64,000 nt of DNA, from positions 1,521,001-1,585,000 of the forward strand of contig NZ_JAZHRR010000001.1 of NCBI RefSeq assembly GCF_036924515.1, written 5' to 3'. Position numbers and translations under genes: made by a program. The stretch is from Bradyrhizobium sp. AZCC 1610 (GTDB lineage Bacteria; Pseudomonadota; Alphaproteobacteria; Rhizobiales; Xanthobacteraceae). Positions within the stretch are counted from its first letter, which is position 1. Each line of letters opens with the position of its first letter. This document shows positions 1-64,000 of this stretch, one piece after another. Under the pieces are notes generated by a model. It saw only the letters and a program-made list of their open reading frames with translations. It ran no database searches and was not told the origin of the DNA.

Positions 1-2
1 AA

Positions 3-374
3 GTGGTCGAGGCCTACCTCACGGCGTCGATGATCCCGGATCCCGAGGCGGCCGCCGCCTATATGAAGCCCGGCACGGTCATCACTTTCACCGGCGGCCG
101 CGAGTTCGATCATCCACGTGGGCCGACCGGCTTCAACGCGCGGCGCTATCGCTGGGTCAAGAAGAAGATGGACCGCTTCGACGTCTGTCCGGGCGCGGAC
201 GAGACCGCCGTTTACAGCATCGGCACGCTCTACGGCGAGTGGCTCGACGGCACGCCGTTCGAAGGCAACCGCTACGTCGATCGCTTCGTCGTCAGGAGCG
301 GCCAGATCGTGAAGATGGATGTCTGGAACGATAGCGCCGAGCGGATTCTAGTGCAGATGGGGATCGAGGCGTGA
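3..374 (+). CDS. NTF2/SnoaL-like fold protein, 5' end cut by window edge
   Basis: The reading frame is open from the window edge and stops at 372-374, so about 123 C-terminal residues are seen and the true start probably lies upstream. The sequence looks like the cone-shaped SnoaL/NTF2-like family, small proteins that bind or isomerise hydrophobic substrates. The short stretches GTVITFTGGREFDHP and the closing VVRSGQIVKMDVWND are typical of that fold, including its final strands. It converges with the GntR gene across a long hairpin. No substrate can be assigned. The family call comes from the general pattern of residues only. Confidence 0.6.
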   Translation: MVEAYLTASMIPDPEAAAAYMKPGTVITFTGGREFDHPRGPTGFNARRYRWVKKKMDRFDVCPGADETAVYSIGTLYGEWLDGTPFEGNRYVDRFVVRSGQIVKMDVWNDSAERILVQMGIEA

Positions 375-381
375 CGTCCTT

Positions 382-437
382 CCCCGGATGCTGCGCAGCA
401 CGCCGCACTTGCGGCGTGCTGCGCTGCTGATCCGGGG
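382..437. terminator. Long hairpin between convergent genes (REP-like, possible bidirectional terminator)
   Basis: An inverted repeat runs from CCCCGGAT (382-389) to ATCCGGGG (430-437), with a nearly perfect inner stem (GCGCAGCACGCCGC pairing with GCGGCGTGCTGCGC) and a short ACTT loop. It begins 7 bases after the stop of the upstream gene. There is no U-tract, so terminator function is inferred from its place between convergent genes. Similar imperfect repeat sequence continues to about 510. Confidence 0.5.
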
Positions 438-511
438 TCCACCCGCCGATGCCGTGGGTCCCGGCTCTGCGGAGCAGCGTTTCACGCTGCGCCGCGTCCG
501 GGACACGTCGT

Positions 512-1324
512 CTACCTTGCCCTGACCACCTTCGGCATTTTCACCACGCGGGCACCATCCGCCTCATCCGCGTAAGGCGCCAGAATATCCAGCAAATCGC
601 GGCCGCGCTGCGGGGCAGGGGCTACCAGCGCGCGGCTGGCCACCGAATCCAGATGGCTGTGCATCAGGCCCATCACCTTGCTCTCGTCGCCCTTGACCAG
701 CGCTGCGATGATCGCGCGATGCTCGTTGATCGCGCATTCCGATGAGTGCGGACGGCTGTAGAGCGACAGCGTCAGGCAGCAGCGATAGGCGACCTCGCTG
801 ACGTAGCGAACCAGGATCGGGCTGTTCGTCATGTGGGCGAGCAGGATGTGGAATTCCGTCGCGAGGCGAATCGATACCGCGTCCGTGCCGTCGCGCGCGT
901 GGTCCTCGGCGTCGACATGGGCGTTCAGTTCGGCGACCTGGCTCTTGGTTAGTTTGCCGGCGAGCTGGCGCACCACCAGCCGTTCGAGCTCGATCCGGAT
1001 GTCAAAGGCGTCGCGCGCTTCCTGCCAGCTTGGCGTCGCGACCACCGCAATCCGGTTGCGCCGAAGTTCGACGAGACCCTCCGCCGCCAGTTGTCCCAGC
1101 GCATGGCGGGCGATCGTGCGGCTGACGCCGAACCGCTCGCCGAGCGAATCCTCAGGGAGTTTCGCGCCGGGCTCCAGCGCCTGCTCGATGATGGCGCGGC
1201 GGAGCGCGCGGCAGATCACGCCGACCTTGTCGGACGATTCTGGGGTCTTGCTGGCGGAGCGGGGCGCCATCGGCGAATCTCTGGGACGTGCTTCGGATGG
1301 CGCTCTCTTATCACAATTGTCCAT
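512..1324 (-). CDS. GntR-family transcriptional regulator (FCD subfamily)
   Basis: A 270-residue regulator with an N-terminal winged helix (roughly residues 30-95, with LPEDSLGERFGVSRTIARHALGQL as the helix-turn-helix region, quoted here only as a position guide: 1040-1160) and a C-terminal helical FCD domain. The FCD domain carries spaced His residues (FHILLAH, INEHRAI, MHSHLDS) of the sort that bind a metal or carboxylate effector. It is divergent from the NitT/TauT-type ABC genes at 1462-4194, and a perfect 19-bp palindrome overlaps its start, so it probably represses itself and that operon. ATG at 1324 is chosen over TTG at 1327. A second possible start is the Met at residue 19 (MAPRSASK). 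Confidence 0.88.
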   Translation of the reverse strand: MDNCDKRAPSEARPRDSPMAPRSASKTPESSDKVGVICRALRRAIIEQALEPGAKLPEDSLGERFGVSRTIARHALGQLAAEGLVELRRNRIAVVATPSWQEARDAFDIRIELERLVVRQLAGKLTKSQVAELNAHVDAEDHARDGTDAVSIRLATEFHILLAHMTNSPILVRYVSEVAYRCCLTLSLYSRPHSSECAINEHRAIIAALVKGDESKVMGLMHSHLDSVASRALVAPAPQRGRDLLDILAPYADEADGARVVKMPKVVRAR

Positions 1325-1343
1325 CAATTGAGCGCCTCAATTG
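1325..1343. promoter_or_regulatory. Perfect palindrome, candidate GntR operator
   Basis: CAATTGAGCGCCTCAATTG is an exact inverted repeat (8-bp arms, CGC centre). It abuts the ATG of the GntR gene at 1324, with further CAATTG/TAATTG half-sites on both sides (1315-1320 and about 1361-1367). Its place between the regulator and the divergent transporter genes fits autoregulation plus control of the operon. Operator function is inferred. Confidence 0.65.
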
Positions 1344-1461
1344 CATGCAGTTTGCGGACCTAATTGCACAAAAGAGATTCGGCCAATTTGGCGGCTGGTC
1401 GCGATCTCGTTGATTTACAACGCAGGTTTTGCTGGCATCCGGCTTGCATGCACTTCCAGCC

Positions 1462-2343
1462 ATGATGCGCATGCAACCACATTCGGAATTCTCCGACTCG
1501 CCGGTTCCGGCTTCTGCCGCACCCATCGCCATCGAGCTGTCCGAGGCCTCGGTCACCTTCGGCCGCGGCGCCCGCGCGGTGCCGGCGCTTTCCACGACGA
1601 CGCTGCGGATCGCCGACGGCGAGTTCGTCGCCCTCGTCGGCCCCTCCGGCTGCGGCAAGTCCACCATCCTGCGGCTGGTCAGCGGCCTAGTGCAGCCGAC
1701 ATCAGGCGTCGTCATCGTCGGCGGGCGGGAAGTCGCGGCGCGCGCCTTGCGCGTCGGCATGGCGTTTCAGAACCCGACCATGCTGCCGTGGATGACGATC
1801 GAGCGGAACATCATGCTGCCGCTCAAGATCGTCGAACCGTTCCGTTCGCAATTCAGAAAACTGCGCAAGACCGAATTCCGCGACAAGGCCAATGCGCTGC
1901 TGGAGCAGGTCGGCCTCAAGGGATTCGGCAGCCGCTACCCCTGGCAACTCTCCGGCGGCATGCTTCAGCGCGCCAATCTGTGCCGCGCGCTGATCCATGA
2001 GCCGCGCATGCTCTTGCTCGACGAGCCCTTTGGCGCACTGGACCAGTTCACGCGGGAAGAGCTGTGGTCGATCCTTCAGGATCTCTGGATCGCCCACAAG
2101 CCGACCGTGCTCTTGGTGACGCACGATCTGCGCGAGGCGGCGTTCCTCGGTAGCCGCATCTGCGTGATGAGCGCGCGCCCCGGCCGCATCCTCGACGACA
2201 GCCGCGTCACCTTCGAGAGGCCGCGCACGGTCGCGATGACCTTCGAGCCGGATTTCGTCGCGCTCAATCAGAAACTGCGCGCGTTCATCGAGGATGCCCG
2301 AACAGCATCCAAAGACGCCTCGGCAGCACAGGGAGCGGCCTGA
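1462..2343 (+). CDS. ABC transporter ATPase, NitT/TauT type
   Basis: This is the ATP-hydrolysing subunit of a cytoplasmic-membrane importer of the nitrate/sulfonate/taurine family. Visible motifs are Walker A GPSGCGKST (residues 60-68), the signature LSGGM, Walker B LLLDEPFGALD and the switch His in LVTHDLREA. Its 293 residues fit the family, and the C-terminal tail (FERPRTV...) resembles SsuB/TauB relatives. ATG at 1462 is preferred; a TTG at 1429 would add 11 residues. It is followed at once by the permease (2345) and the binding protein (3169). The substrate is unknown. The adjoining amidohydrolase suggests a nitrogenous organic compound. Confidence 0.9.
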   Translation: MMRMQPHSEFSDSPVPASAAPIAIELSEASVTFGRGARAVPALSTTTLRIADGEFVALVGPSGCGKSTILRLVSGLVQPTSGVVIVGGREVAARALRVGMAFQNPTMLPWMTIERNIMLPLKIVEPFRSQFRKLRKTEFRDKANALLEQVGLKGFGSRYPWQLSGGMLQRANLCRALIHEPRMLLLDEPFGALDQFTREELWSILQDLWIAHKPTVLLVTHDLREAAFLGSRICVMSARPGRILDDSRVTFERPRTVAMTFEPDFVALNQKLRAFIEDARTASKDASAAQGAA

Positions 2344-2344
2344 C

Positions 2345-3121
2345 ATGCCCGATCTCGATTATCGCCAGAAAGCCTGGTCGGCGGCATTGATCGTGCTGTT
2401 CTTCGTCGCCTGGGAATTGTTCTGCCTGATGACCGGGATGTCTGATCTGGTGTTGCCGCGCCCGTCGCAGGTGTTCGTCACGCTGTTTGAGAAATTCCCG
2501 ATCCTCTGGCCGCACATCCTGCAGACGCTGGCAACCACGATGATCGGCTTCGTGCTTGGCGTCGGCCTCGGCGTCGTGCTGGGCGCTGTCATCGGCGTTT
2601 CAAAGACGGCTTACGATACGGCCTATCCGCTCCTCGTTGGATTTTCCTCGATTCCAAAAGTCGCTGTGGTGCCGATCTTCGTGCTGTGGTTCGGCTCCGG
2701 CTCGGTGCCGGCGGTGCTGACCGCGCTATCGATCTGCTTCTTCCCGATCGTGGTCAACATCGCGACGGGCCTGGCGACCACCGAACCCGAACTCGAGGAC
2801 GTGCTGAAGGCGCTCGGCGCCAGCAAGCTCGACGTTCTCTGGAACGTCGGGCTGCCCCGCACCATGCCGTTCTTCTTTGCCTCGCTGAAGGTCGCGATCT
2901 CTTACGCCTTTGTCGGCGCGGTGCTGTCGGAGACCGTCGCCTCGAACCGCGGCATCGGCAACGTCATGATGACAGCGTCCTCGAATTTCAACGTGCCGCT
3001 GGTGTTCGCCGGCCTGTTTGTGCTCGCCGGCCTCGGCGTAGCGCTCTACGTCATCTTCTCGGCGATCGAGGGACGCGTCACCGGCTGGGCCACCCGCAAG
3101 AACGACGTGATCGCGACATGA
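2345..3121 (+). CDS. ABC transporter permease, NitT/TauT type
   Basis: A 258-residue integral membrane protein with about six hydrophobic segments and the permease coupling loop (EPELEDVLKALGASKLDVLWNV region, near residues 145-165) that docks on the ATPase. The start is set at ATG 2345, one base after the ATPase stop, because residues upstream in the same frame are antisense-like low-complexity sequence. It forms one operon with the ATPase and the binding protein. The family is BPD_transp_1 (SsuC/TauC-like). Confidence 0.9.
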   Translation: MPDLDYRQKAWSAALIVLFFVAWELFCLMTGMSDLVLPRPSQVFVTLFEKFPILWPHILQTLATTMIGFVLGVGLGVVLGAVIGVSKTAYDTAYPLLVGFSSIPKVAVVPIFVLWFGSGSVPAVLTALSICFFPIVVNIATGLATTEPELEDVLKALGASKLDVLWNVGLPRTMPFFFASLKVAISYAFVGAVLSETVASNRGIGNVMMTASSNFNVPLVFAGLFVLAGLGVALYVIFSAIEGRVTGWATRKNDVIAT

Positions 3122-3168
3122 AGCAAGTTTCCGCCAACCGCCATCCAACCCTTATCGAGGAGATAACG

Positions 3169-4194
3169 ATGTTAGCCAGAGTAAGCGCCGCGCTGTTGGG
3201 AATTGCCTTGTTCGCCGGCGTCGCCAACGCCCAGGAAACGACGATCAAGTTCACCCTCGGCTGGAAGACGCAAGGGTCCGACGCCGCATTCTTCTATGCC
3301 AAGGACCACGGCTACTTCAAAGCGGAAGGCCTCAACGTCGTGATCGACCAGGGCGAGGGCTCGGGTGCCACGGTGACGCGCATCATGTCCGGCGCCTATG
3401 ACGCCGGCTTCGGCGACGTCAACGCCATCATCCAGAACGCCGCGACCAAGCCGCAGGACGCGCCTGTGATGGTCTACATGATCTGGAATCAGCCGCCATT
3501 CGCGATCGTCACCAAGAAGACCAGCGGCATCAACACCATCAAGGATTTCGAGGGCCATACGCTCGGCGGCGCGCAGGGCACCCCGACGACGCGGCTGCTG
3601 CCGGTGTTCGCCCAGAAGAACAAGCTCGAGGGCGAGAAGATCAAGATTTCCAACATGGCGCCGAACCTGCAGGAGCCGATGCTGATCAAGGGCGATATCG
3701 ATGCCGCCCTGGTGTTCAACATCACAAGCTATTTCAACCTGGTGCTGAACCGCCAGGATCCCGACAAGGACTACAAATGGTTCCAGTTCGGCGACTACGG
3801 GCTCGATCTCTATTCCAACGGCGTGATGGTCTCGCGCAAGCTCTTGGCGTCCAATCCGAAGGCCGTCGCCGGTCTCGTCCGCGCCGTCAACAAGGGCATG
3901 ATTGCGATTGCCAAGGATCAGAATGCCGGGATGAAAGCCGCGCTGAACTATGACAACCTGATCAATGCCGACGTCGAGAAACGCCGGCTGCAATATTCCT
4001 TCGACAAGCTCATCGTCTCGCCGGAGATGAAGGAGATCGGCGTCGGCGACGTCAAGGACGACCGCATGGCCCGCGCCATCGGCATCATCGTCGAAGGCTA
4101 CCAGCTCGCCCGCGCGCCCGCGCCGTCGGAGATTTTCTCGCGCGAGTTTTTGCCGCCGCGTGCGGAACGGGAACTGGTCTACACAGCGAATTGA
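3169..4194 (+). CDS. ABC substrate-binding protein, NitT/TauT (SsuA/THI5-like)
   Basis: A 341-residue periplasmic binding protein. A clean signal peptide (MLARVSAALLGIALFAGVANA, then QE) ends near residue 21. The mature part starts with KFTLGWKTQGSDAAFFYAKDHGYF, a pattern typical of NMT1/THI5-like binding proteins that recognise aromatic, pyrimidine-like or sulfonate ligands (positions 3240-3320). Start at 3169 is supported by the ribosome-binding sequence GAGGAGA eight bases upstream. It is the third gene of the importer. The preserved THI5-like N-terminal pattern makes a heterocyclic ligand plausible, but this is inference. Confidence 0.9.
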   Translation: MLARVSAALLGIALFAGVANAQETTIKFTLGWKTQGSDAAFFYAKDHGYFKAEGLNVVIDQGEGSGATVTRIMSGAYDAGFGDVNAIIQNAATKPQDAPVMVYMIWNQPPFAIVTKKTSGINTIKDFEGHTLGGAQGTPTTRLLPVFAQKNKLEGEKIKISNMAPNLQEPMLIKGDIDAALVFNITSYFNLVLNRQDPDKDYKWFQFGDYGLDLYSNGVMVSRKLLASNPKAVAGLVRAVNKGMIAIAKDQNAGMKAALNYDNLINADVEKRRLQYSFDKLIVSPEMKEIGVGDVKDDRMARAIGIIVEGYQLARAPAPSEIFSREFLPPRAERELVYTAN

Positions 4195-4201
4195 CGCCTT
4201 T

Positions 4202-4282
4202 CGTCATTGCGAGCGCTGCGAAGCAATCCATGGCCAAGAAGAAGGTCTGGATTGCTTCGTCGCTTCGCTCCTCGCAATGACG
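4202..4282. repeat. Palindromic intergenic repeat
   Basis: CGTCATTGCGAG at 4202 is matched by CTCGCAATGACG at 4271-4282, with an inner arm pair AAGCAATCCA / TGGATTGCTT. This is a dispersed palindrome of the kind abundant in Bradyrhizobium-group genomes. It lies just upstream of the amidohydrolase start. Confidence 0.75.
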
Positions 4283-4294
4283 GACAAGCGGGGC

Positions 4295-5737
4295 ATGAAT
4301 ATGAACGTTCCGGCACATAACCTGTTCTCCAGCCCCGACCGTGGCCTGCTCGAAAACGTCGTGCTGCGGCACGATGGCGGAACCATCACCGATATCTCCG
4401 AGACAGCGCTTTCCGCCACAAGCCCGCGCTCCCTCGTGCTTCCCGCCTTCGTCAATGCCCACGACCATGCCCGACCAACCGCGTCCTCGTTCGGCGCGCT
4501 CGGTATGCCCCTGGAAAGCTGGATTCTCCGCTCGGCGCTCGGCACGCCGGTCGACCCCTACCTGACCGCGGCCTCGGCGCTGGCGCGTTCGGCGCGGGCC
4601 GGCTGTGCGGCGATGATGATCCATTACACCCGCTCGAGCGGCACGATGCCGCTGGTGGAGGAGGCCAGCGCTATCGCGCGCGCGGCGTCCGATGTCGGCA
4701 TCCGCATCGCGTTCGCGCTTGCGGTGCGCGACCAGAATCCGGTCGTGTATGGCGATGAGGAACCGGTTCTCTCCGGCCTCTCCAACGACGATCGCAGCAC
4801 GATCGAGCAAATGTTCGTCCGCGCGCCGATGTCGCCCAGCGCCTATATCGAGCTCACGGATGCGATTGCCGCGGCCATCGCAGGGCCCAAGGTCGATGTG
4901 CAGCTTGGCCCGGCCGGCGTGCAGTGGTGCTCAAAACCGCTGCTGGAGGCGGTCGCGGAAAACTCTGCGCAGACCGGACGCCGTATCCATATGCATCTGT
5001 TGGAGACCATCTATCAGCGCGCCTGGGCGGACCAGCATTTCCCGCAAGGCATTGTCCGCTACCTTCGCGACATCGGCTTCCTGTCGGAGCGGCTGACGCT
5101 GGCGCATTGCATCCATGCCCGCCCCGATGAAATCGAGATGATCGCGGCTTCCGGCGCGCGCATCGTCACCAATTTCTCCTCCAATCTCCATCTGCGCTCC
5201 GGCCTCGCGCCGATCGCCGCCGCGCACAAATGCGGCTGCGCCATCGCGGTCGGCGTCGATGGGCTGGCGCTCGACGAGGACGACGACGTGTTGCGCGAGA
5301 TGCGGCTGGTGCAGATGATGCACGGCGGTCTCGGCTTCCGGCGGACCTGGACTGCTTCCGAATTCCTCGGCCTCGCCATCGCCAATGGCCGCAAGGCAAC
5401 GGGCTCGCCCGGCACCGGCGCGCTGGTAGCCGGCGCGCCGGCCGATTTCGTCACCATCGATCTGGACCGGCTCGACCGGGACCAGATCATGCCTGTCGAC
5501 CCCATCGATCTCCTGTTCGCGCGCGGCAATGCGTCGCTGTTGCGCGATGTGGTGGTGGATGGCCGGATGATCGTCAGCGAAGGCCGCTGCACCGGCGTCG
5601 ATCTCCCTGCGATCGAAAAGGAATTGCGCGGAATTTACCGGACCAACGCAAGGAAGCTCTCCGGCTTTCAACGCGCCTGGCCGCCACTGCCGGCGTCGCT
5701 GCAGAACTGGTTCGAAGCCCAGCTCGATTGCCGGTAA
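4295..5737 (+). CDS. Amidohydrolase-superfamily protein (cytosine/guanine-deaminase-like)
   Basis: About 480 residues with the TIM-barrel metal-dependent hydrolase pattern: FVNAHDHARP early (first metal ligands), HMHLLE mid-protein, LAHCIHA (third metal His) and GVDGLALDEDDD (the late Asp). The C-terminal GAPADFVTIDLDRLDRD segment is the second half of the small beta-sandwich. These enzymes deaminate or hydrolyse cyclic amides and aminated heterocycles. It starts at ATG 4295 (a second ATG is two codons later) after the palindromic repeat, on the same strand as the NitT/TauT-type importer. It may act on the imported compound. The exact substrate is not evident. Confidence 0.82.
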   Translation: MNMNVPAHNLFSSPDRGLLENVVLRHDGGTITDISETALSATSPRSLVLPAFVNAHDHARPTASSFGALGMPLESWILRSALGTPVDPYLTAASALARSARAGCAAMMIHYTRSSGTMPLVEEASAIARAASDVGIRIAFALAVRDQNPVVYGDEEPVLSGLSNDDRSTIEQMFVRAPMSPSAYIELTDAIAAAIAGPKVDVQLGPAGVQWCSKPLLEAVAENSAQTGRRIHMHLLETIYQRAWADQHFPQGIVRYLRDIGFLSERLTLAHCIHARPDEIEMIAASGARIVTNFSSNLHLRSGLAPIAAAHKCGCAIAVGVDGLALDEDDDVLREMRLVQMMHGGLGFRRTWTASEFLGLAIANGRKATGSPGTGALVAGAPADFVTIDLDRLDRDQIMPVDPIDLLFARGNASLLRDVVVDGRMIVSEGRCTGVDLPAIEKELRGIYRTNARKLSGFQRAWPPLPASLQNWFEAQLDCR

Positions 5738-5946
5738 GGCGCAAAGCGCCTCATCTTGCTGTGTGAATTCCGTGTTGTGGAAGTAAATTCCACTTGCACA
5801 GAATCCCGGCAAAGGTTTCATGTTCGGCAACAGGAAACTGAAACGGCGGCCGTATCGTGCTGCCGTTTGGTGCAATGGGGAAGCACGCGGGGCGAGGTGG
5901 GCCGGTTACCCGTTCATTTCGCTCCGGTGCCTGAACGGAAACGTCC

Positions 5947-8900
5947 ATGTCTTTCCATAAGTTGCTGATCGCCAACCGCGGCGAGATCGCCATCCGCATC
6001 GCGCGCGCGGCGGGCGACGCCGGCCTCGCCACCGTCGCGATCCATTCCGCCGACGATGCGCAATCGCTGCATGTCCGCGCCGCCGACGCCGCCTGCGAAA
6101 TCCCCGGGCGTGGCGCGCGGGCCTATCTCGATATCGAGGCCGTGATATCAGCCGCCAGGGCGACCGGATGCGACGCCGTGCATCCGGGCTACGGCTTCCT
6201 CAGCGAGAATGCCACGCTCGCCCGGCGCTGCATCGAGGAAAGCATCGTTTTTGTCGGGCCGTCGCCGGAAGCGCTCGATCTGTTCGGCGACAAGGCGCGG
6301 GCCAAGGCGCTGGCAAGACAATGCGGCGTGCCCATCATCGAGGGCACCAGCGGGCCGACCAGCCTGGACGAGGCAAGGGCCTTCCTTGAATCGCTCGGCG
6401 AGCGCGGCGCCATCATGATCAAGGCCATCGCCGGCGGCGGCGGCCGCGGCATGCGCATCGTCGACGACGCGGGCAAGCTGGAGGAGGCCTATGCGCGCTG
6501 CCAGTCCGAGGCCATGGCCGCCTTCGGCAGCGACGACGTCTATGTCGAGCGCCTGATCCGCAACGCCCGCCACATCGAGGTGCAGATCATCTGCGACCAC
6601 TACGGCGCGATCAGCCATCTGTGGGAGCGCGAATGCACCATCCAGCGCCGTAACCAGAAGCTGATCGAGGTCGCGCCGAGCCCGTCGCTGAACGATGCCT
6701 TGCGCGGGCGCATCATCGATGCCGCCAAAGAACTCGCGGCTGCCGCGAACTACGACAATCTCGGCACCTTCGAATTTCTCGTCGATAACGACGCCAGAAC
6801 AAGCGACCAGGCGTTCGCCTTCATCGAGGCCAATCCGCGGCTGCAGGTCGAGCACACCGTCACCGAACAGGTGCTCGGGCTCGATCTCGTGCAGTCGCAG
6901 CTCGCGGTCGCGGCCGGCGCCACGCTGGGCTCGCTCGGTCTGGCGCAGGCCTATATCCCAAAACCGCGCGGCTATGCGATGCAGCTCCGCGTCAACATGG
7001 AGGTGATGGACGAGACCGGCGGGACAAAGTCAACCGGCGGAACGCTTGATCTGTTCGACCTGCCGTCCGGCCCCGGCGTTCGCGTCGATACGTTTGGTTA
7101 CTCTGGTTATCGCACCAGCACCGCCTTTGACTCGCTGCTCGCCAAGGTCATCGTGCATTCGCCGGGCGGCAACTGGACCGACGTCGTGCACAAGGCCTCG
7201 CGCACGCTGCGCGAGTTCCGGATCGGCGGCGTCGCGACCAACATCCCCTTCCTGGCCGCGATCTTGGCGCATCCGGATTTTGTCGAGAACCGCGTCAGCA
7301 CCGGCTTCATCGAGGCCCATGTCGCGGATCTCGTCGGCGAAGCCAAAGCGACCGCCGAGACGGCGCTGATCGAATCCGGCGTGGCGGCCGACGACGGCCC
7401 ATCCATGACGGAAGCTGCGGCTGCCGGATTGGGGCCGGCAGGCTCAGAGCCCGTTCCCGCGCCGCTGCAGGGCACGATCGTGGCTGTCGACGTCAGGGAA
7501 GGGGACCTCGTCCGCCCCGGCCAGCAGATCGCCGTACTCGAATCCATGAAGATGGAGCATCTGGTCACCGCGCCGCATGGCGGCAGGGTGACGAAGGTCG
7601 CGGCGGAAGCCGGCGTGACGCTGATGCAGGACGAGGCGATCCTCTATCTGGAGCCGGCCGAGATCGACGCCCATGATGTGGCCGAGGAGGAGGATGTCGA
7701 TCTCGATCACATCCGTCCCGATCTGGCCGAACTGATCGAACGCCACGCCATCACGCTGGACGAAAACCGCCCCGCTTCGGTCGAGCGGCGGCGCAAGACC
7801 AACCAGCGCACGGTGCGCGAGAACATCGCCCATCTCGTCGATGAAGGCTCCTTCGTCGAATACGGCTCGCTCGCCATCGCCGCCCAGCGGCGCCGGCGCA
7901 CCGTCGACGATCTCATCCGCAACACCCCGGCCGACGGCCTGATCTCCGGCGTCGCCACTGTCAATGCGGACAAGTTCGGTGCGGACGCTGCCCGCTGCAT
8001 GGTGATCGCCTACGACTATACCGTGCTGGCCGGAACCCAGGGCCATATGAACCACAAGAAGATCGACCGCATGCTGGGCCTTGCCGAGCAATGGCGGATG
8101 CCGCTGGTGTTCTATGCCGAGGGCGGCGGCGGTCGTCCCGGCGATACCGACCGGCTTGGCATGACCGGCCTCGACGGGCCGTCCTTCGTGCAGTTCGCCA
8201 AACTCTCGGGGCTGGTGCCGGTCATCGGCGTTGTCTCCGGCTATTGTTTCGCCGGCAACGCCGCGATGCTCGGCTGCTGCGACGTCATCATCGCGACGAC
8301 AAATGCCTCGATCGGCATGGGCGGCCCGGCGATGATCGAGGGCGGCGGCCTCGGCGTCTACCATCCGGCCGAAGTCGGGCCCGTGTCGTTCCAGTCGCCG
8401 AATGGCGTGATCGACATTCTGGTGGAGGACGAGGTGGAAGCCACGGCTGCTGCGCAGAAATACCTGTCGTATTTTCAAGGCGCGCAAGCCGACTGGAAGG
8501 CGCCGGACCAGCGCCTGTTGCGGCGGGCGATCCCGGAAAACCGCCTGCGGGTCTATGATATCCGGACCGTGATCGATCTGCTGGCGGATGAGGGCTCAGT
8601 GCTGGAAATCCGCCGGGATTTCGGCGTCGGCATGATCACCGCCTTCATCCGCATCGAGGGAAAGCCGTTCGGCCTGATCGCCAACAATCCAAAGCATCTC
8701 GGCGGCGCGATCGATGCGCCGGCGGGTGACAAGGCCGCGCGCTTCATGCAGCTCTGCGATGCCTTCGACATCCCGCTGTTGTCACTGTGCGATACGCCGG
8801 GCTTCATGGTCGGTCCCGAAGCCGAAAAGACCGCGATCGTGCGCCATGTCGCGCGCATGTTCGTGACCGGCGCGAGCCTCACCGTGCCGCTGTTCGGCAT

Positions 8901-9267
8901 CGTCCTGCGCAAGGGCTATGGCCTTGGCGCGCAATCGATGATCGGCGGCGGCTTCCACGCCTCCTTCTTCACGGTGGCCTGGCCGACCGGTGAGTTCGGC
9001 GGCATGGGGCTGGAAGGCTATGTCCGGCTCGGCTTCCGCAAGGAGATGGAGGCAATCGAGGACCCGGCCGAGCGCGAGGAGTACTACCAGGCCAAGGTCG
9101 CCGAACTCTACGCCAACGGCAAAGCGGTCTCGATTGCATCCGTGCTGGAGATCGACGAGGTGATCGATCCCGCCGACACGCGGCACTGGATCATGTCGGG
9201 CCTGCGCTCGGTGCCGAAGTCGGAAGCGCGCACGACAAAGAAGCGGCCGTGTATTGATGCGTGGTAG
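5947..9267 (+). CDS. Single-chain biotin-dependent acyl-CoA carboxylase (BC-BCCP-CT fusion)
   Basis: A 1106-residue enzyme combining three activities usually on separate chains. Residues 1 to about 450 are biotin carboxylase (GGGGRGM ATP-grasp loop; ANPRLQVEHTVTE catalytic segment). Residues about 490-570 are a biotinyl domain with ESMKMEH, in which Lys535 would carry biotin. Residues about 600-1100 are the carboxyltransferase (GGGGRPGDTDRLG; ANNPKHLGGAID; GGGFHASFF). Length and order match the single-chain long-chain acyl-CoA carboxylase (LCC) family rather than pyruvate carboxylase or urea amidolyase. It would carboxylate an acyl-CoA using ATP and bicarbonate in the cytosol. It stands alone, about 210 bp after the amidohydrolase. 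The actual acyl-CoA is unknown. Confidence 0.9.
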   Translation: MSFHKLLIANRGEIAIRIARAAGDAGLATVAIHSADDAQSLHVRAADAACEIPGRGARAYLDIEAVISAARATGCDAVHPGYGFLSENATLARRCIEESIVFVGPSPEALDLFGDKARAKALARQCGVPIIEGTSGPTSLDEARAFLESLGERGAIMIKAIAGGGGRGMRIVDDAGKLEEAYARCQSEAMAAFGSDDVYVERLIRNARHIEVQIICDHYGAISHLWERECTIQRRNQKLIEVAPSPSLNDALRGRIIDAAKELAAAANYDNLGTFEFLVDNDARTSDQAFAFIEANPRLQVEHTVTEQVLGLDLVQSQLAVAAGATLGSLGLAQAYIPKPRGYAMQLRVNMEVMDETGGTKSTGGTLDLFDLPSGPGVRVDTFGYSGYRTSTAFDSLLAKVIVHSPGGNWTDVVHKASRTLREFRIGGVATNIPFLAAILAHPDFVENRVSTGFIEAHVADLVGEAKATAETALIESGVAADDGPSMTEAAAAGLGPAGSEPVPAPLQGTIVAVDVREGDLVRPGQQIAVLESMKMEHLVTAPHGGRVTKVAAEAGVTLMQDEAILYLEPAEIDAHDVAEEEDVDLDHIRPDLAELIERHAITLDENRPASVERRRKTNQRTVRENIAHLVDEGSFVEYGSLAIAAQRRRRTVDDLIRNTPADGLISGVATVNADKFGADAARCMVIAYDYTVLAGTQGHMNHKKIDRMLGLAEQWRMPLVFYAEGGGGRPGDTDRLGMTGLDGPSFVQFAKLSGLVPVIGVVSGYCFAGNAAMLGCCDVIIATTNASIGMGGPAMIEGGGLGVYHPAEVGPVSFQSPNGVIDILVEDEVEATAAAQKYLSYFQGAQADWKAPDQRLLRRAIPENRLRVYDIRTVIDLLADEGSVLEIRRDFGVGMITAFIRIEGKPFGLIANNPKHLGGAIDAPAGDKAARFMQLCDAFDIPLLSLCDTPGFMVGPEAEKTAIVRHVARMFVTGASLTVPLFGIVLRKGYGLGAQSMIGGGFHASFFTVAWPTGEFGGMGLEGYVRLGFRKEMEAIEDPAEREEYYQAKVAELYANGKAVSIASVLEIDEVIDPADTRHWIMSGLRSVPKSEARTTKKRPCIDAW

Positions 9268-9276
9268 CGGAAGACC

Positions 9277-9361
9277 CGTAGGGTGGGTTAGCGAAGCGTA
9301 ACCCACCATTGATCCGCTTGCACAGCGGCCGGCGGATTACGCTCAGCTAATCCGCCCTACG
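9277..9361. repeat. Palindromic intergenic repeat
   Basis: GTAGGGTGGGTTAGCGAAGCGTAACCCACC is followed by the related GGCGGATTACGCTCAGCTAATCCGCCCTAC (9331-9360), giving nested inverted repeats. It lies 10 bases after the carboxylase stop and may stop or stabilise that transcript. Confidence 0.7.
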
Positions 9362-9619
9362 GACTGCGGACTGATTTGCTTTGCACGCAAGCGCAATCTT
9401 GCGCAGCCGCGTGCGACCAACTGGCACGACGGGCAAATCACTTCTGATTTTCCGAAGTGGTGTCAAGGCCGGGAATCAAAAATATTCTGCTTTCGTTCTG
9501 ACCCAAATCACTCACATAACTCCGCTTGTCTCACGGCAGATGAGGGGCGTTGGCCATCGTCACGAACGTGCGGTGAGATGCGATGGACGCAAATGGCGCG
9601 ATAGACGTACGCGCCGGAT

Positions 9620-9935
9620 GTGTACGGTGAAGTCGTGTGGTCCGGACGCCGCGGTGCTGGCGTTAAGTTCTCGAGAAGCAAGCTTCTTGGGAGCGACGGT
9701 GGCAAGAAAGCCGTTCACCGGGGAGAGCACGAAGTAAGCCGTAAAGCCATTGCGCAGGGAAGGCCGGAATGCTCCCGCTGCCCTGTATGCTCGTGTGCAT
9801 TTTTGTTTGCGCAAATCGCACGCGAGACCGCGGGTGCAGCAAGCAACCGGTCTTCCCTGCGCCCTCTGATCGAAGAGGGCGGGAAGTTGATAGCAGGCCT
9901 CGGACGCAATGCGCCGCGAGATCGCGAAGTCGTAT
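9620..9935. repeat. Non-coding, repeat-like segment
   Basis: No convincing gene lies between 9268 and 10133. From about 9620 to 9935 there is a segment I recognise as a type recurring in intergenic regions of Bradyrhizobium and relatives. It includes GCGCAGGGAAGGCCGG (about 9755) and its inverse-like CCGGTCTTCCCTGCGC (9848-9863), which could pair to enclose about 90 bases. Short open frames cross it in both directions but have no family features. The recurrence claim rests on memory of related genomes. Confidence 0.45.
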
Positions 9936-9938
9936 CGG

Positions 9939-10020
9939 CGTAGGATGGGTGGAGCGAAGCGATACCCATCGCCATCCGCACCGGCATTGATGGGTATCGC
10001 TTCGCTCCACCCATCCTACG
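9939..10020. repeat. Palindromic intergenic repeat
   Basis: CGTAGGATGGGTGGAGCGAAGCGATACCCATC (9939-9970) is mirrored by GATGGGTATCGCTTCGCTCCACCCATCCTACG (9989-10020), near-perfect 32-base arms with an 18-base loop. It lies directly next to the REP half-site that precedes the IS110 gene. Confidence 0.8.
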
Positions 10021-10033
10021 CGATCCGCTCAGC

Positions 10034-11851
10034 CGTCATCGTCCGCGAAGGCGGGTGACCCAGATGCTATGGGGGGAGCGGCGGCGAGGGTGTGGATACC
10101 CTCGAGCGCCGTGATCACGCAATGGAGCACCCCATGTCGCAATCGTTTGACGCCAGCAGGTCCCTCACCGCCTTCGAACAGGATAGCACGTTGGTCGCAG
10201 TGATCGAGATGAGCCAGTCGAAGTGGCTTGTTGCGGCTGTGATCCCGGGGGTCGAGCGCCAGCCCCTGAAGAAGCTTGGTGCAAATGCGGACGCTCTGCT
10301 GAAGCTGTTGCAGCGCTGGCAGGATGAAGCGCGCAAGGCCGGGCGGACGGTCAGGCGGATCGTCTGCGCCTATGAGGCCGGGCGAGACGGATTCTGGCTG
10401 GCGCGCTGGCTGCAGGCGCGCGCCATCGAGGCCTACGTCATCCATGCCGCAAGCATCGCAGTGTCCCGCGAGCACCGCCGGGCCAAGACCGATCGGATCG
10501 ATACGGAACTGCTGATGCGCTCGTTTCTCGGCTGGCTGCGTGGCGAGAAGCGCCATTGCAGCATGGTCGCGATCCCGACCATGGCGGAAGAAGATGCGCG
10601 GCGGCCGAGTCGTGAGCGGGAGAGCCTCGTGGGCGAGCAAACACGGATCGTCAACCGGATCAAGGCTGTCCTCGCCCTGTTCGGCATCGGCGGGTTCAAT
10701 CCGAGGCTGCGCAAGGCGGCGCAGAAGCTTGCGACACTGCACACCGCGGAAGGAACACCGTTACCGGAAAATGCCCACGCCGAATTGCGCCGCGATCTGG
10801 AGCGGCTGCGCCTGGTGCACGACCAGATCCACATCATCGAAAGTGAACGGTTGCGCCGGCTCGCGCTCGCGCCGGCCGCAACGACAAGGCCTCACGCGAT
10901 GGTTCGTCTGATCGCAAGGGTTTTTGGCGTCGGCATTGAGACCGCCGACATGCTGGTAAATGAGGCGCTGGCGCGCAAGCTGCGCGATCGCAAAGCTGTT
11001 GCGCGCTATGCTGGACTGACCGGCGCGCCGGACGAGAGCGGCAAGCGCCGGCGCGAGAAGGGACTGGCCCGCGCCGGCAACGGTCGGGTCCGCCGCGGCA
11101 TGATCCAACTGGCCTGGCGCTTTCTGATCTTCCAGAAGGATAGCCGGCTCGTCCGTTGGTTCCGCGAGCGCACAGCGGATGGCCGCAGCACCACGCGCAA
11201 AACCATGATCGTGGCGCTGGCGCGCAAGCTGCTCATCGCGCTGTGGCGGCTGGCAACCACCGGCGAGATAACTGAGGGGCTCAGGCTGCGCCCGGCCGGC
11301 ACTTGACCATGCAGCTTCCGCAACTCCAACACGATTGACGGTTCAGCAGCCGGCAGTCTGCCGACGACATCCGAGGTGGCGGTGATCCGCCGGAATACAT
11401 GGCCTTTGCGCCGCGACCCAGAATGGACCCGCCGCCCCGGAGCTTCGCCCCCCGATGCGCATGCATGCATCATGGTTCTGGTCCCGATCGATCAACCGAA
11501 TACAAGTCTGCGACGCGGTATCGCGTCCACGGTGGGCTCGCCTCGGAAATCGTCCCTATGCCGCTAACGCCAAACCTCGTCCCGCCCTCAAGCCTGCCGC
11601 CGGGCTCACGACCGTCAAGGGCTGCGTCGCTCCGCGATGGCCTGCGGCCACCCTTGACCGTCGTTCCGCCCAGGCGGCTAGTCGTCTCGGGGTCGGGACG
11701 AGGAGATGTCGGTCTTCGTCGAACAAGGAGACGACAGCAATGATCTGACAACGATCACTCTTGATCACCCCCATACAAGTATTCCAGAGACGTCAGCGAT
11801 TCAGCGGAGAAGCCGCGGCGTACTGGATACCGCCTTCGCGGGGTATGACGA
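10034..11851. mobile_element. IS110-family insertion sequence inside a split REP-like palindrome (ends approximate)
   Basis: The transposase gene is flanked by two halves of one palindrome: CGTCATCGTCCGCGAAGGCGGGTGACCCAG-like sequence at 10034-10064, and its partner (ACTGGATACCGCC, then TTCGCGGGGTATGACGA) at 11821-11851. Rejoined, they make a typical REP hairpin. IS110 elements have no long terminal repeats, and some members target REP sequences, so the true ends lie somewhere inside these limits. The 500 bases after the gene contain no recognisable ORF and are probably the long non-coding end (potential bridge RNA region) of the element plus flanking DNA. Confidence 0.6.
10134..11306 (+). 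CDS. IS110-family transposase
   Basis: A 390-residue DEDD-type transposase. The N-terminal RuvC-like domain shows VIEMSQSKW, AYEAGRDGFWLARWL and KTDRIDTELL (the acidic residues; the first is Glu rather than the usual Asp). The C-terminal Transposase_20 domain shows GVGIETADML, then YAGLTGAPDESG and MIQLAWRFL, ending ALARKLLIALWRL. It cuts and joins DNA for element movement. ATG 10134 has a GGAG six bases upstream; ATG 10122 is an alternative. The frame is intact, so it may be active. Confidence 0.9.
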   Translation: MSQSFDASRSLTAFEQDSTLVAVIEMSQSKWLVAAVIPGVERQPLKKLGANADALLKLLQRWQDEARKAGRTVRRIVCAYEAGRDGFWLARWLQARAIEAYVIHAASIAVSREHRRAKTDRIDTELLMRSFLGWLRGEKRHCSMVAIPTMAEEDARRPSRERESLVGEQTRIVNRIKAVLALFGIGGFNPRLRKAAQKLATLHTAEGTPLPENAHAELRRDLERLRLVHDQIHIIESERLRRLALAPAATTRPHAMVRLIARVFGVGIETADMLVNEALARKLRDRKAVARYAGLTGAPDESGKRRREKGLARAGNGRVRRGMIQLAWRFLIFQKDSRLVRWFRERTADGRSTTRKTMIVALARKLLIALWRLATTGEITEGLRLRPAGT

Positions 11852-11881
11852 TCGTCAGGTGGTTAGAGCCTTATGCGATTA

Positions 11882-13510
11882 CTACCCCAACCTCAACTCC
11901 TCATACCCCTTCGCCGCCACCTCATCGCACCTTGCGCGATAAGCCGGCGCGCTGCCGCTGTAGCGGGCGACGATGCGGGTCTGCTTGCCCTCGACGTTGG
12001 AATTGATGCCGGTCATCCAGGAATTGACTTCGTTGGACAGCAGTCCCTCGCCGAGCGCCTTGACGTGGTCGGTCCAGGATTTCACGCCTTCCGGTGTCGC
12101 CTCCAGCCGCGTCAGCTTGTTGGCCATAGCAAAACGTATCAGTCCGGTCACCCAGTCGATGCTGTATTCGATGCTGCGCGGGATGTTGCCGAGCGCGGTG
12201 TGCGGCCCCATCAGCATCAGCATGTTCGGAAATTCATGCACCATGATGCCGAGATAGGTCTCCGGGCCTTTTCTCCACTTGTCCTTCAGCCGCACGCCGC
12301 CAACCCCGCGAAAATCGATCTTGTCGAAGCTGCCGGTGATGGCGTCAAAACCGGTCGCGTAGATGATGATGTCGAACGCGTATTCCCTGTCGCTGGTCTT
12401 GATGCCCGCAGGCGTGATCCGCTCGATCGGCGTCTCGTTGATGTCTACCAGTTCGACATTGTCCTGGTTGTAGACCTCGTAATAGAAGGTCTCGAGCGGC
12501 AGCCGCCGCGTGCCAAAGCCGTGATTCCTGGGGATCAGCTTCTCGGCCACGGCCTGGTTCTTCACGCGCTCTCGGATCTTGCGCGCCACGAAATCGGAGA
12601 TCGTGGCGTTCGCCTTGCGGTCGATCAGGATGTCGCGGAAATTGCCTTGCCAGATGCCGAAGCCGCGCTCGCCATAGAGCTTTTCATAAAACGCCTCGCG
12701 CTCCTCATCCGACACCTCGAACGCGCCGCGCGGGTCCGGCGTGTGCAGGAAGCAGGCAAAGGTCTCCTGGCAGCGGGCGAACATTTCCGGATAGCCCACC
12801 TTGATTTTCACTTGCGTCTCGGCGTCGATCTTGCCGTTGTGCAGCGGTGCGCACCAGTTCGGGGTGCGCTGGAACACGGTGAGATGGCCAACTTGTCCCG
12901 CGATGGTCTGGATGGTCTGCACGCCGGTGGCGCCGGTGCCGATCACGGCGACGCGCTTGCCGGTGAAATCGACGGGCTCCTTCGGCCATCGCGCGGTGTG
13001 GAAGGATGCGCCCTTGAAATCGTCGCGTCCCTCGATCCGCGGCAGCGTAGGGGTCGACAGCGGCCCGATCGCGGTGATCAAGAACCGCGTGTTGAAGCGG
13101 CTGCCGTCTTCGCGGGTAATGCTCCAGCTCCGCGAGCCCTCGTCGTAAACCGCTGCCGTCACCCGGCTGCGAAACTGGATATCGCGACGCAGGTCGAACT
13201 TGTCGGCGACATGGTTGAGATAGCGCAACGTCTCCGGCTGGCCGGCGAAATGCTCCGACCACTCCCATTCCTCCAAAAGCTCCTTGGAGAACGAATAGCC
13301 GTAGGAATAGCTCTCCGAATCGAATCGCGCGCCGGGATAGCGGTTCCAGTACCAGGTGCCGCCGACATCGGTGCCGGCCTCGAATACCCTCACGCGAAAA
13401 CCTTGTTCGCGCAGCCGGTAGAGCTGGTACAGGCCCGACATGCCCGCCCCGATGATAATGGCGTCGTAATCCGGAATCGGCGTTGCTCCCGTGCTTATGG
13501 TTTGGTGCAA
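11882..13510 (-). CDS. Flavin-containing Baeyer-Villiger-type monooxygenase
   Basis: A 542-residue FAD/NADPH enzyme with two Rossmann motifs, GAGMSG (21-26) and GTGATG (191-196). Between them, residues 165-176 (FKGASFHTARWP) match the type I Baeyer-Villiger fingerprint FxGxxxHxxxW. The GGTWYWNRYPGARFD segment near residue 50 is typical of the phenylacetone/cyclohexanone monooxygenase group. It would insert oxygen into a ketone to give an ester or lactone. It is transcribed away from the GMC oxidoreductase across about 170 bp, and the two may act in one pathway (alcohol to ketone to ester). Its 3' end lies 31 bp from the split REP palindrome. Confidence 0.9.
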   Translation of the reverse strand: MHQTISTGATPIPDYDAIIIGAGMSGLYQLYRLREQGFRVRVFEAGTDVGGTWYWNRYPGARFDSESYSYGYSFSKELLEEWEWSEHFAGQPETLRYLNHVADKFDLRRDIQFRSRVTAAVYDEGSRSWSITREDGSRFNTRFLITAIGPLSTPTLPRIEGRDDFKGASFHTARWPKEPVDFTGKRVAVIGTGATGVQTIQTIAGQVGHLTVFQRTPNWCAPLHNGKIDAETQVKIKVGYPEMFARCQETFACFLHTPDPRGAFEVSDEEREAFYEKLYGERGFGIWQGNFRDILIDRKANATISDFVARKIRERVKNQAVAEKLIPRNHGFGTRRLPLETFYYEVYNQDNVELVDINETPIERITPAGIKTSDREYAFDIIIYATGFDAITGSFDKIDFRGVGGVRLKDKWRKGPETYLGIMVHEFPNMLMLMGPHTALGNIPRSIEYSIDWVTGLIRFAMANKLTRLEATPEGVKSWTDHVKALGEGLLSNEVNSWMTGINSNVEGKQTRIVARYSGSAPAYRARCDEVAAKGYEELRLG

Positions 13511-13679
13511 GGCTATCCGGTCTCGCGCCCGCGAACAAACCGGTATCGAGGCGCGGCAGGGTTGCAGGTTTGTCCGACCAAGCCCGCCTCACGCAGCTTT
13601 ACTGCCGGCCGCATCTGCCCCTATCGTGAAGCCGAGATCGCCCTTAGGCGACGTAGTTCAGGGAGCGAAGCGAACCACA

Positions 13680-15278
13680 ATGAACGATCCCGTTGACGTC
13701 CTGATCATCGGCGCCGGCGCATCCGGCGCGGCGGTGGCATGGAGCCTGGCCGAAACCAAGATGCACATCCTCTGCCTCGACCAGGGCGGCTGGATGAAGC
13801 CGTCGGAATATCCGAGCACAGGGCGGGACTGGGAGGCGAAGTTTTACGGCGACTGGTCGACCAGCCCGAACATCCGCGGCCGGCCCGAGGACTATCCTGT
13901 TAACGACGACAACTCGCCGATCAAGGTCGTCAACTTCAACGGTGTCGGTGGCTCGACGGTGATGTACACCGCGCATTGGCCGCGGCTGCACGCCTCCGAT
14001 TTCAAGGTGAAGACGCTCGATGGCGTCGCTGATGACTGGCCGATCGATTACGAAGTCCTCACCCCGTTCTTCGAGGAGAACGACCGGATGATGGGCGTAT
14101 CGGGCCTGTCAGGTGATCCGCTTTCGCCGCTGACGCACCCGCCGATGCCGCCGCAGCCGCTCGGGCTTTCCGGCCCGCTGATCGGCAAGGCCATGAACAA
14201 GCTCGGTTGGCATTGGTGGCCGTCGGACACCACGATCGCGACGATGGATTACGAGGGCAGGGCGCGCTGCATCAATCTCGGCCATTGCACGCCGGCCTGC
14301 GCGCAAGGCGCCAAAGCCTCGACCGACATCACCTATTGGCCGCACGCGATCCGCGCCGGCGTCGAGCTCAAGACCCATTGCCGCGTGCGCGAGATCCTGA
14401 CCAACGAGGATGGCATGGCCTCGGGCGTCGTCTACTATGACAAGGACGGTGTCGAGCAATTCCAGACGGCCGAGGTCGTCATCATCGCCTGCAACGGCGT
14501 TGGTACGCCGCGGCTGCTCTTGAACTCGGTCTCCGGCCGCTTCCCGAATGGGCTGGCCAATTCATCCGGCCTGGTCGGCAAGAACCTGATGTTCCATCCC
14601 TATGCGCAGATCTACGGCTTCGTGAAGGAGCCGACCGACAGTAACCGCGCGCCGCCGACCTGCCTCTGGAGCAAGGAGTTTTACGACACAGACCTGTCGC
14701 GCGGCTTTGTCCGAGGCTATGGCATCCAGTTCGGCCGCGGTGCAGGGCCCGTGTTCGAAGCGGTCGCGAGCGAGCAGAAGGGCATTTTGCCGTGGGGTGC
14801 GGATCATCACCGCGTGTTTCGCAAGCTCAATGGCCATCGCCTCGCGGTCTCCGCGATTTGCGAGGATCTGCCCGAGGAGCACAACCGCGTCACGCTCGAT
14901 CCCGTGCTGAAGGACAGCCACGGAATCCCTGCGCCGAAGATCGATTACACCATCGGCGAGAACAGCCGGAAGATGATGGAGCATGGCCTGGCGCGCGGCC
15001 GCGAGATTCTCGAAGCCGCCGGCGCGACCGACATCTGCATCAACAACCCGATTCCCTGGGGCGGCTGGCATCTGCTCGGCACGGCGCGGATGGGTACCGA
15101 TCCTGCGCGCTCCGTGGTCAACGAATGGGGCCGCTCGCACGACGTAAAGAACCTCTTCATCGTCGACGGCAGCGTGTTCGTGACCTCGGGCGGCGTGAAT
15201 CCGACCTCGACCATCCAGGCGATCGCGCTCTATGTCGCCGACCAGATGAAGCAACGCCTTGCCAACCTCTTCGATTGA
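13680..15278 (+). CDS. GMC-family flavoprotein oxidoreductase (large subunit)
   Basis: A 532-residue FAD enzyme. The dinucleotide motif VLIIGAGASGAAVAW lies near the N-terminus, and GGSTVMYTAHWPRLH is the GMC signature region. The C-terminal GGWHLLGTARMGTDP and GGVNPTSTIQAIAL hold the catalytic His and Asn. It resembles the large subunit of gluconate 2-dehydrogenase-type membrane dehydrogenases that oxidise sugars or alcohols. No signal peptide is visible, which fits subunits exported with a Tat-bearing partner or a cytoplasmic enzyme. ATG at 13680 follows GGGAGCG about 11 bases upstream. The next gene begins 7 bases after its stop. Confidence 0.88.
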   Translation: MNDPVDVLIIGAGASGAAVAWSLAETKMHILCLDQGGWMKPSEYPSTGRDWEAKFYGDWSTSPNIRGRPEDYPVNDDNSPIKVVNFNGVGGSTVMYTAHWPRLHASDFKVKTLDGVADDWPIDYEVLTPFFEENDRMMGVSGLSGDPLSPLTHPPMPPQPLGLSGPLIGKAMNKLGWHWWPSDTTIATMDYEGRARCINLGHCTPACAQGAKASTDITYWPHAIRAGVELKTHCRVREILTNEDGMASGVVYYDKDGVEQFQTAEVVIIACNGVGTPRLLLNSVSGRFPNGLANSSGLVGKNLMFHPYAQIYGFVKEPTDSNRAPPTCLWSKEFYDTDLSRGFVRGYGIQFGRGAGPVFEAVASEQKGILPWGADHHRVFRKLNGHRLAVSAICEDLPEEHNRVTLDPVLKDSHGIPAPKIDYTIGENSRKMMEHGLARGREILEAAGATDICINNPIPWGGWHLLGTARMGTDPARSVVNEWGRSHDVKNLFIVDGSVFVTSGGVNPTSTIQAIALYVADQMKQRLANLFD

Positions 15279-15285
15279 GACCGCC

Positions 15286-15735
15286 ATGTCCGCAGCCAAT
15301 GAACTGACCTCAGCCCAACGCGACGATCTCCGCACCGTCGCTGCGATGATTATTCCCGCCAGCGACGAGTACAAGGTGCCCGGCGCGGACGATCCCGCGA
15401 TCCAGGCCGACATGCTGGCGACGCTCGGCCGCGACACCGCGCAGGTCACGCAGGCGCTCGATCATCTCGCGCGTCTCGCAGGCCAACCGCTGGCCGAACT
15501 CGATACGGCCAAACGCGAGGCGATAGCGACAGAGTTCCGCGCTACGGGCGGCGCTGCGGCGACGACGCTCGTCCGCGTCGTCCTGCAATGCTACTACCGC
15601 GACGACCGCGTGCTGCGCTCGCTCGGGCTTGAGCTGCGCGCGCCGTTCCCGAAAGGTTACACGCTGGAGCAGGGCGACTGGTCGCTGCTCGATCCCGTCA
15701 AGGCGCGGCCGGCGAAGTTCCGCCGCGCGCCCTAG
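15286..15735 (+). CDS. Gluconate 2-dehydrogenase subunit 3-like protein
   Basis: A 149-residue protein beginning TSAQRDDLRTVAAMIIPASDEYKVPGADD. This pattern (residues about 7-35, TLRAVAxxIIPxxD type) marks the small third subunit of GMC dehydrogenase complexes. It would assemble with the preceding flavoprotein, and the 7-base spacing implies translational coupling. Unlike many family members it lacks a Tat signal. No cytochrome c subunit is encoded nearby, so the electron acceptor is unknown. Confidence 0.75.
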   Translation: MSAANELTSAQRDDLRTVAAMIIPASDEYKVPGADDPAIQADMLATLGRDTAQVTQALDHLARLAGQPLAELDTAKREAIATEFRATGGAAATTLVRVVLQCYYRDDRVLRSLGLELRAPFPKGYTLEQGDWSLLDPVKARPAKFRRAP

Positions 15736-15816
15736 CAGGCCAGCCCTGCGCCGGATGCGGGCATCTTGCGCAGGCGGTTCCCGGCCACCATCTGATGAGG
15801 CCGAAGGAATCTCGCC

Positions 15817-16836
15817 ATGTTGGATGTTACCTCAGATATCGCCGATGACGATCCGTCATCGCGAACGGCCGAGCCTGCCCGCGACAATGACCGGGTCTTG
15901 CTCGATGCCTATTCCAATGCCGTGATCGACGTGACCGAACGCGTAGGCCCCGCCGTCGTGCGCGTCGAAACCGGGCCGAAGGTGCGCAGCGTGCGCGAGC
16001 GCGGCGGGCTTGGCTCCGGCATCGTGATCTCGCCCGACGGCCTGGTGCTGACCAACAGTCATGTGGTCGGCTCATCGAAAGAGATCAGGCTGCGCGACAT
16101 CGAAGGCTTTGTCACCGATGCCCACGTGCTCGGCGTCGATCCCGACACCGACCTCGCGCTGTTGCGAGCCGACGGCGCGCGCGATCTGCGCTATGCCTCG
16201 CTCGGCAATTCCAAGAGCCTGCGCCGTGGCCAGCTCGTGGTCGCGATCGGCAACCCGCTCGGCTTCGAATCGACCGTTACCGCCGGTGTGGTGTCCGCGC
16301 TCGGCCGCTCGATCCGCTCGATGAGCGGGCGGACCATCGAGGACGTGATCCAGACCGACGCCGCGCTCAATCCCGGCAATTCCGGCGGCCCGCTGGTGTC
16401 GTCAGCGGCCGAGGTGATCGGCATCAACACCGCCATCATCAACGGCGCGCAGGGCATCTGCTTTGCGGTCGCCAGCAACACCGCGCAGTTCGTGCTGTCG
16501 GAGATCATCCGCCACGGCTATGTCCGGCGCGCCTATATCGGCGTGGCAGGTCAGACCGCGCCGATCCCGCGGCGGCATGCGGTGGTCGCCGGCGTCGACA
16601 ACAAGATGGGCGCGCTGCTGGCACAGATCGAGCCGGATAGCCCGGCCGCAAAGGCAGGATTATTACCGGGCGATGTCGCGATCAGGCTCGACGGCGTCGA
16701 GATCAACGGCGTCGACGACCTGATCCGCGCTCTCGACCGCGACCGCATCGGCCGCACGTTGTCGATGGACGTGCTGCGAATGGGGAGGTTGCGCGCGATC
16801 GATATTCATCCGGTGGAGAGGAAGCCGGCGCGGTAG
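15817..16836 (+). CDS. HtrA/DegP-like serine protease with PDZ domain (S1C)
   Basis: 339 residues: a trypsin-like domain (about 40-235) with the complete triad His82 (TNSHVV), Asp112 (DPDTDLAL) and Ser189 (NPGNSGGP), then a single PDZ domain (about 245-335, AKAGLLPGDVAIRLDG). These enzymes degrade or refold damaged proteins. No signal peptide or membrane anchor precedes the protease domain; the N-terminus is acidic and polar (MLDVTSDIADDD). It may therefore be cytoplasmic, unlike DegP/DegQ. ATG at 15817 has GAAGGAA upstream. Confidence 0.9.
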   Translation: MLDVTSDIADDDPSSRTAEPARDNDRVLLDAYSNAVIDVTERVGPAVVRVETGPKVRSVRERGGLGSGIVISPDGLVLTNSHVVGSSKEIRLRDIEGFVTDAHVLGVDPDTDLALLRADGARDLRYASLGNSKSLRRGQLVVAIGNPLGFESTVTAGVVSALGRSIRSMSGRTIEDVIQTDAALNPGNSGGPLVSSAAEVIGINTAIINGAQGICFAVASNTAQFVLSEIIRHGYVRRAYIGVAGQTAPIPRRHAVVAGVDNKMGALLAQIEPDSPAAKAGLLPGDVAIRLDGVEINGVDDLIRALDRDRIGRTLSMDVLRMGRLRAIDIHPVERKPAR

Positions 16837-16850
16837 TATTGTCCTCAGTT

Positions 16851-16941
16851 CGTCATGCGCGGGCTTGACCCGCGCATCCATCAATCTTCGCAAGAGTCTT
16901 TTCTTGGGATGGATTGCCGGGTGAAGCCCGGCAATGACAAG
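16851..16941. repeat. Palindromic intergenic repeat
   Basis: CGTCATGCGCGGGCTTGACCCGCGCATCCATCA pairs partly with GGATGGATTGCCGGGTGAAGCCCGGCAATGACA. Each arm also contains its own inner hairpin. It sits between convergent genes (protease and alpha/beta hydrolase) and could act as a shared transcript end. Confidence 0.65.
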
Positions 16942-16950
16942 CGTGGCCTA

Positions 16951-17730
16951 CTAACGCAACGCCGCCAGCAACTCGTCCGGCGCTTCGGCCATGATCATGT
17001 GGCCGGCGCCGGGCACAACCACGATACGCGAATTCGGCGTCGCCGCCGCCAGCGTCTTGCCGGCCTTCGCGGGCGTCATCATATCACGCTCGCCGAGAAT
17101 GAAGGTCGCGGGCACCTTAACCTGCGCGGCAGCCGTCAGCGCATTCTGATACGAATTACAGGCATTGAGATCGTTGTAGAGCACGCCCGGCCGTGACTGC
17201 TGCAGCACGCGCTGTGCGCCCTGATGCATCCACAGTCCCGGCGCGAGGCTGCCGCCGAGTTCGGCCTTGAAGCCGAGGCCCCAGATCGAGACCATGTCGA
17301 TGGCATCGGGATTGTTGACCTCCGCGGCCTTGAGCAGATCCGGCCCCACGGTCATCGCGGCGGCGGTGCCGATCAAACTGAGGCCCGAGACCTTGTCGGG
17401 ATGCCGCGCGGAAGTCTCGAGTGCGATCAGCGATCCCATCGAATGCCCGACCAGCTTCGCCTTCGTCGCGCCGGCCGCTTCGAGCAGCGCGGCGGTCCAG
17501 TCGGCCAGGTCGGCAATGGTCGGCAGCGGCGCGCCGGCCGAGCGGCCGTGGCCCGGCAGATCGGGCGCCAGCACGGAATAGCCGTGATGCGCGAACCAGC
17601 GGCTGTGCAGCGCCCAGGTCGAATGATCGAACCCCGCGCCGTGCAGCATCACCACCGCGGGCAGCGACGGATCGAACGGACGGCCGCCGGTGGCCACGAA
17701 GACATCAGCACCATTGACGGAAAGCTGCAT
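16951..17730 (-). CDS. Alpha/beta-fold hydrolase
   Basis: 259 residues with the canonical fold: VVMLHGAGFDHSTW (oxyanion hole), DLPGHGRS, nucleophile elbow GHSMGS (Ser about residue 96), acid Asp in LGERDMMTP, and catalytic His in VPGAGHMIMAE near the C-terminus. It hydrolyses an ester, lactone or similar bond; the substrate is not evident. The start lies 3 bases after the metY stop, so the two are co-transcribed. Confidence 0.88.
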   Translation of the reverse strand: MQLSVNGADVFVATGGRPFDPSLPAVVMLHGAGFDHSTWALHSRWFAHHGYSVLAPDLPGHGRSAGAPLPTIADLADWTAALLEAAGATKAKLVGHSMGSLIALETSARHPDKVSGLSLIGTAAAMTVGPDLLKAAEVNNPDAIDMVSIWGLGFKAELGGSLAPGLWMHQGAQRVLQQSRPGVLYNDLNACNSYQNALTAAAQVKVPATFILGERDMMTPAKAGKTLAAATPNSRIVVVPGAGHMIMAEAPDELLAALR

Positions 17731-17733
17731 GGT

Positions 17734-19029
17734 TCAAACCTTCTGCGATGCGCGAAGCGCCTGGCCGAGATCGTCGATGATGTCGGAGACGGCTTCGATG
17801 CCGACCGACAGCCGCACCAGCTCCTCGCCGACCCCTGCCGCCTTCAATTGTGCCGCGTCCATCTGCTGATGCGTGGTGCTGGCCGGATGAATCACCAGCG
17901 TCTTGGCGTCGCCGACATTGGCGAGGTGGCTGATCATCCGCAACGACTCGATGAATTTTTTGCCCGCCGCGCGGCCGCCCTTGATGCCGAAAGAAACGAT
18001 CGATCCGGCGCCGCGCGGCAGCAGCCGCTTCGCGAGCTGATGGTCGGGATGATTTTCCAGCGCCGGATGCAGCACCCAGTCGACGGCCTTGTTGGCGGTC
18101 AGCGCTTCGAGGACGGCGAGCGTGTTGCTCATATGGCGCTCCATGCGAACGCCGAGCGTCTCGACGCCCTGCAACAATTGGAACGCGTTGGTCGGCGAGA
18201 GACACGCGCCAAAATCGCGCAGGCCCTCGGTGCGGGCGCGCATGATGAAGGCGGCCTGGCCGAACTGCTCGTCGAAGACGATGCCGTGATAGCCGGCATA
18301 GGGCTCGGTGAGCTGGGGAAACTTGCCGGAGGCGTGCCAGTCGAACCGGCCGCCATCGACGATGACGCCGCCGATCGCAATGCCGTGGCCGCCGATCCAT
18401 TTGGTCGCGGAATTCATCACGAGATCGGCGCCGAGCTCGATCGGGCGGCTGAGGAACGGCGTTGCAAAGGTGTTGTCGATCAAAAGCGGAATCCTGGCGT
18501 CATGCGCGATCTGGGCAACCGCCGGAATGTCGAGCACCTCAAGTCCGGGATTGCCGATGGTCTCGCCGATCACGAGCCGCGTATTCGGCTTGATCGCGGC
18601 GCGGAATTCATCGAGCGCGCGCGGCTTGACGAAGGTGGTCGTAATGCCGAAGCGCGGCAGCGTGTGCGCCAGCAGGTTGATGGTGCCGCCATAGAGCGAG
18701 GCGGAGGCCACGATGTGGTCGCCGGCGTTAAGGATCGTCGCGATCGCCAGATGCATCGCGGCCATTCCGCTCGCGGTGCAGATCGCGCCGACGCCGGCTT
18801 CGAGCGCGGCGAGGCGCTCCTCGAGCACCGCCGTCGTCGGGTTGGAAATGCGCGTGTAGATGTGGCCGGCTCGTTCCAGGTTGAACAGCGCCGCGGCGTG
18901 ATCGGAATCCTGGAAGACGTAGGAGGTGGTCTGGTAAATCGGAACCGCGCGGGCGCCGGTTGCAGGATCGGGGCGCTGGCCGGCATGCAGGCTGAGGGTT
19001 TCGAAAGCAGGCGGCTTGGGTGCGGGCAT
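17734..19029 (-). CDS. metY: O-acetylhomoserine sulfhydrylase (Cys/Met metabolism PLP enzyme)
   Basis: A 431-residue pyridoxal-phosphate enzyme of the cystathionine gamma-synthase family. LSLHAGQRPDPATGARAVPIYQTTSYVF is the standard N-terminus (positions about 18945-18995), and ALEAGVGAICTASGMAA holds the cofactor phosphate. Lys210 in SATKWIGGHG forms the Schiff base. Length above 420 and the internal insertion fit MetY (homocysteine from O-acetylhomoserine and sulfide) rather than MetB/MetC. It lies between pncB (45 bp gap) and the hydrolase (3 bp gap) on the minus strand. Confidence 0.9.
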   Translation of the reverse strand: MPAPKPPAFETLSLHAGQRPDPATGARAVPIYQTTSYVFQDSDHAAALFNLERAGHIYTRISNPTTAVLEERLAALEAGVGAICTASGMAAMHLAIATILNAGDHIVASASLYGGTINLLAHTLPRFGITTTFVKPRALDEFRAAIKPNTRLVIGETIGNPGLEVLDIPAVAQIAHDARIPLLIDNTFATPFLSRPIELGADLVMNSATKWIGGHGIAIGGVIVDGGRFDWHASGKFPQLTEPYAGYHGIVFDEQFGQAAFIMRARTEGLRDFGACLSPTNAFQLLQGVETLGVRMERHMSNTLAVLEALTANKAVDWVLHPALENHPDHQLAKRLLPRGAGSIVSFGIKGGRAAGKKFIESLRMISHLANVGDAKTLVIHPASTTHQQMDAAQLKAAGVGEELVRLSVGIEAVSDIIDDLGQALRASQKV

Positions 19030-19074
19030 GCGGGGCTCGTCAGATCAACGGGTGGCGGGAAGGTACTTGATAGC

Positions 19075-20379
19075 TCAGACGTGCACGGCGGTGCGGACGC
19101 GCCCGGCATTGCCGAACACCCGCAAATAGCGTTCGATCTCGGACGGCGTGCCGGTGGCCTTCTCGGGATTATCGGACAGCTTGACCGCCGGCCGACCGTC
19201 AACCGACGTCACCTTGCACACCAGCGAGATCGGATCGAGATCGGCGGATCCATCCGGTGCGCAGCCGACGAAATCATTGGTGAGATTGGTGCCCCAGCCG
19301 AAGGAGATGCGGACGCGTCCGGCGAAGTGACGATAAGTCTCCTCGATCGAGTCGACGTCCATGCCGTCGGAGAACACCAGGAGCTTCTCGCGGGGATCGC
19401 GGCCTTTCTGCTTCCACCATTTGATGATGTCCTCGCCGGCCGTGATCGGCGGCGCGCTGTCCGGGCGAAAGCCGGTCCAGTCGGCGACCCAGTCCGGCGC
19501 ATCGCGCAGGAACGGCTTGGTGCCGAAGGCGTCGGGCAGGGCGATCAGGAGGTTGCCGCCATAGGTATGGCGCCATTGATCGAGAATGCGATAAGGCGCC
19601 CAGCGCAACTCGTTATCGTCATCGGCGAGCGCGGCGGCGACCATCGGCAGTTCATGCGCATTGGTTCCGATCGCTTCGAGATCGTTGTCCATCGCCAACA
19701 GCACGTTGGAGGTTCCGGTGAACGAAGGCCCGAGCCCTTCCTTGACGGCCTCGACGCACCAGCGCTGCCACAGATGACCATGTCGGCGGCGGGTGCCGAA
19801 GTCCGACAGCCGCAGGCCTTCGAGCTTGCGCAGCCGCTCGACCTTGGACCACAGCTTGGCCTTGGCGCGGGCATAGAGCACATCGAGCACGAAGCGCCCT
19901 TGTCCCTTGGTCGCCTGCCGCGAGCGCAGCTCGTTCATGATCGCGAGCGCCGGGATTTCCCACATCGTAGTGTGGGTCCACGGCCCGTGGAAGTGCAGTT
20001 CATACTGGCCGTCGACCTTGTTCAGCTCGTATTCGGGCAGGCGGAAGTTGGCGAGCCAGTTGATGAAGTCGGGCGAGAACATCTGGGTCTTGCCGTAGAA
20101 CGTGTTACCGGCGAGCCAGATCAGTTCCTTCTTGGTGAAGCGGATGGTGCGGGCATGGTCGAGCTGAGCGCGCAACTCGCCCTCGTCGATGATCTCGGCA
20201 AGGCGGACCTGCCGGGTGCGATTGATGACCGAAAAGGTGACGCGCTGATCCGGATAGAATTCGCGGATCATCTGCAGCATCAGCAGCTTGTAAAAATCGG
20301 TATCGAGCAGGCTGCGCACGATCGGGTCGAGCCGCCAGCCGTGGTTATAGGTCCGGGATGCAATGTCGGTAACTGCCAT
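19075..20379 (-). CDS. pncB: Nicotinate phosphoribosyltransferase
   Basis: 434 residues. Recognisable PncB segments are [16 protein letters not shown] near the N-terminus, the FGTRRR motif mid-protein, [11 protein letters not shown], and the late phosphate-binding region VFSDGMDVD with [10 protein letters not shown]. It converts nicotinate and PRPP to nicotinate mononucleotide for NAD synthesis in the cytosol. It begins 69 bases after the nicB-like gene, on the same strand. A salvage enzyme is therefore placed directly beside nicotinate-degrading genes, which suggests shared substrate control. Confidence 0.93.
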
Positions 20380-20448
20380 GGTGGAACTCTACCGTGCCGA
20401 GGGCCGCCCAACCAGTGGGTTTTGGCGGCGGCATGGCAGCTCAGCGCG

Positions 20449-23400
20449 CTATTCCTGCCGGATTCGGCCGACCGCCGCCTGGATATCGGTCCAGGCAGGC
20501 TTGTCCGGGGCGAATTGCCGGCGGAGATAGGCGGCCAGCTCCACGACCTGGCCGTCGGTCAGGCTGTCCTTGAAGGCCGGCATATAGCCGAGATCGGTTG
20601 CGGCCGGCTTCGCGATGCCGTGCAGGATGAGCTGGATCAGATTGTCAGGCACGGCGCTGTGCAGATTGCTGTTCAGCGCCAGCGACGGCCGGCTGCCGAA
20701 CAGCGGCGCGCCGCCGACCTCGTGACACACCGCGCAGGCGCCCTGGTAGATCCGGGCGCCGATGCTGGACGCTGCCGACGCGCGCGTGCCGGTCGAGGAT
20801 TCCAGTCTCGCGGCGAGCGCTTGCTGCGCCGCGCTATCCATGGAGGTCTCGTTGAACGAAGCGAGATAGACCGCCATGGCGCGAATGTCGGAATCCGGAA
20901 GTGCTGTGAGCTCCTTCACCACGGGCGCCATCGGCCCGGCGGCGACGCCGTGAAGGCGGGATTCGCCGGTCCGCAAATACGCATACAGTTCGTTCTCACT
21001 CCAGGGGATGGGTGCCTGCGACAACGATGTCAGCGCTGGCGCTTCCCAGCCTTCCGCAAATCCGCCGGCGAGATAGGTGTTCGCCTGTTCCGCGCCAAGC
21101 GTGTTGCGCGGCGAATGGCAGGCGCTGCAATGGCCGAGGCCTTCCACCAGATAGGCGCCGCGATTCCACACCTCGGACTTGGTCGGGTCCGCCTGGAATA
21201 CGGCCGGCTTGTGGAACAGCGCATTCCATCCCGCCATCAACGGGCGCAGATTGAACGGAAACGCGAGAGTGTTGGTCGGCGTCGCCGCGTGCACCGGCGA
21301 CTGCGCCATCAGATAGGCATAGAGCGCGTGCATGTCGGCGTCGGTCGTCTTGGCGAAGTGTGGATAGGGAAACACCGGGTAGAGATGCCGGCCGTCGCGA
21401 TGAATGCCCTCGCGCATCGCGCGCTCGAAGGCGGGATAGGACCATGCGCCGATTCCGGTTTCGACATCGGGCGTGATGTTGGTCGCGTAGATCATGCCGA
21501 ACGGCGTTTGCAGCGGACGGCCGCCGGCGTTGAGGATACCGTTCGCCGAGGTATGGCAGACCGCGCAGTCTCCGAGCGCGGCGAGCTGCTGGCCGCGGGC
21601 GATGGTCGCAGCCGAATAGATCGATGCATCCGGCCGCGCGATCGGCGCGATGGCACGCCACGGCAGCACCGCGGCACCGATGCCGATCGCGGCGGCGCAG
21701 AGTGCCGCGGCGGTTGCAAATGCACCGCGCCGTCCGGCGAATGGATTTCGCCACCGGTCGAGATCGGGCTGCGGTGCCGGCGTCGGCAATGCCTCCGGTG
21801 CCGCTTGTGCCTCGCCTTGCAGTCCCCGCAAGATGCGCTCCGGCGTGAACGGCAGTTCGCGAAAGCGCACTCCGGTCGCATCATAGATCGCGTTGGCGAT
21901 GGCGGCGGCACTGGGGACAGAGGCGGACTCGCCGACACCGAGCGGCGGCTGATCCTGCCGCGGCAGCATCAAGACATCGATCTCGGGCACCTCGGGGAAT
22001 TTGATGATGGGGTAGGCGCCCCATTCCCGCGCCGTCACGGATGTGCGGTCGAACGAAACTTCCTCCATCAGCGCGCGGCTGGTCGACTGGATGACGTTGC
22101 CGTGGATCTGGTGGCGGACGCCGTCCGGGTTGATCATCAGGCCGGAATCCTGCCCGGCAACGACGCGCGTCACGCTGACGTCGCCGGTCGCCTTGTTAAC
22201 GGCGACATCGGCGATCCAGGCCGACCACGCCGCGCCATAGCCCGGAAACTTGCTGTGGACATAGAGCGCATAGGCAAAGCCGCGGCCGCGCACGATGTCG
22301 CCCTCGCCTTCCGGCTCCTGCCGCACCGGTCGCGGCTTCCAGCCGGCGCGCTCGGCCACCGCGTTGACGAGATCGACCGCGCGGGAGTCTTTTAAATGGC
22401 GCAGGCGATACTCGATCGGGTCGACGCCGGCTTCATCAGCGCATTCGTCGATCCAGGATTCATGCGCAAAGGTGTTCGGCAGCGCCGAGACGCCGCGCAG
22501 CCAGGAGGCGCGCACGATCGGCGGCATGTCGTTCGCCACCACGCGCAGATTCTCGTAATCGTAAGGTGGGATCGCGGTGCGGTCGCCCATCTCGAAGATG
22601 GCGGGTGTGTGCGGGATCGTGCCGGTCAGCAGCAGCGCCAGCGTCGGGGCGCCGTTCGAAGGATAGCGTGTGGCAAAATCATAACCGGCGACGCTGCCGT
22701 CGGCATTCAATCCGCCGTTGACGTCCATCAACTGCGCGGTGCCCTTGGGTTCCCACGCATGTTCCTGCTCGCGCGTCAGCTGCACGCGAACGGGCCGGCC
22801 GACGGCCCGCGACAGCAACACCGCGTCGGCGGAAACGTCATCGGCGCAATTGCGGCCGTAGCAGCCGGCGGCCTCCATCCGGATCACCTCGATCTCGGCT
22901 TCGCGGCGATGGATCAGCCGTGCCAGCTCGGTGCGCAGATGGTGCGGATTCTGCGTGCCGGACCAGACCCTGGTCTGATCCTCCTGATAGTCGGCGACCG
23001 CGCAGGATGGGCCGATCGAGGCGTGCATCTGATAAGGCCAGACATAGGTTCGCGGCATCGGCTTCGCGGCACCGGCAATCGCCGCATCGACGTCACCCTT
23101 GTCGATCAGCGTTCGCGGCGTCGACGGATTGGCGCGCAGCGCGGTCTCGATGTCCTTCAGGTCGGGCAGCGTCGGCACCGGCTTCCAGCTCACCTTGAGC
23201 TGTGCCGCGGCCTTAATTGCGTTCTCCTCGCGCTCGGCGACGACGCCGACGAAATCGCCGATCCTGACGACAGCGACAAGTCCGGGGATGTTGCGCACCG
23301 AGGCTTCATCCACCGCGATCAGGCTGTTGCCGATAAAGTCGCCGACATCGACGCCTGCATAGGGCGGGCGGACGACGCGGCCGTGGAGCATGCCGGGCAG

Positions 23401-23997
23401 ACGCATGTCGTGAACGTAGACCAGCTCGCCCGTTGCCTTCGCTGGCAGATCGATGCGCGGAACGGATTGACCGACGATGCTGTAGGCGCTGGCGGGCTTG
23501 ACCGGAACGTCGTCCGCCAGTTCAAGGCGGATAGTCTCGCCCGCGATCAGTTCGCCATAGCTGATGCTGCGATTGTCCTGGCCGCGGATCAGGCCGTCTT
23601 CAATGATGAGATCCTCGATCGGGAGTTCCAGTCGCGCCGCGGCACGCGCGACCAGAAACTGCCGCGCCTGCGCCGCAGCCTTGCGCAGCGGCACGGCGGT
23701 GATCTGGATCGTTTCGCTCGCAATCGTCGCGCCCTGATTGGGCACGAGAGAAGTATCGCCCAGCACGACGACGACGCGGGCAAAGGATACGTCGAGTTCC
23801 TCCGCGACGATCTGACCGAGCGCGGTGCGAATGCCGGTGCCGAGATCGACATGGCCGTTATAGGCGGTGACCGATCCGTCGGCGGTGATCCTGATAAAGG
23901 TCTCGAACTTGACGGCCTCGACGGGTGAGGCGGGACGGACAACGGACAGCGTGCCTTGCAGCCGGTTGCGATCCTCGGTCGTGTCGGCAGCCGTCAT
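20449..23997 (-). CDS. nicB: Nicotinate-dehydrogenase-like molybdopterin subunit fused to tri-heme cytochrome c
   Basis: 1182 residues. The first roughly 740 are a xanthine-dehydrogenase-family molybdopterin domain (GHVDLGTGIRTALGQIVAEEL, AAGCYGRNCADD, and GVGESASVPSAAAIANA with the catalytic Glu). After one hydrophobic segment (about 760-780), three c-type heme motifs follow: CAVCH (about 809), CSACH (about 957) and CAVCH (about 1087). Size and order match NicB of Pseudomonas putida nicotinate dehydrogenase, which hydroxylates nicotinate to 6-hydroxynicotinate and passes electrons to the respiratory chain. ATG 23997 overlaps the nicA-like stop (TGATG), so both are translated together. A related aldehyde/isoquinoline oxidoreductase is possible, but the adjoining 6-hydroxynicotinate genes favour nicotinate. 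Confidence 0.82.
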   Translation of the reverse strand: MTAADTTEDRNRLQGTLSVVRPASPVEAVKFETFIRITADGSVTAYNGHVDLGTGIRTALGQIVAEELDVSFARVVVVLGDTSLVPNQGATIASETIQITAVPLRKAAAQARQFLVARAAARLELPIEDLIIEDGLIRGQDNRSISYGELIAGETIRLELADDVPVKPASAYSIVGQSVPRIDLPAKATGELVYVHDMRLPGMLHGRVVRPPYAGVDVGDFIGNSLIAVDEASVRNIPGLVAVVRIGDFVGVVAEREENAIKAAAQLKVSWKPVPTLPDLKDIETALRANPSTPRTLIDKGDVDAAIAGAAKPMPRTYVWPYQMHASIGPSCAVADYQEDQTRVWSGTQNPHHLRTELARLIHRREAEIEVIRMEAAGCYGRNCADDVSADAVLLSRAVGRPVRVQLTREQEHAWEPKGTAQLMDVNGGLNADGSVAGYDFATRYPSNGAPTLALLLTGTIPHTPAIFEMGDRTAIPPYDYENLRVVANDMPPIVRASWLRGVSALPNTFAHESWIDECADEAGVDPIEYRLRHLKDSRAVDLVNAVAERAGWKPRPVRQEPEGEGDIVRGRGFAYALYVHSKFPGYGAAWSAWIADVAVNKATGDVSVTRVVAGQDSGLMINPDGVRHQIHGNVIQSTSRALMEEVSFDRTSVTAREWGAYPIIKFPEVPEIDVLMLPRQDQPPLGVGESASVPSAAAIANAIYDATGVRFRELPFTPERILRGLQGEAQAAPEALPTPAPQPDLDRWRNPFAGRRGAFATAAALCAAAIGIGAAVLPWRAIAPIARPDASIYSAATIARGQQLAALGDCAVCHTSANGILNAGGRPLQTPFGMIYATNITPDVETGIGAWSYPAFERAMREGIHRDGRHLYPVFPYPHFAKTTDADMHALYAYLMAQSPVHAATPTNTLAFPFNLRPLMAGWNALFHKPAVFQADPTKSEVWNRGAYLVEGLGHCSACHSPRNTLGAEQANTYLAGGFAEGWEAPALTSLSQAPIPWSENELYAYLRTGESRLHGVAAGPMAPVVKELTALPDSDIRAMAVYLASFNETSMDSAAQQALAARLESSTGTRASAASSIGARIYQGACAVCHEVGGAPLFGSRPSLALNSNLHSAVPDNLIQLILHGIAKPAATDLGYMPAFKDSLTDGQVVELAAYLRRQFAPDKPAWTDIQAAVGRIRQE

Positions 23998-24479
23998 CAC
24001 GTCCGGGCCTCAACGGCATGGCCTGCGGCGCGCATTGCAGCGCGCATGATCTCGATATGCGCGCCGCAGCGGCAGAGATGATGGCGCAGCGCTTCCAGCA
24101 CCTCGTCCTCCGACGGGTGAGGGGAGCGCAGCAACAACGCCTTGGTCGCGATGATCATGCCGTTGAGGCAATAGCCGCATTGTGCGGCTTGCTCGCTAAT
24201 GAAGGCTTGCTGCACCGGATCGGGATGTTCGCGCGTGCCGAGACCTTCGAGCGTCACGATGTCGCGCCTGGTGCAGCCCTCGATCGGGATCACGCAGGAC
24301 CGCGCGGCGACGCCGTCGATCAGCACCGCGCAGGCGCCGCATTCGCCGAGACCGCAGCCGTATTTCGGTCCGTTCAAGGCGAGGTCGTTGCGCAGCACAT
24401 AGAGCAATGCCGTGTCGGGCGCGGCGTCGACATTGTGAGTCTTGCCGTTGACGGTCAGGCGCATCATGCTCTGCGTCAT
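23997..24479 (-). CDS. nicA: 2Fe-2S subunit of nicotinate-dehydrogenase-like enzyme
   Basis: 160 residues with the two [2Fe-2S] centres of molybdenum hydroxylases: the plant-type motif CGLGECGAC...C (about residues 40-62) and the C-terminal motif CGYCLNGM with CRCGAH. It relays electrons from the molybdenum subunit to the hemes. Start ATG 24479 follows GGGGAG closely. A much longer open frame upstream is not supported, because it runs antisense through the 6-hydroxynicotinate reductase gene. A sigma70-like promoter with an operator in its spacer lies at 24532-24559. Confidence 0.9.
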   Translation of the reverse strand: MTQSMMRLTVNGKTHNVDAAPDTALLYVLRNDLALNGPKYGCGLGECGACAVLIDGVAARSCVIPIEGCTRRDIVTLEGLGTREHPDPVQQAFISEQAAQCGYCLNGMIIATKALLLRSPHPSEDEVLEALRHHLCRCGAHIEIMRAAMRAAGHAVEART

Positions 24480-24531
24480 GCTCCCCGGGGTCCTCGTTGC
24501 GCTGCAAAATCCTGCGCTCGACGCTTTGCGA

Positions 24532-24559
24532 AAGATACCGTTTGTGTACAAACGTGCAA
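24532..24559 (-). promoter_or_regulatory. Promoter of nicAB-like genes with operator in the spacer
   Basis: Reading leftwards: -35 TTGCAC (24559-24554), a 16-bp spacer, -10 TATCTT (24537-24532). The spacer plus the last -35 base is the palindrome CGTTTGTGTACAAACG (24539-24554; exact arms around a GT centre). The same half-site pattern recurs at 24692-24705 and 41553-41585, so a shared repressor is likely. Confidence 0.65.
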
Positions 24560-24661
24560 GCGGCGCGATCCCGCGCTGCAGCGCGTTGCCCGCTTTATGA
24601 ACAGCAGGCGAGGCAAATGAGTTTTTATACGGCAAGTCAGGTTTTTCGCCGCCGAGGCCGC

Positions 24662-24705
24662 TTGACAGGGTTTCGGTCCGCGCGCAACATCGTTCGTGTA
24701 CGAAC
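24662..24705 (+). promoter_or_regulatory. Promoter and operator of the 6-hydroxynicotinate reductase operon
   Basis: TTGACA (24662-24667), 17 bases, then a weak -10 CAACAT (24685-24690). GTTCGTGTACGAAC (24692-24705) follows immediately: arms GTTCGT/ACGAAC around GT, matching the nicA-side palindrome. A protein bound there would block initiation. Confidence 0.65.
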
Positions 24706-24734
24706 AAAATGATCAAGCCTGCGAAGATGCGGCT

Positions 24735-26216
24735 ATGATCGGCGCCTTCTCGACTGCAGGCTTGTTCATGACTGATGCGACGTCCGCCGACGGTGGCGAC
24801 AAGATCCGCTGCGATGCCTGTCCGGTGATGTGCTACATCAAGCCGGGCGCGGCGGGCGCGTGCGATCGCTATGCCAATCACAACGGCGAACTGGTGCGCG
24901 TCGATCCGCATATCGTGCTGGAGCAGACGGTATCGCATGGCGGACGGCTGGTGCCGTTTCAGGCCGGCGGCGACTGGGACGGCAAGCTCGTCCACGAACC
25001 AAGCGTGTTCGTTACCGCGATCGGCGCGGGAACAACTTATCCCGACTACAAGCCCGCGCCCTTCATCGTGTCCTCGGAAGTCGATGGCGTCGACATGGTC
25101 ACGGTCGTGACCGAAGGCATTTTCAGCTATTGCGGCGTCAAGGTGAAGATCGACACCGACCGCTACCTCGGCCCTGAGACGGCAACCGTCCGCGCGGAAG
25201 GCGAGGCGATCGGCCATGTGACGACGAGCGAATACGGCTCGCAGATGCTGTCGCTTGGCGGCGTGCATCACCTGACCGGGGGCTCCAAGAAGGAAGGCCG
25301 CGTCACCTGCGACGCGCTGATGGACCTCTCCAACTGCAAGCGGGTGGAACTGACGATCGATGGTGGCGCCACGGTGGTGGTGCAGGCCGGCTATCCACCG
25401 ATCGTCAACGGCGTTGCGGAAGAGCGCATGCGGGTGGGCTGCGGCTCCGCGACGATCGGCATGTTCGCCAAGCAATGGCACGGCAAGGTCGATGAAGTTG
25501 TGGTCGTGGACGACCACATTACCGGCGTGCTCTCGGAACATCAGGCCGGCAAGCTGCTTGATATTCCCGATACCGGGATCAAGATGAAAGGACGGCGCTC
25601 GACGCCCGGCCGTTACTTCCAGGTCGCCGAGCCCGGCACCGGGTGGGGCGGCACCAATATTTCCGATCCGCTGTCGGTGCTGGGACCGTTCAATCCGAAG
25701 GAGGCGCGGCCTGGGCTCACCATGCTGATGGTCTCGACCACCGGCGAGCATGCGGCCTATTACGAGCTTGATGAAGCGCTGCGGCCGATCGAAAAGCAGA
25801 TGCCGCCCGATCTCCAGTTCTCGGTCGAGCGTATTCAGGAGAACTGCGAACCGGCGCTGTGCACGGTGCTGTTCATGGGCGGCGCCGGCGGTTCGCTGCG
25901 CGCCGGCGTGACCGACAATCCGGTGCGGCTGACGCGCTCGGTCAAGGATGCGCTGACGCGGGTCACCAGCGGCGGCGCGCCCGTCTATGTCTGGCCAGGC
26001 GGCGGTATCACCTTCATGGTCGACGTCACGCAGATGCCGGCCGGCGCGTTCGGCTATGTGCCGACACCGGCGCTGGTGGCGCCGATCGAGTTCACGCTGC
26101 GGCTTTCCGATTATGCCGCGCTCGGCGGCCACATGGATCACGTGCGTCCGCTGGCGTCGTTGCGGGAAAACAGCGAATTTCGCCCGATGCCCTACATGAC
26201 GGGACGGCGCGCATGA
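24735..26216 (+). CDS. hnr: 6-hydroxynicotinate reductase
   Basis: About 493 residues, recognised as the Hnr family. In Eubacterium barkeri this enzyme reduces 6-hydroxynicotinate to 1,4,5,6-tetrahydro-6-oxonicotinate with reduced ferredoxin and carries covalent flavin and several Fe-S clusters. The N-terminus here has the Fe-S motif CDACPVMCYIKPGAAGACDRY (Cys spacing C-x2-C-x3-C). Further conserved-looking Cys occur in SYCGVK, VTCDAL, SNCKRV, VGCGSA and ENCEPALC. ATG 24735 is chosen; ATG 24768 would remove 11 residues and is possible. It heads a plus-strand operon through to the MarR gene. The ATGA overlap with UPF0280 shows coupling. Confidence 0.85.
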   Translation: MIGAFSTAGLFMTDATSADGGDKIRCDACPVMCYIKPGAAGACDRYANHNGELVRVDPHIVLEQTVSHGGRLVPFQAGGDWDGKLVHEPSVFVTAIGAGTTYPDYKPAPFIVSSEVDGVDMVTVVTEGIFSYCGVKVKIDTDRYLGPETATVRAEGEAIGHVTTSEYGSQMLSLGGVHHLTGGSKKEGRVTCDALMDLSNCKRVELTIDGGATVVVQAGYPPIVNGVAEERMRVGCGSATIGMFAKQWHGKVDEVVVVDDHITGVLSEHQAGKLLDIPDTGIKMKGRRSTPGRYFQVAEPGTGWGGTNISDPLSVLGPFNPKEARPGLTMLMVSTTGEHAAYYELDEALRPIEKQMPPDLQFSVERIQENCEPALCTVLFMGGAGGSLRAGVTDNPVRLTRSVKDALTRVTSGGAPVYVWPGGGITFMVDVTQMPAGAFGYVPTPALVAPIEFTLRLSDYAALGGHMDHVRPLASLRENSEFRPMPYMTGRRA

Positions 26217-27121
26217 AACGGTTTCCGCAGATCGCGCTTCTTCCGGACGGCAAGCGGCTGCATTTGCAGGACGGTCCGATCGACCTGATCATTGGGGCGA
26301 ATGGCAAGGATGCAAATGTGCGTGCCGCCTATGAGGCGGCGGCGCGCCGCTTCACCGGCCTGCTCGATGAACTCTGTGCGGAACTGGTGGAGTTGCGCCG
26401 GACCGCCGATCCGGCCCGGTGCAATTTGAAAGGCGTCGTCGCACGCCGCATGCACGCGGCAGTCGCTCCGTTTGCGGCTGAACATTTCATTACGCCGATG
26501 GCGGCGGTGGCGGGTAGCGTCGCGGAAGAGATCCTTGGCGCGATGCTCCGTGCGGCGAGGCTCGATCGCGCCTATGTCAATAATGGCGGCGATATCGCGC
26601 TGCATCTGACCGGAAGGGAGCAGTTCACCGTCGGGCTGATCGATCGGCCGGACTATCATGGCGTGATGCAAACCATCAGCATCGAAGCCTGCGATCCGGC
26701 ACGGGGTATCGCGACCAGCGGGCGGCACGGCCGCAGCTTTTCGCTTGGGATCGCCGACGCCGTTACCGTGCTGGCGAAAACGGCATCGCAGGCCGATGCC
26801 GCCGCGACCGTCATCGCCAATGCCGTCGATCTGCCCGGTCATCCCGCCATTATCCGCTGCCCGGCGAATGAGTTGCAGCCCGACAGCGACCTCGGCACGC
26901 GTCTTGTCACCCGTGACGTCGGCGCGCTCCAGGAGAGCGAGATCGACGACGCGCTGAGGGCAGGGGTGAGCCGGGCACAGCAATTGCTTGCGGCGGGATT
27001 GATCGAAGGTGCGGCCTTGCGTCTACTAGGCGAGACGGCCGTGGTGGGTGCAACAGGGATCAAGGCAGGCGCGTTGGCGGCGTCTCATGAAGGCGCACCA
27101 AAAAGAGTAGCGCATGTTTGA
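26213..27121 (+). CDS. UPF0280 (ApbE-like superfamily) protein
   Basis: 302 residues. AAVAGSVAEEIL, AYVNNGGDIALHL and GIATSGRHGRSFSLGIADAVTVLA match UPF0280, a family with the ApbE (FMN-transferase) fold. ATG 26213 overlaps the stop of the reductase gene (ATGA), so the two are translated together. E. barkeri 6-hydroxynicotinate reductase has covalently bound flavin, so a reasonable inference is that this protein attaches it. An enzymatic role for UPF0280 is not established. Other members occur beside Fe-S proteins and methanogenesis genes. Confidence 0.85.
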   Translation: MKRFPQIALLPDGKRLHLQDGPIDLIIGANGKDANVRAAYEAAARRFTGLLDELCAELVELRRTADPARCNLKGVVARRMHAAVAPFAAEHFITPMAAVAGSVAEEILGAMLRAARLDRAYVNNGGDIALHLTGREQFTVGLIDRPDYHGVMQTISIEACDPARGIATSGRHGRSFSLGIADAVTVLAKTASQADAAATVIANAVDLPGHPAIIRCPANELQPDSDLGTRLVTRDVGALQESEIDDALRAGVSRAQQLLAAGLIEGAALRLLGETAVVGATGIKAGALAASHEGAPKRVAHV

Positions 27122-27139
27122 TCGGGAGCGAGGCTGACA

Positions 27140-27724
27140 ATGAGCGCGATCATTCGCAAGATCGTCACGGTGGTCGAGGAAACTCATCTCGAGATGGGGC
27201 AAAAAGTTGCGCCGCCGACGCGGCGCGCAGCGGCGATCGCCGTGATTGAGAATCCCTTTGCAGGCCGGTACGTCGAGGACCTTTCGCCTTTGATCGAAAT
27301 CGGCGAGGAACTCGGCGATCTGCTTTCGAAGAAGGCAGTCGCGGCACTCGGGATCGACGGCGCCAAGGCGCACAGCTACGGCAAGGCGGCGGCGGTCGGT
27401 GAAAACGGCGAACTGGAACACGCGGCAGCGATCCTGCATCCGAAGATGGGCGCGCCGGTCCGCAAGGTCCTGGGCAAGGGCGCGGCGCTGATTCCGTCGT
27501 CTAAGAAGCGCAGCGGCCCGGGGACGACGCTGGATATCCCGCTCGGCCACAAGGACGCGGCATTCGTACGCAGCCATTTCGACGGGATGGAAGTGCAGAT
27601 CAACGATGCGCCGCGCGCCAATGAGATCATGGTCGCGGTGGCGGTCACCGACAGCGGCAGGCCATTGCCGCGCGTCGGGGGATTGACGGTTTCGGAAGTC
27701 AAAGGCGAAGACGGTTTGCGATAG
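27140..27724 (+). CDS. DUF1185 / 'amino acid synthesis' family protein
   Basis: 194 residues matching the AA_synth (PF06684, DUF1185) family: RKIVTVVEETHLEMG at the start, AVIENPFAGRYVEDLSPLIEIGEELG, and the C-terminal GGLTVSEVKGEDGLR. The biochemical role of the family is unknown despite its name. It starts 18 bases after the UPF0280 stop and 23 bases before the binding protein, clearly inside the operon. It may act on the pathway intermediates, for example on the unstable 2-formylglutarate branch, but nothing in the sequence proves it. Confidence 0.8.
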   Translation: MSAIIRKIVTVVEETHLEMGQKVAPPTRRAAAIAVIENPFAGRYVEDLSPLIEIGEELGDLLSKKAVAALGIDGAKAHSYGKAAAVGENGELEHAAAILHPKMGAPVRKVLGKGAALIPSSKKRSGPGTTLDIPLGHKDAAFVRSHFDGMEVQINDAPRANEIMVAVAVTDSGRPLPRVGGLTVSEVKGEDGLR

Positions 27725-27747
27725 TTGCTTCAACATTGGAGGTAGGG

Positions 27748-28950
27748 ATGCGACGGAGACATTTGCTGGGAGCTGGATTGGCGATCGCTGTTGCGGGCAT
27801 GACGAATACCGCCATGGCGCAAAGCGAGATCAAGATCGGCGAGATCAACAGCTATTCGCTGTTGCCCGCCTTCACAGAGCCCTATCGCAAGGGCTGGCAG
27901 CTTGCGGTGGAGGAAGTCAACGCCGCGGGCGGCATCAACGGCAAGAAACTCGTCGTCATCTCCAAGGACGACGGCGGCAAACCGGCGGACGCGCAGACCG
28001 CGGCCAACGAACTGGTGTCGAGCGAGAACGTGGCGATGCTGACCGGTACGTTCCTGTCCAACATCGGTCTGGCCGTCAGCGATTTCGCCAACCAGAAGAA
28101 AGTCTTCTTCCTGGCGGCAGAGCCACTGACCGACGCCATCACCTGGTCGAAGGGCAATCGCTACACCTTCCGCCTGCGTCCCTCCAACTACATGCAGGCG
28201 GCGATGCTGGTGGAGGAAGCCGCGAAGCTTCCGGCCAAGCGCTGGGCGACGATTGCGCCGAACTATGAATACGGCCAGTCGGCGGTCGCGGTGTTCAAGA
28301 AGCTGATGTCGGCTAAGCGTCCCGACATTCAGTGGGTCGACGAACAATGGCCGCCGCAGGGCAAGATCGACGCGGGTCCGGTGGTGCAGGCGGTTGCCGC
28401 GGCCAATCCCGAAGCGATCCTCAACGTCACCTTCGGAGCCGATCTCGTCAAGCTCGTGCGCGAAGGCAACACCCGCGGCCTGTTCAAGAACCGCGCGGTG
28501 GTCTCCTTCCTCACCGGCGAGCCGGAATATCTCGATCCGCTGAAGGACGAGACGCCGGAGGGCTGGATCGTCACGGGTTACCCCTGGTACGACATCAAGA
28601 CGCCGGACCATGACAAGTTCCTCAAAGCCTATCAGGCCAAGTACAACGACTATCCGCGCCTCGGCTCGATCGTCGGCTACCAGACCATCAAGGCCGCTGC
28701 GGCGATTCTTGCCAAAGCCAACTCGACGGATCCGGAGAAGCTGATCGCAGCGACCGAAGGCCTGTCGATGCCGTCGCCGTTCGGCGAGATCACGTTCCGC
28801 AAGATCGATCATCAGTCGACGCTCGGAGCCTATGTCGGCAAGACCGCGCTGAAGGACGGCAAGGGCGTGATGGTGAACTCGGTCTATCGCAAGGGCGCGG
28901 ACTATCTCCCGAGCGATGCGGAAGTCGAAAAGCTTCGTCCGAAGGACTGA
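27748..28950 (+). CDS. ABC substrate-binding protein, branched-chain amino acid (LivK) type
   Basis: 400 residues: a Tat-like/Sec signal (MRRRHLLGAGLAIAVAGMTNTAMAQ), then a type 1 periplasmic binding fold (IKIGEINSYSLLPAFTEPYRKGWQLAVEEVNAAGG at 27826-27935). Start at 27748 has a strong GGAGGTAGGG. The LivK fold is widely reused for aromatic acids and amides. Its place between nicotinate genes and matching membrane genes suggests uptake of nicotinate or a related pyridine. Confidence 0.9.
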   Translation: MRRRHLLGAGLAIAVAGMTNTAMAQSEIKIGEINSYSLLPAFTEPYRKGWQLAVEEVNAAGGINGKKLVVISKDDGGKPADAQTAANELVSSENVAMLTGTFLSNIGLAVSDFANQKKVFFLAAEPLTDAITWSKGNRYTFRLRPSNYMQAAMLVEEAAKLPAKRWATIAPNYEYGQSAVAVFKKLMSAKRPDIQWVDEQWPPQGKIDAGPVVQAVAAANPEAILNVTFGADLVKLVREGNTRGLFKNRAVVSFLTGEPEYLDPLKDETPEGWIVTGYPWYDIKTPDHDKFLKAYQAKYNDYPRLGSIVGYQTIKAAAAILAKANSTDPEKLIAATEGLSMPSPFGEITFRKIDHQSTLGAYVGKTALKDGKGVMVNSVYRKGADYLPSDAEVEKLRPKD

Positions 28951-28960
28951 TGCTTTCGCT

Positions 28961-29099
28961 TCTCCCTCCCCCCGTTCTTATGGGGAGAGGGTGGGGGTGA
29001 GGGGCTCTCTCGACGAGTCGTGCTCGCGGAGAGAGCCCCTCACCCGAAATTCAAGCTGAAGCTCGAATTTCGGCCTCTCCCCGCAAAGGCGGGGAGAGG
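28961..29099. repeat. Palindromic intergenic repeat inside the transporter operon
   Basis: CTCCCTCCCCCCG...GGGGAGAGGGTGGGGGTGAGGGG is followed by GAGAGAGCCCCTCACCCGAAATTC and AATTTCGGCCTCTCCCCGC, several nested inverted repeats of a common rhizobial type. It lies between the binding protein and permease genes. Such hairpins often lower or stabilise expression of flanking genes, for instance to give more binding protein than permease. Confidence 0.65.
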
Positions 29100-29155
29100 C
29101 AAAGCAAGCCCAGCGCCGACCCAACGCGGCGCGACAATTCCAACCCGGACCGCTC

Positions 29156-31042
29156 ATGGCCTTTTACTTCGTTCAGTTCCTGACCGGTCTCGCCAGCGCG
29201 GCGTCGCTGTTTCTGGTCGCGTCGGGGCTGTCGATCATTTTCGGCGTGACGCGGATCGTGAATTTTGCCCATGGCGCGTTCTACATGCTCGGCGCCTATG
29301 TCGCGTTCACGCTGACCGAACGTTTCTCCGGCGCGCTCGGCTTCTGGGGCGGCATCGTCGTTGCGGCGTTGATCGTCGCCGTCGTCGGCGTGCTGGTCGA
29401 GATGGTGCTGCTGCGGCGGATCTACCATGCACCGGAATTGTTCCAGTTGCTCGCAACTTTCGGCCTGACCTTGATGGTCCAGGATATCGTGGTGCTGATC
29501 TGGGGTCCGGATGATCTGCTCGGCCGCCGCGCGCCCGGCTTCAGAGGCGCGGTCGATTTCTTCGGCCAGAACATCCCGAGCTACGATTTGTTCCTGATCG
29601 CGCTCAGTCCGGTCGTGCTCGGCGGGCTCTGGCTGCTGTTCCAGCGCACGCGCTGGGGCGTGCTGGTGCGCGCGGCGACGCAGGACCGCGACATGGTGGC
29701 GGCGCTGGGCGTCAATCAGAAATGGCTGTTCACCAGCGTGTTCGCACTCGGGGTCTTTCTCGCAGCCCTCGGCGGCGCGCTGCAGATCCCGCGCGATGCC
29801 GTGCATCATGCGCTCGACCTTCGTATCATCGTCGAAGTGTTCGTGGTCGTGGTGATCGGCGGGCTCGGCAGCATCATCGGTGCTTTCGTTGCCGCCGTGC
29901 TGGTTTCCGAACTCAACGCCTTCGGCATTCTCATCTTCCCGAAGATCTCCATCATCCTGGTGTTCCTGGTGATGGCGGTCGTGCTGATCGTGCGGCCATG
30001 GGGCCTGTTCGGCAAACCGGAAGCGGCCGCGCGCCGCACGCCGGGCCTGACCGTCACGCCGTGGCGGCGGCTGACATCAGGCGAACGGCTGATGTCGCTC
30101 GGCGCACTGGTCCTTGCGGCCATGCTGCCGCTGTTCGCCGGCAACTATGCGCTCACGGTTGGGTCGGAGATCGCAATCTACGTGATCTTCGCCGCCAGCC
30201 TGCATTTCCTGATGTCGGTCGGCGGGCTAGCCTCGTTCGGCCACGCCGCCTATTTCGGTCTTGGCGCTTATGGCGTCGCGTTCCTCGCCAAAGCGGCGGG
30301 ATTTCCGATGATCGTCTCGCTGCTGCTGGGGCCAATACTGGGCCTGCTTGGTGCTGCGGTATTCGGCTTCTTCGCCGTGCAACTCTCCGGCGTCTATTTC
30401 GCGATGCTGACGTTGGCCTTTGCGCAGATCGTCTGGTCGATCGCCTTCCAGTGGGTCGAGGTGACCGGCGGCGACAACGGCATTCTCGGCGTCTGGCCGG
30501 AGAAGTGGGCCGCGGGCCCATCTGCGTTCTACTGGCTGTCGCTCGGCATCGCCGCGCTCGTGGTCACCGTGCTGCGCGTGATCGTGTTCTCGCCATTTGG
30601 CTTCGCGTTGCGCGCGACGCGGGACTCGCCGCTGCGCAGCGAAGCGATCGGCATCGACGGCAAACGCGTGCAATGGACGGCCTTCGTCATATCAGGCACG
30701 GTCGCAGGGATTGGCGGCGCGCTGTTCGCCTATCTGAAAGGAAGCGTCTTCCCCGACAGCCTCGGCATCTCGCTGTCGGTGGATGCGCTGGTCATGGTGC
30801 TGCTCGGCGGCGTCGAGACGGTTTCCGGTGCTGTTATCGGCGCCATCGTCTTCAAGGCGGCCAGCATCTGGCTGGTCAGCCAGACCGATCTTTCCAAGCT
30901 GGTGCTGGGCGGCTTCATCGTGCTGATGGTGGTGGCTTTCCCCAAGGGCATCGTCGGCACGCTGGAGACGATCAGGAATCGCTGGCGATCCCCTGAGAAA
31001 AAATCCGCGCTTGCCACCTCCCGGATCGAGACCGCCGAATGA
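29156..31042 (+). CDS. ABC permease, LivH-LivM fusion
   Basis: 628 residues with two permease domains in one chain. Residues about 1-290 resemble LivH (SGLSIIFGVTRIVNFAHGAFYMLGAY; GGLGSIIGAFVAAVL). Residues about 315-610 resemble LivM (GGLASFGHAAYFGLGAYGVAFLAKA; GIDGKRVQWTAFVISG). The two halves are usually separate proteins. It would form the whole transmembrane pore. ATG 29156; its stop overlaps the next ATPase start (ATGA). Confidence 0.92.
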   Translation: MAFYFVQFLTGLASAASLFLVASGLSIIFGVTRIVNFAHGAFYMLGAYVAFTLTERFSGALGFWGGIVVAALIVAVVGVLVEMVLLRRIYHAPELFQLLATFGLTLMVQDIVVLIWGPDDLLGRRAPGFRGAVDFFGQNIPSYDLFLIALSPVVLGGLWLLFQRTRWGVLVRAATQDRDMVAALGVNQKWLFTSVFALGVFLAALGGALQIPRDAVHHALDLRIIVEVFVVVVIGGLGSIIGAFVAAVLVSELNAFGILIFPKISIILVFLVMAVVLIVRPWGLFGKPEAAARRTPGLTVTPWRRLTSGERLMSLGALVLAAMLPLFAGNYALTVGSEIAIYVIFAASLHFLMSVGGLASFGHAAYFGLGAYGVAFLAKAAGFPMIVSLLLGPILGLLGAAVFGFFAVQLSGVYFAMLTLAFAQIVWSIAFQWVEVTGGDNGILGVWPEKWAAGPSAFYWLSLGIAALVVTVLRVIVFSPFGFALRATRDSPLRSEAIGIDGKRVQWTAFVISGTVAGIGGALFAYLKGSVFPDSLGISLSVDALVMVLLGGVETVSGAVIGAIVFKAASIWLVSQTDLSKLVLGGFIVLMVVAFPKGIVGTLETIRNRWRSPEKKSALATSRIETAE

Positions 31043-31830
31043 GCATGGTCCCCACATTGCTGTCGGTTGAGGCCTTAAGCAAATCCTATGGCGGCGTCCA
31101 TGCCGTGCGCAGCGTGTCGTTCGAACTGCGCGCGGGCGAAATCCTGGCGCTGATCGGGCCCAACGGCGCCGGGAAAAGCACCTGTTTCGACATGCTCAAC
31201 GGCCAGAACATTCCGGACAGTGGCCGGATCACTCTGCTCGGCGAGGATACGGTCGGCCGGAAGCCGCGCGCGATCTGGCGGCTCGGCGTCGGCCGCACGT
31301 TCCAGATCACCGCGACGTTCCCGACCATGACCGTGCGCGAGAACGTGCAGGTCGCGCTGGTGTCGTATGGCAGGCAGTTGTTCAATCTCTGGGGCTCAAC
31401 CGCAAGTTACGCGCGCGACGAAGCCGGCCGGCTGCTCGATCTCGTCGGCATGGGCGCCTATGCCGGGCGTCCGTGCGGCGAACTCGCCTATGGCGACCTC
31501 AAGCGGCTGGAGCTTGCGATCGCGCTCGCCAACCAGCCCAAGCTATTACTGATGGACGAGCCGACTGCCGGCATGGCGCCGCGCGAGCGGATCGAACTGA
31601 TGCGGTTGACCGCGCGCATCGCCCGCGAGCAATCGATCGGCGTGCTCTTCACCGAGCACGACATGGATGTGGTGTTCGAACATGCCGACCGCATCCTGGT
31701 GCTCAACCGCGGCAGCCTGATCGCCGAAGGCTCGCCGGAGGAAGTTCGCGGCAATCCGCAGGTGCGCGCCATCTATCTCGGCGAGGGTCTGGTCTACGAC
31801 GCACGTCACCGCGAGGGAGCCGGCGCATGA
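31039..31830 (+). CDS. ABC ATPase, LivG type
   Basis: 263 residues. Walker A GPNGAGKST (about 38-46), the LivG-typical VGRTFQITATFPTMTVRENVQVAL, a divergent signature LAYGDLKRLELA in place of LSGGQ (normal for LivG), and Walker B LLLMDEPTAGMAP. The C-terminal YLGEGLVYD is also LivG-like. Four-base overlaps with both neighbours show a tightly coupled operon. Confidence 0.92.
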   Translation: MSMVPTLLSVEALSKSYGGVHAVRSVSFELRAGEILALIGPNGAGKSTCFDMLNGQNIPDSGRITLLGEDTVGRKPRAIWRLGVGRTFQITATFPTMTVRENVQVALVSYGRQLFNLWGSTASYARDEAGRLLDLVGMGAYAGRPCGELAYGDLKRLELAIALANQPKLLLMDEPTAGMAPRERIELMRLTARIAREQSIGVLFTEHDMDVVFEHADRILVLNRGSLIAEGSPEEVRGNPQVRAIYLGEGLVYDARHREGAGA

Positions 31831-32531
31831 AGCTGCAGGTCGCCGATCTCAACAGCTTTTACGGCCCGGCGCATATCCTGTTCGATATCGCGCTCGAAGT
31901 CGGCGAAGGCGAGGTGGTGGCGCTGCTCGGGCGTAACGGCGCCGGCAAGTCCACCACCTTCCGCTCCATCGTCGGTCTCGTCGAGAACCGCTCGGGACGG
32001 ATTGTCTTCGAGGGCAGGGACGTCTCGCGTGAGCCAACGCATGCGATCGTGCGTGGTGGGCTCGGCTACGTGCCGGAAGAGCGGCGCATCTTCACGGATC
32101 TGACGGTCGACGAAAATCTCGAAGTAGGGCGCCAGCCGAAGCGGTCGAACGCGCCGCAGTGGACGCGCGAGAAACTGTTCACGCTGTTTCCCAATCTCGG
32201 CGAAATGCGCAACCGTCCAGGCGGGCGGATGAGCGGCGGCGAGCAGCAAATGCTGACGATCGCGCGGACCCTGATGGGCAATCCGTCGCTGGTGCTGCTC
32301 GACGAGCCGTCGGAAGGGCTATCGCCGAAGATTGTCGAACAGATGGTCGAAGCCATCCTCGCGATGAAGCGAGAAGGCGTCAGCATCGTGGTCTCGGAGC
32401 AGAACCTGCATTTCGCGCGGCTGATCTCCGACCGCGCCTACATCATCGAGCGTGGCAAGATCTGCTTCGGCGGCACGATGGCGGAACTCGACGCGCGGCC
32501 GGACATCCGGGACGCGCATCTGTCGCTGTAG
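31827..32531 (+). CDS. ABC ATPase, LivF type
   Basis: 234 residues: LNSFYGPAHILFDIALEVGEGEVVALLGRNGAGKST (Walker A at about 36-44), GYVPEERRIFTDLTVDENL, MSGGEQQMLTIARTLM (signature), and LVLLDEPSEGLSP. The start ATG overlaps the LivG-type stop. With the LivG-type subunit it powers the LivHM-type pore. Confidence 0.92.
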   Translation: MKLQVADLNSFYGPAHILFDIALEVGEGEVVALLGRNGAGKSTTFRSIVGLVENRSGRIVFEGRDVSREPTHAIVRGGLGYVPEERRIFTDLTVDENLEVGRQPKRSNAPQWTREKLFTLFPNLGEMRNRPGGRMSGGEQQMLTIARTLMGNPSLVLLDEPSEGLSPKIVEQMVEAILAMKREGVSIVVSEQNLHFARLISDRAYIIERGKICFGGTMAELDARPDIRDAHLSL

Positions 32532-32557
32532 CCGGTGGCAAGGGAAGGGGCGGGAAA

Positions 32558-33013
32558 ATGGGAAGGAGCGTTTCGCCGAAACGAGCGGTCAAGCCCGCAC
32601 GGCCGTCCTACATCCTCGATGAGCAGATCGGTTTCATCCTGCGTCAGGTCTGGCAGCGCCACGCCACGATCTTCGCCCGCGAGATCGGTATCAATTTGAC
32701 GCCGACGCAGTGGGCGGCGCTTGCAAAACTGACCGAGACCGGGCCGTGCTCGCAGAACCTGCTGGGACGGCTGACGGCGATGGACGTCGCGACCATCAAG
32801 GGCGTGATCGACCGCCTCACCGCGCGCGGGCTGACCGAGACCAGCCCGGACCCCGAGGACGGCCGCCGACTGCTCGTGAGCCTCACGCGCGCCGGCCAGC
32901 AACTGGCCGAGAAAGCCGCGCCGAACGCGCTCGCGATCAGCCGCGAGACGCTGGCGCCGCTGGATGCCAAGGAGCGCGAAACACTGATCGCGCTACTCGA
33001 CAAGTTGCGTTGA
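32558..33013 (+). CDS. MarR-family regulator (candidate nicotinate-pathway repressor)
   Basis: 151 residues with a winged helix: LTPTQWAALAKLTETGPCSQNLLGRLTAMDVATIKGVIDRL spans helix 2 to the recognition helix (positions about 32695-32820), and SPDPEDGRRLLVSLTRAG is the wing. MarR dimers bind short palindromes and release DNA when an aromatic acid binds. In Pseudomonas putida the MarR-type NicR answers to 6-hydroxynicotinate, and this protein has the same general layout. As last gene of the operon it is the best candidate to bind the three palindrome loci. Start ATG 32558 follows GGGAAGGGG. Confidence 0.87.
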   Translation: MGRSVSPKRAVKPARPSYILDEQIGFILRQVWQRHATIFAREIGINLTPTQWAALAKLTETGPCSQNLLGRLTAMDVATIKGVIDRLTARGLTETSPDPEDGRRLLVSLTRAGQQLAEKAAPNALAISRETLAPLDAKERETLIALLDKLR

Positions 33014-33033
33014 ACGGCCGGCCGGCTTTCGCG

Positions 33034-33699
33034 TCAGCTCAGGTTGAGCACCAGCGCGATCGCGCCCACCAGAATGAGGCTGACGGCCCAGGTCGTATCC
33101 AGGTTGAACCAGCTTTGCGATATGAATTTGAGGCCGAGATAGCGGTAGGCGAGCCACGCGCAGCATCCGCCGGCGGCAACCATCGCGGCGGCGTGGACAG
33201 TGGCGACCAGCACGGCCATGCCGAGATTGGCGTTGATGAGCGTGCCGGCGGCCTGGTGACCCTGGTCAAGTTCGGCTTCCCGGCAGAGCCCGAGATAGAT
33301 CGGCACCAGCATCAGCGCGGCGCCATGCGCGAGCGCCACGGCGAACGACCAAAGCCCTAGTTGCGCCGGCGATATCCGGGCCAGCACTCTCGGGTGTCGC
33401 CGGTTGGCAAGCCGGTAAAGACCGAAGGCGATGACAAGGAGGCTTGCGCCGATCTGTATCGTGCGTTGCCATTCGACCACGGCAACCAATAGCGCGAAGG
33501 GAAGGATCACGAGGAGCATCGCGAGCAGATGGCCGGCCGTAAGCGGCCCAAGCGCGGCCGCTAGGGCGCGGGGGCTCTTCTCCATCAATCCAGCCGAAAC
33601 GGCGAGCGGCCACCCCATGCCCGGGTTGACACCGTGATAGAGGCCGCTCGCGATGACAGCCAGCCAAAGCCAGGCAGGTGTCCAGTCGGCTCCGCTCAA
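33034..33699 (-). CDS. Multi-pass membrane protein of unknown function
   Basis: About 221 residues with six likely membrane segments (LWLAVIASGLYHGV, LGPLTAGHLLAMLLVILPFALLVAV, GASLLVIAFGLYRLA, LGLWSFAVALAHGAALMLVPIYL, and two more). The phrase GLYHGVNPGMGWPLAVSAGL near the N-terminus is distinctive, and I associate it with unnamed rhizobial membrane proteins. No ATG gives a good start. TTG at 33699, two bases past the SBP56 stop, fits coupling. Histidines in membrane segments (YHGVNP, GHLL, AHGA) could bind metal, which is inference. Confidence 0.65.
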   Translation of the reverse strand: MSGADWTPAWLWLAVIASGLYHGVNPGMGWPLAVSAGLMEKSPRALAAALGPLTAGHLLAMLLVILPFALLVAVVEWQRTIQIGASLLVIAFGLYRLANRRHPRVLARISPAQLGLWSFAVALAHGAALMLVPIYLGLCREAELDQGHQAAGTLINANLGMAVLVATVHAAAMVAAGGCCAWLAYRYLGLKFISQSWFNLDTTWAVSLILVGAIALVLNLS

Positions 33700-33701
33700 A
33701 T

Positions 33702-35102
33702 TCAGACCGACGGATAGCAGAACGAATCCGTCGAACAGTCGCCGCCGTCGAGCCGGACTTGGTGCGCGCGGTATCCGTCGGGGAAATTGACCCAGTAGTC
33801 TCGTGCCAGCTCGAGGCCACCGTCCGGCTTCGTATTGGCCATCACCATGGCGCCGGGGACACCATCGGGATAGAACTGGTCGTCCCAGGTCGAATACAGC
33901 GAATTGGTCCAGTACACCCGCTTGCCGTCGCGGCTGATCTCGACCATCTGCGGACCGCCGCCAAAGGCCTTGCCGTTCGGGTGCGGCGTGCGCCGTGTGA
34001 TGCCGCCGATGCGTACCGAGCCGGCAAGCTTCGGCCTTCGCGGCTCGCTGACATTGTATTGACGCAGCTCGCCGGTGCCCCAGCAGGCAACGTAGAGGAA
34101 TTTGTCGTCCATCGACAGGTCGATGTCCGTCACCAGCGGCGGCACTGCGCCAAAGCCCTGCAGCAGCGGCGGCAATTGCTCCTTCGGCGCCGCCTCCGGT
34201 GGGATCGTCGCCGTCTTCTCGACGTGAAACTTGCCGCCCTCGCGCCACCAGGTCCAGATCGAGCCTTCGAGGTTTGTGGTGTCGACCACGGTGCCCAGAA
34301 AGCCGTACTCGCGAACCGGATCATGCGCGGGACGCACTTCCAGCCCCATCTGATGATTGGCCCCGAGATCGATCGTCTGCACGTTTCGCCGGGCCCGCAG
34401 ATCCCAGAAGTGAATATGGTGACCGTACTTGTTCGAGAGCAGATCCTCCGGCACGATTCCGTTCTCGAACTGCGGCGGCAACCCCCACTCGCTCGTCACC
34501 ATGTAATCGCGTGGCAGGTTCCACCAGAAATCATAGTGCATTGTCTGGGGGCCGCGATCGATCTCCCACCGTCCGAGCACCTCGAAGGTCTCGCAGTCCA
34601 TGATAAAGACGCCGGGCGGTCCGTCGGTACCGTTCTTGCCGCCGCCGCCGAGCGTAGAGACGTAAATGCCTTCCGGCCCGCAATGAACGGTGTGCGGCCG
34701 CGAGTATCCGGTCTTCCTGAAGATTTCTTCGGGTTCGATGATCTTGTGTATGGCGGCCTTGGTGGGGTCCGGCTTGGTATCGACGATGTAGATGCGGGAT
34801 GACCGCATGCCGGGGATGATGAGATAGCGGCGTTCGAGGAAGGCGTGTCCGGTCAGCGGCGATAGCGCGGACGAGCAGGCATTCCAGCCAAAATGGTGAA
34901 ACTCATCGCCCTTGTTCGGCATCGTCACGGTGTGAACGACCTGACTGTAGGTCTGGGAGTCCGGCTTGACGTCGATGACAGCCAGTGCGTCCGGCTTTGA
35001 AGAGTCCGGGCTGAGCAGCACGGTGTAGGCGAAGCTCTCCGGCGGAGCTTCCATGGCAAGCTTTGGCGAAGCGTGAAACGTGGGGTCGGGCCGAATGTTC
35101 AT
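33702..35102 (-). CDS. Selenium-binding protein SBP56 family (methanethiol-oxidase-like)
   Basis: 466 residues matching SBP56: FHHFGWNACSSAL near residue 75, LIIPGMRSSRIYIVDT, KTGYSRPHTVHCGPEGIYVSTLGG (positions about 34655-34725), HHIHFWDL, DIDLSMDDKFLYVACWGTGELRQYNV, and a C-terminal GDCSTDSFCYPS. The His-rich motifs match the copper-binding residues of methanethiol oxidase (methanethiol to H2S, H2O2 and formaldehyde). No signal peptide is seen. Start ATG 35102 has GGGAGG upstream. Transcribed toward the membrane protein with which it is coupled. Confidence 0.88.
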   Translation of the reverse strand: MNIRPDPTFHASPKLAMEAPPESFAYTVLLSPDSSKPDALAVIDVKPDSQTYSQVVHTVTMPNKGDEFHHFGWNACSSALSPLTGHAFLERRYLIIPGMRSSRIYIVDTKPDPTKAAIHKIIEPEEIFRKTGYSRPHTVHCGPEGIYVSTLGGGGKNGTDGPPGVFIMDCETFEVLGRWEIDRGPQTMHYDFWWNLPRDYMVTSEWGLPPQFENGIVPEDLLSNKYGHHIHFWDLRARRNVQTIDLGANHQMGLEVRPAHDPVREYGFLGTVVDTTNLEGSIWTWWREGGKFHVEKTATIPPEAAPKEQLPPLLQGFGAVPPLVTDIDLSMDDKFLYVACWGTGELRQYNVSEPRRPKLAGSVRIGGITRRTPHPNGKAFGGGPQMVEISRDGKRVYWTNSLYSTWDDQFYPDGVPGAMVMANTKPDGGLELARDYWVNFPDGYRAHQVRLDGGDCSTDSFCYPSV

Positions 35103-35507
35103 CGTACTGCCTCCCTGTTTGCCTCGATGTACAGCAACACGGCTCAGCGGCATGCAGCAGCAAGAAATCACCCGGGCGCGTTGAGTTCCTCTTTGAGAGT
35201 GCCGCCAGCCGGGGTTTGCCCATCGACCATACACCGCAATGCGGCAGGCGAAAATAACGATGGTGCTACCGGTCCGCCGCGCGACGCAAAGGGTGCGGAA
35301 TCCTGCTGATCGCCAGTATGGCTGGCGGCGGCGAACGTGTCGGCGCAGCTTCGATCATCGCCGTTCCGCTTGCGACCATTTGCAGGACGACGCCCGCGTC
35401 GTCCGCGCTCCTTCCCGTGCAATCGATCGAGCGTTGCTTGATCTGCGGCGTCAGGTGGGCGCACCTCTAAAACCATTGTTACTGTTGACTTCATCTAAAA
35501 CTATTTG
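35103..35507. other. Intergenic region without recognised gene
   Basis: Between the divergent SBP56 and TetR genes. Open frames exist on both strands (for instance about 35168-35494 minus) but show no domain, no convincing ribosome-binding site and biased shadow-like composition. The right end is AT-rich (35460-35521) and contains the TetR promoter region. Confidence 0.5.
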
Positions 35508-35520
35508 ATAACACTGTTAT
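35508..35520. promoter_or_regulatory. Candidate TetR operator
   Basis: ATAACACTGTTAT is a perfect palindrome with a one-base centre, ending one base before the TetR start codon, within AT-rich DNA. Related half-sites (TTGTTACTGTTG) lie at 35477-35488. Autoregulation is inferred. Confidence 0.5.
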
Positions 35521-35521
35521 T

Positions 35522-36184
35522 ATGAACAAGCCCGCAACCGCTGCCAAGGACTGGTCGGACGTCGTGAAGGGGGCGAAGCGCGAGCTTCTCCTGCGCGCCG
35601 CCCGCGATGAATTCGCCGAACAGGGGCTGGAAGGCGCCACCATGCGCGGCATCGCGGTTCGCGCCGGCTGCACGACGGGCGCGATCTATCCGCTGTTCGA
35701 CAGCAAGGAGGCGATCTATGCCGAACTGCTGAAACAGTCGCTGGCGGCGCTCGATGCCTACGTTGCAGAGGCCGTGGCTGCTGCGCGGACTCCGGAAGCG
35801 CAGGTCGAGGCGGCCTGCGGCGCCTTCCTGAACTACTACCTCGATCACCGCTTCGAGATAAATCTGGGCCTCTATGCGTTCCGCGGCCTCAAGCGGCTGG
35901 GCGTCGGCAAACCATCGGATGAGGAACTCAACCAGGCGCTATGGAAGGTGCTGGAACGCATCGCCTTGCCGCTGACCGAGGTGCGCGGCCTCAAGCCTTC
36001 AGAGGTTCGGCCGTGGGTGGCGCTGCTGACCAGCCAGATGATCGGGGCTCTCGTGTTGCAGATCGCGGGCCGGCTGGATTTTCTGCAAACCAGCGCGCAG
36101 ACGCTGCTTCGCATGATGCTGGCGCAATGCCTTGCCTCGACGGTGTCGAAGAACGTGAAGGCCGCACGCAAATCAAAACAGTAA
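35522..36184 (+). CDS. TetR-family transcriptional regulator
   Basis: 220 residues. The N-terminal helix-turn-helix (KRELLLRAARDEFAEQGLEGATMRGIAVRAGCTTGAIYPLFDSKEAIYAELL, positions about 35575-35730) is followed by a helical ligand domain. It lies 13 bases upstream of two crotonase genes, so it likely controls them in response to an acyl-CoA or related ligand. There is no clear ribosome-binding site; the start is close to the palindrome, so the mRNA may have a very short leader. Confidence 0.9.
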   Translation: MNKPATAAKDWSDVVKGAKRELLLRAARDEFAEQGLEGATMRGIAVRAGCTTGAIYPLFDSKEAIYAELLKQSLAALDAYVAEAVAAARTPEAQVEAACGAFLNYYLDHRFEINLGLYAFRGLKRLGVGKPSDEELNQALWKVLERIALPLTEVRGLKPSEVRPWVALLTSQMIGALVLQIAGRLDFLQTSAQTLLRMMLAQCLASTVSKNVKAARKSKQ

Positions 36185-36197
36185 GGGAGTAAGCGAG

Positions 36198-37010
36198 ATG
36201 GTCCGGATCGAAAAGCATGGCGCCGTTTGGACCGTCGTCCACAGCCGGTTTGCGGAAGCACGCAACGCGATGGATCCCGATAGCGCGGAAGCGCTGGCAG
36301 CGGCCTTCAGGGAATTCGACGCCGACGATTCCGCCAGCGTCGCGGTGTTGTGGGGCGAGGGCGGCGCGTTCTGCGCCGGCTGGGATCTCAAATTCGCCAG
36401 CACGCTCGGGGATCGCGATGCCTTCCAACGTCACGTCGTCGACGGCCTGGCGTTCCCGACCGGCGCCAACGCCGCGCCGCGCGGTCCGCTCGGGCCGACG
36501 CGGCTGGAATTGTCGAAGCCGGTGATCGCCGCGGTGGAGGGGCCGGCCGTTGCCGGTGGCATGGAGCTCGCCTTGTGGTGCGATATTCGCGTGATGGCCG
36601 AGAGCGCCTATTTCGGCGTCTATTGCCGGCGCTGGGGAATCCCGCTGTTGGACGGCGGCAGCGTTCGTCTGGCGCGATTGGTCGGGCAGGGACGCGCGAT
36701 GGAAATCATTTTGACGGGGCGCAAGGTGCCAGCGAACGAAGCGCTGCGCATCGGCATGTGCGAGCAGGTGGTCGAGAGCGGGGGCGCGCGGGCCGCGGCG
36801 GAAGCGATGGCGCGGGAGATCGCGCGGTTTCCGCAAGCGGCCGTGCGGGCCGATCGCCGCTCCGTGGTGGAAACCTACGGGCTGCCGGTCCGCGATGCGT
36901 TGCGGCAGGAATGGACCAACGGCGTTGAAGCCATCTTCAAGGAAGGCGTCAGCGGCGCTGCCCGCTTTGCCAGCGGCAAGGGCCGCCACGGCGATTTTGC
37001 CAAGATCTGA
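36198..37010 (+). CDS. Enoyl-CoA hydratase/isomerase (crotonase) family protein
   Basis: 270 residues of the crotonase fold. GGAFCAGWDLKF and VIAAVEGPAVAGGMELALWCDIRV form the CoA/oxyanion-hole pockets. ESAYFGVYCRRWGIPLLDGGSVRLARLVGQGRAMEIILTG follows the canonical order. The usual catalytic Glu positions are not obvious (AVEGPAVAGG has no second Glu pair), so hydratase activity is uncertain; isomerase or other crotonase chemistry is possible. AGGGAG precedes the ATG. The first of two adjacent paralogues. Confidence 0.85.
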   Translation: MVRIEKHGAVWTVVHSRFAEARNAMDPDSAEALAAAFREFDADDSASVAVLWGEGGAFCAGWDLKFASTLGDRDAFQRHVVDGLAFPTGANAAPRGPLGPTRLELSKPVIAAVEGPAVAGGMELALWCDIRVMAESAYFGVYCRRWGIPLLDGGSVRLARLVGQGRAMEIILTGRKVPANEALRIGMCEQVVESGGARAAAEAMAREIARFPQAAVRADRRSVVETYGLPVRDALRQEWTNGVEAIFKEGVSGAARFASGKGRHGDFAKI

Positions 37011-37034
37011 TCCTGCTTTCCGAGGGAGCAACAC

Positions 37035-37892
37035 ATGGCCAAAGTTCTCTACGAGCGCGACGGTCGCATTGCCCGCATCACCCTGAACCGGCCGGAAGTC
37101 ATGAATGCGATCGACGACGAACTGCCGGGCGCGCTCGCCGACGCGGTAGCGCGTGCCGACAATGATCCGGGCGCGCATGTGATCGTGCTTGCCGGCGCCG
37201 GCCGCGCCTTCTGCGCCGGATACGACCTGACGGCTTACGCCTCCGGCGACAAAGCCAATCGCTATACGCAGGAAATGCCGTGGGATCCGATGAAGGATTA
37301 TGCCGGCATGTCCGACAATACCAACAAGTTCATGAGCCTGTTTCGTTCGAAGCGGCCTGTGATCTGCAAGGTTCATGGATTTGCGGTTGCCGGCGGGTCC
37401 GACATCGCGCTTTGTTCGGACATGATCGTGATGGCGGAAGATGCGCGCATCGGCTATCCACCGGTTCGGGTCTGGGGCTGTCCGACCACGGCGATGTGGG
37501 TCTATCGGCTCGGCGCCGAAAAGGCCAAACGCATGCTGTTCACCGGCGACAAGATCACCGGGGTTGAGGCGGCGGCGCTGGGCCTCGTGCTGAAAGCCGT
37601 TCCGGCCGACAGGCTCGACGACGAGGTCGACGCGCTCGCGCACCGGATTGCGACGGTGCCGCAGAACCAGCTCATGATGCAGAAGCTGATGGTCAACCAG
37701 GCGCTCTACAATATGGGTCTGATGGGCACGCAGATGATCGCCACCGTGTTCGACGGCATTACCCGGCATTCCCCCGAGGGGCTGAACTTCAAGCGGCGGT
37801 CGGAGGAGATGGGGTGGAAACACGCCGTCGACGAACGCGACCAGGGTACCTTCGACTGGACGACCAATCAGCCGATCACGCAAAACAGGTAA
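37035..37892 (+). CDS. Enoyl-CoA hydratase/isomerase family protein
   Basis: 285 residues. ITLNRPEVMNAIDDELPGAL, GAGRAFCAGYDLTAY and CKVHGFAVAGGSDIALCSDMIVMAEDARIGYPPVRVWG mark a crotonase. The C-terminal part (EGLNFKRRSEEMGWKHAVDERD) is the extended tail of larger family members. It has its own CGAGGGAG ribosome-binding site 24 bases after the first crotonase. The pair with a TetR suggests fatty-acid, terpenoid or ring-fission acyl-CoA breakdown. Confidence 0.88.
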   Translation: MAKVLYERDGRIARITLNRPEVMNAIDDELPGALADAVARADNDPGAHVIVLAGAGRAFCAGYDLTAYASGDKANRYTQEMPWDPMKDYAGMSDNTNKFMSLFRSKRPVICKVHGFAVAGGSDIALCSDMIVMAEDARIGYPPVRVWGCPTTAMWVYRLGAEKAKRMLFTGDKITGVEAAALGLVLKAVPADRLDDEVDALAHRIATVPQNQLMMQKLMVNQALYNMGLMGTQMIATVFDGITRHSPEGLNFKRRSEEMGWKHAVDERDQGTFDWTTNQPITQNR

Positions 37893-37933
37893 TTCGAAGC
37901 GCAAGGATTCAAGTCGACGGAGAGAGTTCCGCT

Positions 37934-38359
37934 CTATTTGACCGTGATGGTAATTTTCTGCGAGACCACTGGAGGGTTGAACGGATAGTGGCCGGCGTCT
38001 CCCAGCACGAGCTGAAGCGTGTGCTTGCCGGGTGGAAGTTCGATCCGGGCTTCGGTTTGACCCGCCCCAAAATGAAGATGTGATTTGTCCTGCGGGATCT
38101 CTTCGTTCGGATTGAGCGGCTCATTCACATCGATCAGAAGATGATGATGGCCGCTGTTCGGGTAGTTGTCGCCCGCGTGGGTTACGCCCATGTTGCGCAG
38201 ACCAAACCGGCACCAAAACCCACCTTTGATGACGGCGCCGTTCTGCGGCCACACGAAATAGAGAAGGGCATCCTTCGGGGCGGGCTTTCCTTGAGCATAC
38301 GCGGCGAACGGCAGGCAAGTGAGCGCTGCTGACAGAGCGATCCACTGCATAAACTTCAT
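37934..38359 (-). CDS. DUF4399 periplasmic protein
   Basis: 141 residues: signal peptide (MKFMQWIALSAALTCLPFAAYAQG) then a small beta-rich domain with FVWPQNGAVIKGGFWCRFGLRNMGV, SGHHHLLIDV and THTLQLVLGDAGHYPF-like segments, which identify DUF4399. Several His (HHHLLI) might bind a metal. Function unknown. It is 19 bases downstream of the cyclase-FGE gene and shares its strand, so they may be co-expressed. Confidence 0.85.
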   Translation of the reverse strand: MKFMQWIALSAALTCLPFAAYAQGKPAPKDALLYFVWPQNGAVIKGGFWCRFGLRNMGVTHAGDNYPNSGHHHLLIDVNEPLNPNEEIPQDKSHLHFGAGQTEARIELPPGKHTLQLVLGDAGHYPFNPPVVSQKITITVK

Positions 38360-38378
38360 GACTGTCTCTCAACGCTCC

Positions 38379-39965
38379 CTAGGGGGAAAGTGCGACGCGG
38401 AACCCGTGGGTGGGATATCGCACGTTGGTGTCATAGCTGCCGCGGCTTGACGTCCGGGCATAGTCTGAGTCTTTCCTCCAGGAGCCGGAACGGATGACAT
38501 GCGAGGAACATGCATTCTCGACCCACGCTGACCCGTCCGCCGGCGCGCCTTGATAATTTCTGTGCCAGCAGTCTTCCACCCATTGGTCAACGCCGCCGCC
38601 CATATCGAATAGCCCAAAGGGATTTGGCTTCAGGCTGCCGACCTTCACCGGCTGATCGATGGCTGGAATGTCACTGCAGTTCTTGCAATTGACCATGCCG
38701 GGCTGAAATTGATCGCCCCACCAGTACCGGGTCTGCATGCCGCCGCGCGCCGCATATTCCCATTCAGCTTCGCTCGGCAGCCGATACGGCTTGCGGGTAG
38801 TTTCCGCGAGCCACGCAGCATATTGCTTGGCGTCGCTCCAGCTTACGTTTGTAACAGGCGCATCGTCCTTTCCGCTCGCGGTAAATCCGCAGGCCTTTGC
38901 GGCAGCGCATGCATTCCATTCGCGCACGGAGACAGGAAATTTCGCCATCGCAAACGGCTTGACCGTTACCTGACGGACTGGTTTTTCCGAAACGTCTTCG
39001 TTGCTGCCCATGGCAAAGCTGCCACCCCGAAGCGAGACCATCTCGGGCTCTCGAATCGACGCGGCGCCCTGCGTGGTTGGTTGACCAGCAGGTGCGGCGG
39101 GTGACGCGGACGGCGGTAGCGGCGCAGCCTGTTTGGAAGCTGGAGACGGCTCGGGCTGAGGCGCCGCCTGTTGTTGAGTTGGGGCCACCGTAGGCTGGGC
39201 GGGCGCTGGTGGCTTTGCGGAGGGCGCCTTCTGCACTTCTGCCGGAGGCGAAACGGGAGCCGAAACCAGATTTAGCAGCTTGCCGGTTGGCAAGAGCGTC
39301 CAGAGAGCGCCGCCCGCAATGAGCAGCAGCGCAAGGATCAGCAAGGAGACCAGAATGCCTTCGCGCCGCTTCCGGCTGTGCAGAAGCGCAGCCGGATCGG
39401 AAAGCACACGATAGACCCGCACCGGGTCGGTGATGTTCTTGACGTGGCGATCACCGAGCGATTCGTATCCGCAAACCAGCTTGTGCTTTATCTGTTCGTA
39501 GATGCCGCCGGAGATATAGACCTCGCCGGGCTGGGCTATGCCTTCAAGCCGCGTGGCAATATTGACGCCGTCGCCGTAAACGTCGTCCGTTTCGATGATG
39601 ACATCGCCGAGATTGACGCCAATTCGATACTCGATCCAATGATGCTTCGGCAGTGCCGCATTGCGCCCCACCAGATTTTGCTGAATCACGATGCTGCAGC
39701 GGACGGCTTCGACAGGGCTGTCGAAAATCGCAATGAACCCGTCGCCGGTGGTTTTAACAAGTCTGCCGTGATGTTCTATGATGCTGGGTTCGATGAGATC
39801 GCGCTCGATACGCTTGACACGGTTGTGCGTGCCCTCTTCGTCGATTTGCATCAGGCGGCTGTAACCGGAGATATCGCCTGCTACGATGGCCGCAAGGCGG
39901 CGCGGCGTCGGTTCGCGTGGCGGCGCGCCAACTCGGCCTGCCTTGATGTCACGAATCTGAGCCAT
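38379..39965 (-). CDS. Class III adenylate/guanylate cyclase domain fused via a membrane helix to an FGE/SUMF1 domain
   Basis: 528 residues in four parts. Residues about 22-185 are a cyclase catalytic domain (VAGDISGYSRLM with Asp31, KTTGDGFIAIF with Asp75 as metal ligands; VYGDGVNIATRLE). About 205-228 is a transmembrane helix. About 235-305 is a Pro/Ala/Gln-rich linker. About 310-528 is a formylglycine-generating-enzyme-like domain (VSLRGGSFAMGSN, PYRLPSEAEWEYAARGG, VIRSGSWRKDSDYARTSSRG, GFRVAL). The FGE-like part would face the periplasm. It is probably a binding or sensory module, since the oxidase Cys pair is not evident. It could make cAMP/cGMP in response to an outside signal. Confidence 0.88.
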   Translation of the reverse strand: MAQIRDIKAGRVGAPPREPTPRRLAAIVAGDISGYSRLMQIDEEGTHNRVKRIERDLIEPSIIEHHGRLVKTTGDGFIAIFDSPVEAVRCSIVIQQNLVGRNAALPKHHWIEYRIGVNLGDVIIETDDVYGDGVNIATRLEGIAQPGEVYISGGIYEQIKHKLVCGYESLGDRHVKNITDPVRVYRVLSDPAALLHSRKRREGILVSLLILALLLIAGGALWTLLPTGKLLNLVSAPVSPPAEVQKAPSAKPPAPAQPTVAPTQQQAAPQPEPSPASKQAAPLPPSASPAAPAGQPTTQGAASIREPEMVSLRGGSFAMGSNEDVSEKPVRQVTVKPFAMAKFPVSVREWNACAAAKACGFTASGKDDAPVTNVSWSDAKQYAAWLAETTRKPYRLPSEAEWEYAARGGMQTRYWWGDQFQPGMVNCKNCSDIPAIDQPVKVGSLKPNPFGLFDMGGGVDQWVEDCWHRNYQGAPADGSAWVENACSSHVIRSGSWRKDSDYARTSSRGSYDTNVRYPTHGFRVALSP

Positions 39966-40114
39966 TGTTCAGATTGTTCCAAAGACTGTGAAATGACAGT
40001 GTGAGGCAAACAATCTATCCAGCACCAATAGCGTAGCATATTGCAGGTATGTAGCAAGCGAGCGGCCACAATGCGTGGAACCGTCACCGATAGCGGTCGG
40101 ACTGATCTCGCCAA

Positions 40115-40279
40115 CTACCGGTATGGATCTTCGTCGATCGGGTACTGTGGCACGCTTACCGCATCGAACGAGCAGTCGGCCCGGTTCCTGAAATCGACGA
40201 GCCCAAGGATCAGCACCGTGGCAACAAAGCCGGCCACCGCGCCGGTAACGTCGCCGGCAATTGGCAGCGAGTTCTTCAT
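40115..40279 (-). CDS. Small predicted membrane protein (54 residues) coupled to the enamidase gene
   Basis: An ATG at 40279-40277 overlaps the enamidase stop as TGATG, and the frame runs 54 codons to TAG (40117-40115). The product starts MKNSLPIAGDVTGAV, continues with one hydrophobic helix (GAVAGFVATVLILGLVDF, about residues 13-30) and ends in an acidic tail, IDEDPYR. The overlap, sound codon usage and helix suggest a real small gene. I recognise no family. It may anchor or assist the enamidase or an electron-transfer partner, which is inference. Confidence 0.6.
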   Translation of the reverse strand: MKNSLPIAGDVTGAVAGFVATVLILGLVDFRNRADCSFDAVSVPQYPIDEDPYR

Positions 40280-41479
40280 CAATGCCCGATGATGATCTCC
40301 GGCACTTTCCCCGCCGGCGGCGTGTTGCGGCTGCGCTGGGTGCGGACGATGCCGTCGATGATGGTCATGCCGATGCCGGGAAGGTCGCCGAGCTGCACGC
40401 TTTCCAAAATGTTCTTGCCGGGCGAGTGCTGGGCCTTGTCCATCAGCACGAAATCGGCGGAGCGGCCGACTTCAATTAGCCCGCAGTCGAGCTCGCGCAT
40501 GCGGGCGGTGTTGCCGGTTGCCAGGCAGAAGGCGAGTTCGGTGGGCAGATCGCCCAGCGAGGACAGCATCGAGACCATGCGTAAAATGCCGAGCGGCTGC
40601 ACGCCGGAGCCAGCCGGCGCGTCGGTGCCGAGGATGACGCGGTTGAGGTCGCCCATTTCGCGCGCGATGCGCAGCGTGAACAGCGCCGAGCGCTCGTTGC
40701 CGTTGTGCACCAGTTCCAGCCCGCGCTTGCAGCCTTCACAGATACAGCGGATCTGGTCGTCGGGCAGGGCGGTGTGGCCGCCATTGATGTGACCGATCAC
40801 GTCGGTGTCGGCTTCCAGCACCACGTCCTTGTCGATCAGGCCGGAGCCGGGGATCGAAGGACCGCCGGTGTGGATCGTGCTCTGGATGCCGTATTTGCGC
40901 GCCCAGCCGACCATCTTGCGCGCGGTAGGGCCGTCCTTGACGCCGCCGAGGCCGACTTCGCCGAGCAGCTTGACGCCGGCCGCGGCCAACTTCCTTGAAA
41001 TCGTCCTCGACCATTTCGCATTCGATCACGGGTGCGCCGGCATGCACCTTCACCCCGCCCGGACGCAGCGTCCAGAATGCGCGTTGCGCGAAGATCGCCA
41101 TCGCCTTCAGGCCGACGACGTCGCGGGGTCGGCCGGGCATGTGAACTTCGCCTGCGGAGATCATGGTGGTGACGCCGCCGTGGAGATAGCTGTCGATCCA
41201 GTTGGTCTGGTTCTGCCGCGGCGTCCAGTCGCCGGCGACGGGATGGACGTGGCTGTCGATCAGGCCAGGGGCGACCGTGGTGCCGTTGGCATCGACAACG
41301 GTGGTGGCGCCCTCGGTGTTGACGTCCTTGAATCGTCCGATCGCTGTGATCTTGCCGTTCTCGGCTACGATCGTATCGCCGTCCAGGATCGGCTTCTCCA
41401 GCGCCCCCGACAGCAGCAGCCCGATATTGCGGATCACCAGCTTGCTGGGACCGGTCGCCTGGGGTGCATCGTGGGCCAT
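40279..41479 (-). pseudogene. ena: Enamidase (amidohydrolase superfamily), interrupted by a single-base frameshift
   Basis: The two parts together give about 399 residues resembling E. barkeri enamidase, which opens 1,4,5,6-tetrahydro-6-oxonicotinate to 2-formylglutarate and ammonia using metal ions. Part 1 (41479 to about 40991) has VIRNIGLLLSGALEKPILDGDTIV, the metal motif GLIDSHVHPVAGDWTPRQ and GGVTTMISAGEVHMPGRP. Part 2 (40989-40279) has AAAGVKLLGEVGLGGVKDG, TIHTGGPSIPGSG, GHINGGHTALP, ILGTDAPAGSG and SRNTPPAG. Removing one base near 40990 joins them as KELAAAGVK. It is either a recent inactivating mutation or a sequencing error. The start is supported by AAAAGGAAAA upstream of ATG 41479. 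Confidence 0.82.
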
Positions 41480-41525
41480 GGTTTTTCCTTTTGGTTCAAT
41501 GCCTTCGCCGCACATTCTGCCCGGC

Positions 41526-41596
41526 TTGACGATCGGATCAAGCTGGATTATTCATTTGTATACGAATGATCGTATACGAATGATTGAACTGGTCAA
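41526..41596. promoter_or_regulatory. Bidirectional enamidase/fpr promoter with two operators
   Basis: Two palindromes sit 14 bp apart: CATTTGTATACGAATG (41553-41568) and ATCGTATACGAA (41569-41580), sharing the pattern TTYGT-N2-ACRAA with the nicA and hnr operators. Rightward: -35 TTGACG (41526-41531), 17 bp, -10 TATTCA (41549-41554). Leftward: -35 TTGACC (41596-41591), 16 bp, -10 TACGAT (41574-41569). Both -10 boxes touch the operators. Confidence 0.65.
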
Positions 41597-41624
41597 TCCG
41601 GCTTGCCGGTCAGGGAATGGTGCG

Positions 41625-42398
41625 ATGAGCAACTTCAACCAGGAAAGCGTCTTGAGCGTCCATCACTGGACCGACACGCTGTTCAGCTTCACCACCACGC
41701 GCGATCCCTCGTTCCGTTTCCGCAACGGCGAGTTCACCATGATCGGGCTGAAGGTCGGCGAGAAGCCGCTGCTCCGCGCCTACTCGGTCGCCAGCGCCAA
41801 TTATGAGGACCGGCTCGAATTCTTCTCGATTAAGGTGCCGGACGGGCCGCTGACCTCACGCCTCCAGCACTTGAAGCAGGGCGATGAGATCATCGTCAGC
41901 CGCAAGGCGACCGGAACGCTGGTCATCGACAACCTCGAAGACGGCCGCAACCTCTATCTGATCGGCACCGGCACGGGCTTGGCCCCGTTCCTGAGCGTGA
42001 TCAAGGATCCCGAGACCTATGAGCGGTTCGAGAAGGTGGTGCTGCTGCACGGCTGCCGCCGCGTCGCCGAGCTCGCCTATGGCGAGATGATCACCGAAAA
42101 GCTGCCGAACGACGAACTGATCGGCGAATATGTCCGCAACCAGTTGATCTACTACCCCACCGTGACGCGCGATCCGTTCCGCAACCGCGGCCGTATCACC
42201 GACCTGATCAACTCTGGCAAACTATTCGCTGATATCGGGCTGGCCTCGCTCGACCCCGCCCACGACCGCGTCATGATCTGCGGCAGCCCCGCACTGGTGA
42301 CGGACACGCGTGCGCTGTTGACGGGCAAAGGCTTCGTCGAAGGCAATCACGGCGAGGCGGCGCAGTTCGTGGTCGAGAAGGCGTTCGCGGAGCGGTAA
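41625..42398 (+). CDS. fpr: Ferredoxin--NADP+ reductase
   Basis: 257 residues of the bacterial Fpr type. RAYSVASANYEDRLEFFSIKV binds FAD (RxYS motif at about residues 50-53), GPLTSRLQHLKQGDEI follows, and IGTGTGLAPFLSVI plus MICGSPALVTD form the NADP domain. The C-terminal EKAFAER is the FAD-stacking tail. It moves electrons between NADPH and ferredoxin. Divergent from the enamidase and under the same operator pair, it probably supplies reduced ferredoxin to the 6-hydroxynicotinate reductase. Start ATG 41625 follows GGGAATGG. Confidence 0.92.
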   Translation: MSNFNQESVLSVHHWTDTLFSFTTTRDPSFRFRNGEFTMIGLKVGEKPLLRAYSVASANYEDRLEFFSIKVPDGPLTSRLQHLKQGDEIIVSRKATGTLVIDNLEDGRNLYLIGTGTGLAPFLSVIKDPETYERFEKVVLLHGCRRVAELAYGEMITEKLPNDELIGEYVRNQLIYYPTVTRDPFRNRGRITDLINSGKLFADIGLASLDPAHDRVMICGSPALVTDTRALLTGKGFVEGNHGEAAQFVVEKAFAER

Positions 42399-42417
42399 GC
42401 GCTAACCGCTTGCGAAG

Positions 42418-43191
42418 TTACGGCCGCACCCCCGGCGCTTCGATCGGCATGCCCCGCGCCCGCGACATCAGATACAATTCGAGTTCGACCAGTTCCGGCG
42501 CGCCGTAATCATAGGCCTGCGCGCGGATGCCGGTGATGCAGGCGCGCAGGCGCCGCTGCAGCGATCCCAGCGACTGCCATTCCAGCCGGTAGAGCGGGTA
42601 GCCGGTCGGGTGTCCCTGCGTGACCGCGGCGCCAGCGAGCCGCTTGTCCCAGTTATCATCGTGGCAATTGGCGCAGCCGAGATTGAGCTGTCCCTGCCGT
42701 TGCATGTAGAGCTCGCGCCCTTTGGCGATGAACGGCGCGAGCTGCGGGTCGGCGCCGGTTTCGATCGGCACGCCTTGCGACTGCCTTGCGATGAAGGCCG
42801 TGAGCGCCAGCAGTTCGCGGCTCTCGAAGGGCAGCGGCGTCGCCTGCTGCTGGCTGGTGCGGCATGAATTGATGCGCTGCTCCAGATCGATCGGACGGCC
42901 GGTTGCCTTGTCGAAGGCGGGGTAGCGGGCGGCTATCCCTTTCATGCTGGTGCGCGCATCGCCGTGGCAATCGGCGCAGGCCTTGTTGGAGGCACCTAGC
43001 TTGCGCTTCCATTGCGATTCGCCGTCGAGCACCCAGAGCATGCCTGGATTGGCGGTATCCTCGTCCTGCATCGCCTTGGTGTCGGCCTTCATAAAAGTGT
43101 AGCCGGAGCGGCGGTCGGCTTGGGGGATTTCGGCGGCGCAAACCGCGCTTGCGGTCAACAGGGCGACGGCTATGGCGCCAATGGGCCTCAT
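42418..43191 (-). CDS. soxA: Sulfur oxidation c-type cytochrome SoxA
   Basis: 257 residues: signal peptide (MRPIGAIAVALLTASAVCA), two heme motifs CADCH (72-76) and CANCH (173-177), and Cys218 in RACITGIRAQ, the residue expected to ligate the active-site heme as a persulfide. With SoxX it joins thiosulfate to SoxY in the periplasm. The start overlaps the soxZ stop (ATGA). Last gene of the run. Diheme SoxA matches the Paracoccus-type subunit. Confidence 0.93.
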   Translation of the reverse strand: MRPIGAIAVALLTASAVCAAEIPQADRRSGYTFMKADTKAMQDEDTANPGMLWVLDGESQWKRKLGASNKACADCHGDARTSMKGIAARYPAFDKATGRPIDLEQRINSCRTSQQQATPLPFESRELLALTAFIARQSQGVPIETGADPQLAPFIAKGRELYMQRQGQLNLGCANCHDDNWDKRLAGAAVTQGHPTGYPLYRLEWQSLGSLQRRLRACITGIRAQAYDYGAPELVELELYLMSRARGMPIEAPGVRP

Positions 43192-43508
43192 TCGACCGTG
43201 ATCGAGGCGGACGCGGTTTCGGAAAAGCCCTTGTCACCGATCCATTCGAACTCGAACTTGCCGCTCTCGGTCGCAGTGGCGAAGAACGTGATGAAGGGGT
43301 TGGCGGCGATCGCCGGAAACAGATCGGTGCGGAAGATCTCGTTGCCGTTGAAGCGGCATGTCAAGCTCGTGATGATGTTGCGCGGAACAACTTCGCCTGC
43401 AGCCGTATGGCGATAGCCGGTTTCCATGATGTGCGACATCAGCGTCTTGATCTCGATAATGTCGCCGCGTTTGGCTTTCGCCGGAACGTTGATAAGCGCG
43501 GAAGCCAT
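43188..43508 (-). CDS. soxZ: Thiosulfate oxidation carrier SoxZ
   Basis: 106 residues with the SoxZ pattern: INVPAKAKRGDIIEIKTLMSHIMETGYR, then a beta-sandwich ending FEFEWIGDKGFSETASASITV. No signal peptide, as expected, because SoxZ is exported bound to SoxY. It overlaps both neighbours by one to four bases. Confidence 0.94.
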   Translation of the reverse strand: MASALINVPAKAKRGDIIEIKTLMSHIMETGYRHTAAGEVVPRNIITSLTCRFNGNEIFRTDLFPAIAANPFITFFATATESGKFEFEWIGDKGFSETASASITVE

Positions 43509-43990
43509 CAGATTACCTCCTCGGTGCAGGCTGCGAGTGTCACCACGACATCGACGCTGGCCGACCAGAACGATCCGTCCGAGAGCTTTGCGATCGCGAC
43601 GATCTTCTGGCTGTCGGCGAGACGGATGCGGGTCGAAACCTGCGCGCGGCCGTTATGCGGGCCGAGCTGGAAATTGGCGATGTTGGGCTGCGGATTCTTT
43701 TCGTTGAAGACGTGAATGCTCCGGACGTGATCCTCCTCCGCCATCGGGTGGGCGACGCTGACCGTCATCGGCACCGTGTTGCCGTTCTCCACCAGCGGCG
43801 GGATGTCGAGCTTGACCTTGCCGGTGCGCACCGTCGCTCCGCCGGTGACATTCTGGATCGCCGACGCAAGCATGGCGGGCGTCGCCTCCGCAGGACGCAC
43901 AATCACGACCGGGAGCGCGCCGATCACGGCCGCGCCGCCGGCGAGGCCGAGGAACCGGCGGCGTGATGATTTTTTTGGTGGTTGCTGCAT
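43508..43990 (-). CDS. soxY: Thiosulfate oxidation carrier SoxY
   Basis: 160 residues with a Tat signal (SRRRFLGLAGGAAVIG). The carrier arm ends in AACTEEVI, so Cys155 would carry the sulfur, but the usual GGCGG end is replaced by a less glycine-rich tail. DHVRSIHVFNEKNPQPNIANFQLGP is a typical SoxY segment. It holds bound sulfur while the other Sox enzymes act. The non-canonical swinging arm is the one oddity. Confidence 0.92.
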   Translation of the reverse strand: MQQPPKKSSRRRFLGLAGGAAVIGALPVVIVRPAEATPAMLASAIQNVTGGATVRTGKVKLDIPPLVENGNTVPMTVSVAHPMAEEDHVRSIHVFNEKNPQPNIANFQLGPHNGRAQVSTRIRLADSQKIVAIAKLSDGSFWSASVDVVVTLAACTEEVI

Positions 43991-43999
43991 CGTACCTTC

Positions 44000-44437
44000 C
44001 TATTCGCGCAAGCTTACGAGATAAGCCACGATATCCTCGATCTGTTCGGCCGACAGGATCGGCTTGCCGCGCCACAACGTCCCGACGCGATTGAGGCCGC
44101 CCACGCGGTAGTAGGACGGCATGATGGTCGCGGCATTGAGGCGGGAGGCGTCCACCAGCCGAAGCCTGAGCTGACCCTCCGACCAGCGGCTGCCGGAACC
44201 GGCAAGGCTGGGGGCCAGATCGCCCTGGAATTTCTGTTCGGGAAATGGGCCGCTGTGGCAGAGGATGCAAGTGCTGGAACGTTCGACGACGAGGGCGCGC
44301 CCGCGCGCTGCATCGCCTCGCGCATTCGTGAGCGGCTCCGGAATGGCGTCGCCTACGACGGAATAGCTGCCAGGTTCCTGCGCGGCGCCGCCGCCGGGCA
44401 GGGCAAGGAGCGCTCCGGCAAGGATCGGCACCGACAT
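44000..44437 (-). CDS. soxX: Sulfur oxidation c-type cytochrome SoxX
   Basis: 145 residues from ATG 44437, or 152 from TTG 44458. The TTG version has a better signal peptide (charged ARFGFR before the hydrophobic core) and overlaps the fccB end. One heme motif, CILCH, with SGPFPEQKFQGDLAPSLAGSGSRWSEGQLRLRLVD after it as in SoxX (about residues 50-95), and a distal Met in IMPSYY. It pairs with SoxA. Confidence 0.9.
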   Translation of the reverse strand: MSVPILAGALLALPGGGAAQEPGSYSVVGDAIPEPLTNARGDAARGRALVVERSSTCILCHSGPFPEQKFQGDLAPSLAGSGSRWSEGQLRLRLVDASRLNAATIMPSYYRVGGLNRVGTLWRGKPILSAEQIEDIVAYLVSLRE

Positions 44438-44450
44438 GCGAAATCCGAAT

Positions 44451-45734
44451 CTAGCCAAAGACTTCCGCCGTAATGGTCGCGAACCAGGATTGCGCATAGT
44501 CGGCCTCGCGCGCGCGGACATCGCGCGGCGCCTCCAGCGGGCTGACGCCGCCGGCGCCTTCGACGTCGGCCAGCAATCCGTTCTTCGGTTGGTATACGCC
44601 GGCAATCGAGATGCCATAGTCAGGCGCCGCCAGGCTGTAGCAGGTGTTGATCAGTTTCGGCGCGGCAGGCGATCCGCCTGATAGCAGCGCGGCAATCGCG
44701 CGCGCGCAAGTCTTGGCCTGCGCATTGGCCGAGAATGCCGATTTTGGCATGCCGCCGGCAAGACAGGCGTCACCGATGACATGGATGTTCGGTGCTGATT
44801 TGGACTCGAAGGTAACGGGATCGATCGCGCACCAGCCGGTACTGTCGGTCGCGCCTGCGATCGTGGCGATGCGGCCGGCCCGCTGCGGCGGAATAACGTT
44901 GGCTACCTGGGCGGTGTGGTTGCCGAAATCGGTGATCAGGGTATTGGTCGCTGCATCAACGGCGTTCACCTTGCCGCCCTGCGACAGCGACACCCATTCG
45001 ACCATTCCCGGATAGAGCTCCTTCCACGCGTTCTGGAACAGACGCTGCTTGGAGAAGGTGTCCTTGGCGTCGAGGATGAGCAGCTTGGAGCGCGGCTTTT
45101 TGGTTTTCAGGTAATACGCAATCAGGCAGGCGCGTTCATAAGGTCCCGGCGGGCAGCGGAAGGGATTGGCGGGGGCAGCGATCACCACCAGACCACCGTC
45201 GTCCATGGCCTCGAGTTGTTTGCGCAGCAGCAGCGTTTGTTCGCCGGCTTTCCAGGCATGCGGCATCTTCGCGGCGGCGGCTTCGTCATAACCCTGTAGC
45301 GCATCGAAACGCAGATCGACGCCGGGTGACAGCACCAGCCGGTCATAGGCGAGCGAGGTGCCGTCGGCGAGGCCGATGGTCCGCGCCGTCGCATCGACGG
45401 CCGTTGCCGCCTGCGCCACCACCGTCACGCCGCTGGCAGCGATCTTGTCGTAGCTGAATTGCTGCTCCTCGATCGAGCGCAGTCCGGCGATGACATTGTT
45501 GCTGAACGGGCAGGCGATGAAGGTCCGGTTCGGCTCGACCAGCGTGACCTGCAATTTCTGCTCGATCTGTTTCAGCGCCCGCGCACAGCTCGCGCCGCCG
45601 AAGCCGCCGCCGATCACGACCACACGTGCCGCCGATTGCGCGAACGCGGGTAGCGGAAACGTCACGGCCGTCACTGTGGCGACCGCGCCGACGCGGCAGA
45701 ACTCCCGGCGGCTCATGCGATGGCTGTTACCCAT
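44451..45734 (-). CDS. soxF: Sulfide dehydrogenase flavoprotein (FccB/SoxF)
   Basis: 427 residues: Tat signal ([16 protein letters not shown]), FAD motif [17 protein letters not shown], redox-active Cys in ACPFSNNVI and [12 protein letters not shown], and the FccB C-terminal domain ([15 protein letters not shown]). It oxidises sulfide in the periplasm and passes electrons to a small cytochrome c, probably the gene immediately upstream. Confidence 0.92.
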
Positions 45735-45743
45735 GCCGGCCCC

Positions 45744-46037
45744 TTATTTCTGTGCCGCGAGCCACGCCGCAATCGCGCGCGACTCGTCGTCGGTGAAACC
45801 TTTGGCGATGCGGTTCATGACCGTGGCGGGAAGCGAGCCGTCGCGAAATCCGGCCATGGCCTTCACGATGTCGCCAGCGTCGCGGCCGTACAGCCGCGAA
45901 ATCGACGAGGCGGTTGCTCCCGAGGAATGGCAGCCGGAGCAGGATGCCGCGCCGGGCGGGGGATCGGAAGCCGCAAGCAACGGCTGATACCACGCCGCGA
46001 CCGTGGCAGCTGCGATGGCGGCACGCAACGCTTTCAT
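45744..46037 (-). CDS. Small cytochrome c, FccA/SoxE-like
   Basis: 97 residues: signal peptide (MKALRAAIAAATVAAWYQPLLA), heme motif CSGCH and a distal Met in PATVMNRIAKGF. Position directly before the FccB/SoxF gene (9 bp gap) marks it as the cytochrome partner. It may also accept electrons from the molybdenum hydroxylase encoded upstream, which has no cytochrome of its own. A diheme FccA would be longer, so this is a monoheme type. Confidence 0.85.
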   Translation of the reverse strand: MKALRAAIAAATVAAWYQPLLAASDPPPGAASCSGCHSSGATASSISRLYGRDAGDIVKAMAGFRDGSLPATVMNRIAKGFTDDESRAIAAWLAAQK

Positions 46038-46095
46038 CAGCAATCTCTCGATGGAGAAACGGCGGCCCCGGGGGTGGGGCCGCCGTCCGCTATTG

Positions 46096-48294
46096 TCAGG
46101 CAAACGTGATGTTCTGGTCCTTCAGCGGCACCGAACGGATGCGCTTGCCGGTTGCCGCGAAGTAGGCGTTGAGCACCGCGGGCGCGGCGACCCCGATGGT
46201 CGGCTCGCCGACGCCGCCCCAGAAGCCACCGCTCGGCACCATCACGCATTCTACCTTCGGCATCTCCGCGATGCGCATCGAGTTATAGGTGTCGAAGTTG
46301 GTCTGCTCTATCTTGCCGTCCTTCACCGTGCAGCCGCCGTAAAACAGCGCGGACAGGCCGTAGACGAAGGAGCCCGCGATCTGTCGCTCGACCTGCGCCG
46401 GGTTGACGATGTAGCCGGGATCGGTCGAGGCGACGATGCGGTGCACCTTGATCTTGCTGCCCTCGGCGACGGAGATTTCGGCGGCGCCCGCGACATAGCT
46501 GCCATAGCCCATCACCTGCGCAATCCCGCGATAGACGCCTTGCGACGCGGGCTTGCCCCAGCCGATTTTCTCGGCCACGGCGTTGAGCACGGCGAGATGC
46601 TTCGGGTGCTTGCTCATCAGCTTGCGGCGGAATTCCACCGGATCCTGGCCCACCGACTGCGCCAGCTCATCCATGAAGCATTCCATGTAGATCGCGTTCT
46701 GGTTCACGTTCACGCCGCGCCAGAAGCCGGGCGGAACGTGCGGGTTGCGCATGGAATGCTCGACCAGCAGGTTCGGCACGGAGTAGCCGATCGCCGCGTC
46801 GCCGGAAGGACTGAGGCCCTGGAACGCAGCCGTATCCATGCCGTTCACCAACGCCGCCGGACGCACCGTGTACAGGATCGATTGGCCGGACAACCTGACG
46901 TGCAGCGCCGTAAGATTGTTGTCGGCATCGAAGGCCCCGGTCATCTTGCATTGTGTAACCGGATGAAACTTGCCTTGCGCCATGTCCTCTTCGCGCGACC
47001 ACAGCAGCTTGACCGGCGTGCCGGGCATCTGCTTGGCGATGAGAACCGCCTGCCTGACGTAGTCGGTCATGCCGCGACGGCCGAAGCCACCGCCGAGGAT
47101 GAGCTTGTGTACCTCGCATTTTTCGGCCGGCAAACCTGAGGCTTCCGTGGTGGCGGCGAACGCCGCTTCGCCGTTCTGCGTGCCGCACCAGACCTCGCAT
47201 TTATCAGGCGTATAGAGCGCCGTGGCGTTCATCGGCTCCATGGTCGCGTGGTTCTGGTAGGGATAGTTGTAGACCGCCTCGACCTTCTTGACGGCGCCGG
47301 CAATCGCGGCCTTTGCGTCGCCGTTCTGGTTGCCGATGTAGGCCGGCTGTGCATTGTCGAGGCCTTCGGCCAGCCACTTTGCGATGGATTCGCTGGAGAC
47401 CTTGGCGTTCTCGCCTTCGTCCCAGACGATCGGTAGCGCATCGAGCGCGGTCTTGGCGTGCCACCAGGTATCGGCGACGACGGCGACCGCGCTGTCACCG
47501 ACCTTCACCACCTTCTTGACGCCTTTCATGCCGGCGATCTGGGCCTCGTCATAGCTCTTCAGCTTGCTGCCGAAGACCGGACAATCCTTGATCGCGGCGT
47601 TGAGCATGCCGGGCAGCTTGACGTCGGAGCCATAGATCATGGCGCCGGTGGTCTTATCCACCGTATCGAGCCGCTTCACGCCCTTGCCGGCGATCTTCCA
47701 GTCCTTGGGATCCTTCAGCTTCACGTCGGCCGGCGGTTCGAGCTTCGCCGCGGCTTCAACCACCTTGCCGTAAGTCGTGGTCCTGCCCGATGGCGTATGG
47801 GTGATGACGCTGTTGGCCGCGGTGCATTCCGAGGCCGGCACCTTCCACTGGTTGGCGGCCGCCTGGATCAGCATCACCCGCGCGGTGGCGCCGCCCTTGC
47901 GGACGTATTCCTGGCTGGAGCGGATGCCGCGGCTGCCGCCGGTCGAGAAATCGCCCCAGGCGCGCTTGCGTGCGACACTTTGACCCGGCGTCGGATATTC
48001 GGTGACGACCTTCGACCAGTCGCATTCGAGTTCTTCGGCGACGAGCTGGGCGAGGCCGGTGAGGGTGCCTTGGCCCATCTCCGACCGGGCAATGCGAATG
48101 ACGGTCGTGTCGTCGGGGCGGATCACCACCCAGACATTGACTTCAGGCGAGCCATCGGCGGCGCGGACGACAGTCGGTCCGCCGAAGGGAATATCGAGGC
48201 CGATCGCGAGACCAGCGCCGGCGGCAGCGGTGCCGATCACGAAAGCGCGACGGTTGAGCTTGAGATTTGAATTGGACATGACGTGCTTGTTCAT
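46096..48294 (-). CDS. Xanthine-dehydrogenase-family molybdopterin subunit (isoquinoline 1-oxidoreductase beta-like)
   Basis: 732 residues. A Tat signal lies near the start (LNRRAFVIGTAAAGAGLAIG). Molybdopterin-binding segments are ARSEMGQGTLTGLAQLVAEELECDW, RAWGDFSTGGSRGIRSS, LGGGFGRRGMTDYV, FWRGVNVNQNAIYMECFMDELA and GVGEPTIGVAAPAV with the catalytic Glu. This is the IorB-like subgroup, periplasmic and usually linked to cytochrome c. It oxidises an aldehyde or N-heterocycle; the substrate is unknown. ATG 48294, or 48279 five codons later. Confidence 0.9.
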   Translation of the reverse strand: MNKHVMSNSNLKLNRRAFVIGTAAAGAGLAIGLDIPFGGPTVVRAADGSPEVNVWVVIRPDDTTVIRIARSEMGQGTLTGLAQLVAEELECDWSKVVTEYPTPGQSVARKRAWGDFSTGGSRGIRSSQEYVRKGGATARVMLIQAAANQWKVPASECTAANSVITHTPSGRTTTYGKVVEAAAKLEPPADVKLKDPKDWKIAGKGVKRLDTVDKTTGAMIYGSDVKLPGMLNAAIKDCPVFGSKLKSYDEAQIAGMKGVKKVVKVGDSAVAVVADTWWHAKTALDALPIVWDEGENAKVSSESIAKWLAEGLDNAQPAYIGNQNGDAKAAIAGAVKKVEAVYNYPYQNHATMEPMNATALYTPDKCEVWCGTQNGEAAFAATTEASGLPAEKCEVHKLILGGGFGRRGMTDYVRQAVLIAKQMPGTPVKLLWSREEDMAQGKFHPVTQCKMTGAFDADNNLTALHVRLSGQSILYTVRPAALVNGMDTAAFQGLSPSGDAAIGYSVPNLLVEHSMRNPHVPPGFWRGVNVNQNAIYMECFMDELAQSVGQDPVEFRRKLMSKHPKHLAVLNAVAEKIGWGKPASQGVYRGIAQVMGYGSYVAGAAEISVAEGSKIKVHRIVASTDPGYIVNPAQVERQIAGSFVYGLSALFYGGCTVKDGKIEQTNFDTYNSMRIAEMPKVECVMVPSGGFWGGVGEPTIGVAAPAVLNAYFAATGKRIRSVPLKDQNITFA

Positions 48295-48304
48295 GGCGTT
48301 CCCC

Positions 48305-48754
48305 TCAAGCGTTCGCGGCGGCGTGGATCGCCTCGCGGACCTGCTGGAAGGTCCCGCATCGGCAGATATTGGTGATGGCCTCGTTGATGTCCTGGTCGGT
48401 CGGCTTCGGCTTCTCCTTGAGAAGCGCTGCGACCGCCATGATCATGCCGGCCTGGCAGTAACCGCATTGCGGCACGTCATTGGCCACCCAGGCCTGCTGC
48501 ACCTTGTGCAGGGCGCCGTTGCTGGCGAGACCTTCGATCGTGGTAATCTGCTTGCCGACGGCCTCGCTGACCGTTACTCCGCAGGAGCGCATCGCGACCC
48601 CGTCGACATGAACGGTGCAGGCGCCGCATTGTGCAATGCCGCATCCGTATTTGGTGCCGGTCAGTCCGACGTTCTCCCGGATTGCCCAAAGAAGCGGCGT
48701 GTCTTCTTCGACGTCCACGTTGATTGATTTGCCGTTAATTGTGAGGTTTGCCAT
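48305..48754 (-). CDS. (2Fe-2S)-binding subunit (isoquinoline 1-oxidoreductase alpha-like)
   Basis: 149 residues with the two cluster motifs [12 protein letters not shown]...C and CGYCQAGM...CRCGTF. Starts ATG 48754, 10 bases before the large subunit gene. It heads an eight-gene minus-strand run that ends with soxA. It transfers electrons from the molybdenum site to a cytochrome. Confidence 0.92.
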
Positions 48755-48907
48755 CGCGTATCCCCTGTTAGCTCAATCCACCGAGTGAGCTGCGCGCGGG
48801 AAGATGGCCTGCAACTTGGAATAGTTCAAATCAAGAAAAAGCGTGCTTACGAGCCGGAAGAAATTTGATCCGCCGGTGTTGCGGGCATTGCGGGTTCGGC
48901 ATGCCAG

Positions 48908-49014
48908 TCATGTCCGTTCTGCGCCCACTGCCCGGCGCAGGAAACTCATCAGGCTTCCAAGCGCGGCAAACCCGGCGCCGAGCATCAGCGCCACCGGCGT
49001 GCCCGTCCAGGCCG
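48908..49014 (-). pseudogene. Remnant of an MFS transporter C-terminus
   Basis: Directly after the TRAP-binding-protein stop, the minus strand encodes ALMLGAGFAALGSLMSFL-type sequence ending in a stop at 48908. It closely matches the last 30 residues of the MFS protein at 50050-51447 (ALALGAGFAALGSVMSFL). No start or body of the gene remains. It is a leftover of a second MFS copy or of a rearrangement that placed the TRAP gene here. The rest of 48755-49014 shows nothing else recognisable apart from the promoter region of the molybdenum-hydroxylase run. Confidence 0.65.
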
Positions 49015-49998
49015 CTATGGTTTGCCGGCCCTGAAGGCCTCGAGAATCTCGGCGCAGACGGGCCCCGACCGGGTGCACCAGGCACGCTGCGCTGCCGCCG
49101 CTCCCGTTCGCAGCGCTTCAACGATCAACGGCTCGGGATTTGAATCGATCGTGACGCCGTTCTGGCGCATGCGTTGATAGTTCTCCTCCAACCGGGTCGA
49201 CAGAGCGAGCCACAATTCGCTCTCGGTTTGACGGCCGGCGGCATCGACCGCGGCTCGCGTGTCCGGGCTCAAACCGTCATAGGCCGCCTGATTGACGCTC
49301 GCGATCGAAAGCGGCAGCGAATAGGTGATTTCACTGAAACAGGGCAGATGCTCCCAAAGCTTGCGGCCGGCACCGCCGTCTCCCGACGACAACACCGCGT
49401 TGATGCTGCCGTCGACCAGTTTCGGCATCGTGTCCGCGAAACTGATCGATGCGGACTTGGCGCCGACGCTTAGGAATACCTCGGTTGAGGTCCTGTCATA
49501 GGTGCGAATGGAAAGCCCGGCGAGGTCGGGTGGTGACGTCAGTGGCGTCTTCGACCAAATGCCTGAAGGCGGCCAAGGCGTCAGATAAAGCAGCCGCAGG
49601 CCTTTCTTCTGCAGCGCCGCCGCAAGATGCGGCCGCGCGATGTCGGCAAGGCGTTTGGCGTCGGCGGTCGACGTCACTAGAAATGGTAGCGAGGGTAGCG
49701 CAAAGATCGGGTCTTCGGCCTCAAGCGCGCCGGCGAAGGCATCGCCGGCCTGCACCCGGCCTTCCGCAATCGCGGCGAGCATGCCGGCCGATTTGATGCC
49801 GGCCTTGGCATCGAAGCTCGGCCTGATCTCGAGTTTGCCTGCGCTGGATTCGGCGACGTGTTTTGTGAAGGCCGTCAGGCCAACGCCCGGCATCGCGTTT
49901 TGCGGATATTCCGTTGGCATGTCCCAGACGGTCTGGGCCTGAAGGGCGGCCGGAAACAGCAAAAGACACGCGCCGGCCAGCATACTGAGAAGTCGCAA
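49015..49998 (-). CDS. TRAP-type transporter substrate-binding protein (DctP family), orphan
   Basis: About 327 residues from TTG 49998, which has GGAGGA four bases before it; ATG 49983 lacks a ribosome-binding site. A signal peptide (LLSMLAGACLLLFPAALQA) precedes a DctP-like domain (MPTEYPQNAMPGVGLTAFTKHV; LAGLSIRTYDRTSTEVFLSVGAKSASISFADTMPKLVDGSINAVLSS, with its Arg expected to bind a carboxylate, positions about 49385-49535). No DctQ or DctM membrane genes are in the window, so it must work with distant ones or serve another role. Confidence 0.85.
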   Translation of the reverse strand: MRLLSMLAGACLLLFPAALQAQTVWDMPTEYPQNAMPGVGLTAFTKHVAESSAGKLEIRPSFDAKAGIKSAGMLAAIAEGRVQAGDAFAGALEAEDPIFALPSLPFLVTSTADAKRLADIARPHLAAALQKKGLRLLYLTPWPPSGIWSKTPLTSPPDLAGLSIRTYDRTSTEVFLSVGAKSASISFADTMPKLVDGSINAVLSSGDGGAGRKLWEHLPCFSEITYSLPLSIASVNQAAYDGLSPDTRAAVDAAGRQTESELWLALSTRLEENYQRMRQNGVTIDSNPEPLIVEALRTGAAAAQRAWCTRSGPVCAEILEAFRAGKP

Positions 49999-50049
49999 CT
50001 CGTCCTCCAAATCCACTGCGTCGGCCCGATCGCCGCCGGGCGATGACAG

Positions 50050-51447
50050 TCATATACTACGCGGAGGACCCACGGCGAGACGCAGGAAACTCATCACGCT
50101 GCCGAGCGCAGCAAACCCGGCGCCGAGTGCCAATGCAAGCGTCGCGCCATCATGGCCGGCAAGGGCAAAACACAGAGCTGCCAGCGCGGCGCCCAGGGTT
50201 TGCCCGGTCAGGCGGGCGGTGGCGACAATGCCGCTCGCGCTTCCACTGCGGTGCGGCGGTGCACTCGACATCAGTGCCCGCAAATTGGGCGTTTGAAAGA
50301 ACCCGAATCCGATCCCGCAAATCACGGTGCGCCAGACGATGTTGGCAATGCTCGGGTCCGGCGGCAGCGTCGCCAGCAGCGCCATGCCGATGCCGAGCAG
50401 CACCAGACCGATGCCGCCGAGGATGCCGACGGGATAGCGGTCGGACAGCCGGCCTCCGATCGGCGCCATGATCGCTACGACCAGCGGCCAGGGCGTCATA
50501 AAGAAGCCGGTCTCCACCTGGGAACGGTGCAGCACATCCTCGAAGTAGAAAGGCAGCGAGACGAAGGCCAGTCCCTGCACCGCGAACGAACAAACCGATG
50601 TGGCCGCCGACAACGCGAACATCGGCCGCCGGAACAGGTCCATCGGCAACATCGGTGCGGGGTGGTTCGCATCTCTGCGGGTCATGATCCAGCCGAGCAG
50701 CAATGCAGCGCCAAGCGCCAGTCCGACCAAGGCGGGAGGAGCCTGATGTGCCGCGCTGCCGATGCCGATAATGAAGAGCCCGAGGCAGCTTACTGTCAGC
50801 GCCGCGCTCGCAAAATCGAACGCGTGCTTGGCGCGCGGCGTTTTCGGCAAGGTCTTCAGGCCGATCCAGATCGCGATCACGCCGAAGGGGATGTTGATGG
50901 CGAACAGCCACGGCCATGTTCCGATCGAAAGGATCGCGGAGGCAATGGTCGGACCGAACGTGAACGCCGTTCCGACCACCAGCGCGTTGTGGCCGAAACC
51001 GCGGCCCAGCATGTGGGTCGGGTAGACGAAACGGACCAGCGCCGCGTTCACGCTCATGATGCCGCTGGCGCCCAACCCCTGCAGGGCCCGAGCCGCCGTC
51101 AGGCTGGGCAGCGACCATGCGAAGGCACAACCGAGCGAAGCCAGCGTGAACAGCAACAGGCCGCCGAGATAGATCCGCCGATGGCCGACGATTTCGCCGA
51201 GCGCGCCGAGCGGCAGCAGCGTCGCAACCAGCGCGATCTGATAGATGTTGACCACCCAGACCACGTCGGCCGGGCTGACATGGAGGTCGGCGGCGATGGC
51301 GGGCAGGGCAATGTTGGCAATCGCCGTATCCAGCGAGGCCAGTGCCAGCGCCGTAAAGATTGCCGCGACCGCCCAGCGCCGGAGTTCCGGGGGCAGGCCG
51401 TCGATTGGCGCGGGGGCGGGCGGCTTTGCGGTTGTATCCAGTGACAT
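50050..51447 (-). CDS. MFS transporter, DHA2-like (14-helix drug/proton antiporter)
   Basis: 465 residues with about 14 hydrophobic segments. LDTAIANIALPAIAADLHVSPADVVWVVNIYQIALVATLLPLGALGEIVGHRRIYLGG is the motif D/motif A region (51175-51335), and ARALQGLGASGIMSVNAALV is motif C-like. It exports small hydrophobic compounds. Its C-terminus is duplicated as a fragment at 48908-49014. No adjacent regulator is seen. Confidence 0.88.
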   Translation of the reverse strand: MSLDTTAKPPAPAPIDGLPPELRRWAVAAIFTALALASLDTAIANIALPAIAADLHVSPADVVWVVNIYQIALVATLLPLGALGEIVGHRRIYLGGLLLFTLASLGCAFAWSLPSLTAARALQGLGASGIMSVNAALVRFVYPTHMLGRGFGHNALVVGTAFTFGPTIASAILSIGTWPWLFAINIPFGVIAIWIGLKTLPKTPRAKHAFDFASAALTVSCLGLFIIGIGSAAHQAPPALVGLALGAALLLGWIMTRRDANHPAPMLPMDLFRRPMFALSAATSVCSFAVQGLAFVSLPFYFEDVLHRSQVETGFFMTPWPLVVAIMAPIGGRLSDRYPVGILGGIGLVLLGIGMALLATLPPDPSIANIVWRTVICGIGFGFFQTPNLRALMSSAPPHRSGSASGIVATARLTGQTLGAALAALCFALAGHDGATLALALGAGFAALGSVMSFLRLAVGPPRSI

Positions 51448-51699
51448 TAGTCGGGCTCTCCACGCCGGGGGCGGTCGCGCCCTCTGCGGCGTGTACTACG
51501 GACGCGGCACGGGCCACAGGCACGCCGCTGCATGATGCATATGCGAAGCAACAGTCGGTGTCGGAAAAAAAGCGCCTGCCGCGCCATATCCGCGCGCCGC
51601 CTTTCGGATAGCTTTCCGCGCGCCACGCAATCGACTAGGCTTCCCGCGCATCGCGACCGCAATTCCATAAAAAGACGGTCATCGGCGAGGGGAAGCGCG

Positions 51700-53463
51700 T
51701 TGAACGGACAGACGAGCCGGCGCGGCGAAATCATGCGTAGCGCCAGTGAGGGGCAGCGCGCGTGGGCCAGCTTGTGGGTCACGCTCCTGCTGGCGATCCT
51801 CGGCTTTCTGGTCATCTATCCGATTCTGATGCTGCTGCTCGGCGCGCTCACCGACACCAATCCGGTGGTCGAGGGCATCTCGCTCCGTCACCTCTCGGTC
51901 ACGAACTTCCTCACCGTGCTGGCGAACCCGAATGTCGCCGAGGCGCTGGCGAATACGCTGATCGCTTGCGGCGGCGGCACCCTGATCGCGGTCGTAATCG
52001 GATTATTGTTCTCCTGGATCGTCGTCCGCACCAACACGCCGTTCAAGGGGTTTATCGCGGCCGCCAGCATTCTGCCGTTGTTTGCGCCGCCGCTGGTCGC
52101 CGGCGTCGCATGGGCCATTTTGGGGTCTCCAAAGACCGGCCTGATCAACACCATGTTCAAATGGATGGGGTTGGACTGGCGCGTCGATTTCTATTCGATG
52201 TGGGGCTTGGTGTTCGTGTTCGGCATCTACTACGCGCCGTATGTCTACATGTTCACCGCTTCAGCGCTGCGCAACATGGATCCGAGCCTGGAAGAGGCCG
52301 CCGAGATTTCCGGCGCCAGCGCGTTCGCGACACTGTTCTCGGTAACGTTTCCGCTGATCATGCCCGCGATCGTCTCGGGCATGCTGCTGTCGTTCATCGT
52401 CATGCTCGGCATCTACGGCATTCCGGCGGTGCTGGGCGCGCCGACCAATCTTGCCGTGTTGACCACCTATATTTTCAAGCTCACCAACTGGTCGCCGCCG
52501 CTCTATAACACGGCGGCCGCGGTCGCGATCATTCTGATGGTCGTCACCGGCCTTCTCGTCTTTCTGCAGCAGAAGATGCTGAGCGGCCGCAGCTACACCA
52601 CCGTCGCTGGCAAGGCGTTCCGTCCGCGCAGCCTCGATCTCGGGCGCTGGCGCTGGTTCACCTTCGGCCTCGGAATTGTCTACCTGCTGATCGTGGTGGT
52701 GCTGCCGTCGCTCGCACTGATCGTTGCCGCATTCCGCAAGTTCATGTTCATCCGCGACGTCGCTAGCCTGTTCGATGCTAGGCAGTATTCACTGATGCAT
52801 TTCTACAGCATCTTCGACAATCCGCTGACCATGCGCTCGATCTACAACACGGTCGAGGTCGGGCTGATCACCGCCGTGGTCGGCGGCGCGCTCGCCTTCG
52901 CCATCGGCTACACCATTCACCGCACCCAGGTGACGGGCCGGCGCTGGATCGACGTGATTTCGACCTTGCCTGTCGCGATCCCCGGCCTCGTGGTCGGCGT
53001 CGCCTATCTGTGGGCGTGGATCGGCATTCCCGGCGGTCTCTACGGCACGATCTGGATCCTGGCGCTGGCGTTCATCGCACGCTTCATGCCGGATACGGTC
53101 AAGGCGCTGTCGACCTCGTTCCTGCAGATTCATCGCGAGCTCGAGGAAGCGGCCTGGGTCTGCGGCAAGGGCATGCTCGGCACCATCAGGACGATCGTGC
53201 TGCCTTTGGCGCGGTCGGGCGTGATCGCGTCGATGACGCTGCTGTTCGTGCTGGCGATCCGCGAACTCGGCTCGTCGCTGTTCCTCTACACCAGCAACAC
53301 GATGGTGATGTCGGTGTTGCTGCTCGACTATTACGAAGGCGGAAACCTTGGAAAGACCGCCGCGTTCAGCCTGGTGCAAACCGTTCTGCTCGGCGTTCTC
53401 ATCGGCGGCGCCAACTGGCTGTCGCGCGGTGCGGCGCAGGGCAGTGTCGCCCGAACCGGATAA
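51700..53463 (+). CDS. ABC permease, two-domain (FbpB/iron(III)-like)
   Basis: 587 residues from TTG 51700 (GAGGGGAAG upstream); ATG 51733 is an alternative. About twelve membrane segments form two repeated permease halves, each with an EAA-type loop: LEEAAEISGASAFATLFSVTFPLI (about residue 195) and LEEAAWVCGKGMLGTIRTIVLPL (about residue 480). Such duplicated permeases serve ferric iron, thiamine or phosphonate importers. The following genes encode the binding protein and ATPase. Confidence 0.88.
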   Translation: MNGQTSRRGEIMRSASEGQRAWASLWVTLLLAILGFLVIYPILMLLLGALTDTNPVVEGISLRHLSVTNFLTVLANPNVAEALANTLIACGGGTLIAVVIGLLFSWIVVRTNTPFKGFIAAASILPLFAPPLVAGVAWAILGSPKTGLINTMFKWMGLDWRVDFYSMWGLVFVFGIYYAPYVYMFTASALRNMDPSLEEAAEISGASAFATLFSVTFPLIMPAIVSGMLLSFIVMLGIYGIPAVLGAPTNLAVLTTYIFKLTNWSPPLYNTAAAVAIILMVVTGLLVFLQQKMLSGRSYTTVAGKAFRPRSLDLGRWRWFTFGLGIVYLLIVVVLPSLALIVAAFRKFMFIRDVASLFDARQYSLMHFYSIFDNPLTMRSIYNTVEVGLITAVVGGALAFAIGYTIHRTQVTGRRWIDVISTLPVAIPGLVVGVAYLWAWIGIPGGLYGTIWILALAFIARFMPDTVKALSTSFLQIHRELEEAAWVCGKGMLGTIRTIVLPLARSGVIASMTLLFVLAIRELGSSLFLYTSNTMVMSVLLLDYYEGGNLGKTAAFSLVQTVLLGVLIGGANWLSRGAAQGSVARTG

Positions 53464-53486
53464 CAACACGAACGGGAGGATTGGCT

Positions 53487-54518
53487 ATGACTGGAAGGAT
53501 CTTCACCAACATTGTAATCGCCGGCATCGCGGCTTTTGCATTTACATGGAGCGGAGCGGCGCGGGCGCAGGAATTCGGTTCGCCCGAATTGATTGCGGCG
53601 GCGAAGGCCGAGGGCAAGCTGGTGTACTACACCGCGAACTTCGCCGAGGTCGAACAGCAGGTCATCAAGGCGTTCAACAAGCGTTTCCCCGAGATCAAGG
53701 TCGAGATGGTGCGCGCGCCAGGCGGGCAGCTCATCACCCGCGTGAAGACCGAGGCCGCGGCCGGAAAGCTGATCGCCGACGTGGTCGATCATTCCGACCG
53801 CGCGCTGATGCAGCCCTTGGCGGACATGTTCCAGGATTACGCGCCGCCGAATGCCGCCGACTACAATCCCGATGCGCAGATCGCGCCCCAGCTCTGGCCG
53901 CGCGCCACGCTGGTATGGTCGATCGCCTACAACACCGAGCTGGTCAAGAACCCGCCTAAAACCTGGATGGACCTCACCAAGCCCGAATACAACAAATTGA
54001 TCGGGCAGGTGATCGCTCCGTCGGGCGGCACCACGTGGACGCGGGTGATGTTCGAGCGCCAGGTGCTCGGCGAGGACTATTGGGCCAAGCAGGCGGCGAC
54101 CCGTCCGGTGCTGTATCCATCGGGTGCGCCGATGTCGGACTCGCTGGTGCGCGGCGAAATCGCCATGGGGCCTTTGCTTTATAACGCGATTTATCCAAAG
54201 CAGAAGGACGGCGCGCCGATCCAGATCTTCTTTCCGCCGGAAGGCGCGCCGGTCAACCCCTATGCCACGGGCATTCCGAAGACCGCCGCGCATCCCAACG
54301 CCGCAAAACTGTTTCTGAACTGGTGCCTGTCGAAAGAGGGACAGACGTTCATGATCAAGGAGTTCGGCAATCTCACGTCACTGAAGGTGCCGCCGGCGTA
54401 TCCGGAAGGCTTCGATCCCAAAGTGGTCAAGGTTTGGTTCCCCAAATTCGACGAGTATGTGAAGCTGCATTCGGCCTGGGTGGCCGAGTGGAACAAGACC
54501 TACGGCTACGGGCAATGA
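53487..54518 (+). CDS. ABC substrate-binding protein, family 1 (iron/AfuA-like)
   Basis: 343 residues: signal peptide to about residue 27 (TWSGAARA), then LIAAAKAEGKLVYYTANFAEVEQQVIKAFNKRFPEIKVEMVRAPGGQL (53591-53735), typical of the ferric/thiamine/aminophosphonate binding group. Later YNAIYPKQKDGAPI and PKTAAHPNAAKLFLNW fit the family. The paired Tyr that bind ferric iron in FbpA are not clearly present, so the substrate is open. Start 53487 has GGGAGGA. Confidence 0.88.
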   Translation: MTGRIFTNIVIAGIAAFAFTWSGAARAQEFGSPELIAAAKAEGKLVYYTANFAEVEQQVIKAFNKRFPEIKVEMVRAPGGQLITRVKTEAAAGKLIADVVDHSDRALMQPLADMFQDYAPPNAADYNPDAQIAPQLWPRATLVWSIAYNTELVKNPPKTWMDLTKPEYNKLIGQVIAPSGGTTWTRVMFERQVLGEDYWAKQAATRPVLYPSGAPMSDSLVRGEIAMGPLLYNAIYPKQKDGAPIQIFFPPEGAPVNPYATGIPKTAAHPNAAKLFLNWCLSKEGQTFMIKEFGNLTSLKVPPAYPEGFDPKVVKVWFPKFDEYVKLHSAWVAEWNKTYGYGQ

Positions 54519-54546
54519 TCGTCGCATCAGGGAAATCATCGAACCG

Positions 54547-55650
54547 ATGACGGCAACCCTCGAAGTCACCGACCTGCGCAAGCAGTTTGCGATCGGCCGG
54601 CCGGCGATCGACGGCGTCAGTTTTGGCGTGCCGGCCGGCGAGATCGTGGTTCTGCTCGGCCCCTCCGGCTGCGGCAAGACCACGACGCTGCGCTGCGTTG
54701 CCGGACTGGAGCACCCGACGTCGGGTGAAATCAGCATCGCCGGCAGGGTGGTCTCGTCGCCCCAACGCGGAATTTTGGTGCCGCCGCGCTTGCGCGAGCT
54801 CGGCATGGTGTTTCAGTCCTATGCGGTGTGGCCGCACATGACGGTGCGCCAGAATGTGGTCTATCCACTCAAGCATCGAAAGCTTTCGCGCAACGACGCC
54901 CGCCGCAAGGTCGACGAGACGCTCGAGCTGGTCGGGCTGTCGGAATATGCCGAACGGCCGGTGGTCGCATTGTCCGGCGGCCAGATGCAGCGCGTGGCGC
55001 TGGCGCGCAGCATCGTCTACCGGCCGCAATTGCTGCTGCTCGACGAGCCCTTGTCGAACCTCGATGCCAAGCTGCGCCTGCGGTTGCGGGATGATCTCCG
55101 CGTCATCCTCAAGCAGACCGGGATGACCGCGCTGTATGTCACCCATGACCAGGCGGAAGCGGTGGTGCTGGGCGACCGCATCGGCGTGATGCGTGACGGC
55201 AAATTGCTGCAGATGGATACGCCGGATGCGATCTATAATCGCCCGGCAGATTTGTTCGTCGCCAATTTCACCGGTGCGACCAACGAACTCGCCGGCACGC
55301 TGGTAGCCCGCAACGGCCAATTCGGCACGGTCGATTTCGGCGAGGGGCGACGGGGCGAGGTGGCCTTGCTGCACCCGCTCGGCCCGGACGAAAAGGTACG
55401 CATCGCGCTGCGGCCGGAAAACATCACCATCGGTCAGCATAACGGCGCCAACGTTTTTCCCGCTCGCGTCCTCGACCGCCGCTATCAGGGTACGCAGACT
55501 GCCTATGGCATCGAACTGTTCGGCCGGCGGCTGGAAGTGGTTGAACTCGGCACCGCGGCCCGGCATCAGGTAGGTGTTGAAACCCAGGTTTCGCTGCCGA
55601 AGGAGAGTTGCTGGGCCTATCGCGATACCGGACCTGTGGCGTACGAATAG
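54547..55650 (+). CDS. ABC ATPase, iron/polyamine (FbpC/PotA) type
   Basis: 367 residues. Walker A GPSGCGKTT (about 39-47), FQSYAVWPHMTVRQNV (Q-loop), signature LSGGQMQRVALARS, Walker B LLLDEPLSNLDAKLR, switch VTHDQAEA. The C-terminal 130 residues form a TOBE-type regulatory domain (LRPENITI). It completes the permease/binding protein/ATPase set in that unusual order. Confidence 0.92.
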   Translation: MTATLEVTDLRKQFAIGRPAIDGVSFGVPAGEIVVLLGPSGCGKTTTLRCVAGLEHPTSGEISIAGRVVSSPQRGILVPPRLRELGMVFQSYAVWPHMTVRQNVVYPLKHRKLSRNDARRKVDETLELVGLSEYAERPVVALSGGQMQRVALARSIVYRPQLLLLDEPLSNLDAKLRLRLRDDLRVILKQTGMTALYVTHDQAEAVVLGDRIGVMRDGKLLQMDTPDAIYNRPADLFVANFTGATNELAGTLVARNGQFGTVDFGEGRRGEVALLHPLGPDEKVRIALRPENITIGQHNGANVFPARVLDRRYQGTQTAYGIELFGRRLEVVELGTAARHQVGVETQVSLPKESCWAYRDTGPVAYE

Positions 55651-55716
55651 AAGCCGATAAAGCGTGCTCGATGCGAAAGCCTGCCCGGATTTGGGTTCTG
55701 GTGACGGAGTAGGGTT

Positions 55717-56145
55717 ATGTTTGCAGGACAGCTTGCAACGATTGTCGCCGCCGCCTTTGCCGGCGCCGCGTTCTTTATCAACTTCGCCGAGCAGCCGGCG
55801 CGTCTCGGGCTCGATGACAGGGGTCTCTTGAGGCAATGGAAGCCGAGCTACGCGCGCGGCTTCGCGATGCAGGCGAGTTGCGCGGTCATTTCGGGTGCGC
55901 TCGGTCTGTTGGCTGCATGGCAAACCCATGACTGGCGCTGGGTCGTCGGCGCGGTGCTCATTCTCGCCAACTGGCCCTATACGCTGTTCGGCATTATGCC
56001 CACCAACCGTTTGCTGAATGCGATTGATGAAAATGACGCCGGTCCCAATTCACGCGCGCTGATCGTGAAGTGGGGAGGGCTGCACGCGGTCAGGACGGGC
56101 CTCGGGATCGCGGCGACGCTGGCCTATCTATGGGCGCTCAATTAG
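55717..56145 (+). CDS. DUF1772 membrane protein
   Basis: 142 residues with four hydrophobic segments. [38 protein letters not shown] and [23 protein letters not shown] identify DUF1772, related to anthrone-oxygenase-like small membrane proteins. Function here is unknown. It follows the ATPase by 66 bp. Confidence 0.87.
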
Positions 56146-56215
56146 CCGTGCCGACGCGACGTTGCCGCGTCGGCAGCGCCATGGCCGGCCGATCAATACG
56201 ACGTGCAAAATGGAT

Positions 56216-56998
56216 TCAGCCTGGACCTGCGCTCAATCCAAGGCTCGCATAAATCCGCCGCGCATAGGCGCCGAATTCGTCGGTGGTCTTGATCGGCAGG
56301 TCCCGCGGGAACGGCAGCTCGATCGGGAAATACTCCGCCATCCGCGCCGGTCCTGCGGTCAGCACGGCGCAATGCGAGGCGAGGAAGACGGCTTCCTGGA
56401 TGCTGTGCGTGACGAACAGGATAGTCTTGCCGCTCTCGCGCCAGATCCGCAGCATTTCGAGGTTCATCTGTTCGCGGGTCAGCGCATCAAGCGCGCCGAA
56501 CGGCTCGTCCATCAGGATCAGCTTGGGATCATGGATGAAGGCGCGCGCGATCGCCGTGCGCTGCTGCATGCCGCCGGACAATTGCTGCGGATATTTGTCT
56601 TCGTACCCCGCAAGGCCAACGAGGTTGAGCAGATCGCGAGCGCGGGCGCGCGCGGCCTTCATCGGCAGGCCGACGATTTCGGCCGGCAGCAGCACGTTGT
56701 CCAAGATGGTTCGCCATTTCAGCAGCAAGGCCTGCTGAAAGACCATTCCGATATCGCGGGCGGGGTCGAACGGGGTTTTCGAATTGCCGATTTTGATCGT
56801 CCCGCCGTCGGCATCATGAAGCCCGGCCAGGATTTTCAGCACGGTGGTCTTGCCGCAGCCGGAGGGGCCGACCAGCGAAACCAGCTCGCCTTCCTCCACG
56901 TCCATGGTGACGTCGGAGACGGCAAGGAATTCCGCGCCTTTGGAACGATAGACCTTGCGTACGTTGCGCAGGCTGATGAAGGGCTCGTTGGCGCTCAT
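56216..56998 (-). CDS. ABC transporter ATPase, NitT/TauT type, without local permease
   Basis: 260 residues: Walker A GPSGCGKTT (about 43-51), MVFQQALLLKWRTILDNVLLP, signature LSGGMQQRTAIARA, Walker B LILMDEPFGALD, and VTHSIQEAVFLA. Start ATG 56998 overlaps the stop of the DHDPS-family gene. Permease and binding-protein genes are missing here. They may have been lost in the deletion seen at about 59172 or lie elsewhere. Confidence 0.9.
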   Translation of the reverse strand: MSANEPFISLRNVRKVYRSKGAEFLAVSDVTMDVEEGELVSLVGPSGCGKTTVLKILAGLHDADGGTIKIGNSKTPFDPARDIGMVFQQALLLKWRTILDNVLLPAEIVGLPMKAARARARDLLNLVGLAGYEDKYPQQLSGGMQQRTAIARAFIHDPKLILMDEPFGALDALTREQMNLEMLRIWRESGKTILFVTHSIQEAVFLASHCAVLTAGPARMAEYFPIELPFPRDLPIKTTDEFGAYARRIYASLGLSAGPG

Positions 56999-58050
56999 GC
57001 CAGCCATTTCTGCAAGTTCGCCTTCACGAAGGTGTCGTCGGAGAGGTCGGCATGCTCGCGACAGACGCGGTCGATCTCCGACATCTGCCGGGGGCTGAGC
57101 CCCTCGGCGGGATTGAGGCACCAGAGCCCCTGCATCAATCCCTGCCGCCGCAGGATTTCATGGCAACCGGCGATGCAGCCGTGAAAATTGTTGGCGACGT
57201 CGAAGAACGCGCTGTTGCAATCGGTCACACGTGCGTCGAGCGCCAGGAGATCGGCCGGCACGCTGTCCTTGCCGCGCGCCGCCTTGCACATCTCGAACTG
57301 CTTGATTGCGCTCGCAGTCCAGACCGACCAGTGCCCGAGCAGCCCGCCCTTGAAGTAGGCGCGGGTGGTGACGCCGTTGTCGCGCAGATCGAATGGCAGC
57401 ATCAGATCGAGCAGGATGTGATCGTCGTTGCCGGTATAGAGCGCGACGCGGTCGAGCGCGCCTGCGGCCGCCACGCCGCGCAGCACGTCGAGCGTCCGAT
57501 AGCGGTTGAACGGCGCGATCTTGATGGCGATGACGTTGTCGATGGCAGCGAAGCGGCGCCAGAAATCGGCGCTGAGGATGACGCCGCCGACAGCAGGCTG
57601 CAGGTAGAATCCGACCAGCGGAATCTCCCGTGCCACCGCCTCGCAATGCGCGATGATCTCGTCCTCGGATGCCGATTTCATCGCGGCAAGGCTGAGCAGG
57701 CCGGCATGGTAGCCGATGCCACGAGCAGTTTGCCCCTCTGCCATTGCTTGTTGGGTCGGTCCGGCCAGCCCTGCGATCATCGCGAGCGGCCGTTTGGTCC
57801 ATGAGACCGCGGTCTCGGCCGCCAGCTCCAGCACCGGCCGATACAGGCCGACATCGCGGATCGCGAATTGCGTGGTGTGGACGCCGACAGCCAATCCTCC
57901 GGCGCCGGCATCGAGATAATAGCGCGTTAGCGCCCGCTGATGTCGCACGTCGAGTGCGCGGTGGGCATCGAGCGCGAGCGGATGCGCTGGGAGCACCGTG
58001 CCGTCGGCGATCAACTTCCGAACGTCGGCTTTGATTTCGCTATGATGCAT
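56995..58050 (-). CDS. Dihydrodipicolinate synthase (DapA)-family aldolase
   Basis: 351 residues, a TIM-barrel of the NAL/DapA family with a long N-terminal part. The Schiff-base Lys is likely in VIAIKIAPFNRYRT, and GVHTTQF replaces the usual GTTGE motif, so it is not a true DapA. A catabolic aldolase or hydratase-type role is more likely. It is between the GNAT gene (11 bp) and the ABC ATPase (overlap). Confidence 0.85.
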   Translation of the reverse strand: MHHSEIKADVRKLIADGTVLPAHPLALDAHRALDVRHQRALTRYYLDAGAGGLAVGVHTTQFAIRDVGLYRPVLELAAETAVSWTKRPLAMIAGLAGPTQQAMAEGQTARGIGYHAGLLSLAAMKSASEDEIIAHCEAVAREIPLVGFYLQPAVGGVILSADFWRRFAAIDNVIAIKIAPFNRYRTLDVLRGVAAAGALDRVALYTGNDDHILLDLMLPFDLRDNGVTTRAYFKGGLLGHWSVWTASAIKQFEMCKAARGKDSVPADLLALDARVTDCNSAFFDVANNFHGCIAGCHEILRRQGLMQGLWCLNPAEGLSPRQMSEIDRVCREHADLSDDTFVKANLQKWLA

Positions 58051-58061
58051 CGCTGCTATTC

Positions 58062-58886
58062 CTATCCAAATTCCGGTCCTGCGACGGCGAACGGCAATTC
58101 CGCCGACAGCATGGTGGCGCGGCCGAAGCGCATGCGCTGAAACGGCCGCTCGATGTTCCAGCCTGACCGGATGAGGCCGTTCAGAAATTCGTCCTGCGAG
58201 TGAACGGCGTCGATCAGCCAGGAGCCGGGCTCGGTGCCAACGACGGCATCTACCAACGCCAGCGCTTGATCGGGACGGTCGGCCAGCACGGGACCGATAT
58301 GCCGCGCGGTGCGTCCATCCCGGATCAGGGCCATCGCCTGGGCACAGGACACAACGTGTGAGCCGGACCGCGCGGCGAATTCCGACAGCAATGTGCTGCG
58401 GTCGAATCCCATGGCGCCGGCATCGCGCACGACCAATGCCTCGATGTTGCCGGCCGAAAGCTGCCGTGTCGCTTTGGCTTCCGGGGGCTTTGGCAGCCGC
58501 AGCCGACGCAATTGCAGCGTCGGGGTGAAGCCGAGGGGACCGTAGACGGATGTGCCAGCCGGCGTAGCGTCCAGCCAGGTCGTCAGGCCGCGCCGTGTCG
58601 CCACTCCGAGGCAGGCATCGACCAGCCTCCTCGCAATGCCGCGGCGGCGAAAGTCTGCGGTTACCAGCACCATGCTGATCCAGGCATTGGCCGCCGAGTA
58701 GGGCAGCAGCGCAGCAGTCGCCACCAATCTGGCGCCGTCCCTCATGCCGAACACGATTCCCTTGCTCAGGAAGAAGCGCCAGTCGGCCTCGTTCTGGTTC
58801 CAGCCCGCTTCGGTCGACAGCACCAGCCCGGCCTGCGCGTCGCCAACGCCGAGTTCGACAATGTCGACAGGTTCAGTAGCGGCCAT
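58062..58886 (-). CDS. GNAT-family N-acetyltransferase
   Basis: 274 residues. ISMVLVTADFRRRGIARRLVDACLGVATRRGLTT contains the acetyl-CoA-binding RRxGIA motif (positions about 58590-58690). The C-terminal half (QLSAGNIEALVVRDAGAMGFDRSTLL...) is an extra domain as in two-domain GNATs. Substrate unknown. Its ATG overlaps the end of the truncated epimerase gene by 14 bases, so both once formed one operon with the DapA-like gene. Confidence 0.85.
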   Translation of the reverse strand: MAATEPVDIVELGVGDAQAGLVLSTEAGWNQNEADWRFFLSKGIVFGMRDGARLVATAALLPYSAANAWISMVLVTADFRRRGIARRLVDACLGVATRRGLTTWLDATPAGTSVYGPLGFTPTLQLRRLRLPKPPEAKATRQLSAGNIEALVVRDAGAMGFDRSTLLSEFAARSGSHVVSCAQAMALIRDGRTARHIGPVLADRPDQALALVDAVVGTEPGSWLIDAVHSQDEFLNGLIRSGWNIERPFQRMRFGRATMLSAELPFAVAGPEFG

Positions 58887-59172
58887 CGCGCACCTCGTAT
58901 TTGGTGGGCTTGCCGAGGCTCGGCATCGACCGCGACGCCCAGTCGGCGGTCCAACTGATGAGTTGCTCGGTATTGACGATCGGCAGGCCGAATAGTTTCA
59001 CCGCCTGCGAGGTGTCGGTGAGCCATGCCGTCGGCTCCTCCTTGCCGACGATCACAGGCGCGCGGCCGAAACGCTGGCCGAATTTCGCGGCGAGATCGCG
59101 CACGGCGTGAATCTTGTGGCCACTGACATTGATCGGCGATGTCGGCGTGTCGCAATGCGCGAGGCAGCGCAG
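58873..59172 (-). pseudogene. C-terminal remnant of a NAD-dependent epimerase/dehydratase
   Basis: About 100 codons matching the end of an extended short-chain dehydrogenase: LRCLAHCDTPTSPINVSGHKIHAVRDLAAKFGQRFG, then GKEEPTAWLTDTSQAVKLFGLP and TADWASRSMPSLGKPTKYEVRDGRY. The NAD-binding N-terminal two-thirds are missing: homology stops near 59172, where sequence of another truncated gene on the opposite strand begins. Probably nonfunctional, though it may still be transcribed. Confidence 0.75.
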
Positions 59173-59173
59173 C

Positions 59174-59611
59174 GGCCGGGGCGGCGTCAAGCTGTCGGAC
59201 CATTGGGCCGAGGGCATGCGCACCAAGCACGGCATCCACGTTCATGGCTTTCCAAACGCGTTCTTCGTCCAGCCGACGCAGGGCGCCAATCTCATCTCCA
59301 ACGTGCCGCACAATCTGACCGAAGCCGCAAAGACGATCGCGCTGCTGGTCCGGCATGCACAGGCGAACGGCTTCAAGGAGATCGAAGTCACCAGGGAAGC
59401 CGAGGACCGCTGGGTCGAACTGCTGCTCACCGGTGCCGGCCGGATGATAGGCTCGCCTGACTGCACACCCGGCTACTACAACAATGAAGGACGCGAGCCG
59501 GGACCGGCGGCCAAGCTCAATGTCGGCCATCCCGCAGGGCCGCTGGCCTACTTCAAATATATCGACGGATGGCGCAACAGCGGCCAGTTCGAGGGACTGC
59601 AGTTCCGCTGA
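59174..59611 (+). pseudogene. C-terminal remnant of a Baeyer-Villiger/flavin monooxygenase
   Basis: About 145 residues of the C-terminal part only: KLSDHWAEGMRTKHGIHVHGFPNAFFVQPTQGANLISNVPHNL and DCTPGYYNNEGREP are characteristic of cyclohexanone/phenylacetone monooxygenase-like proteins (positions 59189-59500). Both Rossmann motifs and the fingerprint are missing, so it cannot be an enzyme on its own. It lies 42 bases before the alkyl sulfatase start and could once have been its operon partner. Confidence 0.8.
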
Positions 59612-59652
59612 CGCCGTTCCGATTTTTTGTTTGCGCGAGGGAGTACACAACA

Positions 59653-61599
59653 ATGAGCCAATCAGCCACGACGGAAACCCGCAAGGAATCGCCGAAGGAG
59701 GCTTCCGCCTCCATCATCGCGCAGCATGCGGCGACGCTGAAGGCGCTGCCGTTCTCCGACGTCAGAGATTTCGACGACGCCGCGCGGGGCTTTCTCGGCA
59801 CCGTGGAGAACGCCAAGATCACGTCGCCACAGGGCAGGGTGGTCTGGAGCCTCGAGCCGTATGGCTTCCTTTCGGCGGAACAAGCGCCGCCCACGGTCGA
59901 CCCCAGCCTGTGGCGGCAGTCGCGGCTCAACATGCACCACGGCCTGTTCGAGGTGGTGCCCGGCGTCTACCAGGTGCGCGGCCTCGACATCGCCAACATG
60001 ACGCTGATCGAGGGCGACAGCGGCGTCATCGTGGTGGATACGCTGACCTCGATCGAGGGCGCGCGGGCCGCGATGGACCTTTACGGCCAGCACCGGGGCA
60101 AGCGGCCGGTCGCCGCCGTCATCTTCACCCATACCCATACCGACCATTGGGGCGGCGCGCGCGGTGTGCTCGATGACGAGACGCTCGCGGGCGGCAAGGT
60201 GCCGATCATCGCGCCCAATCTGTTCATGGAACACGCGGTCTCCGAAAACATCATCGCGGGGCCGGCGATGCTGCGCCGTGCGATGTACCAGTTCGGGCCG
60301 CTGCTGGCGAAGGGCGTACGCGGGCAGGTTGATTGCGGGCTCGGCAAGACCATGGCGGCGGGTGCGGTCGCGCTGCTGCGTCCGACCGACCTCATCATCG
60401 CGACCGGTGACAAGCGAACCATCGACGGCGTGGAATTCGAATTCCAGATGGCTCCGAACAGCGAAGCGCCGGCGGAAATGCATTTCTTCATCCCGCGCTA
60501 CAGGCTTTTGAACCTTGCGGAGAACTGCACGCACAATTTCCACAATCTGCTGCCGTTCCGCGGCGCCGATGTGCGCGACGCGCTGGCGTGGTCAAAGTAT
60601 CTCGGCGAAGCCCTGCAGATGTGGGGCGGCAAGGCGGATGCGATGTGCGGCCAGCATCATTGGCCGGTGTGGGGGCAGGAGCGGATCGACACCATGATCC
60701 GCCAGCAGCGCGACCTCTACAAGTTCGCGCATGACCAGACCATCCGCCTGATGAATCATGGACTCACCGCAACCGAAATCGCGGAGGCCATCCGTTTGCC
60801 GGCGAGCCTGGAGGGTGCCTGGCACGGCCGCGGCTATTACGGCCACATCCGGCATAACGTGAAGGCGATCTACCAAAAGTATCTCGGCTGGTACGACGCC
60901 AATCCCGTCAACCTCGATCCGCTGCCGCCCGTCGGGTCGGGCAAAAAATATGTCGAGTATATGGGCGGTGCGGACGCGATCCTCGCGCGGGCGGCCAAGG
61001 ATTTTGCCAAGGGCGAATTCCGCTTCATCGCGCAAGCCGTGAGCCATCTGGTGTTTGCCGATCCCGACAACCAGGCGGCGCGCGCGATGCTGGCCGACAC
61101 CTTCGAGCAGCTTGGTTACGCCTCGGAGAGTTCGACCTGGCGCAACGCCTATCTGTTCGGCGCGCAGGAATTGCGACAGGGCATGCCCAAGGTGCCGCCG
61201 CGTTCATCGATGCCGCGCGAAACGCTGGCTGCGCTGCGCACCGAACAGCTATGGGACGTGCTCGGCGTGCGCCTCAACGGCCCCAAGGCCGAAGGCAAGC
61301 GTATCGTGCTGAACTGGAATTTCACCGACACCAATGAGACCTTCATTCTCAATCTGGAAAACTGCGCGCTGACCTATACGGCCGGCGCGCAGGCGGCCGA
61401 TGCCGACGCCAGCTTCACTTTGCCGCGCGGCGTGCTCGACGAAGTGATTGCAAAGCTGACGACCTTCCAGGAAGCAATCGGCTCCGGCAAGATCAGGGTC
61501 AGCGGAAATGCTATGCGGCTCGGCGAGTTGATGATGCTGATGGATGAATTCCCGCGGATGTTCGAGATCGTCGAGCCGAAACGGACAATGGTGAGCTGA
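59653..61599 (+). CDS. Alkyl/aryl sulfatase (SdsA1-like, metallo-beta-lactamase fold)
   Basis: 648 residues. The zinc motif THTHTDH (IFTHTHTDHWGGARG, about residue 162) is followed by dimerisation and C-terminal SCP2-like domains, where LNLENCALTYTAGAQAADADASFTLPRGVLDEV lies near the end. Further metal ligands are in ENCTHNFHNL and GQHHWPVWG. It cleaves alkyl sulfate esters such as SDS. No signal peptide is obvious, unlike the secreted Pseudomonas enzyme. Start ATG 59653 has GCGAGGGA upstream. Confidence 0.92.
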   Translation: MSQSATTETRKESPKEASASIIAQHAATLKALPFSDVRDFDDAARGFLGTVENAKITSPQGRVVWSLEPYGFLSAEQAPPTVDPSLWRQSRLNMHHGLFEVVPGVYQVRGLDIANMTLIEGDSGVIVVDTLTSIEGARAAMDLYGQHRGKRPVAAVIFTHTHTDHWGGARGVLDDETLAGGKVPIIAPNLFMEHAVSENIIAGPAMLRRAMYQFGPLLAKGVRGQVDCGLGKTMAAGAVALLRPTDLIIATGDKRTIDGVEFEFQMAPNSEAPAEMHFFIPRYRLLNLAENCTHNFHNLLPFRGADVRDALAWSKYLGEALQMWGGKADAMCGQHHWPVWGQERIDTMIRQQRDLYKFAHDQTIRLMNHGLTATEIAEAIRLPASLEGAWHGRGYYGHIRHNVKAIYQKYLGWYDANPVNLDPLPPVGSGKKYVEYMGGADAILARAAKDFAKGEFRFIAQAVSHLVFADPDNQAARAMLADTFEQLGYASESSTWRNAYLFGAQELRQGMPKVPPRSSMPRETLAALRTEQLWDVLGVRLNGPKAEGKRIVLNWNFTDTNETFILNLENCALTYTAGAQAADADASFTLPRGVLDEVIAKLTTFQEAIGSGKIRVSGNAMRLGELMMLMDEFPRMFEIVEPKRTMVS

Positions 61600-61613
61600 G
61601 AGTAGGAGTAGAT

Positions 61614-61729
61614 CGTCATGCCCGGGCAAAAGCGCGAAGCGCGTCTTCGCGCTAGATGTCCCGGGCATCCACGTCTCTCTCTTTGTGAAGGCAAAGACGT
61701 GGATGGCCGGGACAAGCCCGGCCATGACG
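61614..61729. repeat. Palindromic intergenic repeat
   Basis: CGTCATGCCCGGGC at 61614 is matched by the end GCCCGGCCATGACG (to 61729). Inner repeats are GCGCGAAGCGCGTCTTCGCGC and ACGTCTCTC...GACGT. It lies between convergent genes (sulfatase and glycosyltransferase) and may end both transcripts. Confidence 0.7.
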
Positions 61730-61751
61730 GTGAGTGTGGTAGCGCCGTCAG

Positions 61752-62822
61752 CTACTCCGCGCTGCTGACGAGCTTGATCCGCGGCTCGGCTTCCTCCATC
61801 AGGCCGCGATAGGCGGCAAGATAGTCGAGCGCCATGCGGCGCGCGGTGAAGCGGACCTCGAACTGCTTGCGGATGGCGGCGCGGTCCAGCGCGGCAAGAC
61901 GGTCGACCACCGCAACCGCGCTGGTCTCGTCTTCCACGACGAAGCCGGTGAGTCCGGGGTCGATGATCTCCGGGACCGATCCGCGGTTATAGGCAATCAC
62001 AGGCGTGCCGCAGGCCAGGGATTCGATCATCACGAGGCCGAACGGCTCCGGCCAGTCGATCGGGACCAACAGGCCGATCGCGCCGCTGAGAAAATCGGAT
62101 TTCTCGCGGTCACTGATCTCGCCGATATATTCGACCAGCGGGTTGGCCTTGATGAGCGGGGAGATCAACTCATCGTAATAGTCCTGGTCGGCGCGGTCGA
62201 CCTTGGCCGCGATCTTGAGCGGAATCCCGCATCTTGTGGCGATCCGGATGGCGCGATCCACGCCCTTTTCCGGCGCGATGCGCCCGAGCACGGCGAGATA
62301 AGACGGCCGCACCGGCTGCGGCGTCAGCAAGTTCTCCGGCAATCCGTGGTGAATGGTGCGCACCCAGTGGGCCTGCGGCACCGGCCGGCGCTGCGCATTG
62401 GAGATCGAGATCACCGGAACCTTGGAGAAGGTGCTGAATACCGGCTGATGCTCCGGCAGGTCGAGCCTGCCGTGGAGGGTGGTCAGGAACGGCGTCGGCT
62501 GCCGGTAGAACAGCGAGAATGGATAGTAGTCGAGATGAAAGTGCAGAAAATCGAACTCCTCATCGTCGCATTTCTGCCGCACGCGCTCCAGCATCACCAT
62601 ATGCAGCGCATTGGGATCCCGCACCGAGCCGTCGAGGCGCAGCGCCTTCGGCCACGTTGCGTCGAGTTTTGCCGAGGTGCGTGAATCGCCGCTGGCAAAC
62701 AGCGTGACGTCATGCCCCAATGCCACAAGTTCCTCGGTCAGCCAGTGCACCACCCGCTCGGTGCCGCCGTACAGTTTGGGGGGGACAGCCTCCGTGAGCG
62801 GGGCGACCTGCGCGATGCGCAT
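61752..62822 (-). CDS. Glycosyltransferase family 4 (GT-B)
   Basis: 356 residues: PKLYGGTERVVHWLTEELVALGHDVTLFASGDS at the start (acceptor domain with GGxE motif, about 18-50), FHLDYYPFS, AVLGRIAPEKGVDRAIRIA (donor domain), and EPFGLVMIESLACGTPVIAYNRGSVPEII with the retaining E-x7-E motif. It transfers a sugar from a nucleotide donor, likely to a polysaccharide or small acceptor. It stands alone, with no surface-polysaccharide genes nearby. Confidence 0.88.
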   Translation of the reverse strand: MRIAQVAPLTEAVPPKLYGGTERVVHWLTEELVALGHDVTLFASGDSRTSAKLDATWPKALRLDGSVRDPNALHMVMLERVRQKCDDEEFDFLHFHLDYYPFSLFYRQPTPFLTTLHGRLDLPEHQPVFSTFSKVPVISISNAQRRPVPQAHWVRTIHHGLPENLLTPQPVRPSYLAVLGRIAPEKGVDRAIRIATRCGIPLKIAAKVDRADQDYYDELISPLIKANPLVEYIGEISDREKSDFLSGAIGLLVPIDWPEPFGLVMIESLACGTPVIAYNRGSVPEIIDPGLTGFVVEDETSAVAVVDRLAALDRAAIRKQFEVRFTARRMALDYLAAYRGLMEEAEPRIKLVSSAE

Positions 62823-63125
62823 ATTTGCATCTCCTGTTTAGAATGGTGGTTGAACAAAGCCCTCGGCCCACGATCGACACGGGCGTGTCATTGGCTGGAA
62901 CGTTCCCGTATCTGCGAAGTTCCCTTTATCAGCACATCTTGCTTCTTCCACACGGCTGTCTTGCTGATGCCATCTGACACAAACAGATTTACAGCCGTCT
63001 CGATGCTGCAGAATTGTTGCGCAGTGATGGCCACGCGCGCGGAAACCCGAAGCGGCATTCTTCACGTCATCGTGTGCGAAACCCGGTAGGGATTCTCGTT
63101 CACTCTCAACAGGTTTGCGGAGCTC
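62823..63125. other. Intergenic region without recognised gene
   Basis: Between the divergent glycosyltransferase and ABC-exporter genes. It is lower in GC than its surroundings around 62900-63010. Short open frames on both strands show no domain. It presumably holds both promoters. Confidence 0.45.
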
Positions 63126-64000
63126 ATGGACAATCTTTCAGGGTATGTGCGACGGCCGTTTCCATTCGTGCTGCGCTATCTGCGCCGGCGCCGCGCGGCC
63201 CACGTGGTCATCGTGTCTGCCGTCGTTGCAGCGGTTGCCTGCTCGGTGGGCACGCAATACGGCGTGAAGAATCTGGTCGACAGCCTGACGGCCGGTGCGT
63301 CGCACGCGAGCAGCGTATGGCTGGCATTCGCTTTTCTCATGTCGCTGATCGCGGCGGATAATCTGCTGTGGCGGGTGGCAAGCTGGACGGCGAGCTTCAC
63401 CTTCGTCGGCGTCACCGGCGATCTCCGCCGCGATATGTTCCGCCATCTGACCGGTCACGCCCCCAGCTATTTCTCCGACCGGCTGCCGGGCATGCTGACC
63501 AGCCGCATCACCGCGACTTCCAACGCGGTGTTCACCGTTGAAAACATGTTTGTCTGGAACGTGTTGCCGCCGTGCATCGCGACCGTCTCGGCTATACTCC
63601 TGATAGGGACCGTCAGCCTGGCGATGTCCGCGGGGCTGATCGTCATCGCGGGTATCATGCTGATGGCGATGTTCCACCTCGCCGCGGCGGGCAAGCCGCT
63701 GCACGACGATTTTGCCGACAAGGCGGCTGCGGTGGACGGCGAGATGGTCGACGTTATCAGCAACCTGCCGCTGGTCCGCGCATTCTGCGGCCTCAGCTAC
63801 GAACACGACCGCTTCGACGCCACCGTCGAGCGGGAACTCGACGCCCGTGGACGCAGCCTGCGCTATCTTGAGAAGCTGCGGCTTCTTCACGCTGTCGTGA
63901 CAATCCTGCTGACGATCGCGCTGCTGGCGTGGGTCATTACGCTCTGGCAGCGGGGCGGGGCGACTACTGGCGACGTCGTGCTGGTCTGCACGCTCGGGCT
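63126..64000 (+). CDS. ABC exporter, transmembrane domain (3' end beyond window)
   Basis: An open frame from ATG 63126 to the window edge, about 291 residues so far, without a stop. YLRRRRAAHVVIVSAVVAAVACSVGTQYGVKNLVDSL and later FRHLTGHAPSYFSDRLPGMLTSRITATSNAV are typical of type I ABC exporter membrane domains (63165-63535), as is DVISNLPLVRAFCGLSYEHDRF. The ATPase domain would follow outside the window. It is likely a lipid, peptide or drug exporter; the substrate is unknown. Confidence 0.85.
   Translation, partial: MDNLSGYVRRPFPFVLRYLRRRRAAHVVIVSAVVAAVACSVGTQYGVKNLVDSLTAGASHASSVWLAFAFLMSLIAADNLLWRVASWTASFTFVGVTGDLRRDMFRHLTGHAPSYFSDRLPGMLTSRITATSNAVFTVENMFVWNVLPPCIATVSAILLIGTVSLAMSAGLIVIAGIMLMAMFHLAAAGKPLHDDFADKAAAVDGEMVDVISNLPLVRAFCGLSYEHDRFDATVERELDARGRSLRYLEKLRLLHAVVTILLTIALLAWVITLWQRGGATTGDVVLVCTLG

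Follow-up and report, generated by a model that had tools for sequence, protein, structure and literature searches.

Introduction

Nicotinate fermentation in Eubacterium barkeri was reportedly described by Alhapel in 2006. Among Alphaproteobacteria, the reductive route of nicotinate breakdown was described for Azorhizobium caulinodans (PMC3511419, citing Kitts 1989 and 1992), and Fig. 4 of the same paper shows nicotinate clusters of A. caulinodans ORS571, B. japonicum USDA110, R. palustris HaA2 and strain SG-6C. SG-6C, which belongs to the Bradyrhizobiaceae, grows on nicotinate with transient 6-hydroxynicotinate and carries a cluster of like kind, and its 6-hydroxynicotinate reductase (Hnr) shares 42% identity with the E. 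barkeri enzyme (PMC3511419). In Bordetella, nicotinate genes are repressed by the MarR-type protein BpsR, which contacts 6-hydroxynicotinate through Tyr15, His23, Arg26 and His32 (PMC6837509).

We analysed a stretch of 64,000 nucleotides from Bradyrhizobium sp. AZCC 1610, referred to below as the window. Its genes appeared to be best explained as a cluster for nicotinate catabolism of the Azorhizobium/Bradyrhizobium type, with a probability of roughly 0.85. An earlier sequence-only reading had inferred the reductive route for this organism. That route had been described from Alphaproteobacteria before, and the cluster itself is on record for B. japonicum and SG-6C (PMC3511419). The pathway is known from Bradyrhizobium relatives and the cluster is of a known type; what is new is a common operator, a broken enamidase gene (ena) in this genome, and the co-occurrence of UPF0280 with Hnr.

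Results

Gene content of the cluster

Gene content was computed directly, and the features are listed in Table 1. The nicAB-like genes expected at 20.4-24.5 kb were found there by domains and motifs. NicB matched Pfam MoCoBD_1/2, Cytochrom_C and Cytochrome_CBB3 and had CxxCH heme motifs at three places, and nicA was assigned by eye, from cysteines arranged as in [2Fe-2S] subunits, and not from a family search. Taken together, the iron-sulfur cysteines, the Mo domains and the heme motifs indicated, by homology alone, that the genes of a nicotinate 6-hydroxylase are present. The three-heme dehydrogenase pointed out before was found, but it is of the known NicAB type, as in P. putida. The pncB gene shares the strand of nicB and lay ~70 bp downstream of it.

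Table 1 Features of the nicotinate cluster (positions in the window)
Feature	Position	Strand	Evidence
pncB, nicotinate phosphoribosyltransferase (NAD salvage)	19075..20379	-	NCBIfam PRK05321 508.7 bits, cut-off 379; Pfam NAPRTase
nicB-like, 1183 aa, molybdopterin subunit fused to three-heme cytochrome c domain	20449..24000	-	
nicA-like [2Fe-2S] subunit	23997..24479	-	open frame; CGLGECGAC, CGYC, CRC stretches
operator palindrome TTTGTGTACAAA, nicA side	24541..24552	.	exact in 29/29 relatives
operator palindrome TTCGTGTACGAA, hnr side	24693..24704	.	exact in 28/29 relatives
hnr, 6-hydroxynicotinate reductase homologue	24735..26216	+	named relatives; alignment of 15 sequences
UPF0280-family protein (NF003322), ApbE-like motifs	26213..27121	+	423.3 bits, cut-off 290
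DUF1185 (PF06684) protein, B type	27140..27724	+	Pfam E 5.4e-75
ABC importer periplasmic binding protein	27736..28950	+	Pfam Peripla_BP_6
ABC importer fused double permease, two BPD_transp_2 stretches	29156..31042	+	
ABC importer ATPase, LivG type	31039..31830	+	
ABC importer second ATPase, LivF position	31827..32531	+	Pfam ABC_tran
MarR-family regulator related to BpsR	32558..33013	+	sequence comparison with solved structures
ena, enamidase homologue (amidohydrolase), frame broken	~40279..41478	-	extra base near 40988-40991
operator palindrome TTTGTATACGAA, ena-fpr	41555..41566	.	
second operator copy ATCGTATACGAA, beside TTTGTATACGAA, one mismatch	41569..41580	.	
fpr-like ferredoxin-NADP reductase	~41625..42398	+	NCBIfam PRK10926 156 bits, below cut-off 390; Pfam

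The hnr operon with importer and MarR regulator was likewise confirmed, its importer and MarR genes reaching to 33013. Hnr, called by homology alone, had one match only in this genome, and was 72-97% identical to the 80 loci listed; 192 of the 195 genomes sampled from the genus carried it. Among the matches listed, many relatives carried the source name '6-hydroxynicotinate reductase', and others were named 'hypothetical protein' or left blank. The alignment of 15 sequences showed 8 invariant Cys, with CDACPVxC...GACDRY at the N-terminus. A single-sequence search found no solved relative of Hnr at E 1, and a profile search gave one match at E 0.41, which is chance level. The operon also carries two conserved genes without assigned function, UPF0280 and DUF1185, and it is to these that the most novel results belong.

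A common operator and its predicted regulator

The operator and its conservation were computed directly as well. The palindrome TTYGTRYACRAA had four occurrences across the 7.75 Mb genome. Three lie between these genes, and the fourth stands ~50 bp upstream of a gene of nicotinamidase type (NCBIfam PRK11609, 193 bits, cut-off 174). Since a reversed-pattern control also gave three genome matches, the count alone was no excess, and only the placement was (three of the four matches inside the window; binomial P ~2e-6). At least one operator site (<=1 mismatch) was present in the ena-fpr gap of 30/30 loci, while the nicotinamidase operator was kept in just 12/30, the own locus being included in both counts. 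Allowing two mismatches in a looser 14-base pattern yielded 120 and 112 matches, versus 169 and 173 when the pattern was reversed; as it is rarer than its control, we claim no additional regulon members. The motif GTATACGAATGA with 3 mismatches was found 20 times versus 20.73 expected, showing no excess over chance. The idea that these loci share a regulon was supported by the operator placement, which points to a small regulon that would include the nicotinamidase-type gene and would join vitamin salvage and catabolism.

The nearest solved structures of the MarR regulator were 2nnn and then BpsR. Three of the four BpsR contacts were kept (Y18, R29 and H35), with F26 in place of His23, and 56 of the 63 MarR relatives also have Phe at this position (55 with Y-F-R-H, 1 with Y-F-R-A). 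This BpsR-like protein is the probable repressor of the nicA/hnr and ena/fpr promoters and of the nicotinamidase-type gene, acting through the one palindrome, and 6-hydroxynicotinate or a near relative would be the predicted ligand that releases it.

UPF0280 occurs together with Hnr

Gene co-occurrence, also computed directly, showed that strong UPF0280 matches were found in exactly the Hnr-bearing genomes, 44/289 in one sample and 18/221 in another, and this genome-by-genome match gives UPF0280 a concrete function to test. The motifs N-x-G-G-D, A-T-S-G and A-D-x-x-A-T were invariant in 20/20 UPF0280 sequences and aligned in the same order with E. coli ApbE, although weakly (E 0.01, with E 0.42 and 0.61 in two unrelated comparisons). 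The ApbE core stretches G-G, [ST]-S-G and A-D-x-x-T, taken from the E. coli ApbE alignment, were kept in UPF0280, again with weak statistics. The shared genomes and the ApbE-like motifs suggest that UPF0280 may be a factor for the covalent flavin of Hnr. An apparent natural Hnr-UPF0280 fusion (P0031) was rejected as proof of linkage and regarded as an artefact, since the C-terminal end of its Hnr part departs from the common form in the way a frameshift would produce.

The H-V-I-D-P stretch of E. coli ApbE, which we take to hold the catalytic His, had no counterpart in UPF0280 in the alignment. This His is His257 of V. cholerae ApbE, and the ApbE target motif is D-x-x-[ST]-G-A-[ST] (PMC12052999), which was found in 0/15 Hnr sequences. 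Both results would fit a role of UPF0280 beside Hnr that is structural or in electron transfer, instead of in flavin transfer, but the three invariant motifs in ApbE order, weak as their alignment is, speak against such a role, and we give this alternative slightly less than an even chance.

Reading UPF0280 as a flavin factor leads to a broader proposal, which we hold tentatively and at odds a little short of even. UPF0280 (NF003322) would be a dedicated cytosolic ApbE-like maturation enzyme fixing the covalent flavin of Hnr at a non-canonical site, and the two proteins would form a conserved core to which interchangeable parts are added: NicAB or an FAD/Mo-FeS type as hydroxylase, an ABC or a TRAP system as importer, and as ring opener either enamidase together with DUF1185-B or the ATP-dependent hydantoinase HyuAB; DUF1185 would then be linked to ring cleavage and not to 'amino acid synthesis'.

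DUF1185 and exchange of ring openers

The Mo hydroxylases and the ring openers that accompany Hnr-UPF0280 modules were found to vary. The DUF1185 protein has a solved relative, 2qtp (E 5e-87); its B-type copy co-occurred with Ena, and other clusters have a hydantoinase in place of the enamidase. We propose that DUF1185-B may be a partner of the enamidase step. Independent DUF1185-B/Ena pairs on well-supported branches numbered only 3, leaving the sign test underpowered (median p 0.25). The exclusion of Ena and Hyu had p = 0.0004, a value biased because 15 Ena-less genomes were deliberately picked for inclusion; of the 25 loci not so picked that span 17 kb or more (within L184-L226), 15 had Ena, 2 Hyu, 0 both and 8 neither. 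Such an exchange predicts a second way of opening the reduced pyridine ring.

Cluster layout and the broken enamidase frame

The genes had been described as dispersed loci, which was only partly right here, with a gap of ~7 kb between marR and ena. In 26 of 37 Bradyrhizobium/Afipia-type loci (L147-L183) the distance between marR and ena was at most 2346 bp, and dispersal was rejected as a feature for this reason. Four loci (L147-L150) had 3.1-3.2 kb beyond marR with no ena there, and seven were without marR or ended soon after it. The arrangement appears to be a single cluster that intervening genes have parted in this clade, and not a set of three scattered loci.

Enamidase divergent from fpr had been proposed at 40.1-42.4 kb, and both genes were there, but ena was not one open frame: the gene is present, and direct computation showed that in this assembly a single base disrupts its frame. 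The extra base was seen against 29/29 relatives aligned. Of the 95 genus genomes giving a match, 90 have an ena frame of 400 aa or more, against 248 aa here; the remaining four with a short frame are drafts of 370 to 1000 contigs. In a comparison with two relatives, the extra base was the only isolated, uncompensated gap that both shared inside a window gene; a further single-base gap, in nicB at 22320, appeared against one of these, G054, only.

A real frameshift would interrupt the pathway in this strain, so that 1,4,5,6-tetrahydro-6-oxonicotinate (THON) builds up or another hydrolase opens it, an outcome we consider possible at somewhat under one in two. The extra base against every relative aligned favors it, and the lack of other such gaps makes a generally error-rich sequence unlikely. 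However, a single-base sequencing or assembly error looks identical, the C-terminal piece has up to 98% protein identity to relatives, the operator is intact, and the remaining pathway genes in the window are open. Given the frameshift, this strain would not necessarily complete the route; a broken enamidase predicts a visible defect in it.

Discussion

The reductive route is the best reading of the window and is well supported by Hnr, NicAB, enamidase, importer, regulator and shared operator. The claim of this route drew support from gene content and operator, and the frameshifted ena counts against it in this genome. From homology we infer that NicAB would oxidise nicotinate to 6-hydroxynicotinate and hand the electrons to its hemes. 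Hnr, probably matured by UPF0280, e.g. through flavin attachment, and perhaps fed with electrons by Fpr, would reduce the ring to THON. The enamidase, with DUF1185-B possibly acting next to this step, would open THON to 2-formylglutarate and ammonium, and 2-formylglutarate would be carried on towards glutarate.

That the cluster acts on another N-heterocycle, with Hnr here not being a 6-hydroxynicotinate enzyme, is very improbable: Hnr is without a solved relative by sequence, and the differing Mo hydroxylases and ring openers paired with Hnr-UPF0280 modules mean that substrates could vary, but the adjacency of nicA/nicB and pncB, the operator at the nicotinamidase-type gene, the BpsR-like regulator and the SG-6C nicotinate data (PMC3511419) argue against it.

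Compared with the clusters of PMC3511419, marR and ena are ~7 kb apart here and ena is frameshifted; the operator, the nicotinamidase-type gene and the UPF0280 linkage were found here and lie outside the account of the cluster for which that paper is cited. The regulator shares its family and the Tyr, Arg and His contacts with BpsR, but differs in the Phe for His23 and in standing with genes of the reductive route. UPF0280 and ApbE flavin transferase have N-x-G-G-D, A-T-S-G and A-D-x-x-A-T in common, in the same order; unlike ApbE, UPF0280 lacks H-V-I-D-P, is not filed as ApbE, and is accompanied by an Hnr without the canonical target motif. Hnr and enamidase are shared with the nicotinate fermentation of E. 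barkeri, whose hydroxylase is a selenium enzyme where the heme-bearing NicAB stands here, and whose later steps pass via 2-methyleneglutarate where a glutarate route is expected here.

The nicotinate cluster

The nicotinate cluster of the window (bases 1521001-1585000 of a genome in one contig of 7.75 Mb) is real, well conserved and of an already known kind, with the enamidase gene (ena) broken in this genome, and the unexpected, testable part is a tight pairing of the UPF0280 family with 6-hydroxynicotinate reductase (Hnr) and a swapping of ring-opening enzymes. The sequence-only reading had proposed a regulon for reductive nicotinate breakdown, which proved right in substance. According to PMC3511419, Bradyrhizobiaceae strain SG-6C breaks down nicotinate with transient 6-hydroxynicotinate, and the cluster also occurs in B. 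japonicum USDA110, R. palustris HaA2 and A. caulinodans. Because the pathway is published in these relatives, and because 192 of the 195 genus-sample genomes contained Hnr, it is not new in such bacteria. The window Hnr was 97% identical to its B. algeriense counterpart, and the closest named relatives, among those listed, were Bradyrhizobium, which points to a Bradyrhizobium as the source of the window.

Features of the window
Feature	Position	Strand
IS110-type transposase gene	10059-11306	
pncB, nicotinate phosphoribosyltransferase	19075-20379	minus
nicB	20449-24000	minus
nicA	23997-24479	minus
Palindrome TTYGTRYACRAA	24541	
Palindrome TTYGTRYACRAA	24693	
Operon: hnr, UPF0280, DUF1185, binding protein, fused permease, two ATPases, marR	24735-33013	plus
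SBP56 selenium-binding protein, TetR, two crotonases, adenylate-cyclase/FGE-sulfatase domain fusion	33702-39965	
ena divergent from fpr (ferredoxin-NADP reductase-like)	40279-42398	ena minus, fpr plus
Surplus base in ena	near 40988-40991	
Palindrome TTYGTRYACRAA	41555	
Sox-type cytochrome, SoxY, flavocytochrome c sulfide dehydrogenase, adjoining fpr	42418-45734	
Second molybdopterin hydroxylase subunit, under every NCBIfam cut-off listed	46096-48441	minus

About 7 kb of other genes separate the marR operon from the ena/fpr pair. Since pncB lies immediately 3' of nicB on the same strand, nicotinate salvage and catabolism may be co-transcribed; this neighbourhood was kept in many, not all, of the Bradyrhizobium loci compared.

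The enamidase gene is broken in the window genome

The divergent pair of enamidase and fpr that had been noticed earlier is present, but the ena frame is disrupted by one extra base, which that reading had missed. When the C-terminal piece of ena was searched in 98 genomes of the genus, it was found in 95, and the open frame reached at least 400 aa in 90 of these 95 versus 248 aa in the window genome; the remaining short frames belonged to four draft genomes of 370 to 1000 contigs. DNA alignment showed the surplus base against 29/29 relatives. In gap comparisons with two relatives, G019 (52.2 kb aligned) and G054 (45.6 kb), it was the only isolated, uncompensated gap inside a window gene common to both; other non-triplet gaps were compensated, at gene ends, in diverged stretches or confined to one of the two comparisons, for example a one-base nicB gap at 22320 against G054. 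The extra base reflects either a recent loss or a single sequencing error.

A palindrome defines the regulon

The palindrome TTYGTRYACRAA had four matches genome-wide, and its reversed pattern, used as control, had three. The probability that at least three of the four fall inside the window by chance was about 2e-6. Elsewhere in the genome, the fourth match precedes a nicotinamidase-type hydrolase gene by about 50 bp; the N-terminus of the encoded protein resembles a twin-arginine signal. Both nicA-hnr sites were exact in 28 of 29 relatives, the other one retaining the nicA-side site, and the ena-fpr gap carried one or more sites differing at no more than one position in 30/30 loci, own included; such conservation is partly descent, because these loci were the best matches of larger samples. 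Among nicotinamidase-type loci (best 30 of 98 genomes), 12 of 30, own included, had a site of this quality (no more than one mismatch) at about the same position, against a chance expectation, scaled from the shuffle mean, of about one across all 30. The regulon is newly defined here, and from the shared operon we infer that the MarR protein binds the palindrome.

UPF0280 accompanies Hnr

Hnr was found in 44 of 289 class-sample genomes, and strong matches to NF003322, the UPF0280 profile, occurred in the same 44 (hypergeometric p 4e-53, ignoring relatedness); four further genomes matched weakly, at 19.7 to 29.5 bits. The curated cut-off was passed in 42 of the 44, the match being split over contigs in genomes G258 and G281. 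Both genes lay on one contig, at most about 210 bp apart, in 43/44 and on separate contigs in G425. In the phylum sample, which overlaps the class sample in some genomes, Hnr and NF003322 again shared the same genomes (18/221). UPF0280 was present in 96 of 99 loci around Hnr; the exceptions were L188, L207 and L193, of which L193 stops shortly after hnr. When 14 control genomes were searched with the NF003322 profile only, two of them, both methanogens, gave sub-cut-off matches, which speaks against exclusiveness of the wider UPF0280 family. A literature search, with subscription journals mostly outside its coverage, found neither a paper mentioning UPF0280 nor one with hydantoinase together with 6-hydroxynicotin-, which given this coverage is a weak sign that none exists.

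Predicted ring-opening enzymes change places

Searches with a relative's ena piece gave enamidase homologues (Ena) in 20 of the 44 genomes with Hnr; in 18 of these the identity was at least 70%. Fifteen of the 24 Ena-less genomes were taken for locus comparison: ten had a hydantoinase A gene in the examined stretch, seven of them also hydantoinase B (four A assignments and one B assignment were checked with Pfam), and none of the ten gave an enamidase match genome-wide. Outside the Bradyrhizobium-Afipia block, the 43 loci that spanned 17 kb or more comprised 18 with Ena, 12 with hydantoinase (Hyu), none with both and 13 with neither; these shares are not frequencies, because 18 of the 43 loci were picked for Ena status or as its counterpart. 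In the best Hnr tree, built from 48 chosen rows, at least five switches between the two enzymes are needed; when only well-supported branches are counted, three changes are still required for either label versus the rest, and no more than three independent pairs lie on these branches.

DUF1185 (PF06684) passed its cut-off in 39/44 Hnr genomes versus 17/245 others in the class sample. Two kinds were distinguished: kind A, which in many loci adjoins UPF0280, and kind B, the one in the window. Kind B was found in 18/18 Ena loci, 2/12 Hyu loci and 6/13 loci with neither. According to PMC2954203, PF06684 received its name 'amino acid synthesis' from structural evidence and from neighbouring branched-chain amino acid transporters. 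In the window operon, the transporter of this type is more likely an importer of the pyridine substrate, and the name may therefore be misleading.

NicB was found in 7 of the 43 loci and a different hydroxylase with a fused Mo/Fe-S subunit in 29; the one locus checked for it, Roseovarius L226, had an FAD subunit too, as well as a TRAP importer. Clusters of Hnr, UPF0280, DUF1185 and enamidase with a different hydroxylase were also seen in MAG drafts titled Acidobacteriota (L198, L203, L204, L208).

Comparison with known systems

The stretches N-x-G-G-D, A-T-S-G and A-D-x-x-A-T were invariant in 20/20 UPF0280 sequences, and a profile comparison lined them up in order with E. coli ApbE, a flavin transferase (E 0.01, hhalign probability only 4.1; two unrelated comparisons as controls, E 0.42 and 0.61). 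The only solved relative with E below 0.001 was the hypothetical protein 2o34 (E 6.5e-12), which we take to have an ApbE-like fold. Hnr of E. barkeri reportedly bears a covalent flavin, a report ascribed to Alhapel in 2006. Two results count against flavin transfer by UPF0280: the ApbE target motif occurred in 0/15 Hnr sequences, and the H-V-I-D-P stretch of ApbE was missing from UPF0280 in the profile comparison.

For the MarR protein, the closest solved relatives were 2nnn (E 3.7e-46), followed by 6pcp (E 2.8e-24) and 6pco (5e-24), both of which are structures of BpsR, the nicotinate gene repressor of Bordetella; PMC6837509 describes contacts of BpsR with 6-hydroxynicotinate via Tyr15, His23, Arg26 and His32. 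At these four positions the window protein carries Tyr, Phe, Arg and His, a pattern shared by 55 of 63 related MarR proteins. The predicted pocket thus differs from that of BpsR, and since three of the four contacts (Tyr, Arg, His) are matched, 6-hydroxynicotinate or a closely similar compound is the probable ligand.
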